From assembly GCF_964019385.1 (NCBI RefSeq), contig NC_088651.1, positions 518,863-582,862 on the forward strand: a stretch of DNA of 64,000 nucleotides, given 5' to 3'. Shown here one piece after another: positions 1 to 64,000 of this stretch. The notes beneath the pieces are model-generated. The model searched no databases. It was not told the origin of the DNA and saw only the letters and a list, made by a program, of their open reading frames with translations. Made by a program: the position numbers and the translations under genes. How positions within the stretch are numbered: the stretch's first letter is position 1; every line of letters starts with the position of its first letter. Source of the stretch: Sycon ciliatum (taxonomy: Eukaryota > Porifera > Calcarea > Leucosolenida > Sycettidae).

Positions 1-1
1 A

Positions 2-1330
2 GTTGATCTCAAGCAGATGGTCGGGAGACTGGCGTTTGCCCCGATGACGGACGATGAGAAGGAAATTGTCCTGGCCACACCGAATGAACTCGAGTATGAC
101 ATACCGGTGCTGGAGAGTTGTGACGAGTCGGATGATCACAACATCTATGACGACACGGTAGCCATGCCGAATTTGTACTCCGAGGCCCACTGCCACGTCC
201 ATATTTATGATACAACGGACCTTCAACATGGTGGCGGCGACGGTGAACTGGACCCGTATGCATACAATGGTGTGGATGGCGACGAAGTTCACGAACATCC
301 GGATACCTGGTACTCGACACCGCCGGATCTGGATGAGATTTACACCGACCTGGCGGAAGACATTGCACAGATCAACGCACGCAGCACCACAGACACAGCA
401 GACCCTGAACTGCCAGTACGGAACATCACACAAAGTAGCAATGCTGCTGCTGCCTTTCATCCCCAGCCGGCACCACTCTCTAGTGCTCCACAACCATCGG
501 CCTTAGAGCACAGGCCGTCCAAAAAGTCACGTCGTAACTCCAAAGCCAAGTCGATGATGGTCACTGATAGCTTCCGACGCATCCTACAGAACAAACGACG
601 GCGAATATCAGTGGGAAGCAGCTACGAATCGGCCATGCAGCCAAGTGATAGCTTCACCTGGGTTCGAGAACCAGACAAGCAGCAACCCACTGCAGCACGG
701 CAGGCCGCCAATGAGCCTGAAGAGCATAGAGTTACGTTTGATTCTAGCAAGGTGATCCTGGCATCGTCGAACTCAGAATACCACCAACCTATAGATAGCA
801 TAAATATACCGGTGCCACCGGAAAGTAAGGAATCCCCACAGCATTACTACCGACAGCCGGTTGACAGTCTGCCGAGGGGCATGGCACCCAAGGACTGTCT
901 GCAGCAGGCTGGAAGTCCTGGTTTTCCACCACCGCCGCCTCCCGTTGATCTTATTCCCGTGGAGTCTAACCTGGCTGCGTCCAATCCTGGACTTGAGTAC
1001 TCGTCATCGGCCATAGTCGGGCCCAACAAACCGCCCCGAGTGCTCAAGAACACCGGGCTGGTCAAACGGAGACAGTCACAGAGCCGCATCAGTACCAGCC
1101 GATCCACTGCCAGCCGCCCAATGTCCCTTCCCATCGGACCTGCCTCTTCGGTGGTCATTGTCAAGAGCGAGAATCGGAAATCCAAGCCTGTCGTCGCTGC
1201 TAAGCCGCGGACGGCACTGAAGCCTCCGCATCTCACCGCCGGTAATAGGGTTGCGCCCAAACAATCTGTGCTTGTTGCAGAATCAGGTGACGTATATAGA
1301 TTACCGTCGAAACACCACGCTGCTGCATAG
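2..1330 (+). CDS. C-terminal part of a disordered, phosphotyrosine- and proline-rich protein (5' partial)
   Basis: I do not recognise the family. The frame is open from base 2 to the TAG at 1328-1330. The first ATG is at 17, but codons before it are also open, so this may be the last exon of a longer gene. Counting from that Met (437 residues): four acidic-context tyrosines at 44, 54, 64 and 109 (NIYDD, NLYSE, HIYDT, EIYTDL) look like SH2-ligand sites; basic clusters at 169-176 and 192-198 contain RRNS and RRIS, which fit basophilic kinase sites or a nuclear signal; a run of six prolines at 304-309 followed by V-D and a C-terminal KPR/KPP stretch (396-404) could bind SH3, WW or EVH1 domains. 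There is no signal peptide, membrane segment or folded domain in the visible part. By inference it is a cytoplasmic receptor tail or a scaffold/adaptor. The ORFs on the opposite strand are shadows of its codon use. Confidence 0.6.
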   Translation, partial: VDLKQMVGRLAFAPMTDDEKEIVLATPNELEYDIPVLESCDESDDHNIYDDTVAMPNLYSEAHCHVHIYDTTDLQHGGGDGELDPYAYNGVDGDEVHEHPDTWYSTPPDLDEIYTDLAEDIAQINARSTTDTADPELPVRNITQSSNAAAAFHPQPAPLSSAPQPSALEHRPSKKSRRNSKAKSMMVTDSFRRILQNKRRRISVGSSYESAMQPSDSFTWVREPDKQQPTAARQAANEPEEHRVTFDSSKVILASSNSEYHQPIDSINIPVPPESKESPQHYYRQPVDSLPRGMAPKDCLQQAGSPGFPPPPPPVDLIPVESNLAASNPGLEYSSSAIVGPNKPPRVLKNTGLVKRRQSQSRISTSRSTASRPMSLPIGPASSVVIVKSENRKSKPVVAAKPRTALKPPHLTAGNRVAPKQSVLVAESGDVYRLPSKHHAAA

Positions 1331-1747
1331 GCTCACTTTACAATGTCTTGAGTTTAGTACTGTCTAATGAAGTGCAGTGCCTAGGAAAAGGGCGCACATC
1401 AGCAGACTCGAGTAACGAGTTTACCCAAATGTTGTCCTTTATACGCGATAGATGACTGCTCGGTCAGAAAAGAATCATGATCTTGATACATCTGTAATAA
1501 TTATTGTCTGACTAACAAAAAGATTTTTTTGCTTCGCTGACGCTTATCTTCACTTCCCTTGTTCACCTCTCTCTCTTCGCTCTTCTGGCTGCATTCTTTG
1601 TAGCACTCCTCTATAAAATTTAATGTACGCATCTGTCTTCTATCTCTCGTCCTCTTCTTCCTAATGTGTTTTTACGAATGTTCCCGTGACCATTCTCTGG
1701 AGGAGTTCAGCAAGCAGAAGCAGGCACGTGCATGTACTACTAGTGTT

Positions 1748-1897
1748 CAATGAAATCCGATCGATTGGGAGGCAAGTAGTTTGTGCCCTGGACCATTTCA
1801 CAGCCTAGTGTTCCAGGGAGGTCTAGAGCTGCACGGCACCCAGCACATACATGAGTAACATGACGATGTTCTTGATTCATGCGGTCGGATTTCATTG
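1748..1897. repeat. short foldback element, TIR related to GAAATCCGAC family
   Basis: A 13-base arm (CAATGAAATCCGA at 1748-1760) is repeated as its exact reverse complement at 1885-1897, with 124 bases between. The arm resembles the termini of two cleaner foldbacks in this window (18724-18785 and 42981-43099), so this is probably a decayed member of the same MITE-like family. Confidence 0.4.
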
Positions 1898-1947
1898 AGA
1901 GGCGTATTGTACAATGGCATGTACCTGCGTTGTCTAATCTTTAGTAT

Positions 1948-1953
1948 AATAAA
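1948..1953 (+). promoter_or_regulatory. candidate polyadenylation signal AATAAA
   Basis: A canonical AATAAA hexamer about 620 bases after the stop codon of the left-edge gene. It is the first one downstream, which would give a 3' UTR of roughly 0.64 kb. A U/GU-rich element is not obvious after it, so the call is tentative. Confidence 0.3.
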
Positions 1954-2547
1954 ATTTTAGTATAATGATAGTTTTAGGATACATGTACGTGTGGATGGCC
2001 AAAACGGACACATGATGAGAAAGGACGCACCCAGACAGCTTGGGCTTGAACGTGCTACATTTACGTCACAGCCAGCTCGCAGTGGAGCTATGACAACAGT
2101 GACTTTTGGATCCACTTGGATCCTGTTTTTGTGTGGATCCATACAAATTTGAGTGGTTTCCCTGATCTGAATACTCACATCACATCCACTGGTATTGACT
2201 GGACTGGGCTTTACTGCTGTAACTGGTCCGAGACCTACTCTCTGGTACGAGAAAAATCACAAATAGACCTACGTGCGACGCGAGGGGTAGATCTACACAA
2301 TATTTGTGCCATCAATCCCGTCCATGTGCGTGCGCGAGTAGTACAGTCATGCAGTTGTGTGCGTGTCTGTGCGTGCGTGCGTGCGTGTGCGGCGTTGCGT
2401 CTGACATTATAAAAGTATCAGTAGATTCAAGGACGCTGGCATGCACGATCTTGAGACTGATCCTCATGTACATGTACATAATGTCATTATACATGATATG
2501 TATCATGTGTGTAGCCTCGTGACGTCAATGAGATTGTGTGTGTGTGT

Positions 2548-2586
2548 GGGGGGGGGGGGGGGGGTGGGGGGTGGGGGGGGGGGGGG
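2548..2586. repeat. G-homopolymer tract with T interruptions
   Basis: Almost uninterrupted G for about 39 bases, broken by two T, following a (GT)n run. It could form a G-quadruplex and is also a place where read accuracy and length are often poor. Confidence 0.85.
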
Positions 2587-4012
2587 TGCATATGCATCCT
2601 TTAGACACTGCGATACCTGTAGGTAGGAAGTAGTCTCAGCTATTCAGTGACCTTTAGCCTAGGTCCAGAGATTCAGCTACCCAGTTCGAACTGTGGCTGT
2701 GCTACGTGCAGTACGAGTTGATTGCGACCCTCGGCCTGCATCCCGACCCGTTGCACTTGCATGTATATAGGCTAAGATGACTTAGGTGAGGCGACTTCTC
2801 CGCAGGAATCGTTGAGCTAGCAACCTGCCTTCTTCACTCTCCCGATGCGCGTGTCGAGATGGCAGAGGGCGCGCTCACGGAATTGCGCACCAGTAACGAT
2901 AGTGTGGACAATGAAGGGAGTACATCGTAACATTCGGATTCTTGAAATGGAATGCCGATCCGACTCCATGGTCTAGACCTGAAGCAAGCCAGTATCCAGC
3001 ATTGTTAGCGGATGGTGTCACACTTGAACATCGACAAATCCACTTCGGGGGTCTTTTGTCCGATGGAGAAGTGTTTCGGCCAACAATAGAAATGGGTTCG
3101 AACACCCGGCACAATCTGAGGTGAGAAGTTTCTTGCCGCGAGCATTTTTCACTTGTTTGTGCGATGGTGATTGTAATTGGAAACTCGCAACCACGAGTAA
3201 CTCTTTGTCCGCCCTCAAACCCATGGCCTGATGAAAGGTTCTTGCGGTCGGTCATAACCTGAAGTGTTTTGGTTGAAATCACAGTAAGTGGGAGGAACAG
3301 AATTGCATCCATAATAGTGCCAACACTCTGTACTGTGCCATGCGAGCTTGATTGTGTGTTGTAAAGAAATGGCCGCAAGAGTATCGAGGTCACGTTTCCA
3401 CCATACTCCATTGCACGTACGACCGAGTCTTGACAAGACGCACTTTGTCAGACATACTCGTTCGGATGGATTTTACAATAGACACGGAGAAGACGTGGAC
3501 TTGATTGTGCGCCACAGGTGACGCAGGGTCCTTTTCGGAGACCCATGGATATGGCGATATCACCAATGTGAACTCGTGATGAAGAACTACACGCAGTCTC
3601 TGGACTCTTGTCTGACACGGCCCAAACCCATACTCTATCCGACTAAACGCCAGTTTGTCAGCAAACTCCAGGTTCAGGCACTAGTGATTGGAATGACATT
3701 GAGCCGATCACTGAAAGCCGGCGATGAAGGAAGCGTCTAGCGGATCCCACATTGATAGCAGACACCATCTTGCAGCAGAAGAGCACTGACATTTCCCTAG
3801 TCTGCGGGTAAAGAGCTTTTCACGAACGCACTAGCTCAATCCCGTTCAACATGTACATGATTGTATCTACATTATGCATGTGCATGCGCGATATATTCAC
3901 TACATGTCAAACAATGTCAATTAACTCACACAATTAGAATGGACGGGCTCCGCACAGGTACCGGTAAAGGTGTGCATGTACGTACATGTACATGACATGT
4001 ACGTGTATTCAG

Positions 4013-4196
4013 TAGAGAGGTTACGATGCACGATATTTCTGACGTGACGCGCAATTTCACGTCAAATTTTGCGTAAAACTCCACATTTCGACGTGAGCTG
4101 CAGGTCACTCGCGTTGTTTTCGAACGCGGGAGCCAAATAACCCGAGGTGAACTATCACGTCACGTCAAAAATAACGTGCAACTTAACCTCTCTCTA
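4013..4196. mobile_element. MITE-like element, TIR TAGAGAGGTTA (copy 1)
   Basis: Ends are inverted copies: TAGAGAGGTTACGATGCACG at the left, and at the right a sequence whose reverse complement reads TAGAGAGAGGTTAAGTTGCACG. About 184 bp with no coding capacity. The interior (CGACGTGAGCTGCAGGTCAC at 4090-4109) is shared almost exactly with a second copy at 43378-43499, which confirms a dispersed family. Superfamily is not assigned because no clear target-site duplication is visible. Confidence 0.6.
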
Positions 4197-5452
4197 GTAT
4201 AACGTTATGTATGTACGTGTGTCTTCATGGGCCAGCCAGCTTTTCTCGGACTCAGCCTTTGGGACTACATGTACTGGCGAACGCACACCAACCACCAAAA
4301 GACGCCGCACTGGAGTGGCTGGCAGGACAATGATGTCGCGCGTCCTTGGCTGAACTACATGTATACTGCTACAACCATTGTTGCTGGTCTGTGTGAGCTC
4401 ATGATTAGCTTATTTGTCTAATCAGGGTCCCTTGTTCTAAGGTCAGACAATCAGTTCCACTCGCCAATTAGCAATAATTATTATTGCTACCATCCACTAG
4501 GCCCTGATTGCTATGCCGCGTGTTGTGGAAGCGAGAACGAAGATGGAATGCTTCGACGACGAGTTGAATTTTTAATCTCGTGGGCGAGACCTTGCGAATT
4601 GTTCACTGGAGTCGAGTCAAGACTTTCTGGAAGCGTCCACGTTGCAGAACGGTTAGACTGCCAAAGGAGGACACGATCCACAAATTCCTTCTGGCATGCT
4701 TTGTGTCAGGGTGCGTGGCAAATGCCCTCCATCTTACAGTGCGCTTGTTAAAGGACTCTTAAGCGAGCTGTCCGTCATGTTCCGTGTGATTTTTGAATCG
4801 GACGTTTACCATAATGTCTATGACATATCACTGAAGACCTCCTTGCCGGTGATGTATAATTATACTATGTACTGGCGTTTGCACGGGGCTTCTGAGGACA
4901 CTTCGTATGATGTAAGCATGATGCAAGCTGAATCTGCCAACCTTTACTTTCTCTCCCTCTTTGCATGCCATACTGACGCGTGTGAGGGGGTGAAGTATGC
5001 ATTACACATACTCCCATACACCTACAAGTACAGTCATGTACATGAATAGTGCCGCAGAGATGGAAAATTGAACATTTCAGCTTGTAATCCCTAGTTCTGT
5101 GAGCTTAATACCTGGTGGACCCTAGATGATCAATACTGGAAATGAGTGTGTGCTTTCCATTACAACTTCATTGGTATTGTAAACACAAACACACACACAC
5201 ACACACACGCAATTCGAACACTTGCAATTCACTCAGGATGAACGATTACACGAGTAAATCTGTACCATTTTTTGATCAACATTTCGTATCTACATTGAAT
5301 ACAAAGTTTCATGATGGCATTATCCCTTGCGGAATGCGAACGGGGATATGCCTTTGCTTCAAAGTACAATTTAAACAATGTGACTTCCATGTATCAGCAC
5401 GGTTCATAGATGAACGTCTGAACTATGTTCATGTGCAGGAATGTTTACATGA
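4197..5452. other. non-coding stretch before the LINE
   Basis: No gene recognised. Short ORFs of 60-117 codons overlap here without any recognisable motif. A (CA)n run lies at about 5186-5208. The region ends where the frame of the LINE ORF1 opens. Confidence 0.5.
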
Positions 5453-6100
5453 TTCCGTGTACGGTACTATTGGGCACCCTCTGCCGTACGGTATAAGGAT
5501 CAACCACGCACCTGTAGGGTATGCGAGTCCCCAGGTCACCTGGCCGCGGACTGCCCCACCAGGCCACGCACCCCTCGTGGAACGTACGCTAACAGGGTCA
5601 AATCGGGACCCCAGAAAGGGCGCGAGGATCAGCCACTGCCTGAAAGCCTAGCCTCTGCAGTTAAATCGGGACCCCAGGAGGTCATCGGTGCAGACAAAGC
5701 GCGCGAGGATCAGCCACAACACGAGAGCCTGGGCGCTTCTCCAGCTGGTCAGGTCGACTCGAGACCCCTGGAGGAGGGCACGGGTACACATGGCAGCCAA
5801 GACTCAGCTTCTGCCGTAACTGTCAAAATGCGACCTGAGCATGATAAACAAAGCAACCACGTGGAACTTGACCTGACTCTGTCTCCTGACAGCAGCTGGG
5901 CCGAGGAGTCGGACTGTCCACCTGAGGGGAAACTCTCAGGGGGCGATGAGGCTAGAGCATTGGCGATATTGGCAGACTGCTTCCACAAGAGGCCGCGGGA
6001 GTCGACCTCCCCATTGGTAGTTTCCAGTGATAACCAGAGAAAGAAGAAGGCGAAAAAGATCACTGCGTCAAGCAACAAGCAGATAACTTGGCGCAGATAA
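5453..6100 (+). pseudogene. LINE ORF1, 5'-truncated, with CCHC zinc knuckle
   Basis: The frame is open from 5453 (a TGA lies at 5450-5452) to the TAA at 6098-6100, with no ATG before 5828. The translation begins in mid-protein and soon contains CRVCESPGHLAADC, a C-x2-C-x4-H-x4-C zinc knuckle at 5513-5554, typical of the gag-like RNA-binding ORF1 of non-LTR retrotransposons. The rest is hydrophilic and low complexity, with an imperfect internal duplication (VKSGPQ...REDQP...ESL twice), and ends in a lysine-rich patch (RKKKAKK). It lies 215 bases upstream of ORF2 on the same strand. The missing N-terminal half indicates 5' truncation, or an upstream exon or frameshift that I cannot see. The protein would bind element RNA in a ribonucleoprotein particle. 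Confidence 0.65.
5598..5730 (+). repeat. imperfect internal duplication in LINE ORF1
   Basis: The phrase AAATCGGGACCCCAG occurs at about 5599 and again at 5662, each followed by a GCGCGAGGATCAGCCAC block and a GAAAGCCT or GAGAGCCT block. The second unit carries an insertion, so the two are about 60-70 bases each. Confidence 0.6.
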
Positions 6101-6315
6101 CATCTTCTCCCCCTGTGTAGCCCTAGGTATACAAACACAATCTGGTTTTCCCTGTCCTACTTCAACCTCGTGTCTTCCTCCAGCTTCCTCATTCTTATCT
6201 TTAGCTTGATCCTTTTAGGTATTTCATTAGATTTTAGGACCCTTAGCCATACATGTAACTATGCACCCGCTTACGCCAAATGTCCCTCCCCTTTTTTTAA
6301 TTACTTCCTCCTGCA

Positions 6316-9210
6316 ATGAAGGGTAGCAAGAATCTTCGCATTCTCTGCACAAACGCTTTCGGCCTAGCCAGCAAACTTCCCGACCTACAGCACGCACTCC
6401 TGCAGCATCAACCCGACGTAGCAATTGTGACAGAAACGAAGTTCACTGCGGAGAAAGTGCTTCCCTCTGACATCAGCTTCCCTGGATACAGCTCACCACT
6501 TCGGTTGGACAGAACGGCACATGGGGGAGGGGTAGCCATCTGGGTGAAGTCGTCACTCCCCTCCATGCTCATCCCTGACCTCATGTCCCCCGCACATGAG
6601 ATCATCTGGGTTTCTCTCCAGCTGGCCCCAGGTCTCCGCACCGTCTTGGGAGCAGTGTATCGGCCAGGGTCCTGTGCCCCTGGCGATCTTACCTTAATCG
6701 ATCATCTCGACAACATCCTCCCAGAAGCTAGACACCAGGGCTCCCACATTATCCTAGCTGGCGATTTCAACGTGCACAACCGGGCTTGGCTGAACAGCTC
6801 GAAATCTACGCCTGCAGGCGAGGCTCTCGAAGATACCTGCGCTGCCCATCTTCTTGTCCAGCATGTCACAGTACCGACTCGTGGAGACAACCCGCTAGAT
6901 CTCATAATGTCAACGTTCACGTCCCCAGTAACTACACGTATACTTCCGCCCCTCGGTCGATCTGACCATGCAGTTGTACTGTCAGACTTTTCTTCCGTGC
7001 TCCCTAGACGTGAACCCCCTGTTAAGCGAACAGTATTTCGCTACAACAGGGCAGACTGGGATCGCCTTAGGGCGCACCTTCGCAACGTGGAATGGGGTGA
7101 TATCATCACGGAGGACCCAGAAACTTCCTGTGAGCAGGTTACCGCTTCGATTACTGCAGCTGTTGCACAGTTTGTCCCATCCAAAGTTCTGGAAACGAGG
7201 CCTTCCGATCCGGTATGGTGGACGCCTGAATGCACAGAGACCGAGAGGGAGAAGGAGAAGCGCTGGCGCGACTGGAGAAAACACCCTTATGACCCAGCAC
7301 TTCAGCAGGCATTCACCGATTCCGTGACTGTAGCGATCGCCACCCAGTTCCGATCACGACGTGCAAAGGAGGACAGCCTCCGTCGCAGCCTCTCAACTGG
7401 GTCCCTCAGAGACAAACAGTGGTGGACGAAGTTGAAGAACGCTGCTGGCAACCGCACACAGCCCGAAATTCCCCTAGTTGTCGACTCTGACGGCCGTGAG
7501 TGGGCAACAAGCTCAGAGAAAGCAGAGGCATTCGCTCGCTTTTTCTCGAAGAAATGTAGCGTTGCCGGTCCGGACCTTGTGGAGGCTGACCTACCGGACC
7601 CTGCTCCCTCAGAGGCTCCACCTCTTCGCACCATCCGCTTCCGCCCACAGGCTGTCCGCCGACTCCTGGCAAGGCTCGACGTCTCCAAGGCTACCGGGCC
7701 TGACGGTATTTCTGCTCGCGTCCTTAAGGAATGTGCTCATGAGCTCGCAGAGCCACTGTCCAAGCTTTTTGCTTTATGCTTCCGGTCTGGAGTGCAACCT
7801 AGGATGTGGAAGACGGCCAACGTGGTTCCGATCCACAAGCGATCTTCCCGCTCAACCCTTAAGAACTACAGGCCCGTATCCTTACTGTGCATAATCTCGA
7901 AAGTAATGGAAACTCTTGTAAACAGACACATCGTAAACTATTTTGAAGACCATCATCTGCTCACGTCGCACCAGTTTGGATTTCGCAGAGGCCTTGGAAC
8001 ATCGGACGCTTTGCAAGCTCTCCAAACTGCCTGGGCAAGCGCTGTGGGCTGTGGAGGGGCGGCTCGTATCCTAGCTGTGGACATCGCAGGAGCGTTTGAT
8101 CGTGTCTCGCATGTCGGCCTCCTTCACAAGGTGCGTAGCCTAGGCATAGATGGTCCGCTTCAGAGATGGCTGGCCTCGTACCTGGACACCCGTTCCCTAC
8201 AGTGCCTCGTTGGAGGGCGGACGTCATCTAGGTATACGACCTCCGCTGGAGTCCCCCAGGGAAGCATCCTTGGACCAACGCTTTTCCTGGCCTACGTCAA
8301 CGACGCGCCAGATGTTCTCGCTGACGGCGCCAGTTTGGAAGCCTATGCTGATGATACAACTTTGTACAGCTTAGTCACCTCCCAGCAGACCCCAACAGTC
8401 GCCGCGCAGTCACTGCAGGTGTCCGTTGACCGACTGCACGAGTGGGGTCATACATGGAAAGTGATGTTTGAACCGACCAAATCCCAGGCCATGACAGCCA
8501 CCCTCAGACGCACCGGCTTAGATCTCCCCCCACTCCTGTTTGGTGGCACACTGGTGCCCGAGACAACCACCATCACCCTCCTTGGTGTGAAGGTGGACGC
8601 CAAGTTGACCTTCAGCGATCACCTACGCTCCGTAGCCACCCGTGCACGCCAACGGCTTGGGGTCCTAAACAGAGCCGCCCACATACTCACCCCCGCCGGC
8701 CGGACGACCGTATACAAGGCGTTCGTACGACCAGTCATGGAGTATGCGCCTCTTGTATGGATGGGAGCTGCGCAGAGCCACCTCCAGCGTCTGAACAATG
8801 TTCAGCGCCGCGCGCTTCATGCTATCGGCCCTGGGGCACACCTACCCAGCCTGGCCATCCGCCGCACTGTTGCCTCGCTTGCCTGCCTGTACAAGCTGCA
8901 CTACTTGCCTGGTCCTCCGCAGCTGCTCTCTGTGTTGCCACCGCGCCACATCATCTCTACCAACCCCAGAACTCGCAGCGAGCACGGTGCTGTCAGTGGC
9001 CATGACCACCAGCTCCAACACCAGCTGCCTGCATCTGCCCCGCTGGCACTGAAGCGCTCGTTCCCACACTGCAGCATCAGCGATTGGAACTCCCTCCCTG
9101 CCGCTCTCCTATCCCAGCCTCCCCACAGCAAGAGAATGCAATCATTCAAAACGAATGTTTACCGCCATCTTCGCAGCACAAACTGGCTCTGGGCAGTCGA
9201 TTCCCTATGA
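6316..9210 (+). CDS. LINE ORF2: AP-type endonuclease and reverse transcriptase
   Basis: An uninterrupted 964-residue ORF2 of a non-LTR retrotransposon. It nicks target DNA and copies element RNA at the nick (target-primed reverse transcription). The N-terminal endonuclease/exonuclease/phosphatase domain (about 8-230) shows the TETK glutamate (40), GGGVAIWV (70-77), AGDFN (148-152) and the SDH triad (216-218). The reverse transcriptase (about 440-760) shows NYRPVSLL (517-524), GFRRG (555-559), the first catalytic aspartate in AVDIAGAFDRV (587-597), GVPQGSILGP (645-654) and the YADD box (677-680). A conserved C-terminal WNSLP motif begins at residue 924. No RNase H domain is seen. The architecture fits the Jockey/CR1-like group; the clade needs a tree. 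The start is the first ATG in the frame, 215 bases after ORF1. No stops or frameshifts are seen, which indicates a young copy. Confidence 0.95.
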   Translation: MKGSKNLRILCTNAFGLASKLPDLQHALLQHQPDVAIVTETKFTAEKVLPSDISFPGYSSPLRLDRTAHGGGVAIWVKSSLPSMLIPDLMSPAHEIIWVSLQLAPGLRTVLGAVYRPGSCAPGDLTLIDHLDNILPEARHQGSHIILAGDFNVHNRAWLNSSKSTPAGEALEDTCAAHLLVQHVTVPTRGDNPLDLIMSTFTSPVTTRILPPLGRSDHAVVLSDFSSVLPRREPPVKRTVFRYNRADWDRLRAHLRNVEWGDIITEDPETSCEQVTASITAAVAQFVPSKVLETRPSDPVWWTPECTETEREKEKRWRDWRKHPYDPALQQAFTDSVTVAIATQFRSRRAKEDSLRRSLSTGSLRDKQWWTKLKNAAGNRTQPEIPLVVDSDGREWATSSEKAEAFARFFSKKCSVAGPDLVEADLPDPAPSEAPPLRTIRFRPQAVRRLLARLDVSKATGPDGISARVLKECAHELAEPLSKLFALCFRSGVQPRMWKTANVVPIHKRSSRSTLKNYRPVSLLCIISKVMETLVNRHIVNYFEDHHLLTSHQFGFRRGLGTSDALQALQTAWASAVGCGGAARILAVDIAGAFDRVSHVGLLHKVRSLGIDGPLQRWLASYLDTRSLQCLVGGRTSSRYTTSAGVPQGSILGPTLFLAYVNDAPDVLADGASLEAYADDTTLYSLVTSQQTPTVAAQSLQVSVDRLHEWGHTWKVMFEPTKSQAMTATLRRTGLDLPPLLFGGTLVPETTTITLLGVKVDAKLTFSDHLRSVATRARQRLGVLNRAAHILTPAGRTTVYKAFVRPVMEYAPLVWMGAAQSHLQRLNNVQRRALHAIGPGAHLPSLAIRRTVASLACLYKLHYLPGPPQLLSVLPPRHIISTNPRTRSEHGAVSGHDHQLQHQLPASAPLALKRSFPHCSISDWNSLPAALLSQPPHSKRMQSFKTNVYRHLRSTNWLWAVDSL

Positions 9211-9487
9211 ATAGTATGACGCTAAGACAGTTTCTCCCCCACAATCGCTCGTGTTAAGCCTTGGGTTTTTGCATCTTTCTTACCTGTACAGCTCTATCTT
9301 CTTCTTTTTTCATTGTTTTTGGTGCGTGTTTTTGGCCGTGACGCCGAGACCTCAGGTCGGCAGAGTCATCAATGCCCCACCATCACTGCTGCGTCTCGGT
9401 GCAGCGCCTGCTCATTAGTTGTCACGTTTGTCCTAGTCTCCGTACCATTGTCTTTCCTTATTCTTTTCGAGCTGGTTATGTGAATAT

Positions 9488-9490
<3 letters not shown>

Positions 9491-9519
<29 letters not shown>
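9491..9519 (+). repeat. poly(A) tail of the LINE
   Basis: An uninterrupted run of 29 A directly after the 3' UTR of the retrotransposon, marking its 3' end. Confidence 0.9.
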
Positions 9520-11006
9520 CACAAACTAGCCTTCGCATCCGCAGGCCACCACTATGCTTCAACAGTACATCGTGCCGATATACAAGTACATGTATGACAC
9601 GGAGTACGATGGAGGACTGTTGTAAATTCTTATCAAAGCATCATGCTATGTCACCAGAATATGTTCTTGGTTATTCATGTTTCGCTAGGGTTGGCCGCAC
9701 TGGCAGTTTGCCTCCATCTTTAGGTGGAAGTGTCACTCCAGGGCTAGACCCTGCGGGTGTGGGCGGACCGCAACTTGTGCGTTAAGACAGACATCAAGCC
9801 TAGCATGTGTCCCATATCTATGGATGCTACTAGTATCACAATTGAAATCTGTAGTCCGACGACACCTGTAAGGTCAGTCACAGATGTGGTACCGCAACAT
9901 GAAGCAATAGGCTGTCTGAATTGTCCAATGATTGGTCTTGTGCTGAATATAGTGCTCTACGCTGTGATATGCGTCTCCGTAACCAGGAAATGAAGTTGAA
10001 TTCAAGAATGATTTGCTACCCATACGCTATTATGGTTAGGGATCTTGTCTGCCCCCGAACTCAACGCCAACATCACTCAGGCGGTTCGATCAATATGACT
10101 GTGGTTTCAACGTAAAGCCTGAGGGCATGTGCATAATCTGTTCTTGCACACACATGGATAGATCTGAAGTTTCCTTGTGGTGCAAGGTCACCGATAACTA
10201 TTGAGATTGATCTCATTAGCACCATGACCATACGTTTGATGTGGATTACATGTACATATTATTATACATATCTCAACTCTAAATAGATACTCGTATCACC
10301 TGGGCAGCAGCACAATGCATAACCAGATGTGATCGATCCACGATCAGCCAAAGGAAAACTGTACGTGCGTAAACAGAATACATTTTTCAAGATGAAGCCC
10401 CGAGGGCGAAAAATTGGAGACCAATTTAACTGGGACGACCTTGCTTGTGACGGTGTTGGAAAGATCAACAGGATAATCGTATATTGGCTCATCAAGAGGT
10501 GAATTGCATGCCAAGCCTCGATCAAGAAGATTCATCAAACCTGATGTACTTACTGCACTTGGGAACATCGAATCTCGATGTTGGATCCACCACTTCACCA
10601 TCGATTGGACGAAATGAAACGAGTTTTGTACCAGGCGTGCCTGGATGTACATGTACATGCCTCAACCATGCACACAAAAGCAGCTGATCCCCGCTCCCCC
10701 CCCCCCCCACACACACATACATACACGCCTAGTGCTACTGGCTTGGAGCGCCAATCGTATTCAGGGATTCCTGGAATATGCTGCCCATACCTGTACCTAC
10801 TCGTACTTGTATCGTAATCAATCAGTCTACTCAAATACATGTGTAATCTGAACCGACTTACTTTTACACTCTGTAAGGTGACAATAGTCGTCGGTTGGGT
10901 GTCGCAAGTAAAATAAAACAGCAAAAACACACGTCGGCGGCAAACGAAGAAAATCACGCACATGTTTACCTGATAGATGCAGGAAAATTTGCATGGGAGG
11001 GGAGGT

Positions 11007-11225
11007 AAGGCCTTTAGGGTCCGGCGGATAATGCCGGCAGAAAAATTGGCAGAATTTGGTACTTTTTCTGGTACGTTTCATGTCATGTTTGGTATGTGGA
11101 TAAAGAAATGGAGCAGAATTCGAGGAGTTGTCCACCACAAGGTTTGTATGGTTCTGCCAATTTTCTGCTTTTCGAGCGGAATCTGCCACCTTTTCGAGCA
11201 GAGTGCGCCGTTCCCTAAAGGCCTT
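11007..11225. mobile_element. MITE-like element with 20-bp TIRs (AAGGCCTTTAGGG)
   Basis: The left end AAGGCCTTTAGGGTCCGGCG (11007-11026) and the right end CGCCGTTCCCTAAAGGCCTT (11206-11225) are inverted copies differing at three positions. Subterminal sequence is also mirrored (AAAATTGGCAGAA on the left against CCAATTTTCTGC on the right). It is 219 bp with no coding capacity, so non-autonomous. Confidence 0.55.
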
Positions 11226-11359
11226 TCAATACATCAAACTGACTAACTAATGAAAGTATTCTCAACTATCCAAACGCCATTAGGGAAGGAACTCGAAATG
11301 CTAACAAAAATACCATTTTGCATCCAAACGGCCGTTCACCACACAATGTGTGTCATATT

Positions 11360-12380
11360 TAGCCCTTTCCTAAAGGTGCCAAAAAAATTCGCAACTTATG
11401 CTTTTCGCAACCGTGCCAAAACAAGTGAAAGCACAACTACCTGAGATAGGAAAACGAACAGACTTGGAATGAATCATAGATCATTGTCCTTTTTACTGAA
11501 CCTTCGCACACATGACATGTTGGCATGCTCAGGGCTGCCACATACATGTACAAATATTACACAGCAATGAATCAAACAAGTCTCTTTCCGCTGTTACTCC
11601 GAGTTTCGTGTGAAAACACTCATCAGACAGCATATGACCAAGACTAACAATCACTAGAATGTATACGATAGAAGAGGGCAGAGGTGATGGAGGCACATTG
11701 CAATAGCGCGAGGAAAATGGGTGACAAAAATCAGCGTGATTATAAGAGGAAAAAGATGTTGAGAGTATAGAGTATAGCCTGGGTAAAGAAACAGCGCGAT
11801 TCTCTGGCAACACATCAGTACAGATTTGTGCTACATGTACATGTAACTTGTACAGTACGACCGGGCGCAGAAGACACTTCGCCAAAAAACACAGTTGTAG
11901 GCTGGAAAATGGGCAAATGGAGGCTAGATTTGCAGATTTGTAGATTTGCAGATTTTTAACAGAACCCATGTACCGTTTTCTACATGTTTTCCACGTGGTG
12001 TGATCGCATCGTATGGTGCTCTCCAGGATCGTGGAATAAGACCAATACGACCAACACCGTTCAACATGGTAGAACAATGCTAGGCTATGCCTTGAGCCCC
12101 TGCGTTCTTGGGACCAGGAATCGGCGCCCGATCTTACTCCACTTCTCGAAGTACACTTGTCATGATGATTTGATGGAACGGTTTAACACTTCTTGTTGAA
12201 GCGGAGCATCACGGACACTTCATTGGTCGCCTCCAGGGCACTTCTCTGCACACAGCTGCGGAAAAGTTGCGAAGTAGTTTTTGAAAATGAAGAAAGTTGC
12301 GAAAGTTCCGAATTCTGCCATAACAACAAAAAGTGGCAAAAAAAAAAGGTGAAAAACTTTGGGAAAGGGCTAAAGGGCTA
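11360..12380. mobile_element. candidate non-autonomous element with TAGCCCTTT ends and TTCGCAAC subterminal repeats
   Basis: The left end TAGCCCTTTCCTAAAGGTGCC (11360-11380) is mirrored at the right end, where the reverse complement of 12364-12380 begins TAGCCCTTTAGCCCTTT. Both ends carry several TTCGCAAC-type subterminal repeats (near 11387 and 11402 on the left; inverted near 12265 and 12297 on the right). Repeated subterminal motifs are typical of hAT-like transposons, but the pairing is imperfect and no transposase is present. The canonical hammerhead at 11590-11631 lies inside. Confidence 0.35.
11590..11631 (-). ncRNA. hammerhead ribozyme motif (type I, complete core)
   Basis: Read on the minus strand: stem I GCTGT/ACAGC pairs perfectly (11627-11631 with 11590-11594); core CTGATGA (complement of 11620-11626); stem II GTGT-TTTC-ACAC with four perfect pairs; GAAA; stem III ACTC-G-GAGT; then A as cleavage nucleotide, giving a GUA site between 11595 and 11594. 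All invariant core bases are present. The one-base stem III loop resembles the very short stem III of HHRs in Penelope-like elements and retrozymes, which often work as dimers. A TACATG repeat lies about 40 bases downstream on the same strand. Confidence 0.7.
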
Positions 12381-14747
12381 GTCGTAATAGCGTCGTTTCT
12401 ATAAACTTGCACAACTGTAAATGTAATGATTTGTTCTAACATGCGAATACGCTGCCCACGACTTCTTGCTATAAACGGGGAGGACGTTTATCAGCAAGGG
12501 AAGCATCGCCATGTACTGCGCCTGTGTTGCGAATTCAAGCAGATTGTTTTTCAAAGTGGAAACGGGTCGAGGTAAGTCAATGGACGTTACGTTGTGCGTT
12601 CCAATGATAAAGAAACGTTTGTTGTTGTCTTCAACTTGTAGTTTGTTTTGCATGATCTTTTCCTTATGGAACTATTCAGGCCCCACGATAATAAACATCG
12701 TTGCGCACATCGGGAGAGCCCTTGAAGCGATATCCCAGCCACGAACAGGACACAGTCACACCCGCAATTCCGGATGCCAAGTACAAACACAGATGCTCTC
12801 CTAGAGGTACATGTATACGCAGAGGATGTTTAGGCTCGGCGAAGGATGTTGTCACGGATCCATGGCATTGGAAAAATTATAATATTGCCTGTGAATGGAG
12901 CCCTTCCGCAAAAGCAAATACATCCGCTGCACGACCTCTCTGATAATACTTGTACATGTATGTGTTTGTCATCCTGTCCCACACAAACACATGTACACGT
13001 ATACAGACAAATACGATGAAGTTAAAGAGCATGCTATATCCAACGTATTGTCTATGAATCACATCCACATTAATGTCATTATGGAGTACTTCGAAGTACT
13101 TGTGTACACTAAACCATTGTACAGGTGATCCCACGCATTCTGCCTGCTCATTCAAGAGCTAGGTACCAGGTCCTCAAAATAACTAGCACAGGTCGGTCAT
13201 TAAATGCGTCATGCAGCACATTATGCACTTCTCCCTGTACTTCCATTGCGGGGTGACACTGCGACACACACACACATACACACATACACACAACCGTTGC
13301 AAGCAGGTTTAGGCGATAATTCGATAAACTATGCCAAGGTTAGCCAGTTCTACGGCTGGGGTCGGATGTGCAACTAATTACTTCAAGTGGAACCAAAGAA
13401 ACATCCCTCACAGACACATCTCAACACGTCAGTATACAAATACTGCATAAGACATTGGTATGCAGCCTTGCAGGATAGGTCAAGACCTCTTTCCTGAACG
13501 GCTCGGTGATTTCACTACGTGAACACCACGCACAAGCTGTGACTTGTCTCGATTATCACCACGGAAATGGTGTTAGGTATGGGGTTGGATATTGTCACAC
13601 CGTAGATCAAAGAACATACACACAGCATAGTAAACACTCGAATGCACGCCTAGCGTTTAGATATTATGGTTAATGGGAATGCGTCGCGTTAGACGAGATC
13701 AAGTAGCTATCTTCTCGGGTGAAAGTGTGAACAGACGAGGCCCACGTGCTAAGGTGTTCGTAAGAACCCATTCTGGCACTATCACTGAAAGTAGAAAGTA
13801 GCTCTCTGCATCCGCTGTATGGGGTAAACATCTGCTCTGCGCATAGTCACGTTCTTCAAGTAGGCAATTGGCAAATGCCCATCCTTCGCGTCAACTAAAA
13901 CATGCTCTCACTGTTCTCTTAGCAACTGTATGTCCATGTAGGGTGAGCATGGGTTTAGTTCTCGCAGGGCGCAGGACAATACGCAACTTATGACTTTTGT
14001 CGCAAGTGAGCCAATGTCCACGCGTGTACAAGCACTTCTTCAATTCTACACCGAACATGATGGGTGATCACCAAATATGCTTAGACACACGGCCAGTGGA
14101 CGTGACTTGGTGGAGACACATCGCCCCTGTGTCGTTCAAGTCAAGTACGAAACCTTCTCAAATCGAATTCGAGCCGTGCAAAGTCATACACTTTTTCACG
14201 GAACAGCAACTGTGCGTCAGGATTCTGGGCACACTTGGTGTCAGCAGCAAAGTGAAATTTTCTGTAGTTAGCTGCAGTGCAGTGTAACAGTTCCAGCAAA
14301 GGAATTTTACAAAGCACCCCTAGTCCTGACTGACACGTTCAATTACCTTCTTCCCCTTCACCATATGAGCACTTGGGAAGGTGATAAAAGCAGCGTTGAT
14401 TGAGTATTGTCCGCTTGACGTGTCCCCACACTAAACGACGCTGAAAGACAACAGACCGCTACAGAAGTATAATGTCTGGTAATGATTGCCGTCGAGTTCG
14501 CTCAACAGACTTTACTGAGGCGTGATTGCCAGCAATCTGGGGTCAGTTTTGCATCCATGTGCCGCATTTCTTGCGAAACGTGGCGCTATAATGCGAGGAC
14601 AAGTTCAACCGTCTGCGAAAAGATTTGTTTACCTACATGGACATCTACATAACTATAAGACCGTTCTTCACAGCAACATGTATATGTACTTCTCGAAGAT
14701 GAAATCGACCAGTGCCGGGACGTACCACTGAGGCAGGTGTAGTGAAG

Positions 14748-14984
14748 GAGAATATGAGCAACATGGGTAATTACGGCCCAAGTTGCCTATCATGCCGCAT
14801 TTGTACAGCTTAACCCTTTGGAGTCCATGGTTCGATTTCGAACCGTGGGCATTTTGTATGCATGTGGGCGCAGTCAAACTTTCGGTTCTCGGCCAAATCT
14901 TGACCAAATTCAACAATCGAGAATATGAGCAACGTGGGTAATTACGGCCCAAGTTGCCGATCATGCTGCATTTGTACAGCTTAA
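14748..14984. repeat. 66-bp direct repeat, period 171
   Basis: GAGAATATGAGCAAC... at 14748-14814 recurs at 14919-14984 with only a few substitutions, both ending TTTGTACAGCTTAA. The 104 bases between contain a near-palindrome around TTCGATTTCGAA. The pair explains the internally repetitive minus-strand ORF here, which I do not accept as a gene. Confidence 0.8.
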
Positions 14985-15738
14985 AGTATGGACTAAGGCG
15001 CAAGCGTCTCCTGGGGCTTATGCATGACTGAAACGTATTCAAGAAGAACTCAATGACAGCGTTCATCATAATCATGATCCGCACCAGTCCTGCTAAACCT
15101 TGTCCTCGTGTGTATATTTGTATACCATAATTATCTTGCAGATGGAACATCCACATTTTGCCGCTGGCAACTGATGGAAATATGTTCTGTGTCGTAATTG
15201 ATAAAAATCATAAAATTAATGTTCGCTAATGAGGAATTCGGCCAGCTTCTCTGAGCTCCGTTGGCCATGTACCCTAGCAAGGCGTGAAAGCACCACTCAT
15301 TACCCAATACACAGTGTTTCGGGGCACCCCTCATCAGTTGCGCTTGATTAGGCTAATGTCGTAATGAAAATTTTCTCGGCTAGCACTGCATCATGTACAT
15401 GTATGATTGTCTGCTATCCGAGCCTACACGTCACTAGGGATATCCACTCACAGTGACACTCCGTGACAGACGAGAGCCTCAACCAAAGTTACGTCCATTT
15501 CATGGTTCAATATTTGAGGGTACAATTCTCTGTATACATGTACATTGAGTTCCAGAAAAGGTTAACCTACAATGTATGTTCAAAATATACAGGGGAGGGG
15601 GGGGGGGAAGGGCGAAGAGAACACTTCACGAAAGGTTTTGCCTTTGTATTTTGGCAACATAGAAAGTCAAAAATGATACCTATAGTCACAACAACAACAA
15701 AAACATTTACATGAATCTGTGGAAGCGTAAAGGATTGA

Positions 15739-15793
15739 ATGGAGTGGGTGGATGGAGTGGGTGGATGGAGTGGGTGGATGGAGTGGGTGGATG
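15739..15793 (+). repeat. 13-bp tandem repeat (GGATGGAGTGGGT), about 4 copies
   Basis: A perfect short minisatellite of unit GGATGGAGTGGGT, strand-asymmetric (G/T-rich on plus). Confidence 0.9.
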
Positions 15794-18377
15794 TTGTCGA
15801 AGAATCGCACACTGTATTAGTGCTGACTGTCCGTATATGGTGAGAGTGTGTATGAACAAACACCGTGATTGCAGTCTATAGGAAGTTGCCAGAGAGTCCA
15901 GGGTACAGTGCAATGCCATTGACATGGAGGGGTATTCGTATTCATTGCATTCAAAAGATCACCCAGAGTGAACCTGCAGTGATCCTACTGAGTGACAGAG
16001 TCTGTATAATCATTACTGTATCTGATGGTTCGTTTTATGTTACTGTGTTGATTCTTAACAAATGCGTTATTTTGTCCGTACAAGAGGCTCAAGGAGTTCA
16101 TTCATAAAAAAGAAGAAAAGAAAGATTACCCAGAGGCTCTTAGAGGCTCTAGTCCTGTCAATTGGATCATCCATTTACTATTGACAGACGTACATGTACA
16201 TGTACAACCATGTTCATACAGGTACAGGTATTATACGTGTACGGGAACATATACGTGTACGTGAACATACACGTGTATTCGCCAGTGACTGTGATTGATA
16301 CTCTACTTCAGTTTTGGGACTCGCCAGGCAAGATAATACGCGTGCACAGTATGGACTGCATCCCTATTGTGCTACACATGAAACTTGGCGTGAATTCATC
16401 AACAACGGAGGCAGATGAGCTCTGGATGAACTTCGCACCTAAGGTAAACGTGGCCTTGTTTTACATGTGCCAAACAGAACACGCAGTAATACAACTGCAG
16501 TTCACGAGTTCGCTACAGTGCCCCATAAACACGCGTAGAGCTCGTCAGTGGCCACAAACAGGGAATAGTATCGTCCTTCTCACTGCCATTTGCTATTGCA
16601 GCGTAAGCAGCGCAAGCACTGTCATTTGTCCCATAGTACCTACATGTACATGTCATGGCGATACTGGCAGACAATGGTTTCTCAAGACTCTGTTTGCAAA
16701 GTGCAGTACGTTACGTAACAGTGCGCAGTCATACCATACATGCATGTTCATGTACATGTAGCACAAACGTGTCCTGAACCATCGTATACCGTTTAAATGA
16801 AGATACTGGAAATCTGATCATAGCCGTTAAAACGCATTCAAACCGGTGCTCCAACGCAAGCCCTAGGTCCTATTGGACACCTGGCCGTCTCTAAAGCGCT
16901 GTTTCGAACAATCACCTTGTACTGCCCTTGCAGTACACACCATTTACTCACCATTGGCAACCAGCAGAGTCAGAGTTTTCACAACACCCACCTACTGCGA
17001 GGTTTGAGATACATCGTACATTTACCGTCACTGATCAGGCCACCAAAAGCAGAAGGGTCAAAATCATAAAGACCACTCTCAATATTGGACACTGCCTACT
17101 ATGGAAACAATCATAGCAGACAGGATAATAATTATGATGTTACAGGATAGCACACCCACGCTAACACACCACAACCACCGCAATGGTGATATCAGCAAAC
17201 AAGAGGAATATTGTATCAAGAGCGGACGAAGGGTCACTGACTTCAGATTGTATTGCCTCTGTCAGCCATGGTAGTTTGACCTTCATGTACGTGTGCTTTC
17301 CTCTTTCCTCTTTCACAATGAACGTACTACAACTACATGTATTCTGGTGGTTTCGAGTCCAGCCAATTGTCTAGATCCTGCGAAATAAGGGTCACTAGTG
17401 GCTTGAGAGTTTCGCCTGTGCAGATGGGCCGGGGGAAACAAAATTTAATTAATGTTCACCATCTTATAGCATATTGAATTTGATTTGGACGTGAGCCTCT
17501 CTTGTGGCATCTCTAGGTCCATGCTATCTGATTATACCCACCGACTGCATGCGCCTGAGACCTCACGAAGAAGGGCCTGTCATACATACATACTGTACAT
17601 GTCCATGCTGGAGATTCAATCTGACTGTATATGGATTAAGAACGTTCATCTTTGTACTTATTATCCGTTGGGTGTGAGGACCACCTGCAGCGACCACTGG
17701 TGCAATAGCAATGACTAATTAACCTTCGCCTCTGGTGCCACGTTACGCTAACCCCGGTAGGACCAGGTGTTGAGTTCAGTGGTCTCGGGTGCTGAAGAAC
17801 TCGGAGCTCAGTCTCCTAGCCTAGGCCGTTCTTATTTTCATGTACTGCACAGTTGAGTCACTGCATGTACATGTACACATTGGCATGCTGCGCTTGGTTG
17901 AATTCTAGCCTGTTCGTTCTTCAGCACTCCGCTCTTTGGCAACCGACAGCACAGTAGTGCAATGCACTGGCAACTGGAAGTCTGAAGCTCGTCAGCTGAC
18001 CATGAAGATCTAAGGACAGTTCTGGAACTTCATGGTGTACAGCTGGTCGCTCGCACTGGGATCTAGGCGTGGCGGAATCCATCACTCAACTGCACATCCA
18101 CCTAGCCCGTCCAAGATCTTGGTATCTATGACATCATAATTGTGCGGAGTCATAATGATGTTTTTCCACACTTAAAGCGCCGGTCCATTCGTAATCCTAG
18201 GAGCTGGTCCTCCGTACGTGTCAGGGCGAAACCACCAAATTTGGTCCTGTGTCAACGCGTGGGTAAGTGCAGCCCCAGGTTGCTAGAAACCTAGTCTAAA
18301 AGCTTCCAGTGAACTGTGACACCGACCCATAGTCCACGCCGGGCAGGACCAGAGACTTCCAAGTAACAGTTGAACTA

Positions 18378-18540
18378 CAGTCAACTTCACTGATGACGAC
18401 TGCGGATATAACGACAATTCGCGAATAACGACAGAATTTCCATGCCCAGAGCAAAGTCCCATCTAAATGTAATACATGTAATGAGACTTCGGGTATAAGG
18501 ACACTTCGCGAATAAGGACACTTTTCTTATGCCCTGCCGA
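18378..18540. mobile_element. decayed DNA-transposon remnant (pogo/Tc1-like terminal sequence)
   Basis: Starts CTACAGTCAACTTCACTG and contains repeated GCGAATAACGACA / GCGAATAAGGACAC units, a pattern common at ends of pogo-like non-autonomous elements. I could not find the opposite terminus, so the call rests on sequence style only. Confidence 0.3.
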
Positions 18541-18723
18541 GCGTCGTGATACGCAACGTTGCCTGTACAGTGTACTGGCAATGCTACGTACCCAACACAC
18601 AGCATTATGTACAGCTAGTCCAGTGGAGTGTTGTGCAATGGTGTGACAATGCACCAGGGTACGAATGTTCCCCGGCCGGGGCTGCAACGCGATCATGTAC
18701 ACCGTCATTCAATTACACTGCTG

Positions 18724-18785
18724 GCAACTGAAATCCGACCACTGGCCGGCGCGCCGCGCCGCCCGGGGGGTCGGATTTCAGTTGC
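18724..18785. mobile_element. 62-bp foldback with 17-bp perfect TIRs (GCAACTGAAATCCGACC)
   Basis: Left arm 18724-18740 is the exact reverse complement of 18769-18785. The 28-base interior is extremely GC-rich and itself near-palindromic (GGCCGGCGCGCC). The same arm sequence flanks a different interior at 42981-43099. Confidence 0.65.
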
Positions 18786-19745
18786 TCTGTAGTACCAACA
18801 TACACACATGTATTGTACATACATGAATTTGTGGTGTATTTGATCTGCCTGATCCATGAGGATGGAGATGTTGGGCGTTCCTGAACCGCATCAATCCAGC
18901 TGTTCGCCACGGAGATATCGCAGACCGATGGCCAGGGAATTCAAGTTATTCGCCCTGAACATAAACTGGATCATACCAGAGCATAGCGATAGAAGCAGGC
19001 TATTGTTTCCAAGACACTTCAGGTCAATCACAATAATAACAAACAGGGATAAACAGGGATAAAGGTGTTTAATGCGAGATCGCACTTTGAGAGCAACTGG
19101 CTCTTGTCTCATGTTTCCACAGCTCCCAAATAACATGATATTCGAACGATGAAAAGACGTCACTGTTTCACTCCCTTTGCAAATGCGAACTCGCAACACC
19201 TATTCATGACTAACAGCTGAGTTTAGGGTAGGCTACAAACTGGTACGAACACCTGTTGGGCTCACTTGCAAGATTGCCCAAGACAGCAAACGATAGAACT
19301 ACATTTGTACATGTATATGTAACTGGTAAACTTAAGTCACTGAGGTAACGCCACGATACTTTGTTCTGGCGTTGCTCCGAGTGTTACGGCAATACTCCAA
19401 TAGGCAAACTCGCCAGGCAGCAACATACTGTTCATGTAGCAGATGTTGATGAGGGTAACTAAGAACAAATTCAGGAGGTGTCTTCGAAAGTTTCAGAAAC
19501 GTCAATGCTGATATCATACTTGTACGGTACACCACATGAAAGGTATCCACGATCAGCCGAGGGAAATGCAAGAGGTAAGGCAATTTTACCACGAGATGTA
19601 TGGAATCCGGTAACCCCAGTAACGCCTAACTACATACATGTACACACACACACAGCGGCCTACACTTTTAAAAACGGTTTCGTGTTTATTACCGCGCACA
19701 AGTATCACCGAAATGACACAAGAGGTATGGAAAGTAGGGCACTTT

Positions 19746-19791
19746 GTTGTTACACAGAGTTTCATGTTTCAGCAACCAATCATCCGACAAC
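19746..19791 (-). ncRNA. decayed hammerhead-like motif
   Basis: On the minus strand stem I GTTGT/ACAAC pairs perfectly (19787-19791 with 19746-19750), GAAACTC and a GTGTA site are present, but the core reads CGGATGA (U4 changed to G) and stem II is weak. Position and layout match the ACTC/GAGT-class hammerheads elsewhere in the window, so it is a probable inactive copy. Confidence 0.35.
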
Positions 19792-22338
19792 AGAAGGAGG
19801 TTCTTGTGTACTGCTCTCGGCTCATCACAGGCATCGACCACTGTAGCAGGTTAAGTCGCTCTGCCTTTGTTATCAATGTTTTTTACAAGAGCCGCAAACC
19901 ATCATTGGGTGCAAACGCCACAAAAAACACACAGAGATACACATAGGGCGAACGAAGCAGTGGAGGCGGGGAAAGAGCAGCCAAACCGATCAAGGGCCTC
20001 GGCATTATGACTGCTCGTGTATCATAACAATGAAAGGGAGAATACTAAAAACCTGATATTGTGCCCCAGCAAGGGCGTGTGGGTGCTGCATAAGCTAAAA
20101 TTGTACCCTGGTCGGAATCTGGATTCTCTCTTCGTCGCTTGTGTGTGTGTATGTATGTGTGTATGTGTCAATAATGTGAACTGCCGACGGGATTGCTCAA
20201 CCTTGAAACAAAACAAGTATATTCCTCAGCTTAAACCTGTCAGTCTTATTTAGAAGTACATTACTTTGCGCCATTCGTCCATGCATGCACATGCTGAAAT
20301 CGCATTTAAGTTACGTCTTTTTGGAAAATAACACAAGGAGAAGTGCAAGCGATAACTTCCGCTAAACTATGTTTTCCTGAGGCTGTTTCTGTACGGCACC
20401 AGTCGATGTATGGTGTCCATTCTGGTATCAATTGGTTTGTGCTAAAAATCCGTTTCACTTTAGCCCATTGATGGAACTCTGCGTGCAATTAGCCAGGTTC
20501 GACCCAAGCTGAGTACAGTGTCACTGGCAAATTGCAACCTACTCTCACTGCTCTCCGCCATTTTGCAGCTGTAACACTAACATCGTCGTTTGGAACAGCT
20601 GCTGGGCGCATATCATCACGATATTGAATGTGTCACCTGAGGAGAAACAGCATATTCAAGATGCCAAGATCTTTGTTCGTTTGGGTACGTTGCTTGCCTT
20701 GAGGCATGCGTCCAATCATAACAGATGACAGTCGACCATTCCAGATGCCGTCATGGTGGACCAGAAAGACCCTGAAACAATACATGGCGCTTGGAGGCAT
20801 GTCAACTTGCCATGCCGTGCGCCAACAAATAAGCCAGAGCAGTAATTCCTCCAACCACTGGTTAGGTCTGGCATTGAATGTGCCTGAACATCCAATAGAC
20901 AACATGCTGGGTGTAATCTCACCTTGTCTCCTCCACCACTTCCCAGCTTGATACAGAACTACAATATGCAATGTACAAAGCAGGTGAAGTGTGCAACAAG
21001 GTCGACAGTTGCTCTCTTGTGAAGTTTCATTTTCCGATAAGCACAGGCCAATCCGTGAGCACTCCCATATTGCCATAACAACAACAACAAAAGAAGTCGC
21101 GATCATTACTTGCTAGTGGCATGTACATTATTTTCACAACGCAGCGAACCACACGTGCACATTGCGTTCCCAAATGCCCCCAGTCAACTGTACACAGGAT
21201 CCATACGTTGCTATGGACATAGTCCCACCTCAAGATCAGGCGTAACTCTATACAACTATTGAACTAACCAGTTGGCTGGTACCAGAAGGCATAGTACCCA
21301 ATCCACAGCGTACTTTGGCTTCGGTACTCTCGACCTTCTAATTCTGACATTCGGTAATGATGCCCCCCGGGTGAGAACACACAGCAGTCGCGTGATCCGG
21401 CCAGAAAGAAAGTGTTTACGGAGAGGTTTCAGTACTGCATGCACTGCAGACACTATGCTTCTGCGAGGCGAGTCACAGCTGCGACTGCCTTTCTCCTGGA
21501 CACATGCATCCTCGCCCAACTCAGCCAGATGTGAAATCACGGAGCAGCCGTACATGTAGACAGGTTCTGTACTGGTACCTAATTCAAGTACGAATTCCAG
21601 AAATGATTACCTGCTTTATTGCCTAAGTTTACCCGTGCATTCCCTTCCACATAGTCATAATGGTACATGGACGAACTCCCACCCGAACCTGCCAATACAC
21701 ACCTGTCCTGTGAAGAGGTTGTTTCGACAAGGACAGGAGAGAGTCGCCATTAGACCTATGAGTAGTGTGGGTAATGGCAGAACGTGAAGGGCACTGCACC
21801 AGTCACCCCCTCGGTGACCTGTCTGCGGACCAGACCGAACACAAGGTACAGCTTGACATTATTCATTAACGTGCTGCATGAGAGCTGGAGACAAGCTGGA
21901 TGCCATAATCAGCGCAATTCTTACAGCTACATTGGGAGTACAGTACATGTACATGTAGTACATTCGCACCACTTACTGTGAAACGTCTGTATCAATTACA
22001 TGTGCATTGCACCTTGGATATACAAATGTAACATGTTTCTTCACATTGGATATCCACGTACAGTCATGAACATGTATACAAGGACACATCATTTCAGAAG
22101 ACATAAAATCCTTTTCTAGCCCTTGACCTCGGATGTACATAATGTACATGTACGTAGAGTACCTCGGCTAGACCGGCCTTGTGTGAGTAACTCGGCTACA
22201 ACGTACAGATTTGACGGCGATTTGAAATACACGTACAAGTCATGTAAATCTAATTGAAGGTTCACTCACTTATCTTGTATGACCAGCTGCTCACTCCTGT
22301 GAAGCATACTTTTCAAAATAATTGGTAACCTCCAATGC

Positions 22339-22389
22339 CTCCACCGCAGGGCCACATCACAACATTGCTACATGTATGCTGCGGTGGAG
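22339..22389. repeat. 11-bp inverted repeat, hairpin
   Basis: CTCCACCGCAG (22339-22349) and CTGCGGTGGAG (22379-22389) are perfect inverted copies around a 29-base loop containing a TACATG unit. Confidence 0.6.
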
Positions 22390-22410
22390 CTAAGATAATT
22401 ATTGTTTGAC

Positions 22411-22429
22411 GTACATGTACATGTACATG
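22411..22429. repeat. (TACATG)n block
   Basis: Three consecutive units of the self-complementary hexamer repeat. Confidence 0.9.
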
Positions 22430-23021
22430 CGCATGCTGTGCGATCATTAATTTTATTTCACATGCACAATGTACATACTGTGCGATCATTTGGTTAACCA
22501 TTATGATTTTCTTAGGTTTTGCCGCTTCCATTTTCTCGTGAAGATTTGCCGGCAATGATGACGACTCTGGTTCAACAGGCAGTTGATGAATGATGTCAAG
22601 TAATTATTGTATCAGCGGGATGGCAGAGCGAGCATGACATGTGACAGTTGTGGCTGACATACGTGTACTCCGCCTCACATGTGCGCAAGTGTACAACCCT
22701 CCATTGAGAATATCTATCCTCACAAGACTCAGATCGAATACTTCTGAAAATGGAACTTGTCCGAGACTTCGGATAATTTTTCTTTTTTCTTCAGTGATTG
22801 GTGTAGCCCAGAGAACGCTTGGAGAGTGTTGTGAAGATGTATGGATAGGAATGGCTACAGTGGAGTCTGCGCATATTGAGAACTAAAACTAGACTGGTAA
22901 AATTCAAGCGTTTCGGCCATACATCTTTATGAGCGAAGGATTTCTCATCTTATAGTCTTCATATCTCTTCTTTCTTCTCCCAATCATGTCACAGTAAGCT
23001 TTCGTCCATCTTTCCCGTGAA

Positions 23022-23047
23022 TACATGTACATGTACATGTACATGTA
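23022..23047. repeat. (TACATG)n block, 26 bp
   Basis: More than four uninterrupted units of the self-complementary hexamer. Confidence 0.95.
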
Positions 23048-23214
23048 TCTGCAGATTATTGTGTCGCTGTATGGCCTATGGGGCAGAGTCACCTAAGGCC
23101 TATCACGTATGCTCTCAGTGTGCATGGCACGGGGTTACCAGTTTTTAACATGATGTGTTAGTATTCCCACCGTTCTCTACACTTACATTTTCGTGTTGTA
23201 ACTTTTACTGTTTC

Positions 23215-23262
23215 GCTATACAATGTACCAACCATCTTGCTATACAATGTACCAACCACCTT
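23215..23262 (+). repeat. 24-bp tandem repeat, two copies
   Basis: GCTATACAATGTACCAACC plus five more bases, repeated head to tail with one difference (23215-23238 and 23239-23262). Confidence 0.85.
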
Positions 23263-23433
23263 GCGATTGCTACATGGGCATGTACATGTACCTACCATTT
23301 TCCGTGTCGCCGCATGTGTTAGCCTTATGGATTCACAGAACTTTATTCTGTCGTTGAGATCCACGTAGTGACGATATTTCCACTGGTGATGAAAAGGTCA
23401 CCTGAAAACGTTCGCTTTGAACGATACACATGC

Positions 23434-23457
23434 ACAATGTACTTCGAAGTACATTGT
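23434..23457. repeat. 24-bp perfect palindrome
   Basis: The 12-base half ACAATGTACTTC is followed immediately by its exact reverse complement, giving an uninterrupted palindrome centred on TTCGAA. The centre GTACTTCGAAGTAC recurs near 44163, and a shorter version near 13086. Confidence 0.85.
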
Positions 23458-26275
23458 AATTAACCGCTTTTGTGCATTTGCGGCTGTTGGTAGAGCGTCC
23501 ACTTATGACTGCGCGTTTGGCTCTATTTATCTCTACACCTGTATTACGATTTTTGTCTCCGCGTCCACTTTTTTTATAAACGAACGATAGTAATTATAGG
23601 CGACGAGGAGAAAGTCATTTATCATAGCGATCATTGTGATGAGCGATGCCCGCGAGCGCGATGATTAGGTCACTACTGGTGAGTCAGACCCGAATGAGGG
23701 GGCGGCTTGATTTAACCCTGCCACCACTGCCAGGGGTAGCAGTGTGACTCCTTGTGTTTGTGTGTGAGAGGGTAGCAGAGGGCATCCCCGGACACAGCCT
23801 TACTCTGTGCACACGGCGCACACCTGCTGCAGCTACTTCAGCATCACGAAAACTTGTTTGCGATTGAGAGTCGATTCAGGCACACCTCCATTCAACCATA
23901 CACCACGAGGACGTTCCTTGAACAGTGGTACCCACACGTGATGTACGTACACTATACTTAGGGATCTGCGCGAATACATGTACTATAATATTATACTTCT
24001 GAAGTGCAGTACACTCAGGTACATGTTCGGACGTGCCCAACACCCACTGGAAAACAGGCCCTGCGATGCCCTCTGACTGACAGTACGAATAGTGGTTATA
24101 TTCACGAGCAGCGCAGATACCACTACTATGAGCCAGTGATACGTGGATCCTAGTATAGTAATACATGTAGATAGCCGACAATTGTGCTAGATTGATCCAT
24201 AATGAAATACACGAAACTGGAACAGACGGCACAGGCTTCACTGGTTCCTTTCTGCATCTGCATCAAGACAGAACCGCACAGCGCCGCCGTGCTGTGTTCA
24301 GTAATACGATTATGTGATTGTCACGTGTGTCCTGTGAAGATCCGACATCATCTGTACACGGCTGGTCACTGTGGACTGTGGACTGTGCCGCATCTTCATC
24401 TAAGTCCGTTTAAGTGATACATTTGGTGTTTGCATCCACCCGTTTATCGATGGCCCCATACCGGCTTGGCACCTATCTGTGTCGAAACAGCAGTTGGAAG
24501 TGTCGAGTGAGGAACAGTGGTTACATCTGATGTTGATAGCGATGGAGTATTGCAGGAACCACGCCAACCTTGATAACGCCTTTCCTCTATCAGCATTCCT
24601 GCTCAAACGAAAGTAACTGCTTAGTTAATCAGACGTGACTTGTGTAACTAGCAGAAGATTAGTATTCATTTCAGTGCGCCCTTGCTGATACCACCCAACC
24701 ACGCGTCCTTAGATGCCGAACGAACAGACGCGCTCTGGGAAATGTCAAAAGTATAATCCTATCTCACAAAACCTTCAAGGACGACCCGACCCCGAAACTA
24801 TGCACTGTTCGTATTGCAAACACGAGTTTATCAATCTGGAATCGTAATTATGTATCTACATGTACATGTACGTATGGGCCATATTGATGCATGTCGAGGC
24901 ATGTACATACCAGTACTCGTACATGAATGTCCGGCAGTATAACTGTTACATGTACATGTACACTCAACGCTGTCTTCACCCTTTGCATATACAGTACATG
25001 AGTATCAGGTCCGGGTCACGGGGAACATGGTTGGTTGTACTGCCGGCACAGTTCACCCATTACGCATGCTGTCTGCCAATCACGTGATCCCCGTAATGTC
25101 GTTGCATGCACAGTGTCGCCTCTGCTGGTGGAAGCGTGCAGGATCCATTTGGGACTTTGTCGAAAGTGGCCATTGTCACCGGACAAGGGAGTAATAAGTG
25201 AGGCAATCTCGACCGAGGTATTGTTCTGCTGTCCTCTAGTGCAATTCCCAGCACAAGAGAGAGAGAGAGAGAGCTATTCCCTAGTCATTAGAACAAGCAC
25301 AAGCACTGACAGTGTTGCCACAGAGTACAACTACATTGCTCTGCTGAAGCTGGCAATCAAACACACACACACACACCTAGTCCTAAACCACTGAAATTTC
25401 TTGCACGAGCGTAGTCGTTCTCATTCTCTCACCCCCCCCCCCCCCACACACACACACCAACACATGCTGGTTGATCTGTGAGCAGTGTACTCTCAGTGCG
25501 GTAAGACGGGACGTACATAGTGCGTTCCTTGCCATCATCAGCATATACTTGCCAATGCGAACTACTTTCCAACACGACGATCTTCCAGTTGTTCGAGTTC
25601 TGGTCAGGTCATTAAGGCCTACTTGAGAAATGTCACGTTTCCCACTATTCGAGGTGCACGTTAGGATGGTGCGGAAGTACATGTCCCAGCCTTGACAAAG
25701 CCAGACTAGCCTAGGCAAAGACACCTAGTAAGTATAGCAGTAGCAATACATGATTCGGGACTAGCATCCCGACTGGACGCAAACCTTGGTCAGGTTAATA
25801 TGCACAGCATGTGAAAGTATTAGTTGAACCCGTACACTGATACTTGGTCACTAGCATTGGTAGCTTTTGTCCGGGGCACACTGTCCATACGGATGCAGGA
25901 TTCGTGTGCGCCACATGCAGGCCATCCTGCTTTACGTATCTGGCGCACTTCGCGCACAGTACGTGTGCCACACACACACACACACATACACACCGCGTAC
26001 CGCTGCATTGTGATCCGAGGCACCACACTGCGATGCAGCAAGTGAAATGACTGGCTGATCGCAGGGCAGGTCACGTCATGTACTGCACTCCAACTTAGGT
26101 CTACCGGGCATTCAGCATTCATACTATCATAGGCAAGCGCCCGTCCACTGCGGTAAACAGAGTCTCAGCCTATGCTGCGGCGTTTTCCTGCTCTTTGCAC
26201 GATCGCGTCGCATCACGCTGAGAAGTCGCGTCTTGATCTGAAGATAAATATTAGCTCGAGCCATTCTGGAAAGAC

Positions 26276-26282
26276 TATAAAT
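26276..26282 (+). promoter_or_regulatory. TATA box of the first cystine-knot gene
   Basis: TATAAAT lies 119 bases upstream of the ATG at 26401. Transcription would start about 25-30 bases further on, leaving a 5' UTR near 95 bases. No other gene start is close by. Confidence 0.45.
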
Positions 26283-26400
26283 TCCGGACGAAGAGCCGTG
26301 AAGGGGCAGGATGAGCAGCTGTGTCTCAAGAAGAGCAAAGAGCAAAAGAGCTTTGGAAATATTTCTCCTTCCGTAAACAGGTTAGCAGAAGTCGAATACG

Positions 26401-27201
26401 ATGGCATCGATGTGTAAACTATCCACTGGGTCCTATGGTCAAGCATTAGCCTCCAGCAACCTGTCAAGTTGTCTGCTTGGCCTTGTGATGGTAACGTTTC
26501 TGGTCCTGTCCATGCCAGCACCAAGTCTCTCAGCCAGTATCGCTAAGAACACAATCCATCGACCAACAGGACTTACACCATTTCAGGGTCTGCGCGAGGC
26601 GGGCAGCTCTCATTCGAACTTCGGCGGATTGTCTCCAGGAAACACGGCGGTCAACGATGTCAGCACAAATGCAGGAGGACGAATGCCGACGCCCGGACAG
26701 AATGGTCTGAATCGTGTGGACAATGGCCAAAAGATAGGCAAGAACTCAGTGCCCAATGCAACGATACCCCACAGTGAATCACAGCCCCATGTGGATGTCA
26801 GAGATGTGATTGTAAACCGGAATCGCAACGCCACCACCGCTCCCGAGGACCCTACCGAAGGAACTCCCACTGATGTAGGGCATGTCATTTACGACAAGAG
26901 TCAGTGGAAATCTAAGGAGGTGTGCGAGCTCCGCCGTAAGGCCTTCGAGATCACTCGGCCAGGCTGTGAGAGCCAACATGTGGAGCTGGGTTGGTGCAAG
27001 GGAGCATGTAATAACTGGACCAAGCTACTGCATCAGACAGCAAGCAGATCACCTGCCTGGTCTTCGCGGCTGCGCTGCTGTCGTGTTCGTGACATGGAGA
27101 CGGTAACTGTTAGATTGAATTGCCAAGGTGGTGAAGTGCAGGATGTTAGGCTGGCTTCAGCCAAGGTCTGCAAGTGCACCTCCAGGGAGAGATCCTTCTA
27201 G
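26401..27201 (+). CDS. secreted C-terminal cystine-knot (CTCK) protein, 9-cysteine variant
   Basis: A 266-residue single-exon ORF. Residues 24-45 are hydrophobic (LLGLVMVTFLVL) and end in a small-residue cleavage-like site after a 20-residue n-region, so a secreted ligand or matrix protein is likely. Residues 46-170 are a low-complexity pro-region with N-glycosylation sequons at 119 and 143. The knot domain occupies 175-266, with Cys at 175, 189, 199, 203, 226, 227, 241, 257 and 259. The family signatures CKGAC (CxGxC, 199-203) and terminal CKC (257-259) are visible; N205-W-T is a third sequon. CTCK proteins (bursicon, DAN/gremlin, mucin and von Willebrand C-termini) form disulfide-knotted dimers outside the cell. 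Compared with the paralogue at 60151 it lacks the first Cys of CxCC and the last Cys of CxCxxC. The start is the first ATG; Met4 is an alternative. The subfamily is uncertain. Confidence 0.82.
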   Translation: MASMCKLSTGSYGQALASSNLSSCLLGLVMVTFLVLSMPAPSLSASIAKNTIHRPTGLTPFQGLREAGSSHSNFGGLSPGNTAVNDVSTNAGGRMPTPGQNGLNRVDNGQKIGKNSVPNATIPHSESQPHVDVRDVIVNRNRNATTAPEDPTEGTPTDVGHVIYDKSQWKSKEVCELRRKAFEITRPGCESQHVELGWCKGACNNWTKLLHQTASRSPAWSSRLRCCRVRDMETVTVRLNCQGGEVQDVRLASAKVCKCTSRERSF

Positions 27202-27429
27202 ATTCGTGCTGTGTTCCATTGCCGTGGCGGCGGCAGCGAGGTCTAGTTGGTGTTTGTGTTGGTGTGTCTCTACTCCTGGTTCATGATCATGATCCCGAAT
27301 GGCCAAGTCACGTCACCACGTGTCGGAAATCCGTGACTTGTACTGTTCCGCGCGCACTGTCAGCATCTCTTGAGCTGCTGTACTGGAATTGACCAGGACT
27401 ACTGCCCTGCGTGTGCCTAGGCTCTACAG

Positions 27430-27620
27430 GCAAGTCTGAGCGCTCAAGATCATCTCAGCGGGGAGCCCTAACCTGCACCATACATCGCCTCTTCTGGCTC
27501 CCGTGGACCAGAGGAAACTCACTTCATCTCGAGCTACATGTACTTCGCTTGAGCACCGAATTTATCCTCTTACGGCCTCCCGATCCCTGTATCTATATTT
27601 ATTCGCAAAGGTGGCCTCAG
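27430..27620 (+). pseudogene. possible decayed LINE ORF2 C-terminal fragment
   Basis: Two frames together read HRLFWLP followed after a one-base shift by VDQRKL, resembling the LHWLPVxxRI...KL block near the C-terminus of many LINE reverse transcriptases. The similarity is short and frameshifted, so confidence is low. Confidence 0.25.
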
Positions 27621-28085
27621 GGCAGTGTAACCATGTGATCATTGTCTGAGAAACAGAGCGTGACACATTGCCGCCACTGAACCAGTATTTTAGAGCAATT
27701 TCTATCCCCCCCTTTCTATCCCCGCCCAATTTTTTACGCCTCTATCACAACCATTCATGATTCAAATATTTTCGTCCTTCATGCCTGAATATCTATGCCT
27801 TGCGCCTTACCACACGATACTGTGACAGTGTAGGGATGAAGATCACGACTATCTATTTACGCCCCAGAATATCCATTATAAAAAATTTCTACCAAGCTTC
27901 GCGCTATCCGATTATGATCTCTATTTCTCGACAACGCGAGGCTCGCTCCTTGTCGTGGCCGCAAGCAGCATTCTTGAAAAACTTATTCGATACTCAACTA
28001 TTTTCTCAGCACGGCTCACGGATTCTATTATTTATTCTAACCTGCAAACACTACCATTATTTATACAAACGTTGCCTTTTGGTCA

Positions 28086-28164
28086 GTGTGTGCGTGTGTG
28101 TGTATGTCCGTGTGTGTGTTTGTTTGTGTATGTCCGTGTATGTTTGTGTCTATGTCCGTGCATG

Positions 28165-28195
<31 letters not shown>

Positions 28196-28196
28196 T
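28086..28196 (+). repeat. GT-rich microsatellite
   Basis: (GT)n interrupted by GTATGTCC units, ending in a pure (GT) run of about 13 units. It keeps two frames open and creates false ORFs rich in V, C and R. Confidence 0.9.
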
Positions 28197-30927
28197 TTCT
28201 GCACTGGTATGACCCACAATATGTGTATGTATAATCAGTACTGATTTTCCGCGCCCTGATGAAAGCCACCCACAGTGGTCAGAAGTCGTTGGGAATTAGT
28301 GGTCGCAGGGACAAGGATTCGAATGAAACTCACCGGATCGTGCGAAGCCTGAAAGTGGCCACATTTACATGATCGGAAACTCCCTGCTACAACAGTTCAT
28401 GTGACATGGACTTGAGCCTATGCTAATTCAAATTATCACCGAGGAGGTATGGTCTCAGCCAGGCGCTGCAGACAAAGCACATCAGCTTAGGTATAAAGTC
28501 CTGAACAATATAGCATATTAATCACGACCTTTCTCACGCGGCGTGGGCCCAGTGTGGCTCATGCGAGTAAACAATGTGCGAATTCCATACAGTGCGCGTA
28601 CATCATGTACTAGACCAGGTACAGTGTACTTCGCCTGTACACGTGTCGATTCGTAGACAGCCAAAGACCTTTTCATGATCATGGCCAAAAAATGCCAGCG
28701 TGAAAATATACTCATCGGCTGAACCTTCTCTAGATGCCTGCAGGACGGTCCGCGAAGACAAAGCCGACTTTGTTTCCCAGCAAGTGATAAATCGGCAATC
28801 GATTAACCGCACAATCACTGTCGTCTTAGACCAACTCAATGTGCCTGCCTGGACCTTCCAAGTGATAGTGGCCGCGCGCCGTCATGAGTGCCCTCGGGAA
28901 CGGAGAAGAGATCTACTTTTTTATAATGTTTTCCGCACACAAGGTTTCTGTAGCGTTGGGCAGATAGGAACAACTACCTCTACTCTCTGGTCATGTCCGT
29001 GGTATGTCTACATGAACCTCTGAGCGCAACTGTCAACGGCGTCGAGCAATAAGCTTTACTCCTTGCAATGGCTTAGCACAGTCAATCCGATGTTATCCGA
29101 TGATTATAGACATCATAACTGCAAAAGGTACTCACAAACTTGAGCTCAAAATTAGCGGCATGTCCAAGATGATGGTGAATGAGCCTTATTAGCGTACCTA
29201 TAGCCGGTATTGCCCGATCATGACTCCCGCAGTGATAATGCGGAAGTCCATGCCCGTTTTCACTCCAAGCTGCCGCGCTCTAGCGATAATCGTCGGTTTG
29301 TAAACAAGCTGACACGCATACTGGGACGCACTCAACGCCGACAGTAGACTCCCAGGGGCTCAACATAAGCACCCCAAACACACCCAGCGGAAATAGAACG
29401 CATGTCACGGTTCAGGCGAGAAACTGCGCACACGTGGCCCACCGGGTGCCGAAACTCACTTCTCACTTTCGACGGGGTACTGAGTATTGGACAACTACCG
29501 TCACGTGTTGATCTGGAATACCAAATGGTCCACTCCCAAAGCTTAGGCACATAATTGAACTCTAGTAAGACGTATACCTGTCTCAGCACAATAGAGGTAC
29601 ACACACGCACATACATTGTACATTTACATGATCACTCCAGGTTTAAACCAGCTCGCATCGGAGATATGCAGCATGGACACGGTTGAAAGAGTTTCAGACG
29701 AGCGAAGGGTACGCCTGATGTATCAAGCGTTCTCCGAGATTCCACTCTGACCGCCTGAAGTTTGTTGTCACACAATCCAATCACGCACACTGCCCGTGGT
29801 CATAAATAGCCATGCCACACTGCGCCATGCCACACTGCCACACTGCGTTTTACCGGCGTATGCAAACCAAGTAATCACCGACATGGGGAAGCCCTTGTGG
29901 AGGAAACATCAATAGCTTGAGGGGCTTCGCCGACATGTGATTCGTCATAAGTCGTATACAAGGCACAGCTCTGAGCGTGTACCGGCGAGTTCAAGAATAC
30001 TTCGCTGTTTCGTGTACCGGCAGATTTCGACAACTGCAAGAAACATACAAACACAGAAGTCAAAGCTTAGCGGACTATGTTACATGTTCATGTAGGTATA
30101 CGGTGTTGTTGATGATGGAATTCATGTAACGGCTGCGTCTTGACGTCGATACGAAGATTAGGTGTGAAAATCGATCCGGGATATGAGTATAATGTTCTTG
30201 GATGACGAAGGGAGTTCTCCGGATGAACACTAACACTCCACGACCGCTACATGCACCGATTCGTGGCCTTAGAAACTTCACACGGGCGAGATTTGATCAT
30301 GGAGATGCCGGTTCATGTACTTGTAATTGACCAGGGCGGGCCTGGGAGGACTCCCATTAGCACAGTTACGACTTGACTCCCACTGTCATGTAGTTTGCGG
30401 CATTAACCCTATGGGAGCGGGCTGCTTCTGGGCGAAATCGGATCGTCTGCATTTGCATTCTGTGATGTGCTGGCACTTTATGGACGTGGAATACAGGACG
30501 CCTGGGAGGTAACCCGCCCTGAAATATCACGATACCCACGCCTGCGGGCAACATATCGTGTATTACAGCTTGTACACCGATGTTGTCGGCGAAGTAAGTT
30601 GTTACAATTACGTACATGTACATGTGTTTTCATTTTACTACATGCTCCACCTAATATTTTATTATGTATTTCCATAATCATGTTAGACACGACACGACTA
30701 ACATGAAACTCCAGTAGTTATACATGACAGCCGGGGGCTTTAACAAGGGTGACATTTGTCTCCTGGCCATTGGCTTGGAATCCATCGGGTACACTGGAGC
30801 TAGCCTGGGTCTAGACGCGCACAATACCGCTGAACAAACAGAATAGAATCTGCTGTGTTGATTTAGTCACGTCCTAACATATTGACCATACATGTACAGT
30901 CATGTAGTGTGTCTGTGGTGCTGTTGT

Positions 30928-31075
30928 GCATACACAGGATCTGAGGACGATCTAGCACCTTGGCCCACCGATGATGTGTGTGCATAGGAGTTGAGGAAGA
31001 TCAAGCACTTCGGCAAGCCGATGTTGTGTGCATAGGAGTTGAGGAAGACCAAGCACCCAGCTTGGCTCGCCGATT
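30928..31075 (+). repeat. tandem repeat of about 48-54 bp, three units
   Basis: Units start at 30928, 30982 and 31030, each reading GCATA..., then GAGGA(A/C)GA, then AGCAC, then a GCCGAT-like end. The second and third are nearly identical (GCATAGGAGTTGAGGAAGA); the first is diverged. Confidence 0.75.
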
Positions 31076-33112
31076 TTGTAAAGCTTGTGCCCGCTAAAAT
31101 CTCGTACCAGCCAGGACTTTGCCCATAAAGATCGCGCCCACCTACATGTACATGTCCTTCATGCACGGGTACCATGTTGTGCCTGTGTGTGCTGGATCAT
31201 GGAAGGCGCAAGATATGTTATTCTCGCTTGAGTACTGTTGATGACCCTACGTTTACGTGCATGTGCTAGTGATGTAATCCAGTTATGTGATAGTACAAGT
31301 CATATGCGTGCTAACAATACCATGCCGACACGATACAAGGGAGGTCTAGATCCACGTAACGGATACGGGAACGTGGGTGACACAGGTAAAGTTCCTGCAA
31401 TGGACCCACATTCGCAATGTTGTTTTTAGTCACACGGAACAAACAAAAGCATGCAGCGAAAGGCCCAAACCTGGTCGAAGACGAAGCTTAGAAGCTCATC
31501 GAATATTTTGATTTCGTGCTTCGGAAACTTCTTCAGCTGAGCACCCTCACAGCTACCACAATGCGCTCCATTCTGATTTTCACTCACACGTTCTGGCGGA
31601 ACGCGGGTGAGCCTCCATACACGGTATGTCGTGAATCAGAAAACGTCTGTACGTGGGTCACTGAGTATCACGTGGTAAACACACGTAAAGTACCCACGGA
31701 TTACGTGGGACTAAACCTCCCTGAACGTGGACACATAATACTCGCACTTGCAGATACCCACCACAGGTAAAGACACGTGCATTCGTTTGGGTAGGCGATA
31801 GAGATCGAAAAACAGAATACACAGGGCCAATCTACATGTACAATGCAGATCTGTGTGTTGTCTAGCAGTAGCATCATTCTGTTATACTCGTCGTGGGGTC
31901 GTGGCCTCAAGGTTTCACTCGTCAGTTACGAATGTGCAGTGAGTGCACTTATCGGCGAGTCCTCCTGCAGGTGTTATAGAGGCTGTGCATGTGGTGATGC
32001 AACCATATTTGCCAAGCGACGAAATGCTCTCCATTTTTGGTGCGGAAAGGGGATGATCATCTCCATCGCCACTGACCAATGTATTGTGTTCACGCTCAAT
32101 ATTCCTGGGAACAGTCAGGTCTTAAAGCAGAACTTGAATCAAACATACTGGAACTTCATCCGTGATATTTCACAAGGAAAGCCAAGGAACATTTTGACCT
32201 TTGTCCCCAAGTCCCTTACACGCATGAAGCAGGGGACATGCCATAAACGATTACGTCGTTGTGTTTGTACTGCATTTGTATTTGGTGGTAATAGGAAGAT
32301 CAACATAACCTTCACCTTTCCGACAGCAATCATCTGACTGCTCAAGAATCCCATTCCTGAACCATCTGCAGCCCTGATCGTTGTACACACGTGTTATAGA
32401 TGTAAGGTAGTTGTTCCAGAATCACCTCCGTGTGTGTAACACATGACATGGCTACGCATATGCATCATCCTATTCTTTGTTTGTTGCTTCCGCTTGCAAT
32501 TCGTCATGCCTGTTTGTTTGCGCCTTGGAATACCAGTCTGCCTGTGCAAGGTCCTGTACTGAATGCGTGTAGAACATGGTTATGCCCTTTGCTATACCCT
32601 ACACTAACAGTCTATTCGAGGAGACACCGAAGATGTTAGTGAATCATGCATATGGGGCGAAATGGCATGGGCGTAAGGGCATGAGACTACGATGACGTAA
32701 TTCTTGTAACGCAGCATGTTCCCCAGCCGTACCGCGTCAGTCGCTATTATGGAGTATGAAGTGGTAAGGAAGGACGCTGCATCATGGAGCATCACGGAGC
32801 CCCCTGCTCTCCCCGTACTTGACTGTGTTCACGCAACAACAATGAGGTCATGATGAGTCACTGTTATGTGAATGATTATGTAACCTACATTCGAAAGCAT
32901 GCGGAGGGCCGGAACTGTTTCATATTGAAAACGGTACAGCTAGTAGTAATAGTACAGTGATGACACACTTCATTACTGCTGCAGAGTGCAGTGTACTAAA
33001 GACAATCCGAAGAAAGTATCTAATGAACATACAGCATTGTGTGCTGGGCAGAGCCAATGGCCACTTCTGCGGACTGTTTACGATCATTCATGCAAAGTTA
33101 ATAAAGAACGCT

Positions 33113-33133
33113 GTACATGTACATGTACATGTA
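33113..33133. repeat. (TACATG)n block
   Basis: Three and a half uninterrupted units of the hexamer. Confidence 0.95.
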
Positions 33134-33623
33134 GTTCAGTGTACTTCTGGGCATTTCTGGATGCGGATGAATACAGAGAACAATCGCAGAACAATGAAGG
33201 ATCTGGGAAGGAGGCTCGCATTAGACAACAACACCAAAGCACTCGGGGATCCTGCCGTAATCAATAGAATTCAAGTAGATTCTAGAGTGTTCTAGGACCA
33301 GCACTGAACATTGGAGCCAGTTCTGACTCCTTTCGACATTAATGGCCATCAGACAAGCCAGAACTAGTTGTTCAGCAAACGCTCAAAAAGGTGAAGATGA
33401 CATTAAAATAATAGATTCGGACGGAGAGCCACTGATTGATGTATAGTATATTAGTAAAGAAAAGGACCAAGGCCTCTGTCCTTTACTATAAAAGACATTA
33501 AATGGGAACCTTTTCGGTGGCCTTGTCGTAGGCCGGTGCTCCGAGTTTTCTCCATTTCAATCTCTCAATTTCCATTGGACGTCCCATTTCTCCATCTATT
33601 CATCCAATTCCTTCTATCCATCC

Positions 33624-33645
33624 ACATGTACATGTACATGTACAT
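33624..33645. repeat. (TACATG)n block beside a hammerhead motif
   Basis: Nearly four units of the hexamer, 33 bases downstream (minus strand) of the hammerhead cleavage site at 33679. Confidence 0.9.
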
Positions 33646-33672
33646 AAAGTCGGTCTATCAATACTTCTCAGT

Positions 33673-33720
33673 GCTATAGACAGAAAGCTGTTTCGACTAT
33701 AAAGTCCTCATCAGTAGATC
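33673..33720 (-). ncRNA. hammerhead ribozyme motif with GUC cleavage site
   Basis: Minus strand: core CTGATGA (complement of 33708-33714); stem II GACT-TTAT-AGTC with one extra G before it; GAAA; stem III ACAG-CTTT-CTGT with a proper four-base loop; then C, giving the canonical GUC cleavage triplet at 33679-33681. Stem I begins with two pairs (TA/TA), then an internal mismatch, and is the weakest part. Every invariant catalytic base is present. Confidence 0.6.
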
Positions 33721-34000
33721 GACGAGCTGCAAAAAGCCGCGTTGCCAGCCATGGTCATGGTGCAAAGGTGGCTGGAAATGAGGCGAATAGTACAGTGAGT
33801 TTCAGAGGTGTTCATCAACTTTCATTACTACAGTACTTTTACGAGCAGAACTGACTGGTTGACAACGTCTTGGCCAGACCGAAACACTGCCACAACAAAA
33901 CGGAAACATAATTCGGTTGTATCGAGAAAGATAAGCACGAGACATTCCAATCACTGCGGCCACGTGGTGCGTAGACCTACACCACATTGCACCGAAAAGG

Positions 34001-34033
34001 CATGCATAGCCCATGCATAGCCCATGCATAGCC
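34001..34033 (+). repeat. 11-bp tandem repeat, three perfect copies
   Basis: CATGCATAGCC repeated head to tail three times. Confidence 0.95.
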
Positions 34034-36660
34034 CAAGTATGATGCAGTGGCGTGCAAGGCACAGCAAGAAGTAAACTTGTCAGTATCTAACATACGATAC
34101 TAGTATTATACAACTGTAGAATGCATCACTGCGTCACAAGGAGTGTGCCTTATGGGAAGACCTTCCGAACAGTGGCACTACAGACATTAAGACCAGTCGG
34201 TGCTCTAGCGCCAGAGCGATCAAACTACGAACTGTAGCGAGCGAAGTGTAATCCAGTAGCACTAAAGCAGCCTACCGAGAGTGCTCAACAAGACAAATGT
34301 GAAGAAGCGAGATACCCAATGCGGTATCAATACTTGTCCGTATACAAGTTATGGGCTTGAGGATTAGTTTGAGGACTCACACGGAAGTACGCAATGGGCG
34401 CACCATGATGGCATAAATATGCTCATCACGACGATTGTAACCCTTACTTCAAATTACATGTACACATCGATTGTAAGACACTTTTCGCAGAATATTCGAA
34501 ACACGTATATTATTGCAGTATTGCGATCCCTTCCGGAGGAATGCTTTTTCTGCTTGGCGGCACAACTACCTAATTGTGTTGTTCAAACATCATTGCGATC
34601 AGTTCGGACAGTTACCCTGAGGTCCGATTACGAGACTGACCAAATTTGAAACTTCAAATTGTCCGGAGAAGGAGAAAAATGCAACAGTAGAGACAAGTAG
34701 CTGCTGTAGTGCAGAAGCAAGCAAAGCAGCTAGTAATACGGTGGAGACCACAACGTGGGCAGAGTTGCTGCGCGACAACCGCTCCTAGTAATGGTGTCAA
34801 GCACGTTCCAATAGCAATCGGCAAAACAATAGCTCAACCATTACTCCCGTGAATGCAGTTGAAATCGACCCCTTCCTCTCTCTCTCTCTCACACACAAAC
34901 ACACACACACCAACGCAAATACAATCAACGTCCAGAACGTCAAAGTCTTGTCACTGAACTCAGATTCAAACCTTCATCGACTCTGCTATGCTATGTGAAG
35001 AATAATGTGCGATGCCTTGGATGTCTGCCAGTTGCCAAGCTGTTGCTGTCTGTAGCTGACGAGCATGAGGATTGAACGCAATTCATCATGGCGCAGACCT
35101 CCTTGACGCGAGCCTTGCACTCAAGTGTTGCTAGCTCATCATTCTCGAACCACTGTGCCTGAAGCCATTACAGCTACATGTATTGGTATGTGTACTACTT
35201 TGTGCACGGCGTTTGCATCCCAGTGAGACACCAGACTGGTTCGCATGAAGATGGTTCCAACTCATCGTGCAGACAGCAGGTACCACTGCACTATCTATAC
35301 GATGTACGCGGTCTAGAGCATCATTGAAGCTGTTCAGATTCGCATTACGAAGGCGTACGTATTTCGACACTGCTCAATACAGTCCTCAGTTCAAATATTG
35401 CGTTGTGATAGCACGTGGTGTTTGCTAGCTGCCTAACTCATAACGTGCTGTCTGGCGGTGCAGTTGACCTCAGGACACTCCTACTAATCCCGCCTTTGCG
35501 TACATCTACATGACTGGTAGTTATGTTATTCGTTGCCTGAGAAAGACGACGGTCATCCTGGGCGAGCATGCCCAAGAAAAGCATGTTAGCGTGGCCTTGG
35601 TTTCTGCCGCTGCATTGCACCCTACACCATCAGGATGAAGAACGAGTTCGTAACGCTTGACGTGAAAAACCTGAATGAAACGATTCAAAGCTTTTAAGCC
35701 CGTTCAGTGCGCGCCATTGCGGCATTTGTTGGGCATACAAGCACAATTGGAATCGAGGGTATCTTCACAGTCGCGTTTCACCACAACATCACAATCATAG
35801 AGACACGCGCACAGGCACAGACACAATACGCTTCCAGGTGCATATCATCGCCATGCTGACCTGATCAATTTCGAGGTATTTTATGCATACATAGTGCGCG
35901 TACGTGTACGTGCAAGACATAGGCCTACGACACGTTGCCATTGCTCCCGGACTGAAGCAGATGAAGCACCAAATAATAGACGCGCATTTATACTAATTAG
36001 TAGAGTACGCAACGGCTCCTCCAAACCCACGACACGCCTAGCTCGAAAACCTTTCATTGCTTAACTACTAACTTTGCGCTCACGTGATTTATCTTTGAAT
36101 CTGACTATCAACTCAAGAGGCAATGAAGATGTGTGGACAGCTTGAAGCGGATAGATACTTGAGCTCTTTGTTTTCTTGTGTTTGCGCACTTTCGAGCACT
36201 TGATACGAACCCACAAATCCGCTTCGCCTTCTCCCATTACCGTCGGATCCACAGCTCCTGGTCGTAATTGGTCGGCATCGGAATGCAGTGGGGCGGGTGA
36301 GTGTCTCTGACATGGGTGCATTGTGACGAACCACTGAATCAATGTATCTTCTTAGCATTGATATGGCTGTAACAATTCTCGATTGAACCCAATCAGGTAC
36401 GCAATATTGAGTCTAGCATAATTCTCAGATAAAGAATGTTCGCCTTTTGTTCAGAAAAATAAACTGTGATGAGATACGTACAGTCACAATCATTGTGCTT
36501 GATTGAGAACGTGACTATGCTCTCGCGAAAACACATTCTCTCTCGCTGTGTACGTGTACACGTCTAAGTGATGGTGCTTACAAGGAGGATATTTCCATTT
36601 TTGTGAAAAATTCTGTGGGACTTTTCCAATAAAAGGCGTAGTTTGGTGCTCCTGTTCAAT

Positions 36661-36684
36661 CATGTCATGTACATGTACATGTAC
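36661..36684. repeat. (TACATG)n block
   Basis: About four units of the hexamer, the first interrupted (CATGTCATG). Confidence 0.9.
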
Positions 36685-36790
36685 GTATAGTATCTGTGAC
36701 TGTAGATTTGGCTAGCATTGAATTATTGCTCTGCTGTGCCACACTTGTCGACTACTACATAGTCGTAAACAAATCTTAAGGTTCACGTAC

Positions 36791-36834
36791 ATGAGATCGT
36801 ACATGTGCATGTGCATGTACATGTACGATCTCAT
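36791..36834. repeat. 16-bp perfect inverted repeat hairpin
   Basis: ATGAGATCGTACATGT (36791-36806) and ACATGTACGATCTCAT (36819-36834) are exact inverted copies around a 12-base loop. Only part of each arm is TACATG-like, so this is more than a simple-repeat effect. Confidence 0.85.
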
Positions 36835-38236
36835 TATGGCACTGTTTTAGAGAAAGATTTGAAGCGCTATGTCCAGGTAGGATTGGGATTGGTTCGCTGA
36901 ATGCCAGAAGGAAGCAGTTCAAATCTATCGTTGGGGTGACCAATTTAAGATGTATAATTTGTTAAACAAAACCGTGTGGCAATTATTACTGAGTACCTTG
37001 ATTTTGAAGAATGCTAGCTGTGAACGGTTGTCCGTGTCAGATATATGCTCGAGACTTGCTCATTGCTGAACTCTTCTGCGGCAGGATAAAATGCGAGGTT
37101 GCCAAGAGTTTCGCGTCAGATACGATCTTCCACAACAGATGCAGGCGGGCGACGTGCCAAGTTCTCTTGCAATGTACAGTGTGGATGAGTTTGCAAGGCT
37201 ACCGTTGCCAGGGTGTGTGCAGTTGGGTCGTTGGCAGTACAATGGGCGCAGTTCATGTTTGGTAATCGGATCGAAGGGAGTGCATAGCCTCCAGTATTAT
37301 ATACAAACACTGGCTAAGAACTACGGACAATGGGAAACGCAAGGCAGTTAGTGGTGGTGTCAGCAGTGACCTCGCTCACTTGTTCCTTTTTACACTTGAC
37401 AATAGTACCGTAAGTGTAGCTGCAGAGAGTCGCTAGAACGGCGAAGTCACCGTCTCAACCTCTAGCATGATCGTCGTTTGATTGGGCAGTTGTCCGTTTA
37501 ATCGGACAGTTCCAGTGCCGGGAACACTGTGCTGAAGTGCAGTGGAGTTGCTTTACTGAACTGCTTCCTTTGTTTTGAATTTGTGTTTGTGTCGGTATTT
37601 TTCGTGTTTTTAAAGGAATACCCAGAGGTTCTAGGCCTGTCGAGGGGATCTCCTAACAAAGTTAATGAGTTAGCCAAAGGGTAAAGAAAGGGTATAGCGA
37701 ATAAAACAAAGAAAAGAAGCAGTCAGAGCCAATTGCGAAAGTCAAGTGTTGTTATGTTTTACGTAAAGAGCGAGAGATGACGCTGTTCCTCGTTTTCATA
37801 TGGACCTTCGCTTTGTCTCCCAGTGTATGCTCTTTGGCCTACTGGCCGGTATTTGGTTGGGTTGAAGAATACATGTATGCCGTGAACCACCACGTGTGCC
37901 CTTCATGGCCTATGTTCAGCCTCTTTGTCGTCTCTGTGCTGCGCTGACGAGTCCACATTTGACGAACCTGTTCTGTCCGCAGATTGAGTATCTACCCGTT
38001 ACTTGCCTATTTCTCAGGACAAATTCGCCTTTGGTCAATATTTTTTCTGTTTTGTCCACATTCTCGAAAAAAACCTCGATCATAGCTTCCCGCATAGAAT
38101 TCGTAAGTGCTTGCGATAAAAGTGGGCTCGAAGGAGTTTTTACCCAGTTGTGGAAAGAAATCCGTGAGCAAATCCGAACACGTGTGATCAGTGCGGGAGA
38201 AGCTGTCCAGTCTTGGGATGTGCTGCTAGTAATTGA

Positions 38237-38255
38237 CATGTACATGTACATGTAC
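38237..38255. repeat. (TACATG)n block
   Basis: About three units of the hexamer. Confidence 0.9.
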
Positions 38256-39317
38256 GTGACTTTTCTGTTATACTGGCATGCAGAACAAAACTGCGTTAAC
38301 TACCAAACTACTCCTTTTTGTAAAGCTGACATGTAGCGCTGCCCAGTTTTAACACAATTATAATGCACAAGAAAGTCGTTATGGGTTTTACGAATGTTGC
38401 TTCGGCGGCTTGGTGCGTTCCAGCGGCACGTGTGCGCCTGAAGTACAACCCGCGGTTCTAGCGATACTTGGGCCGTCACGAGAAATATGAAACAAATGAA
38501 ATTATCCAAGTGATGAATGTGATTACCTGCTTTGGAAGCAGACACGGTTGTGCACATGACATGGGTTTGAAGGGAGTCGCTCATCGTAATCGTATTCGCA
38601 CGGAAACGCATATCCTAGGGCCTGGAAACGTGATTTTTCAACGACCGCAAACTGAGATTGCCTCTCGAACTTGTCATCGTCCGTGGTGTGCTCCGTTGCA
38701 AAGAACTTGTTCCATCACTTAGTGCGCACGATCACTCCCAGTCTACTTGAGTAAAAGGACTTGCAGTTGCACGTATTGCTGAGCTGGATCAGTGCACAGA
38801 TACTGCAGGAGACTCTCTCGAACTTGTCATGTCCAGGCAATCGTCAAACACAGTCCGTATCTCTCACGAGTGTCTTGTGCTTAACTCAATATTCGAATAT
38901 ACGCCCAGGATATTAGACTGTTACCCTCCAGCGCCTCTCCCGCCAGTTTAAGGTATAACTTTTAAAGCTATTCTTTTTTCTACTCGTGCCCATGGTGCCC
39001 AATCTGGTTAGTGTTGAGGAGCGAAAGGATGGTAAGACCTAGTCACTAGTCTACTCGGCTGACCCGAGTGAGGTGGTGAACTAGATTTGCGAATATTTGC
39101 CCTCCGTGAGGCTCCGGAGATAATGTGATTAAAGTGAGAACAAACTCTGATCATGTAAATGTACATATAGCGGCTTCATCCTTACTTCAGTGAGACCAAC
39201 TGACCGTTCTACAATCACTAAGCTTCGATGCCTGCCACCCCCCCCCCCCCGTGCTCCCCTTAATTGCGATAGTCTAGAATAACTACGTGTACATGTACAT
39301 TGTTCATGTAGTTTGTC

Positions 39318-39430
39318 CTACTGGCGCAGCGGAACAGCTCGCTTATTATGTCACGAAGATTTGTCAGCGGACCTTTGACTGTCTTAAATCTAAGTAATTA
39401 GTTGGGTGCGGTCATTGGGTTCGAATCCTG
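39318..39430 (+). repeat. tRNA-derived SINE head candidate
   Basis: TGGCGCAGCGG (39322-39332) fits the RNA polymerase III A box and GGTTCGAATCC (39418-39428) is a perfect B box. The spacing between them (about 85 bases) is too long for an ordinary tRNA without an intron and the arms do not fold cleanly, so a tRNA-derived SINE is more likely than a functional tRNA. Confidence 0.4.
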
Positions 39431-39717
39431 TGTCCAGTAAAAGATTCTCCGAACCAACAGACTCTCTTCCACATGAATATGTACATCTGTAGATGATGAT
39501 GATCTAACGCCAAGAACCCCAACGGCCTCAACAAAAGAACTACTTCGAAGTAAGCTGGTATCAAAATTGCCTCCACAAATCGCATTTTAATACGAAACTT
39601 CAAGCCCGGAGTGGCTAAGAGAACACTTCAACAGCCATCCAATCACACTGCACCTGAAAATTCCCTACGCAGCCAAGACTGGTTTCGCACTAGTCAGTGT
39701 GCAACGTACACTGTGTA

Positions 39718-39906
39718 CTGTGAAACCTGTACCTAAAGACCCACCGTGTCTAGCGACCAACCTGGGATTACAGACCACTTCGCCAGGCAAGGAGGGTCTC
39801 ACATTCATTATGGTTGTGCGGTGAAAACCTCTAACTAAAGACCACTTGCTACTAAAGACCGCTTTCGCTGGCTCCAATGGGTGGTTGTTAGTTACAGGTT
39901 TAACTG
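39718..39906. mobile_element. MITE-like element, TIR CAGTTAAACCTGTA
   Basis: The left end CTGTGAAACCTGTACCTAA is mirrored by a right end whose reverse complement is CAGTTAAACCTGTAACTAA. 189 bp, non-coding, preceded by TA and followed by CA (a decayed TA duplication). Resembles pogo/Tc1-group non-autonomous elements. Confidence 0.5.
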
Positions 39907-40104
39907 CACTTTGATTGAAGAATGCGTGACATTATGATTATCTGCTTTACAGAAGTCCCCACTACCTTACTATCCTGCACCAAGACTCACACATGAGCCG
40001 AAATAATATAATGATTAACCACAGGCTTTAATATCAGTTGTTTGAAGATTTCCTCCGTATGAAACTCTGAGTTAATTTAAGACGTATTCCAATCGGACAT
40101 CTCC

Positions 40105-40108
<4 letters not shown>

Positions 40109-40154
<46 letters not shown>

Positions 40155-40219
40155 CTTTCTCTATCTAACCTCTCTCCCTCCCTCCCTCCCTCCCTCCCTC
40201 TCTCTCTCTCTCTCTCTCA
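40109..40219 (+). repeat. pyrimidine microsatellite (TC/TTTC/TCCC)
   Basis: About 110 bases of pure C and T apart from one A, on the plus strand, capable of triplex formation. Confidence 0.95.
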
Positions 40220-40479
40220 TTGTTTTTGAAACAGGATCTGCTCAATGCATTTCAATCACTTTTCCGGTTCGTTTTGAAAAATATCTTTGTTATATTTCTA
40301 CATAACACATGAAGGTATACATATCAATAAACTGTTGAACGGTACCTTTCGGCTGTTGAATAATACAAGAAACTAACTCTCCTCCTCCATGCGGTCTAAG
40401 GCCGACCATTGCTACCCTCGGTAGCCATTACTCACACCAACAACTTCAAACAACGAAGGAGTCACGGGTAAAACATTTC

Positions 40480-40521
40480 CTTCTGACAGCTATTTCGCCT
40501 ATCAAAGGCTCGTCAGAGAAG
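40480..40521 (-). ncRNA. hammerhead ribozyme motif in the left arm
   Basis: Minus strand: stem I CTTCT/AGAAG (five pairs, 40517-40521 with 40480-40484); core CTGACGA, position 7 being the variable one; stem II GCCT-TTGAT-AGGC; GAAA; stem III ATA-GC-TGT with a wobble pair; C as cleavage nucleotide (GUC at 40485-40487). Confidence 0.55.
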
Positions 40522-40610
40522 ATGATACTGATATTGTAATTGACATGGCATACTGATTTTATACGCTGTAATTATTATGAGAATGATCATTTCTCCATTA
40601 TCATTATCAT

Positions 40611-40656
40611 CCTCTACTGATGAGCTCCAACAGGGAGCGAAACAGCTGTCTAGAGG
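40611..40656 (+). ncRNA. hammerhead ribozyme motif (most complete copy)
   Basis: Stem I CCTCTA/TAGAGG pairs perfectly over six bases (40611-40616 with 40651-40656). Core CTGATGA at 40617-40623; stem II GCTCC-AACAG-GGAGC with five perfect pairs (40624-40638); GAAA at 40639-40642; stem III ACAGCTGT (40642-40649), which is self-complementary and leaves only a two-base loop as a monomer; C at 40650 completes GUC. Cleavage is predicted between 40650 and 40651. A self-complementary stem III is the known hallmark of HHRs that work as dimers. Confidence 0.75.
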
Positions 40657-40940
40657 CTCGGAGGAATATTATCTCTCAACGGAAGTGTCCTTGCTGGTGT
40701 CTGTATGGTTCGGCTGAAGAGCGCGTGGTTGTGAGGAGTTGGGAATGCAATGATTTGTAATTATTATGGGCGCAAGAAAGAAACTAGGCAAGGTGTAACA
40801 CTGAGAAGTTCCAAGAATATTCTCAAAGCCCTTGGTTCTAGGAAAATGGCAGGTGAGACACTGTATTCGTCCAATCACAAGCTGCTAACATTTTGCATGG
40901 CTCGATAATGCAGCACAGATACAGACTACGAGCGTGTAAA

Positions 40941-40980
40941 TTCCCTGAGGAGCCTTTGATAGGCGAAACAGCTGTCGGAA
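40941..40980 (+). ncRNA. hammerhead ribozyme motif in the right arm
   Basis: Stem I TTCC/GGAA (40941-40944 with 40977-40980); core CTGAGGA (variable position 7 is G); stem II GCCT-TTGAT-AGGC; GAAA; stem III ACAGCTGT; C at 40976 completing GUC. Same strand as the central ribozyme, with the two predicted cleavage sites 326 bases apart. Confidence 0.6.
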
Positions 40981-41097
40981 GGAAATGCTTTACCCGTGAC
41001 CACTTCGTTGTTTGAAGTTATTGGTGTGAGTAATGGCTACCGAGAGTAGCAATGGTCGGCTTTAGAGCGCATGGAGGAGGAGAGTTAGTTTCTTGTA

Positions 41098-42625
41098 TAC
41101 ATTGCACATGTAGGCATACATCTACAATGTATTACTATGGGCACACAAATTTGTATTGCACTATGAATCCGTTTTACTCAAAGTATAACAACTTTGAAAA
41201 TCTTAAATTCTATGGAACACTATTCATAGCCGTCGATGTGAGGGTGGGTCACCGACGTCGATGGGAGGGTGGGTCACCTACTCAAACATTGAGATGCGTT
41301 CAGTGCTGGCACCCATACAATGGGTTTTGCATACCAGGAAAGCGTGTGTCGCATTTGCACTCTACATAGCTCGGATTGGGAACGAACGAGCTCTCGCATT
41401 CGGGCAGTTTCACGTGATACGCATCAGTAAACCGTTAACGATAGCATTACTTATCTAGAAATGTACAATGTACACCTGTCTTAACTGCATACCATTCTCT
41501 AAGAAAACGTGACATTGGCAAATCGACTACAAGTCATAATTGTACTTGATAACAACGTTTTGTCAGTCGGTTCAACAGCAATTGTGTCCCCCTTGCCGCT
41601 GTTGTAGTACTCGCACAGTGAAAATGTATAGGTATTTTCTGGCTAATAAGACTTTATCTTTCATTGTCTTGTGTCTTATACGTCTGGACTTGTCTTATGT
41701 AGCAGAACTCTAGAGGAGTACGCCATTTATAGACTGGTTAATGAGGTCCTTCAGGAAATATGGGTGACAAAGCTAAAAATACACAGCCCAGGTGACATTG
41801 TGAAGTGCTTGGATGCGACTTGGCATCGGCAGTATCACGTTCGCCTGAGTCTAGACCTCCCTAAGCCATGTTCGCCATTCCACGGCAATTCCGTGTTCTA
41901 ACTAGATAGACGCTGGCTACATTGCGTCAGGAATGCCCTAAACGACTGTGTCATGTCACTAAGATCGCGTTCGAGGTTTGGCAATGATGGATTTAGGTAG
42001 AGATCGCTGTTCTTCTTTTCCTGCGAGGCCACCAGCCGTAGACTCCCGAAATAGCTGCCACTACTCAGCAATATTAATCAGGTTTAGGTTTAGGTTTACT
42101 TAGCCGAGACGCGAAGTCCAAGTACCTCACATTGTCATATTTATTTCGGATCAGACTATGCTGGTTGCAGCGTCGTGACGAAGCACATGCGGATGCTGAG
42201 ACACTATGCAGAGGCAATCGCAAGAAGGAGATCAATGACACGAATTTTGGTAATTTCATTGAACGAGTTGGGAGAAACGTCCAGTGGAACGTGTGCAGAA
42301 AGGACCCAAACTGCACGTGTGGTCAGAAAGGAGAGACATTGTAAACAGGACTTTGTGCTCTTACTTATTACATTAATACAGTCGTAGAATGCTTCCTTTC
42401 AACCTGGGGTCACATTTCTTTCCTCGCATCAGGATTGGGTAACCGTACGGAGATGCGTCATCATTGTAACCATGGCTTTGAGCTCTTGCTTATTCACGCA
42501 CAGCAGTTGTTGAAGTATTCCTTCTACGATTGTAACACAGTCGCACTTTTGTTCCCTGGTCCTAGGATTGAAGAACAGCTGCGTCATACATTTACTATGG
42601 CTACCAGTGATCCTGTAAGGAACTA
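41098..42625. other. gene-poor stretch
   Basis: No gene recognised. A duplicated GAGGGTGGGTCACC motif (near 41239 and 41264) and three TTTAGG-like units at 42078-42097 are the only visible structure. Small ORFs have no recognisable motifs. Confidence 0.45.
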
Positions 42626-42785
42626 CAGTCAGACCTCGCTTAACCGCACACATCCGTTTTCCACAAACAGAATATCCGGATAGGCGAGGGAACCGGATAA
42701 TCGAACACACATACTGTATGTATGCATGGCTTATGCTGTAAATATGTAACCAAAGATTTTCTTCCGGATAAGCGAGGTCTGACTG
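42626..42785. mobile_element. pogo/Tigger-like MITE with TA target-site duplication
   Basis: Ends CAGTCAGACCTCGCTTA and its inverse TAAGCGAGGTCTGACTG, flanked by TA at 42624-42625 and 42786-42787. The start CAGT and the CCTCGCTTAxCCG body of the TIR match the style of pogo/Tigger elements. 160 bp, no transposase. Confidence 0.8.
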
Positions 42786-42980
42786 TAGAGGCAGTAACTG
42801 TCCACACACCACGAAGCACGCATGGTCTACCAAGACAAGTCCAGACTGAGGTTAGGTACTAGTTTTGAGGCTGTAGGGTGACAAAGACGTCAGGCTCCCT
42901 CACTCACCATCGCATAATTGCGCACGAAACTCATCTTCCTCTTTGTCTTAAAATGAACACCAAAAAGACAGTATACAGTG

Positions 42981-43099
42981 CTGGCAACTGAAATCCGACC
43001 CCTGTGGTGTGCGTTCACATTCTAGCGGTCTCCATTTCGTAGTGTTTTGGGTCTTTGCGATGTGAGCGCACCGCTCGGGGGTCGGATTTCAGTTGCCAG
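42981..43099. mobile_element. 119-bp foldback with 22-bp perfect TIRs
   Basis: Left arm (42981-43002, CTGGCAACTGAAATCCGACC plus CC) is the exact reverse complement of 43078-43099. Its interior contains a second nested inverted pair (GTGTGCGTTCACAT against ATGTGAGCGCAC) and is unrelated to the interior of the copy at 18724-18785. Confidence 0.75.
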
Positions 43100-43377
43100 G
43101 GCTGTAGCTACAGCTATCTCCATAGGACTTGTATTCCATTACCTTAGGCCCTATGGTGATATGTCTGGGGACACATCTGTCTCCATGTATACACAGATAC
43201 GACCTCTGCCACCTTGGTCTTGGGTGCCTAACAGGCTATATCCTGCAGCGCCATGCAATCATTGTCGATGGCTATTCAGCGCCACTACAGGTTTCAAGAG
43301 AAATGACTGTCCAGTCTAGTTCTCCGACTGCATGATGTAGCGAATGCACCCCTGAAACTCAGCGTTGCACCAGACAT

Positions 43378-43499
43378 TAGAGAAGTTAGAATGCACGTTA
43401 TTTCCCATGTGACGAGCGAATTTCGACGTGAGCTGCAGGTCACTTGCGTTGTTTTTCGACGCGCGAGCCAAATAACGCGAGCTGAACTTAACCTCTCTA
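43378..43499. mobile_element. MITE-like element, TIR TAGAGA(G/A)GTTA (copy 2)
   Basis: Shares termini and the interior block TTTCGACGTGAGCTGCAGGT with 4013-4196 but is about 60 bases shorter, mainly by loss on the left side. Confidence 0.6.
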
Positions 43500-46400
43500 T
43501 TACTCTCTTTACTGTGCGAATTTCAAGTCTATACATGTCTACATCGTCCTCTGCGTAGAGTATCGTACTGTTTCACAGTTCCGTGCCATTGAAGAGCACC
43601 CTCAGTCCCTGTATTACATAATTCAATGTTGGTTTAGGATTACCATGTACGTGTATGGATTACTGATTGTTCGTTCGAAGATAGTACACATCCAAACATC
43701 ACAGATGCGCATTACATCAATCGATTCATAGCCTCATTTCCACCAACCCGGTAGCAACCCGGTAGCATGGTGAAATCCTTAATCGCTACTCTCTACACTT
43801 GGTACCTTTCCTCTTGGCTTGTGTCTGGTTGGGAGAACAAACCCATAATTTCCCTTATTCAAAGTCTCCAATTACCAGTGGTAGATCTTCTACCAAACTC
43901 CTTGAAGAGTGCAATCACACTCATCCTAAGTCACCAAGTATTGTCGGAGGATGATCTACCGGACGTCTCTGACGAATGCAATCAAATTCTCGGGAATGTT
44001 TGAAAACAATTGTCATTACTTGCCCTAAAGGGTTCTTTGTTACGAGCCACTAGTGAGTGGAACTGTTCACTACTTTGGCTAAGATTTGCTCAATCCAATA
44101 TGCATCGTCATTGCGTCCAGTCCCAAACTGTAGAATCCGCCCAGCTCAAGAACTACATTGTACGTGTACTTCGAAGTACTATAGTGGTACAAATTCACTT
44201 CACCTTTTACAATAGCAGTAGTGTGTGCATGTATGTAAACAATAAGCGTTTGCTCAAGGCAATTATAATTAGTGAAGCTTGCCTCCTATTAAACTGTTAC
44301 AACCCAATTTCGAATACGCCATTGTGCTTCTATGATCATCGAATGGGTTCTTGAGTTGATTGAAGCCCAAATTACTCCTTAGTGAAGTCGTCTTTGGGAG
44401 GCTTGCGCGAAACTGCTACAAATCGCGTCCCCGATGAATGATACTGTTCTGGAACGGTACTTAACTGTGCCTGGTTCAGTTGCCCATTCACGAATCCCAT
44501 ACATATTTCCAGTTCCGAGTCGTCAGATACGTACATGTATCCTATCAATGGCTCCGTGCATGAAAGACTTTGGAGGCACCACATCAACATCCACTAGGAT
44601 AATACAAGAAACTCTCCTCCTCCAGGCGTTCTAAAGCCGACCATTGCTACCCTCGTTATGCACCCATTACTCACACATCCATAATGTCAAACAGCGAAGG
44701 GATCATGAATAAAATAATATTTCCTTCATACTTAGTTTTATTGATACTAGTGTCCAATAGGATACGATAAGCATAGTGCGAGGATCCATACACAGGTGAA
44801 AGTTGGTAGACAAACTACCGCGTCAGTCTAGCAACTCCGGAGTCTATACCCGGAATTACGCAATCCACGTGATTTTGTTTTACAAGATACGCAACTCATC
44901 GGCAGTCACATGGGGCAAGCATGGGGTGAGATGGTGCTGGTGATGAAAGCCAATCTCCGACGGGTGCACGAGAAGAAGGGAAACAGCGCAATTTGCAGTT
45001 GAGAATGAATACTGTTTTAAGGAAGCACCAGAGACAATGCAACGTGCTGACTGGGTTCGTGTACACATAGTTCCTGTGTGTGCAGTTCTTCTGATCGGTA
45101 CAGTCATTGGAGGACGCTCCAACATTCTAATTATCAACTGCAAACAGCCATTGAGGCAATTCTGTCCTTCCTTACCTGAAATCATCGTAAGTGTATATAC
45201 GTACATGGCTCTACACAATAGTTCAGTTTATCCGTCATAATTGTCTCTTGGTGCCCATCTATAGACAACTCAACAGCTTTGTCTTGTTTCAGTGATATCT
45301 GTGCTTGAATAGCACCATACGATAGTACGCAATATCCTCCTCTCTAATGGACCCCAGTTTGCACATCATCATCTTTGTAAAGTGGATGTGGCTTCACGGA
45401 TCCGTGCAGTATTGATAACGGGATGTATGGGATTGCCTCACCAGTTCTTAGACTTTTCTGTACGCAAATACTCTTACGGCACTTTACACTAGTTAGAAAT
45501 TCTTCACTAAACCCCAATATTCACTTTGAAAAGTATGAATTGATCTTCAATGCCTCTCAAACTTGTCAGATTCCGAATCCGATTCTCGTTTCAGAACTGG
45601 TTACGTACGGCAACGAGAACTTGATCTCACGTCAAATCCACTTCTCTCAACATCATCACTTCTGCCATAGACATTGATCACCTTTATGGGGTACAAAACT
45701 GTGGCTACTTTGAAGTACAACGATTCACTGTTCTTCCTTGATGCAGATCCTTTCGCGCTGCTATTGCGACCCTTGAATGAAGGGTAAAGAATGCTGGATG
45801 TGCATTCTGTGCACACAATGGTTATGCTGGAATTACGATATACTGTACTTGCACATTGTGCTCGCGATGTACATGTAGATAGCCTAGGGTGTTGCGAAAA
45901 ATTGTTACACTCCCGAATGGAATGTACAAATAGATCTACCTGATTGTGAATGGTTGTGGCAGATACCGACTAATGCCTACGAAGCACATTTTGTGCGAAA
46001 AGGTTGCTACAATCATCAATTTCCAACTCTCTCAAAGTATGAGAACTTTAAAAAAATAATTTTGATACATTGACGTTCCCTTTTCACTAGTTTGTGTGTG
46101 AAGTGTTTGTTCCAAGTCAGGGCAACGTGCCATCAGCCTCTTCAGTTTCATGAGTACATGTACATATACATGTAGCGCGAATCTGAACAAACTGTTGACC
46201 GGTCCCTACTCTATTGAGATGTTGGCTACACCATAGCTTTGTGGGAGAGCATCGAGTGCATTATATCGAAGTTCTTGTCTTAGTTCCTGGTGGTAACGGT
46301 CATTTGTTTTCCTCAAACTTTTCCAATTTTCCAATCCCGAACTGATGATCAGTCGTCAATCGTACCCATACTCGTATACATGTACATTTTCTACTGTATT

Positions 46401-46806
46401 ACTATGAATTTACAGGCAATATTCTCATTTGTATGGCTTCATACAACCAGACTGATTGCCCGGACGTGAAGATGTTCTTCGAATCTCTGTAGACAAGTAA
46501 AATTAGTTAAAGCATCCAGACGCTCTATGAGAATGTTTCAAAAGTAGCCATTAACTGCCATTTCCTCTCCATACTAATAATAATTATAGTGTATAAATAA
46601 GTAACATAAAAGTCTTCTATACAGACCCAACCTAGCCCAGTTACTCTCTCAGTTTGACAGCAAGTTCATGTTCATGTACATGTACGTTTAGACTACCTCA
46701 TTGGTTGCTGTTCACAACCAGCAGATTTACACTCCATGTTTTGTTGCTGTGGACAACCATTAGGTTTGAACACTGTCCCAGCTTCAAGTATATGTAGTAA
46801 CACATG
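43500..46806. other. gene-poor stretch
   Basis: Apart from the repeat at 44603-44727 no gene or element is recognised. ORFs of 78-114 codons at 43767, 44010 and 44880-45218 have no recognisable motifs. Confidence 0.45.
44603..44727 (+). repeat. third copy of the 40364-40516 repeat, ribozyme end lost
   Basis: TACAAGAAACT, CTCTCCTCCTCC, GCCGACCATTGCTACCCTCG and ATTTCCTTC follow in the same order and spacing as at 40364-40483. Similarity stops just before the hammerhead, so this copy is inactive or 3'-truncated. Confidence 0.7.
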
Positions 46807-47006
46807 CTGAATGTACGTGTACGTGTACATGTGATATACGTACATGTACACGTACGCATATCACATGTACATATACGTCATATACGTACATGTACACGTA
46901 CATGTACATGTACATGTACTAGTACATGTACATGTACATGTACTAGTACATATACATGTACGTATACGTACATGTACAAACTATAGTATACATGTACATG
47001 TACGTA
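46807..47006. repeat. long TACATG/ACGTGTAC satellite-like array
   Basis: About 200 bases made almost wholly of TACATG, TACGTG and TATACG units. Within it a block ending in TACTAG occurs twice (about 46904-46948), so there is a weak higher-order repeat. It abuts the ribozyme foldback at 47067-47241. Confidence 0.9.
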
Positions 47007-47101
47007 AACTCGGAGGGAGTTGTGGTTGCTCGTGAGAGTGCTCAATACACCAAGGTGCAGAGCCTAGTACACACACTTGAGAGGGACGAAAAGCGTTTCT
47101 T

Positions 47102-47143
47102 CTGTAACTCTGAGTTTCACGGTTTTAACCGATCATCAGACAG
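47102..47143 (-). ncRNA. hammerhead ribozyme motif, left arm of the foldback
   Basis: Mirror image of the motif at 47165-47206 with the same core, stems and GUU cleavage triplet. Confidence 0.5.
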
Positions 47144-47164
47144 CAATCATCAGACAGCAAGTTG

Positions 47165-47206
47165 CTGTCTGATGATCGGTTAAAACCGTGAAACTCAGAG
47201 TTACAG
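47165..47206 (+). ncRNA. hammerhead ribozyme motif, right arm of the foldback
   Basis: Stem I CTGT/ACAG (47165-47168 with 47203-47206); core CTGATGA at 47169-47175; stem II CGGT-TAAA-ACCG, with an unpaired U-U next to the core where a G-C pair is usual; GAAA at 47190-47193; stem III ACTC-A-GAGT; U at 47202 (GUU triplet). The U-U closing mismatch may weaken it. Confidence 0.5.
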
Positions 47207-47241
47207 AAGAAACGCTTTTCGTCCCTCTCAAGTGTGTGTAC

Positions 47242-49831
47242 ATGTACGTATATGTACATGTATACTAGAGTTTGTGCTTGTTTTGCCAATGTGCAATGTC
47301 TTTTCCCGTTTGGGTATTTCCTCAAATTAGTGATTACATGTACATGTACACGCTCAGATTTTTCTTCGTTCAACGTACCTTTCCATTCCACCTGGCGAGG
47401 GTGCAACACATGCTCCATGCAACGGAAGCAGTTTCCATGGTGACACTTGTCATGGTAACTGTTGGCTATTGATGCACTCTGGCACGGAGCTGAAGATAGA
47501 TTGTTGCAAGGCCGCTAGAAACGTCCACTGTCTCAACTCTAAACCTGAATTTCAGAGCATTTTCTAAACTGCGAGCAGGCATTGACCATTTCCTCTGTTC
47601 GCGTGCCAGCTCAGACTAGCATACTGCTACTCCCTGCTGGAAGAATTATTTCAAAAAGGACTTCGTATCGGCAAACACAACCGTCTGTAGAAAAGTGGGA
47701 GTGAATCCAGCCATGGTAGAGTGTGAGGTTAACATTGTGGGTGTTTTCACGCTAAGGCCGCCAAAATGCCTGTAGTGTGCCACACTTGGACAAATAATTA
47801 TTAGTGCTGCACTGCAGAACATTGACAGTTTTTAAGCCGCAAGCTTGAAGTAAGAAGTCGCATGCCAACCGAAGTGAGAAGTCGCACCAACAGACACCTT
47901 GCACGCGTTTTTCCCCTTTCGGCCAGAATGTTTGATGTGCTTTTATGCTACTGTACATGCACTTGCTTCGTTTTTGGGGAGCGAAACACGGGGATGATTC
48001 CATACAGGGATTTGAGCCGGCCTCTCGGCAGTGACAGTACTACAGTTCGCTCTACTCTAGTGAGTGATGAAGATCCACACATGGATCTGGTGAGCTGCAT
48101 ACCCTTTTCCACTTCAGAAAGAAAAGTTGGGGAAATGCCTGGCTGGAAAGTGCTCAATGCGCAAGCACAACTCACACTCAAACGGTGAAGAGTGTGTGCC
48201 AACTCCTTAGTATATCGCGAATGCATGTGTGCGTTGGGTGATTCCCACGAAGGAATCCAGCTCCAAGTACATGTGTATTGTCACCAAGATTCGCTGACGA
48301 CCAGTACTTACAATACATATTCCAGGTGAACAAAGGTTCTCTGCTGATTGGTCAGACATGCGATTTTGAGTTACAACATGTGCCTCTTGGTTCCTCACTT
48401 TCATAATGGCTTTCCCCTTCACAGTTTAATTGCTTTTTCTTACCTTAGAATATGTTCACCCTGCGGATGGGCCATGCCCGAAAATTTGGTGGATTTAATT
48501 ATCTACACACGGCAGAACAACGGAGACCAAAAAGCTTTCTCGTCGTGTGTGTGAATTAAATTATCTATGTATTTTGAAGTTGCATCTGCAACGAAGAGAC
48601 TATGTTTGGAAAGTTAGAATTGAGGTACCCTAATGTATCAGTGGCTGCGATGGAGTCTGCGAGGTCTTAGAAAAGTGTATTCTTGTTAAAGCACATGTAC
48701 TCAATCTGCGGACAGCAAAAGTTAAAGTAAAATGTTAATTGTGAATATCACCAGCAACTTCATAATTATGGAGACTATTGCCAATAAAGGCCTGGCCAGC
48801 TTTGATACAGGTACAGGTACATGTATATGTACATGCAGTTGACATTGTATTGTTGCACGTTGCACGTCCACTCACGAAGCGAGGGTCAGTTAGGTACACT
48901 TAGGCGAACCTCCGCATAGATAGTCTTGTACTCGCCATCACTATCACCACCACTACCACAACAACAACCATCGATCATGTACATACATGTACATTCATAC
49001 ACTCATATTTTTGACGTTCACGTCCACACACGACGCGGGGGTCAGTGAGGTACACCAAGGCGTACCCCCAGTAGACTCACGCCCGCTATCAACCTGTCGG
49101 TGTCGACTCTATGATCACCAACGTGAGTGGATCGGTCAATATCGGCGAAGACCGGCGAGTAACCGCCACCTCATCTGTAAGCAGGTGTCAATGTCAGGAG
49201 GAAGCAGAGTTGCGCGAAATCATGAGAGGGCTTTGTAGCAACACACCCCGCAGCTGGGCTTGCTCACACAACTAGGACATCTACCAGGGACTAGTCACCT
49301 TCATTCACACTTTGTGTATGCGCGTGTGTGTGTGTGTGTGTGTGTGTGTTTTAGTGCTTATCCTTTTGACAGGGGCTATTGTGTGAGAGGGAGGTCACTG
49401 GTGAAGTATTGATCTACAATGCACATGTAGGTGTTTCGTTGACAGGATCGCTGACAGCCTGTTAGACGTTTCTCGTCTCCACATCTACCCAGTGCCAGGA
49501 ACCACGCCCAACGTCACACGTTTTCTAACTCAACCTTGCCATCGTTTTTGAAACCTGTGGACATCTCGTCACAGTAATCCCGACACAGGCTTTTGGTTCT
49601 CCACCATGCGTGTTAGCCAACGCCTCAGTTTGGGATTTTGAGAACGTGCCCTATGCTCAGATGTGCCTTAGACGCAGCCCCAGGCAGATCACCAGGTGGC
49701 TGCTAGAGCATTCCACGTAATTATTCATAATAATGTGATACAATAAAAGAGGTTTGGGTAGACACACCCGTTTCAGTCTCACTGCAAATCTGAATCAATT
49801 GCCGAAACATTGTTTAATATTGGAATTGTCT
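47242..49831. other. gene-poor stretch
   Basis: No gene recognised. It holds TACATG blocks (47239-47260, 47336-47350), a direct repeat pair (48863-48915 and 49019-49070) and a GT microsatellite (49322-49351). Opposing ORFs near 47862-48226 have no recognisable motifs. Confidence 0.45.
48863..49070 (+). repeat. 50-bp direct repeat, period 156
   Basis: CACGTCCACTCACGAAGCGA...GGTCAGTTAGGTACAC... at 48863-48915 recurs with about ten changes at 49019-49070. Confidence 0.65.
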
Positions 49832-50144
49832 ACTGATTTGAGGGAAAGACACAAACGGGAAAAGTCTGAAGAAGACATTGACTGTCACCACCAGGACAAG
49901 AACCAGGGACCCTCGCTTGTAGCCAGCGATGCTCTATCAACTGAGCTATGGTTTTGTCTTCATCCCAGGAGCAACCCTTCAGAAATTTCTTCAGACTTCG
50001 TAACTCACACTTCCTGTGAATCCACACAGGCGGGTGGGACGCAGCCCTCACTGTAACACACACACTTCACATACAAACTAGCACGTGGGGAGCCCAAAGT
50101 CATAAAATGTTCACTGATTTGAGGGAAAGACACAAACGTGAAAA
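49832..50144 (-). mobile_element. tRNA-derived SINE with long flanking direct repeats
   Basis: On the minus strand a tRNA-like head is visible: A-box region TAGCTCAGTTGATAG (complement of 49934-49948), an anticodon-like arm TCGCT/AGCGA with a seven-base loop, and a degenerate B box GGTTCTTGTCC (complement of 49893-49903). The unit (about 49864-50112) is flanked by 32-base direct repeats (49832-49863 and 50113-50144, ACTGATTTGAGGGAAAGACA...) with one difference. The T-loop is too altered and position 33 is not U, so it is unlikely to be a working tRNA. Confidence 0.55.
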
Positions 50145-50475
50145 TATTGGAATTGGTTCAGATTTCCAGTGACACTGGAATTGGTGTTTCCACCCAAACC
50201 TCTTTTCTATTATTAAGCTGCAGGAAGCCTCAAGACTTCTTTTGAATGTGATACAACCTACCGATCGTGAGAAAAAGCTGCAAATGTATTCTATATTGAC
50301 TGGGATTCGGCCTACAGCTAGCGGTTGCCTTGCTTTTCTTGTTCGCGTGCTACCCCGTGTTGAACCTCCTACTTCACAAGCCAATGCGGAGTTGTCTTAG
50401 AGCTACAATGCATATAATTATAGGTATGAGGTATAAGGTCGTTATAGGCTCAGTCGTCTGTCCATTTGAATGTAC

Positions 50476-50530
50476 AGAAGAACCTTGACTAGCGGCCACA
50501 GTACTCAATTCAAGGCGTGCAGAGCTTAGT
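50476..50530 (-). repeat. flank of the ACTC-class hammerhead element
   Basis: GCGTGCAGAGCTTAGTAC here matches GGTGCAGAGCCTAGTAC at 47054-47070, and AGAACCTTGACTAGCGGCC matches AGAACCCCGACTACTGGTC at 61444-61463. This is part of the sequence repeatedly found downstream of these ribozymes. Confidence 0.55.
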
Positions 50531-50567
50531 ACAAACGAAAATCCGGTAGAACAAAAAGTTATTAAAT

Positions 50568-50612
50568 GTTTCTACTCACGAGTTTCATGCTGAAAATCAA
50601 TCATCAGGAGAC
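50568..50612 (-). ncRNA. hammerhead-like motif, weak stem II
   Basis: Minus strand: stem I GTCTC/GAAAC (four of five pairs); core CTGATGA (complement of 50601-50607); GAAA; stem III ACTC-GT-GAGT; A as cleavage nucleotide (GUA). Stem II does not form a clean helix, so activity is doubtful. Confidence 0.4.
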
Positions 50613-51065
50613 ATTTGAATCCACATGTAGTATCTCACTTTCGGACCACATATTATCCACAAGTGCTTACAATGGTGGGCAGTTCCTCGTTATTCGTATT
50701 CATGCGTGCACATTTACTTTTCACATTTTAGAATCGTCTTCTTTCCTAGGAATTGATTGGGGCCACAATGGGCGTTTCAACGGTTTGTCCGGGTTTGGCG
50801 TGTGCAATGATTGGAGTCGCCTGTGGTCACTTGTGGGTTAAGTGCAGTGATACCGGTCATGGCCATTGCGTGATTCCTGTCCCACAAAATTCACGTACGT
50901 ACATATACATGTAACATGTGCATGTACCGGTAAATTATGTAGGATAATGTACAATCAGGTTACACTTGAGAATGAACTTTGCGGCATCTTGCAGCTTCGT
51001 CCGTAGAACGTAGTTGGGTGGACACACCCATTCCCTAACACTGCAAAGGACCAAACAAATTCTTC

Positions 51066-51099
51066 ACGTACAACGTTTCGGCAATATTGCCATCGTCAG
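51066..51099 (-). ncRNA. hammerhead-like core with non-permitted cleavage base
   Basis: Minus strand: CTGACGA, a well paired stem II (GGCAA/TTGCC around TA), GAAA, and a palindromic stem III ACGT-TGT-ACGT. The next base is G, which is not accepted at the cleavage position. Confidence 0.35.
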
Positions 51100-51389
51100 G
51101 TATGAATGAAACAATCAATCAACTACTTTCTACAGGTTGCACTTGTCGTGATCTGTATTTGTATTTATTATTCAAAGGATTGCCCAAAACCATAGCCTAT
51201 CGGGGGAATCTCCTAAGTGAAAACCAAGCAAATGGTAATCTCAGTATTTGTTTCGCTGTAATAGAGGTACTGTTTCTAATTGTCCGCAAACTCCAACGCA
51301 GCCACTTACAAATTAAGGAAACTTCACTTCTCAACTCCAAAAACGGTCTCTTCACTGTGGGTCAAATTCAAATTTTCATTCCACCAATA

Positions 51390-51412
51390 TTTCGGGCCTG
51401 GCCCATCATCAG
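51390..51412 (-). ncRNA. hammerhead-like core fragment
   Basis: Minus strand CTGATGA, stem II GGGC-CAG-GCCC and GAAA are present, but stem III and the cleavage triplet cannot be formed. It lies 314 bases from the similar motif at 51066-51099 in the same orientation, with related flanks. Confidence 0.3.
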
Positions 51413-51983
51413 GGCAATGAATGACAAAATAACCATCGATTAGGTACTTATGTAATGGAGGTGTCCAGGTATTTATGAAACTTCTGCTTCGAAGTAGTGG
51501 AATTCAAGAGGTAGTTTGGAGGCGGTCAATATAGTTTCGCAATCTATATCTTCGCATGGAAAGACGCAAATCCACACAATCAAGTAGACATCTCCTTTCA
51601 TCTATCAAACGTGTTCTCTCCCTTCTCTTCAGGATAGTACAGGGAATGTTGGAAATTTGGAAAACAACATAACTATAGAGTTTGTAAAAAAGGAAGAAAG
51701 AAAAGAAACCCATTCAACTTACATGTAGCTGAGAGATGCCAAAAATCAAAAACAGAAGCTGCAAGTTGTAGACAAACACTTTGAACGCATCAGGAAACAC
51801 TGGTCACACTTTCACGAAGCGTGACACAAACCACTGCAACGATAACACATTCTCCTTCTGTACACATAGTTCTGGATCTAATGTATGGATATACAGAGCT
51901 TCTAACACAGTAAGATGCAACATAGACTTTCCACGAGTTAAATTCGAAAAGATATCATCTATATTACAGGGTGCGACAGAGCT

Positions 51984-52130
51984 ATGATGAGCTATATATT
52001 AGCGAAACAGCTATCTGGAGGAATGTATCAATATCGTCTACGGAAGTGTCCTCTCAGTGGTGATGGTTGTGTGCAGGAGGGTCTAGTCGACTGAGAGCGC
52101 AGTGTAGTGGTGGAGTTGATACTGAACAAT
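51984..52130 (+). repeat. decayed copy of the central 40611 ribozyme element
   Basis: GCTATATATTAGC-GAAACAGCTATC at 51991-52015 aligns with the hammerhead at 40617-40650, and the following GGAAGTGTCC and GAGAGCGC blocks match 40680 onward. The core reads ATGATGA (C3 changed to A) and stem III has a mismatch, so the ribozyme should be dead. Confidence 0.55.
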
Positions 52131-53201
52131 TTATCATCTTTTCATTCTAATGGAATGAGAAGATATAACCGACTAAATGACTGGAACGATACGTTGTAAT
52201 TGAGCACCAATGAAATCCGCGCGGAGCTGGTGCCGCTTCAACATTTTGTTGTTTACTGGAAACCATTTTATAGCCATCAAATGCAACAAAATATTTATTT
52301 TTGTGATTGGTGCATACGCTAAAGGGTGACTACGAGGCTTAACTGACCACACCAGCCTGGAGTTCTTGGGTTTCGTTGTCAATCATGCGAGACAAAATTA
52401 TAGGGACATATCGGAGGCAAGGCTAGACTCTGCTGGATGATTATCATTGTACACGACTTTGAGGCATGTTTCCTGCTTGTTCTGGATTTCTGGATAAGAA
52501 ACGTTACTGTTAGGAGCACTTCAAATGTACATGCTATGTACATGTATGTTCTCGTATTGGTCGTGTCGTTACGCCTCACTCCCCCTCCCTCTTCCCCCCC
52601 CCCCCCCTGGAGGTTCTCGCACCCGTGATCTGATCATCACCCGTTAGTCCAGTCTAGGATCCAAGGTCCTCTTGCAGGAGTATGTTCGCCGAAGCCAGGA
52701 GAGGGACAGCTCGAGAATAAGTGCAATATCATCCTGGTTTGCGATGTAGGATTGAAATCCTCTTGACGCAGTGTCATGACACATGGAGTCCCTTGTTGCA
52801 AGCACTCAGCAGCCTTATATCGCCAGCTGACAGTGTCAGTTCGGAGACTTTGTTGCACTCACATTGCCTTTGACCTGCCAGTGACGCGGTGAGACCAATG
52901 TCAGCCGACACAAAGTGAACAGGTGGTGGCCGAACTGAGGCGATGCACCAGAGATAAGATGTCTACTGGCACTGACCAGGAAAACTGTGATTGCTGCACA
53001 TTTGCATAACACAGAGGTAACCGTGTAAATATGAGCTGAAGATCGTATCAGCTATCGTGGCGCCATCACCAACCCAATGACATTACGTGGATCCGAAACT
53101 TCTCTTCTTCCTTGCGCTGTTTCCATCACCTCTCTACCCACTGTACTTAAGCCGTTGTCCTTGTTCATAATGATTGTGCCTGTATTTCACCTGACACAAA
53201 G

Positions 53202-53569
53202 TCTTGAAGGTATACTAGTGAAAACCTTCGAGATGTCGTTCAAGAGCCTGAAGTGTCTCTTTCTACAAGTAGAAGTCTCACCATTATGTTATTTTCACTG
53301 CTCTACGGCTCATCTTAATGCATGGTTGCAAGCAATTCCATATTTCTATGCTAATGCAATGGCTTTGTTATCATGTCCGAGTGGTGAACGGGATTGAGGT
53401 CCTTCTGTTGCGAGCCAGCCTGCTATTCAAAGTGGTCGAGGGAACAACAATGCAACGCAATTGCGGATCCTCGTAAGTTTGTTCTAGCGGGCGCTGTTGC
53501 GACAACAAACAACAGCTTGAAGGTGTACTAGTGAAAACTTTCGAGATGTTGTTCAAGAGCCTGAAGTGT
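53202..53569 (+). repeat. 54-bp direct repeat, period 314
   Basis: CTTGAAGGTATACTAGTGAA... at 53202-53256 recurs at 53516-53569 with about four differences, ending TTCAAGAGCCTGAAGTGT. Confidence 0.8.
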
Positions 53570-54220
53570 GTCCTTCTTCTCAGTGTTATTGCATTCTTGT
53601 CTCCGAGGAACATTCTGCTTGTACTTGCCAATCGTGCGATTGCATGAGGCAGGCACGATGTCCAAGACTTGTGCTCCATGGACTGATGGAGACAAAGGGG
53701 AGAGAGAATGGTGAGATGGCACATTCCAACCGATTATTTCTTTATAGATAAACACACGCTTTCACATTATTTGCATCCAGGCAGGATAGCGAGGCGACAA
53801 TGTGACCGTGTTGTCAGCGCGGTGTCTCCGCTATTGTTGGCTGATTGGATTCGCTTCATTAGCATAGCGCAACATCATGTAGAACAATATTGCCACTTGC
53901 ACGCCCTTTGCCCGTTTTGTCCATTCTCACCACTCACGCCTTTCATTTTTCATGTTAATCTTGAGTGATACATTTATTACACCACGAGTACGTGTACTAC
54001 AATGCAAATGTGTGAGAAGTAGACAAAACCACGGAAGCATCGTGGGAGCGTATTATCGTGATAATTATGGCGAGACATGCCCGACGATAGTACAAGTATA
54101 GTACATGCACATATACAATCATGTTCATGCACAGTTTAAATGTAGATGTTGGCTGGTGATTGTGAGAGCATGAAACTTGAAGTAGCAGCAAACAAGCCTT
54201 GATTGTCCTTGTTGTTTTGT

Positions 54221-54248
54221 ACATGTCATGTACATGTACATGACATGT
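54221..54248. repeat. 28-bp perfect palindrome of TACATG/TCATG units
   Basis: The half ACATGTCATGTACA is followed by its exact reverse complement; TACATG units continue to 54257. Confidence 0.9.
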
Positions 54249-54969
54249 ACATGTATATGGCAATCTAAAACGTATTTCGAGAGTTCTAGAACATGCTATA
54301 CACAATACCTACGCATGCCTGTTTCTGGTCACGTTTCGTGGAAATGATCGGTCACAAATCCTTCCCACTATGACGAGACGATGCAGACGCCAACCCAAGC
54401 CACGCAGTATACTCCCAAGGGGTATGGAACGATCTGACCCGGCATGGCCATAACCTCCAGCCCTACCTGGGTTGTGTATGCACATACATGTACATGTAGA
54501 CTGGTATCATGGATCATGACCACGTGTGCGATGATTGCTTGCTCAGTGGATCCGCCACTAGTATTATAGTTTTAAGTGAAACATGTACATTATGGTACTG
54601 GGATCTGCAAGTTGTCATTACGTCATTGTCACGTGACTGTGATATTATCACAGCATCAGCCAAGCATATTTGACGGTTACCTATTGTTTCACGTTTCTAT
54701 ACATGTGTATGTACATGTACAATGATTTGACATGGAGATGAATTTGTATAAGATGACACAGCCACACTCCGTCATTGCCTACATAAAATGCTTCAATTCT
54801 TCTCCGTAAATTCTCGGATCCTGAGCCAGCAATAGATGTAAAAAAAGAGAAGGAAACAAATCAGAACGAGTTATGCAGCAACTATCCACGACTGTAAGAA
54901 GATAATCAACAGTCCGAAAATGCGATAATAGGTCACAAAACTGACAGACTACTAAGACAGAAAACTGGT

Positions 54970-55310
54970 TCGCTTTGGAATTTTCTTCCACCCCGATTGA
55001 CAACTTTGGATTCCCTATCTGAATTCAAGCGTCATTTACGTATTCACATTGCTAAGTATCAGTTCGACTGCACTGGTACACCTTTGATGTGCAACCATTG
55101 ATTTATATGCTTGTTCTTTTCTTTTCTGTCTTACTTTCTTTCCTTGTGTTTCTTGTTATTTCTTTTTAAATCCAGCATTTCACACTCACTTTGCGCACTT
55201 TCTCTCATCCTTAACTATGTTACTAGTACATACACAAATAGGAGATCCCCCAGATAGGCGTTAGCCTTTCGGTAATCCTGAAATAAAGATTATGATTATT
55301 GTTATTACAT
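54970..55310 (+). pseudogene. 3' end of a second LINE (ORF2 C-terminus and tail)
   Basis: From 54976 the plus strand reads W-N-F-L-P-P-R-L-T-T-L-D-S-L-S-E-F-K-R-H-L and continues to a TGA at 55100-55102. WNxLPxxL...LDSLxxFKxxL is the standard C-terminal block of CR1/L2/Jockey-type ORF2 proteins and is also present at residue 924 of the intact LINE. The 3' region ends AATAAAGATTATGATTATTG, a short ATT-rich tail rather than poly(A), so this is a different family from 5453-9519. Stops upstream (54949) show it is 5'-truncated. Confidence 0.6.
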
Positions 55311-55665
55311 TCAGCGACCGAAGACCTACATGTACATGTACCTGTGACACATCTTCAGTGCCCATGGGCAAACCAACAGCCTTCCAACTTGGAAAGTTTT
55401 AAATGGTTACGTAGGTCAATTATTCTATTCGTCAATTCTCTAATTATTTGTTAAGACGAGGCTGTGATGGAGTAAGGCCGGACTTTGGAAGTTGAGCATC
55501 ACTTTGTGCATCGTCTCAGGTCGCATACTCCTTTCTCATTAACGATCTCAATAGTGAGGTTCAGTTCAACCCACGCCGGTTACAACATACATTTACTTTT
55601 CTCTTTGCATCGGAGTTAACGTACTTCTTTGAGAATTCGGCGTATACCTATCCAGTTACATGTTT

Positions 55666-55742
55666 GTGACCTCGGATATAGAGTAATCTGGCTATAACAT
55701 ATAGGTGACCTCGCATATAGAGTATTATGGCTATAACACACA
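55666..55742 (+). repeat. 39-bp tandem repeat, two copies
   Basis: GTGACCTCGGATATAGAGTA... at 55666 and again at 55705, each ending GGCTATAACA. Confidence 0.75.
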
Positions 55743-56167
55743 GATGTGTTGGTCCCGTGGAGGTTAATTTCACTGACATTGTTTTCCATGTTTGTAAGAT
55801 TTTAGTTTTCTCAACTTCCGATAACACCAAAGCTCAGTGCAACCAACCCGTGTCCAATCTCACCACAAGTAAGCGCATTCACACGAATCTGCTCATTGTC
55901 GACGCATGACACGAACATTTCAGTATACATAGACGTATCTACCAAGATATTTCCCACGTTTGTTCACGTCTCTGTAGATCATTCTTCCGCGGCTTCTGAG
56001 CTCACACGGCTTGAGGTGTTTCCGCTGCGCTGCCCCCGTTCCGTCTCCTCTTTCCTACAGGTCTTGCGACCAATATAGCATGTATGACCTTGGAATAGCT
56101 CAAGAATGGCTGATCTGAGTGCAGTTTGCTATGTTGAGCGCTGCAGTTGCCTTCTAAACCACGGCGA

Positions 56168-56235
56168 TCGGAAGCAGTTGCAGGCTGTCCAAGCAGGTAG
56201 GTCGGAAGCAGTGCATGGCTGTTCAACCAGTGTCC
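56168..56235 (+). repeat. 34-bp tandem repeat, two diverged copies
   Basis: TCGGAAGCAGT...GGCTGT(C/T)CAA occurs at 56168 and 56202. Confidence 0.6.
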
Positions 56236-59200
56236 TGCCGCCAGCACTGGAATGTGAGGTGTGTGTAGTCGTCTGACGACAGGATATCCAGATAGCAGGT
56301 GTGAACCCAACCCGAATGCCTAGGGCTGCTGCTAGTGCAGTGCTTTTGTACATACTGTAGAAACTGAGTTCGATAGACAATAGAGTCGGACCGAGTTTGT
56401 GTGCAAAGGATCAGTTCACAAACCCAGCATCCACAGGTCTAGGGCTGCACAGTGGCCAGCTTGCCGCTGGCTCACATGATCACATTTACCACTGTACAAT
56501 AGATTATATTTTTTACCAGAAATGAACGGCGGGTTCGACAAAGTCACGGGAATCCCCGTTTCAGCCGGGAATAGGTTAGGGAAATGGCTAACAAGGCGTG
56601 GTTGGGTGGTTTCCATCCCCTGAAATATTTACAACGCGCCACATGGTTGTATAGACAGTCTTGCTTTTGTCCCCTTACCCATAGACAGAATCACCTATAC
56701 GTAGAAGAGTTTTGCTCATAATGCTAACTCATTGAAGTGAAATAGGCCAAGAAAGGCAGAAAGGCGGCGACATTTCGAAACATCAGGCGCGCCTTTGTGA
56801 ACAGAACTGCTGAATGTCCTTGTGCTCCATCAGGGTGTGAGGTTGTACCTTGGAACTCCCATGCGCCTCCGTTTGTCTATCTTCATTGTCTCTTAGCTGG
56901 AGGGAGGAAGTCATAGGCATCTTGAAAACACGCCGTGGCGTTCTTTACATGGGAAAGAAAAGCATGCATAAGGCGATACTGATAATATGACGTCTAGTTG
57001 TGTTACATATCAGCGATGCGTGCTGTGACTAAACTGATACTTGAACCTGTCATGAGGTTGTCACATGGATAGATTATGCACACTTTGGGCATGATGGCGT
57101 GAACACGTTTTGACGCCATGTATCTCATTTGGCTGCACAGCGCGGCTCCTCCACCCGCGCTGATCGTCACAAATTGACCATAAGGAAATCAAGACGACCG
57201 CACTGTCATGTAGAGCTTTTTCGCAGACATACTGATAGAGGGTGTGAGTGATGAACGATAAACCTTTATAGAGTGAACTTGCTAATAAGGTGATATATTC
57301 GTTGAAACGTTGTAATACTCGTCGAGGTGTACGTATTGAATTAGCGTGCCGGAAAGGAGTCTTTTGTTCGATTTATCATCGTCCATGCTCATCACCACTG
57401 GTCTATTACGACAGTATTTGTACCTGATGGGCAGGGGAAGATAGGAGTTGAGGGAATTCTGCGCATACCTGACGAGGTACCTGTTCTCGCGCCTGGAAGA
57501 CACTCAGAGGAAGCAGGTACGAGTGCGGCTGAATGGGTGTGCGCGTTTACAAATCACATTCGCACACAACGACGTCTAGCGCAGGAACAGAATAGCTTCA
57601 CATGCGCGCCAATCCACCTTCATCCCTGTCTTCTGTCTTCTGTCAACAGGCGCATGTACATTGTCAATAAGGGACACTGCACTCCACAGAAGCAGGAAAG
57701 CCGCTGTCAGTGGAGGCATGGAGAACGTGACATTCAACCACTGAGCGCAGGCATGAACGTTGCACACCTACGGAAACGAATGTAGTGCAGTTTCCGCCCC
57801 AGAGGTCTGGCACCACTGGAAGGGCAAGACGCGATTTTCAATGAGCAGATCGGGCAGAGGAACAGCGACATTCCACCATGTTCCTCGTTAGGCACGTTTC
57901 ATTCTTCGCCATAGAAAGACAAAACTAGAGATCTTGGCGAGAGAGCTAAGCGGATCGATACAAACCTTGGCTACCACTGACCTCGTCGCTCGAACACACC
58001 TTGAGATTGTTAGTACAAAGCCTGGGGCTCCGAACATTGCCTCCCTCGGGACGTACATGTATCCGAGGTAATATCTGCGTTTCAGTGATGTCGCAAGTCA
58101 GCATGTGAAGCCTATGTACAAAGAGTGTACTCCGTGGCTGCTTCAACCGCTCAGAAGTACTAGCCAATAGTCTAATGCACACTTTCCAGAGGATACAAAC
58201 ATGTGTACACGCAGATCTCTTTAAGCCATTTGAGGTGTTTGCCTTTGACAATAACATTGTCACATCAGAGAAACAACGGGGCGAAAAGAACTAACATGAA
58301 ATGAACGGTGCGAACGAACATATTCATGACGCGACAATGGCGCGCACAAGAGTCGGCGCTCAGCGCACGAAGGAAAAATGGCCAAATATGGATCGGGTCT
58401 GCGCTGGTATGTCGTTTGGGCGATGGAGCGGTACTAGAAGGGTGGCTTGTGAAAAGGTGCAGTCCAATCTAGAGGAGCGAGTTGGTGATGGCAGGTGAAC
58501 AAGCGGTTAACACGACACACTGCACGTATCCCACTGGCATAACAGAGCCGCATGCTTGTGCCACTGCATTCTGCCATGTCCCTTTCTGTACGATCGGAAG
58601 CACTTTGATTGGCGTTCGAGCAGAGCTCGCCAGGATAGGGGGAGATAGAGACCATGCTTATGCTCTCCACACGCATACCTGATGCCCAAATAGCACAGCA
58701 ATTCATCGGCTGTGAAGATCACGCGACCTTCAAAATACGGACATCAGCTACTGGTAAATGACCGTTGGCTCGCCACTGTGTTTCAGTATGTGGAGAGGAT
58801 ACTGGATATGGTGCACCATGACAGCATTCCCTGAACTCTTGTCGTAATTCAGAATAGTTGAATGATGCGATCACTCGTCCCAGAAAACTGCGTCAACCGC
58901 TAGGATACATGCAGATCACGTGACAAAGAAAATATTCTTGTATTAAAGTGAACTAGGGAGCGGAATCTCCCCACATCCAAAACCAATGGCTATCCGCGCA
59001 CGGACATTGCATATCTACAGTCCAAACTACTAGTCTCTCAATTCTAGATAGACTGTCTATCCCTTGTGCATACATAATTATGTGCTACAAGCACCAGGCG
59101 TACAACAGCATAGAGTTGACACGGCATGTAGCAGACAATCGGTGAACAGAGTTGTACCATCGGCTGGCTGATTGCGCGCGACTGGCAGAGTTGTGCAGGG

Positions 59201-60118
59201 CGTGCTGCGGAGGTACTGCGCTGCCGCGGGACGACGTGAAAAACGTGAACTGAGAACACGTACAAACAAACACACACACACACACACAAGCCAAAACACG
59301 ATCCCTGGAATCACGCAGTGGGGCGGCATAGGATGCGAGTGCTCGCACGTAACAGCGAGCAAATATCATTCTGGAAAAACACACAGAAATACACATACAT
59401 ACACGTACATACACATACATACACACTCCCCTGCAGACCGGTCATGTTGTAGGGAGTAGCAGGCACGCCGATGACCTAGCGCTGCTCTCGACCACAGGAC
59501 ACTGGCGTGGGGCGCGATTGCACTGGGAGAATTGGGAGTTGCCTGACAGCCTGACTACATCATTGCACAGCGGTGTACAAGCCCTGACATGGACATTCCC
59601 ACTCACTTACCCTCTTCTCTCATACCAATCTTCGCGCTACTGCTGCTGATTCTACTGCTGCTGCTTATTCTGCCGCCAATTCCTGTAAAACGAAAGCAGA
59701 AGTCGGTGGCAATTGTGAATTATGTGCATGCTTACGGCCACTGTATGCTACGCCAATAAAAGCTCTGCTCAAGATGTTTACGACCAGACGAGGAACGAAG
59801 CAGTTCACCAACGGTTCAAAACCCTTTTATCTACCTGAAACTGTACAACGTGTGACTGGCCGCTTATGGGCGTCTTGTTTCTTGCAAGTTGTTTGGGGCT
59901 CTTTCCTTAGCATCCTGTTTGATTTGGCTGAGCAGAATCAGACAGTTCAACCTCCACCTTGCGCTTGTGGTGAGGGTAGCTGGTTATTCGATACGCGCAA
60001 ATCTCCCCAAGTACTGCAGCATATCGAATACACGGTGGTTTCTCCCAGCTATCAACAGCTACAACTGCTACAGCACGACGGAAGCTAGTGAGGAATTTAC
60101 AAGCACTCCTTGTCCTCT

Positions 60119-60138
60119 ATTGCCTTTAACCTTTCTAG
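60119..60138 (+). promoter_or_regulatory. candidate 3' splice site before the second cystine-knot gene
   Basis: A pyrimidine-rich run ending TTTAACCTTTCTAG immediately precedes 60139, twelve bases before the ATG at 60151. If used, the gene has an upstream exon and the start codon given for the CDS is only provisional. Confidence 0.4.
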
Positions 60139-60150
60139 GCACGCTACAAG

Positions 60151-61086
60151 ATGCCCAAACAGGTAAACACCGCAACGGATCGTATCCGTAACTGTTGTTC
60201 CTGTACTGAATCGCAAACGGGTCGAGAACAGTTCGTCGGTACAACAGAGGCGCATTCTGTATCATCGTACACCACTGCGAACCCAATTCCCCTCTCGTCA
60301 AGGTCGCAGAGCACATCGCAGTACCCTGCACGTGGTTCTGCCGGTTGCAGGCATTCTCAGTCCAAACACTCATTTTCCAGTCGGTCGCTGAGAGGGTATT
60401 ATCTATGGCTGGTTTTGCTCTGTGGTCTGGGCGCGGTTTCCACTGGCAACGCTATGGCTACACTGCAAAGACTACAAGCTGATGACGGGCCCAAGGACTA
60501 TAAGAAGAACCGGATCGAGACGAGTATCGTTCCGAGCAGCAGACTGCTGCCAACGTTGAGCCCCGACCCTCTCATTCAGGTGAAAGACAGAGTACTGCCT
60601 TTGGGCCGACATCAGCATGGCAGAGGCCATCACCACGGAGGGGAGTTACCATCTGACAATCGCGAGTTGCTACACCAGCAGCTGCTCCTGGACACAGGAC
60701 ACCCTGTGCTGCCAACGTTGCCTGCCTTGGACCCGAGCGCTGATGCACTGGAAGAACAATGCGAGCTTAGGAGGCGACAGAAGAGGACCAACTTCGCAGG
60801 GTGCTATCAGCAGTATGTCACAGTGAACGTCTGCGGAGGTCGATGCAGAAGTCAAGGGCGCCCCCGAACTGCCACTCGAACAAAGGGCAGATGGGTACGC
60901 CATCAGTCTAGACCCTTTATCCAGTCCTCATGCCGATGCTGTCGAGCAACGGGATTCGAACGCCAGCAAATCACCATGGTATGCTTGCGAAATGATCGCC
61001 TGGTCAGAGAGAAGCACACATTCGTCAACCCGACATCGTGCGCCTGCGAGAGATGCTCCAGCACAAGGGCTAGGTTCTACCTCTAA
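60151..61086 (+). CDS. secreted C-terminal cystine-knot (CTCK) protein, bursicon-like 11-cysteine pattern
   Basis: A 311-residue ORF. Residues 81-100 (LRGYYLWLVLLCGLGAVS...) form a hydrophobic segment typical of a signal peptide but lie 80 residues in, so the true start may be a spliced upstream exon; otherwise it would be a signal anchor. Residues 101-200 are a pro-region with a His-rich patch (RHQHGRGHHHG, 153-163). The knot domain (204-302) has Cys at 204, 218, 228, 232, 261, 263, 264, 278, 297, 299 and 302. The motifs CGGRC (CxGxC), CRCC (CxCC) and CACERC (CxCxxC) match the bursicon/DAN/mucin-type CTCK layout. Such proteins act extracellularly as disulfide-knotted dimers, for example as hormones for leucine-rich-repeat G-protein-coupled receptors or as BMP antagonists. 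A furin-like RQKR (209-212) sits between the first two cysteines. Paralogue of the gene at 26401: both domains start CELRR. The bursicon assignment is inference. Confidence 0.85.
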   Translation: MPKQVNTATDRIRNCCSCTESQTGREQFVGTTEAHSVSSYTTANPIPLSSRSQSTSQYPARGSAGCRHSQSKHSFSSRSLRGYYLWLVLLCGLGAVSTGNAMATLQRLQADDGPKDYKKNRIETSIVPSSRLLPTLSPDPLIQVKDRVLPLGRHQHGRGHHHGGELPSDNRELLHQQLLLDTGHPVLPTLPALDPSADALEEQCELRRRQKRTNFAGCYQQYVTVNVCGGRCRSQGRPRTATRTKGRWVRHQSRPFIQSSCRCCRATGFERQQITMVCLRNDRLVREKHTFVNPTSCACERCSSTRARFYL

Positions 61087-61800
61087 CCCAGACATTCGTA
61101 CCAAGAGTATGATTCTCCACCTATTGACCGGGCTATTCCCATCAACTCTCGCTGTCTTGTCATGATTCCGTTCAGAACACGTGACTTACGTGTCGAGCCA
61201 TACTGCATTTTCTGAACATTCTGACATCACAATAATTATTATCGTCCCCACCATTCCCAGACCCACTTATTTATCAACGTTGAAATCGAATCTCTAAAGT
61301 GAACCATATTACCAGTTGACTCTCATCATTTTACTCAAATTGGCTACCCGCACATGACCTTTAAGCTACTTGAGTTTGCTGTAATTTCTTGAGCAGCACG
61401 ACGTATTCTTGGGAGTTCTAATTGCTTAGCTACATGTACACAAAAGAACCCCGACTACTGGTCAGAGTGCTCTATGCACGAAGTGAAACGCTTTAGTCTA
61501 ACGCTACATGTACATGTACATGTATTATTCAAAAATATCTACTCCTACAAATTCAAGACAATAATTATATTAATTTATGCCCGCATCACATTGGGCAACA
61601 TCATTTGGAACGATCAGTGTCTTCAAGTGTGCGTATCAGGTGGTTGTATTGGTCGTTCGAGGAACGGATGCTGTGTGCGTATGTGCGTGGACCCGTTCGT
61701 GGGCATCCTTGAATACGAGTTTTAAGACTGATAACTGAAAAAGTTCTTATCCGCAGCCGGAAATTTTTTCCCGATAACTGCGTGTCTTCGATCCTGGATA
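61087..61800. other. 3' flank of the second cystine-knot gene
   Basis: No clear AATAAA is present. It holds a fragment of the hammerhead-element flank (61443-61497) and a (TACATG)n block at 61505-61524. Confidence 0.5.
61505..61524. repeat. (TACATG)n block
   Basis: Three and a third units of the hexamer, directly after the 61443-61497 element fragment. Confidence 0.9.
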
Positions 61801-61987
61801 CAGTGGTCCCTCTATAATCCGGCACCATTTGTGCCACGGAAATTCTGCTGGATTAGGGAGGGTGCTGGATTAACAAATCTGATTTACTGCTGCAATGTGC
61901 ATGAAGAGAACATTTTGGCTACTGAAAATTGTGCTGGTTTATCGAGGGTGCTGGTTTATAAAGTGCTGGATTAAAGAGGGACGACTG
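61801..61987. mobile_element. pogo/Tigger-like MITE with TA target-site duplication
   Basis: The left end CAGTGGTCCCTCTATAATCC and the right end (reverse complement CAGTCGTCCCTCTTTAATCC) form TIRs of about 24 bases with three mismatches, flanked by TA at 61799-61800 and 61988-61989. 187 bp, non-coding. The interior repeats GGTGCTGG(A/T)TTA several times. Confidence 0.85.
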
Positions 61988-63289
61988 TACTTGATATTGA
62001 CGAAATCCTAACACTCTCTTTACATGTTCATTAGTAGACGGAATGGGAAGGGAAAAGCGTGCAGAAAAAATGACTTTCATCATCAGGACTCTCTGTACAG
62101 GCGCATGTAAAGTATTCTCGTCACCATAACATATTTCCATCCTTCCCAGCGAGGGCGTGGGAAAGTGAGAATGTAGAGCTGAGCAGATCCTCTGGAGCCT
62201 TCTTACGGAAAAGATGTCATAGTACGTGCGTGTGTGCATACTCGCCACTCTCCATCAGGATCGTTCATCTATTCAGAAAGCCGAACGCGCTCAATGGATA
62301 GTTCAACATCCCAGCAATCCGCCACAGTGTTAAGTGCGCTAGAACTCCTGGGATTGGCTGAGCAATCTCCTGGGCGTCGAATGCCACCGCGATACAAGGT
62401 TGAGCTTCCTGAAGCAACTCCAAGCGTGCTTCAATCATCGCGTGCCAGTGCCACGGCACGCCAGAGAGCCAACCACCATGTGCACAAGGCTTTCATTGAA
62501 CTCTGCACTTGTCTCGCAGTATGCTGCTCAGAATGCCACGGCTTTACGCTGTACCTACACTAAATGAGTTATCGGAACAGAGCTCTGGCTCTCGCCTGGT
62601 TTAAAGGCAAACTTGGCGATAACCATAGTCGCTATTTTATCAGCGCCTCGTTCACTTTCACCTGCAGGAACGTGTGTAGCGTGCGAAGTAACCAACCCAC
62701 TCAAGTAGAGCTTCAGCGAAACATGTATCACTATTGAAGATTAGAATAGACTCGTTCACACACTACACGGCTTTCAGGGATATATTTGACTGCCGCCGGG
62801 AGGGATGGTACAACCCTGCTTTCAACTTTGCAACGCCAAAAGCCTCAATAAAGGACATTGTTCTCGCTGTACGAGCCAGCACAGCTGCTTGCAATGTTGT
62901 CGCCTCGTCTACCGACTGCCGTCCTGCAGCAACGTGGTGGTTATACGTGCATGAACCCAGAGAGAGAGAGAGACGGAGACAGAGAGAGAGAGAGAGGGAG
63001 AGAGAGAGAGAGAACTAAGAACGAGAGAGCAAGCTGGTGTATCGTACATCTATAGCTCCTGGTACAAGACAGCACACTCATCATGGCTTGTTTGCACAGT
63101 CTAATGCGCAATTGAAATATCAAACAAATATCATCAGTTCACCGTGGCGTTTTATTTTTGTAGTTACCCGCAGTGTCATCGCAAAGGGGCCAAACTTCAG
63201 GCAGCATAACTGAAGATTACAGTGCCAAGGAAATGCAATTATAACCACTATGTGTTGGAAACTGCAAATGTGATGTTCACAGCAAGACA
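61988..63289. other. non-coding stretch with a GA microsatellite
   Basis: No gene confidently recognised. A 109-codon ORF (62234-62563) has no recognisable domain. An (AG)n microsatellite lies at 62961-63013. Confidence 0.45.
62961..63013 (+). repeat. (AG)n microsatellite
   Basis: About 53 bases of AG dinucleotides with a few interruptions (ACGGAGAC, GGGAG). Confidence 0.95.
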
Positions 63290-63774
63290 GGAAAATACCA
63301 TGACGATCTTCCAATACAACAAAATAATTATCATGTAGCAACAACCCTGCCCAGATACTCTTTATACTGCAATCATTTGCAAACCTTCAACACTTATGAA
63401 GATACTTGAGTACATACGACACAGAGCACCACTCAACATTCGTTCTAACTAGTAGTTTTATGCTCATAGGCAATCATCATCAGTTGTCTGATGTCGTCTG
63501 ATGTTCGAACCAATATTGAGCAGTCTAGGAAAATATCATGAAGATTTTCCAATACAACAAAATAGTATCAGGTAGCAACAACCCTGTCCAGATACTCTTC
63601 ATGCTTCAATCATATGCATACATGTACTTTCAACACAATAGTATGAAGATACTTGAGTACATACGACACAGAGCACCACGCAACATTCGTTCTAACTAGT
63701 AGTTTTGTGCTCATAGGCAATCACCATCAGTTGTCTGATGTCGTCTGATGTTCGAACCAATATTGAGCAGTCTA
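63290..63774 (+). repeat. 238-bp tandem duplication
   Basis: 63290-63527 and 63528-63774 are head-to-tail copies, over 90 percent alike by eye, both starting GGAAAATA(C/T)CATGA and ending ATTGAGCAGTCTA. The second copy gained a TACATG-bearing insertion (TGCATACATGTACTTTC, about 63614-63630). Inside each copy TTGTCTGATG/TCGTCTGATG is itself doubled. Confidence 0.9.
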
Positions 63775-64000
63775 AAGAGCCGCAGGACTCTCATTTCTAG
63801 TGTGAATATATTACTATTACAGCAGAACAGGAGACTAAGGAGAAGCCACTGAATCATCAGCATGGCTTGTGAAGAATGGATGTTCAGTGTTTACCATATC
63901 ATTTGGAATTAGTGGCAAGTGAAATTGTTTGACTTTGAATGTGTCGGCACCTTGGGCCTCACCCCGACCCTGTCCTGCTGTGCACATCGGCATAATTATC

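Follow-up and report, generated by a model that had tools for sequence, protein, structure and literature searches.

The described systems closest to the locus studied here are Penelope-like elements (PLEs) and metazoan retrozymes. In Poseidon of Anolis carolinensis, a minimal hammerhead lies near the start of the coding frame within a tandem pLTR-ORF-pLTR arrangement (pLTR, pseudo-LTR), reverse transcriptase (RT) motifs are followed by GIY-YIG motifs, targets are AT rich, and an optional tail lies between two RT start sites (PMC11167929). In vitro, two adjacent internal RT start sites delimit this tail, both strands are cut and extended, and ribozyme cleavage is dispensable (PMC11167929). Penelope of Adineta vaga forms head-to-head inverted pLTRs, one of them tailed, and solo pLTRs, with 8- to 10-bp target duplications and a TATA box plus initiator in the pLTR; the text of that paper does not mention hammerheads (PMC3846280). 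Metazoan non-LTR retrozymes are described as 150- to 450-bp tandem repeats that coexist with PLEs (PMC7229834). The genome of the sponge Sycon ciliatum resembles all three: its PLEs appear to share the Poseidon organization, its short insertions share the A. vaga traits, and its families C, D, and G consist of tandem hammerhead units of ∼226 to 352 bp. There are also differences. Tails measure 59 nt in family E and ∼42 nt in family A versus 30 to 40 bp in Poseidon, and in one sponge element (L143) 49 nt separate the end of the hammerhead from the stop-to-stop frame, while the Anolis hammerhead overlaps the start codon (PMC11167929). Compared with A. vaga, the short copies here are many and young, many with a sharply defined 5′ end (PMC3846280), and, in contrast to retrozymes, the main copies studied here are nontandem and lie inside PLE-type pieces (PMC7229834). 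Considering the explanation as a whole, most hammerheads of the locus are very probably ribozymes of PLE retrotransposons, left behind as short 5′-truncated pLTR insertions.

We analyzed a stretch of 64,000 nucleotides of contig NC_088651.1, referred to here as the window. A preliminary description, made by eye, had reported a scattered hammerhead family on both strands, and this was borne out. Our own scanner, which accepts CTGANGA and GAAA with at most one mismatch each, stems I to III, and an NUH triplet, found seven places scoring at least 30, each of which scores at least 33. A score of at least 33 was reached in none of 200 dinucleotide shuffles of the window, and a score of at least 30 occurred at a mean of 0.245 places (maximum, 2; the mean was 0.05 in a first round of 20 shuffles). 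All seven best copies have the CUGANGA and GAAA boxes, stems I to III with a minimal stem III, and the NUH triplet of type I hammerheads, and the preliminary description had correctly named them as the kind known from PLEs. A covariance model (CM R1), built from seven hammerheads of the family E kind outside the window and giving rough E values, produced 11 full-length matches (E ≤ 0.0036), as well as a partial one (63447 to 63479; E = 0.008) that was left out of the copy count. Beyond the scanner set, these matches included 50567 to 50613 (−), 19745 to 19792 (−), 40036 to 40077 (+), and 54147 to 54190 (+), the last being a decayed copy with a scanner score of 29, just under 30. Three further copies (D, C, and B type) were added by similarity and reading by eye. 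The scanner, CM R1, and by-eye copies therefore give nine places with both core boxes intact and five decayed ones, in substance the at least eight loci plus four decayed ones counted earlier. The two copies then considered best, 11590 to 11631 and 40611 to 40656, are real, the former on the minus strand. A chance origin might be suspected of a short core that was first searched for by eye, but its probability is negligible given the shuffles, the E values down to 3e−14 from a model built outside the window, and the related families found across the genome; for the seven best copies, these same results rule it out. The scattered motifs are confirmed as real.

Rfam scans of the window and the genome had been proposed as a check. 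At gathering thresholds there were no matches in the window, and at E ≤ 10 there was a single hammerhead match, HH9 at 40599 to 40673, at 29.4 bits against a cutoff of 52 (E = 0.0029). In the genome, 4 of the 21 RF00163 matches listed exceed the Rfam cutoff; eight RF00163 matches were read by letter, all of them C type and seven also caught by the scanner. Rfam's curated cutoffs thus miss the PLE-type hammerheads of this genome. Minimum-free-energy folds of eight copies, seven of them from the window, showed no unusual stability (z from −1.6 to +0.6). Covariation across nine related hammerheads, all chosen by a scanner that demands pairing, scored 0.526 versus 0.234 in shuffled sets, with 21 versus 7.8 cells changed on both sides; neither value was reached in 500 shuffles, and two of the five measures were weak (26/500 and 206/500). 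The putative ribozymes are predicted to self-cleave at the NUH site.

The clearest arrangement in the window is a family E head-to-head pair at 47008 to 47241, on both strands, with 80-nt arms that are 100% complementary and flanked by ATGTACGTA; an ATGTAC microsatellite (46811 to 47003) adjoins it. The left arm (47008 to 47146, −) carries a 59-nt tail and the right arm (47158 to 47241, +) is tail-less, and their hammerheads, at 47100 to 47145 (−) and 47163 to 47208 (+), were each found by the scanner and by CM R1 (E = 3e−14). Across the genome, 47 of the 48 family E pieces listed are 98 to 100% identical to the query, and in such near-identical young copies the ends are readable to the base.

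Family E is also the window family in which linkage to a PLE coding frame was observed directly; no coding frame was linked to families A, B, and F. At locus L044, a PLE protein lies immediately upstream of a family E hammerhead, in the order YRDDGL, an in-frame stop, and, ending 260 nt short of the hammerhead, a 294-residue frame with KEYIGLTEPEFKKRYDNH. We take YRDDGL, translated by eye, to be the RT motif. This 294-residue C-terminal protein gave 133 scored matches in the 538-Mb genome (3,022 candidates). L143, which belongs to a sister family outside the window's families, shows the tandem pLTR-ORF-pLTR arrangement with the hammerhead in the pLTR: a hammerhead at 301 to 345, a stop-to-stop frame of 749 codons at 395 to 2641, and a second hammerhead at 2776 to 2820. 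The following protein match lies 2,475 bp further on, the same distance as the hammerhead spacing, giving a tandem unit of 2,475 bp. Its frame presumably contains PLE-type RT and GIY-YIG motifs, which we recognized by eye, as we did such motifs in L044 and L144. Neither Pfam nor the PDB gave a match for the 749-codon frame, its RT part having none in Pfam and its end part only one at chance level (E = 0.16); the L044 frame had no Pfam match, and GIY-YIG was found in a second lineage only (L031 and L062; E = 0.004, below the Pfam cutoff). Since no Pfam or PDB match was usable, the RT and endonuclease assignments are based on motifs recognized by eye.

Next to be considered is family A, which is represented by an element at 40321 to 41098 (−), an inverted pLTR pair with the body between, split by a family B insert. 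A repeat search placed its arms, 93% complementary, at 40363 to 40520 and 40941 to 41098; the left one has a ∼42-nt tail (40321 to 40362) and the right one has none. No clear target duplication flanks this copy. The left hammerhead (40479 to 40522, −; CTGACGA, GAAA, GTC; CM R1 E = 2e−4) recurs in sister copies, and the right, inverted arm has another (40939 to 40982, +; CM R1 E = 6e−5); the scanner found both. Family A has 144 matching pieces in the genome, of which the best 40 candidates were scored. All eight family A pairs compared with both arms present join a tailed and a tail-less arm, as read by eye. The 5′ ends are spread over positions −414 to +91, and a single one, that of the right arm in the window, lies at the hammerhead edge. 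The family B piece (40580 to 40755, +; 176 nt) is flanked by a 13-bp duplication, TGTAATTATTATG, at 40567 to 40579 and 40756 to 40768, and the empty site is seen in other A copies (e.g., L012 and L013), in which query positions 22 to 280 and 457 to 644 join with a 13-bp overlap. Its hammerhead (40611 to 40656, +) was found by the scanner, by CM R1 (E = 0.0012), and by Rfam as the subthreshold HH9 match described above. Elsewhere, family B forms tandem units of 847 to 851 bp, and it may be a nonautonomous derivative. Architecture or motif points to a PLE nature for families A, B, and F.

The remaining copies are more fragmentary. A family E2 fragment (11540 to 11836, −; extent by blastn) has a hammerhead at 11589 to 11632 (scanner; CM R1 E = 4e−14); among the best 40 scored of its 43 matching pieces, the other 39 main ones are 86 to 94% identical. 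A family F fragment (15277 to 15463, −), with a hammerhead at 15302 to 15343 (scanner and CM R1), has 42 matching pieces, mainly of ∼69 nt at 85 to 90% identity. The hammerhead at 50567 to 50613 (−) has intact core boxes and a CM R1 E value of 1.5e−13, obtained with a model whose building sequences include its relative L064, to which 50473 to 50611 is similar. Decayed hammerheads lie at 19745 to 19792 (−; CGGATGA; CM R1 E = 2e−9), at 40036 to 40077 (+; TTGAAGA; E = 7e−4), and at 54147 to 54220 (+; CTGGTGA), the last 90% identical to L082, its family, over 54148 to 54220. A decayed family B hammerhead at about 51981 to 52022 (+) was read by eye and is absent from the CM R1 matches. The family D copy (33669 to 33772, −; 78% identity to L062) has intact CUGAUGA and GAAA boxes at 33673 to 33720, with two mismatches in stem I and a CM R1 E value of only 0.32, and a decayed family C copy (37914 to 37991, +; 83 to 86% identity to L002) has GAAC in place of GAAA in its hammerhead at about 37930 to 37985 (+).

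Having recognized no PLE gene in the window, the preliminary description had suggested that the copies may be retrozyme-like. On that reading, they would be nonautonomous retrozymes whose hammerheads excise monomers from tandem units, the monomers then circularizing and being retro-inserted by a PLE enzyme. Such families do exist in the genome, with tandem hammerhead arrays of ∼226 to 239 bp (C), 237 bp (D, L062), 352 bp (G), and 847 to 851 bp (B), and the window copies at 33673 (D), 37930 (C), and 40611 (B) belong to tandem-array families; those at 33673 and 37930 are retrozyme-like. However, no window hammerhead lies in a short tandem array, and the 150- to 450-bp tandem repeat with a hammerhead, present in C, D, and G elsewhere, is seen at no window copy. 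Copies of families A and E occur as inverted pairs or as truncated pieces, tailed on one side, and in family E a link to a PLE frame was observed. Moreover, a ribozyme-cut monomer should start at the cleavage site, where none of 74 distinct family E arms begins exactly, two starting 1 nt beyond it. The emphasis on retrozymes over PLEs does not hold for the window copies as a whole, for which we consider a retrozyme origin quite improbable: the 133 PLE protein matches, L044, and L143 indicate that the lack of a neighboring PLE gene does not mark a hammerhead as a retrozyme.

The arms of family E have discrete 5′ ends, observed directly. Thirty-two of the 74 lie at −5 to +2 of the hammerhead edge (seven positions), 20 begin within the ribozyme or just beyond the cut site, 14 extend, as read by eye, into the body of the element, 7 end between −95 and −13, and 1 is clipped by the locus end. 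The family E sample is biased, one search having favored copies that retain the whole ribozyme. Among the 36 tail-less arms, 22 begin at the edge; of the 38 tailed arms, mostly from a search indifferent to the presence of the ribozyme, 10 begin at the edge, 14 within the ribozyme or shortly beyond it, 7 in the element body, and 6 upstream, and 1 is clipped. Clustering at the edge was observed in family E only. These ends suggest that the copied RNA of family E is usually uncleaved, often starting at the ribozyme. Single hammerhead-only copies could instead be what recombination or deletion has left of larger elements, as suggested for Adineta solo pLTRs lacking target duplications (PMC3846280), but this is very improbable here, with 10 of the 36 tail-less arms sharing one start position (AG before TTGCTG) and target duplications at some single copies (e.g., L094 and L099, by eye).

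Nineteen family E head-to-head pairs, two of them near-identical loci, were compared. Eighteen have one tailed and one tail-less arm, and the remaining one joins a tail to 10 nt of tail, suggesting that head-to-head insertion joins one end of each type. Target duplications of at least 7 nt were found in 17 of the 19, the window pair included, versus a mean of 0.84 of 19 (maximum, 4) with right flanks swapped, and several pairs lie inside microsatellites, where duplications come easily (e.g., L102 and L133). These ends and duplications fit a two-sided process in which uncleaved RNA is copied by target priming from internal start sites. Alternatively, self-priming on an antisense transcript might generate the inverted pairs, a route proposed for the head-to-head pLTRs with junction palindromes of Adineta Penelope (PMC3846280); the junction gaps of −5 to +11 nt in 17 of the 19 pairs favor this, but it does not by itself predict one end per RT start site in each pair (18/19), and the enzyme studied in vitro cuts and extends both strands (PMC11167929). 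We regard self-priming as unlikely.

For two-sided copying, we infer that the PLE transcript would start just upstream of the hammerhead and that the PLE RT/GIY-YIG nuclease would make cuts staggered by ∼7 to 11 bp in a target rich in AT or ACAT. Copying would begin internally on the RNA, at either of two fixed positions that follow the ribozyme downstream. These lie ∼42 nt apart in family A and 59 nt apart in family E, where copying would often reach the presumed 5′ end of the RNA, so that an insert could be as small as ∼82 nt (the ribozyme plus 35 to 40 nt). Where both target ends are extended, one from each start site, a head-to-head hammerhead pair would result (47008 to 47241 and 40321 to 41098). 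We tentatively suggest, at somewhat less than even probability, that regular PLE copying yields, as its shortest product, the solitary and paired hammerheads scattered through animal genomes: the transcript would begin at the ribozyme, copying would start at a fixed site ∼80 nt downstream and run off at the uncleaved 5′ end, and each DNA end of a two-ended event would use one start site, as though both ends were bound in a single dimeric complex. If this is true, genome scars would record how many start sites there are, where they lie, and in what state the ribozyme is during copying.

Many small clusters have no TATA-like box; several families have one 28 to 46 nt upstream of the hammerhead edge, positions read with no background control. 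The enzyme probably comes from the autonomous-looking PLEs of the genome. The window itself may contain a scrap of PLE coding sequence, a candidate of 46 residues at 51828 to 51959 (−) with 41% identity to the L062 frame (tblastn E = 2e−4).

As claimed in the preliminary description, hammerhead motifs occur on both strands of the window, where a motif and stem scanner identified seven with good stems and both core boxes intact, a score reached in 0 of 200 dinucleotide shuffles. The curated Rfam models, whose use was proposed in that description, placed the window hammerheads below their gathering cut-offs and gave, at E ≤ 10, one weak hammerhead match, but a covariance model trained on seven hammerheads, all from outside the window, recovered the seven scanner hits again. 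An alignment across mixed families was dropped because stem II was misaligned in several members, and the final model was limited to seven alignable sequences. This model added copies at 50567-50613, 19745-19792 and 40036-40077, and also matched 54147-54190, already present in the scanner output at a lower score. Similarity searches and inspection by eye yielded three more copies, one at 33673 and two near 37930 and 51981, bringing the window to nine places with both boxes and five decayed ones. Single-strand folding energies of the copies were not informative, and most of the numerous Rfam miRNA matches lay in microsatellites or in the 47.1-kb foldback pair.

Two of the window's features are inverted pairs. 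The first, at 40321-41098, is a piece of repeat family A with inverted arms of 158 nt and one hammerhead per arm. Within its middle sits a 176-nt piece of family B carrying its own hammerhead, with a 13-bp repeat on both sides of the insert; the empty site is present in other family A copies. The second, at 47008-47241, consists of two 80-nt arms of family E that face each other across 15 nt with 100% complementarity; they adjoin an ATGTAC microsatellite and are flanked by copies of ATGTACGTA.

The main window copies are members of dispersed repeat families. Searches of the 538-Mb genome returned at least 144 pieces for A with B (one query containing both families), at least 48 for E (47 at 98 to 100% identity to the query), at least 43 for E2 and at least 42 for F, all lower bounds since scoring was confined in each search to the 40 best candidates. 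Family E was sampled with two query designs, the second added because the first favors copies with a whole ribozyme; the best 40 of 590 and the best 40 of 423 candidates, ranked by score, were examined, and the resulting counts are therefore samples rather than censuses. Merging on flanking letters reduced the family E arm records from 87 to 74, four of which come from two near-identical loci in L057 and seem to reflect a single duplicated event. Across the genome loci collected, the 135 distinct high-scoring hammerhead copies formed 21 clusters. Stems I and II covary among nine aligned E-kind types (0 of 500 shuffles, in three of five measures), although all nine were selected by a scanner that itself requires pairing. 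More head-to-head hammerhead pairs, from other families, were observed at L069 2601-3111, where the two motifs overlap by 2 nt, and at L082 2260-2354.

The 3' ends of family E copies lie mostly at two places, either at window position 47241 (or within a few nucleotides of it) or further on, after a 59-nt tail. By script, 18 of 19 head-to-head pairs joined one tailed and one tail-less arm, and the remaining pair joined a tailed arm to one with 10 nt of the tail; further pairs, with arms in separate loci or of very short length, lie outside this count, and the 19 include two near-identical loci. Flanking duplications of at least 7 nt were found at 17 of the 19 pairs, versus a mean of 0.84 with the flanks swapped. 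In family A, a tail of about 42 nt was seen by eye on one arm in all eight pairs with both arms (L010, L011, L016, L018, L025, L026, L040 and the window pair). In Adineta (PMC3846280), tailed inverted pseudo-LTRs (pLTRs; here the repeats carrying the hammerhead), duplications and TATA/Inr motifs were described as well, one pLTR of an inverted pair having the tail as an optional part, and self-priming on antisense RNA was proposed as the origin of head-to-head pairs. By inference, the one-tail-per-pair pattern favors two-ended priming instead. In published in vitro work on an Anolis Penelope-like element (PLE), copying starts at two adjacent internal sites bounding the tail, both strands are cut and extended, and ribozyme cleavage is not required (PMC11167929); the ends in families E and A match what such a reaction would leave.

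Regarding the 5' ends, 32 of the 74 distinct family E arms start at -5 to +2 of the hammerhead edge, the 5' boundary of the motif. Another 20 start within the ribozyme or just beyond the cut site (16 of them in scored pairs), 14 were judged by eye to run on into the element body, 7 have their ends at -95 to -13, and 1 is cut by the locus end. None of the 74 starts exactly at the cleavage site, and two start 1 nt beyond it. Edge starts account for 10 of 38 tailed versus 22 of 36 tail-less arms and, given the first query's preference for whole ribozymes, the less biased figure is that for the tailed arms. The weaker cluster there slightly lowers the odds, now somewhat below even, that solitary and paired hammerheads represent the shortest regular product of PLE copying. 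Clustering at the edge in every family was rejected, being absent from family A. In several families the hammerhead is preceded, at a distance of 28 to 46 nt, by a TATA-like box (scored without a background control), so transcription could plausibly begin close to the ribozyme. Recombination or deletion, put forward for solo pLTRs in the Adineta report (PMC3846280), could also leave single short copies, but the sharp short inserts favor direct insertion. Together with one tail per pair, these inserts lead us to favor two-ended priming with direct insertion, which would yield both the pairs and the short inserts. A limited search of the open-access literature found no statement on hammerhead-edge clustering or on tailed and tail-less counts per pair, apart from the Adineta remark on the optional tail.

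Putative PLE coding frames were linked to family E and not to A, B or F. Upstream of its hammerhead, one genomic copy of family E (L044) encodes YRDDGL, after which an in-frame stop precedes a frame of 294 residues containing KEYIGLTEPEFKKRYDNH; we take these to be Penelope-like reverse transcriptase and GIY-YIG motifs. The 294-residue protein had 133 scored matches in the genome. At L143, a complete unit comprises a hammerhead, a 749-codon stop-to-stop frame and another hammerhead, with the following unit 2475 bp on. This frame had no usable match in Pfam or PDB, and its domain names therefore rest on motifs read by eye. In a second PLE-like lineage (L031, L062), the GIY-YIG match had an E value of 0.004, below the Pfam cut-off. 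Members of this lineage (L031, L061, L062) have a frame with an extended low-complexity segment and a conserved C terminus, which in L031 and L062 includes a GIY-YIG fragment; yet another minimal hammerhead type follows the frame.

Tandem hammerhead arrays are also found in the genome, with units of about 226 to 239 bp (family C), 237 bp (D) and 352 bp (G), for example at L051 2326-3073 (352 bp), L002-L004 (about 226 to 228 bp) and L062 1511-2032 (237 bp). These arrays fit the published description of animal retrozymes (PMC7229834). Of the window copies, just two, at 33673 and 37930, are members of C or D; the retrozyme-like nature suggested in the preliminary description probably applies to these and is less likely for the others. 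Family B forms tandem units of 847 to 851 bp, and its array at L031 contains no start-codon frame of at least 80 residues on the B strand; B may therefore be a non-autonomous element.

Elsewhere in the window, a zinc-knuckle frame at 5453-6100 (+) precedes a 969-residue stop-to-stop frame at 6301-9210 (+) with endonuclease and RVT_1 domains, corresponding to a LINE-type retrotransposon. Two frames with DAN/cystine-knot domains, at 26386-27201 and 60139-61086 (+), probably represent host genes that encode secreted factors of one family. Finally, a 247-bp tandem unit is present in two copies at 63289-63774.
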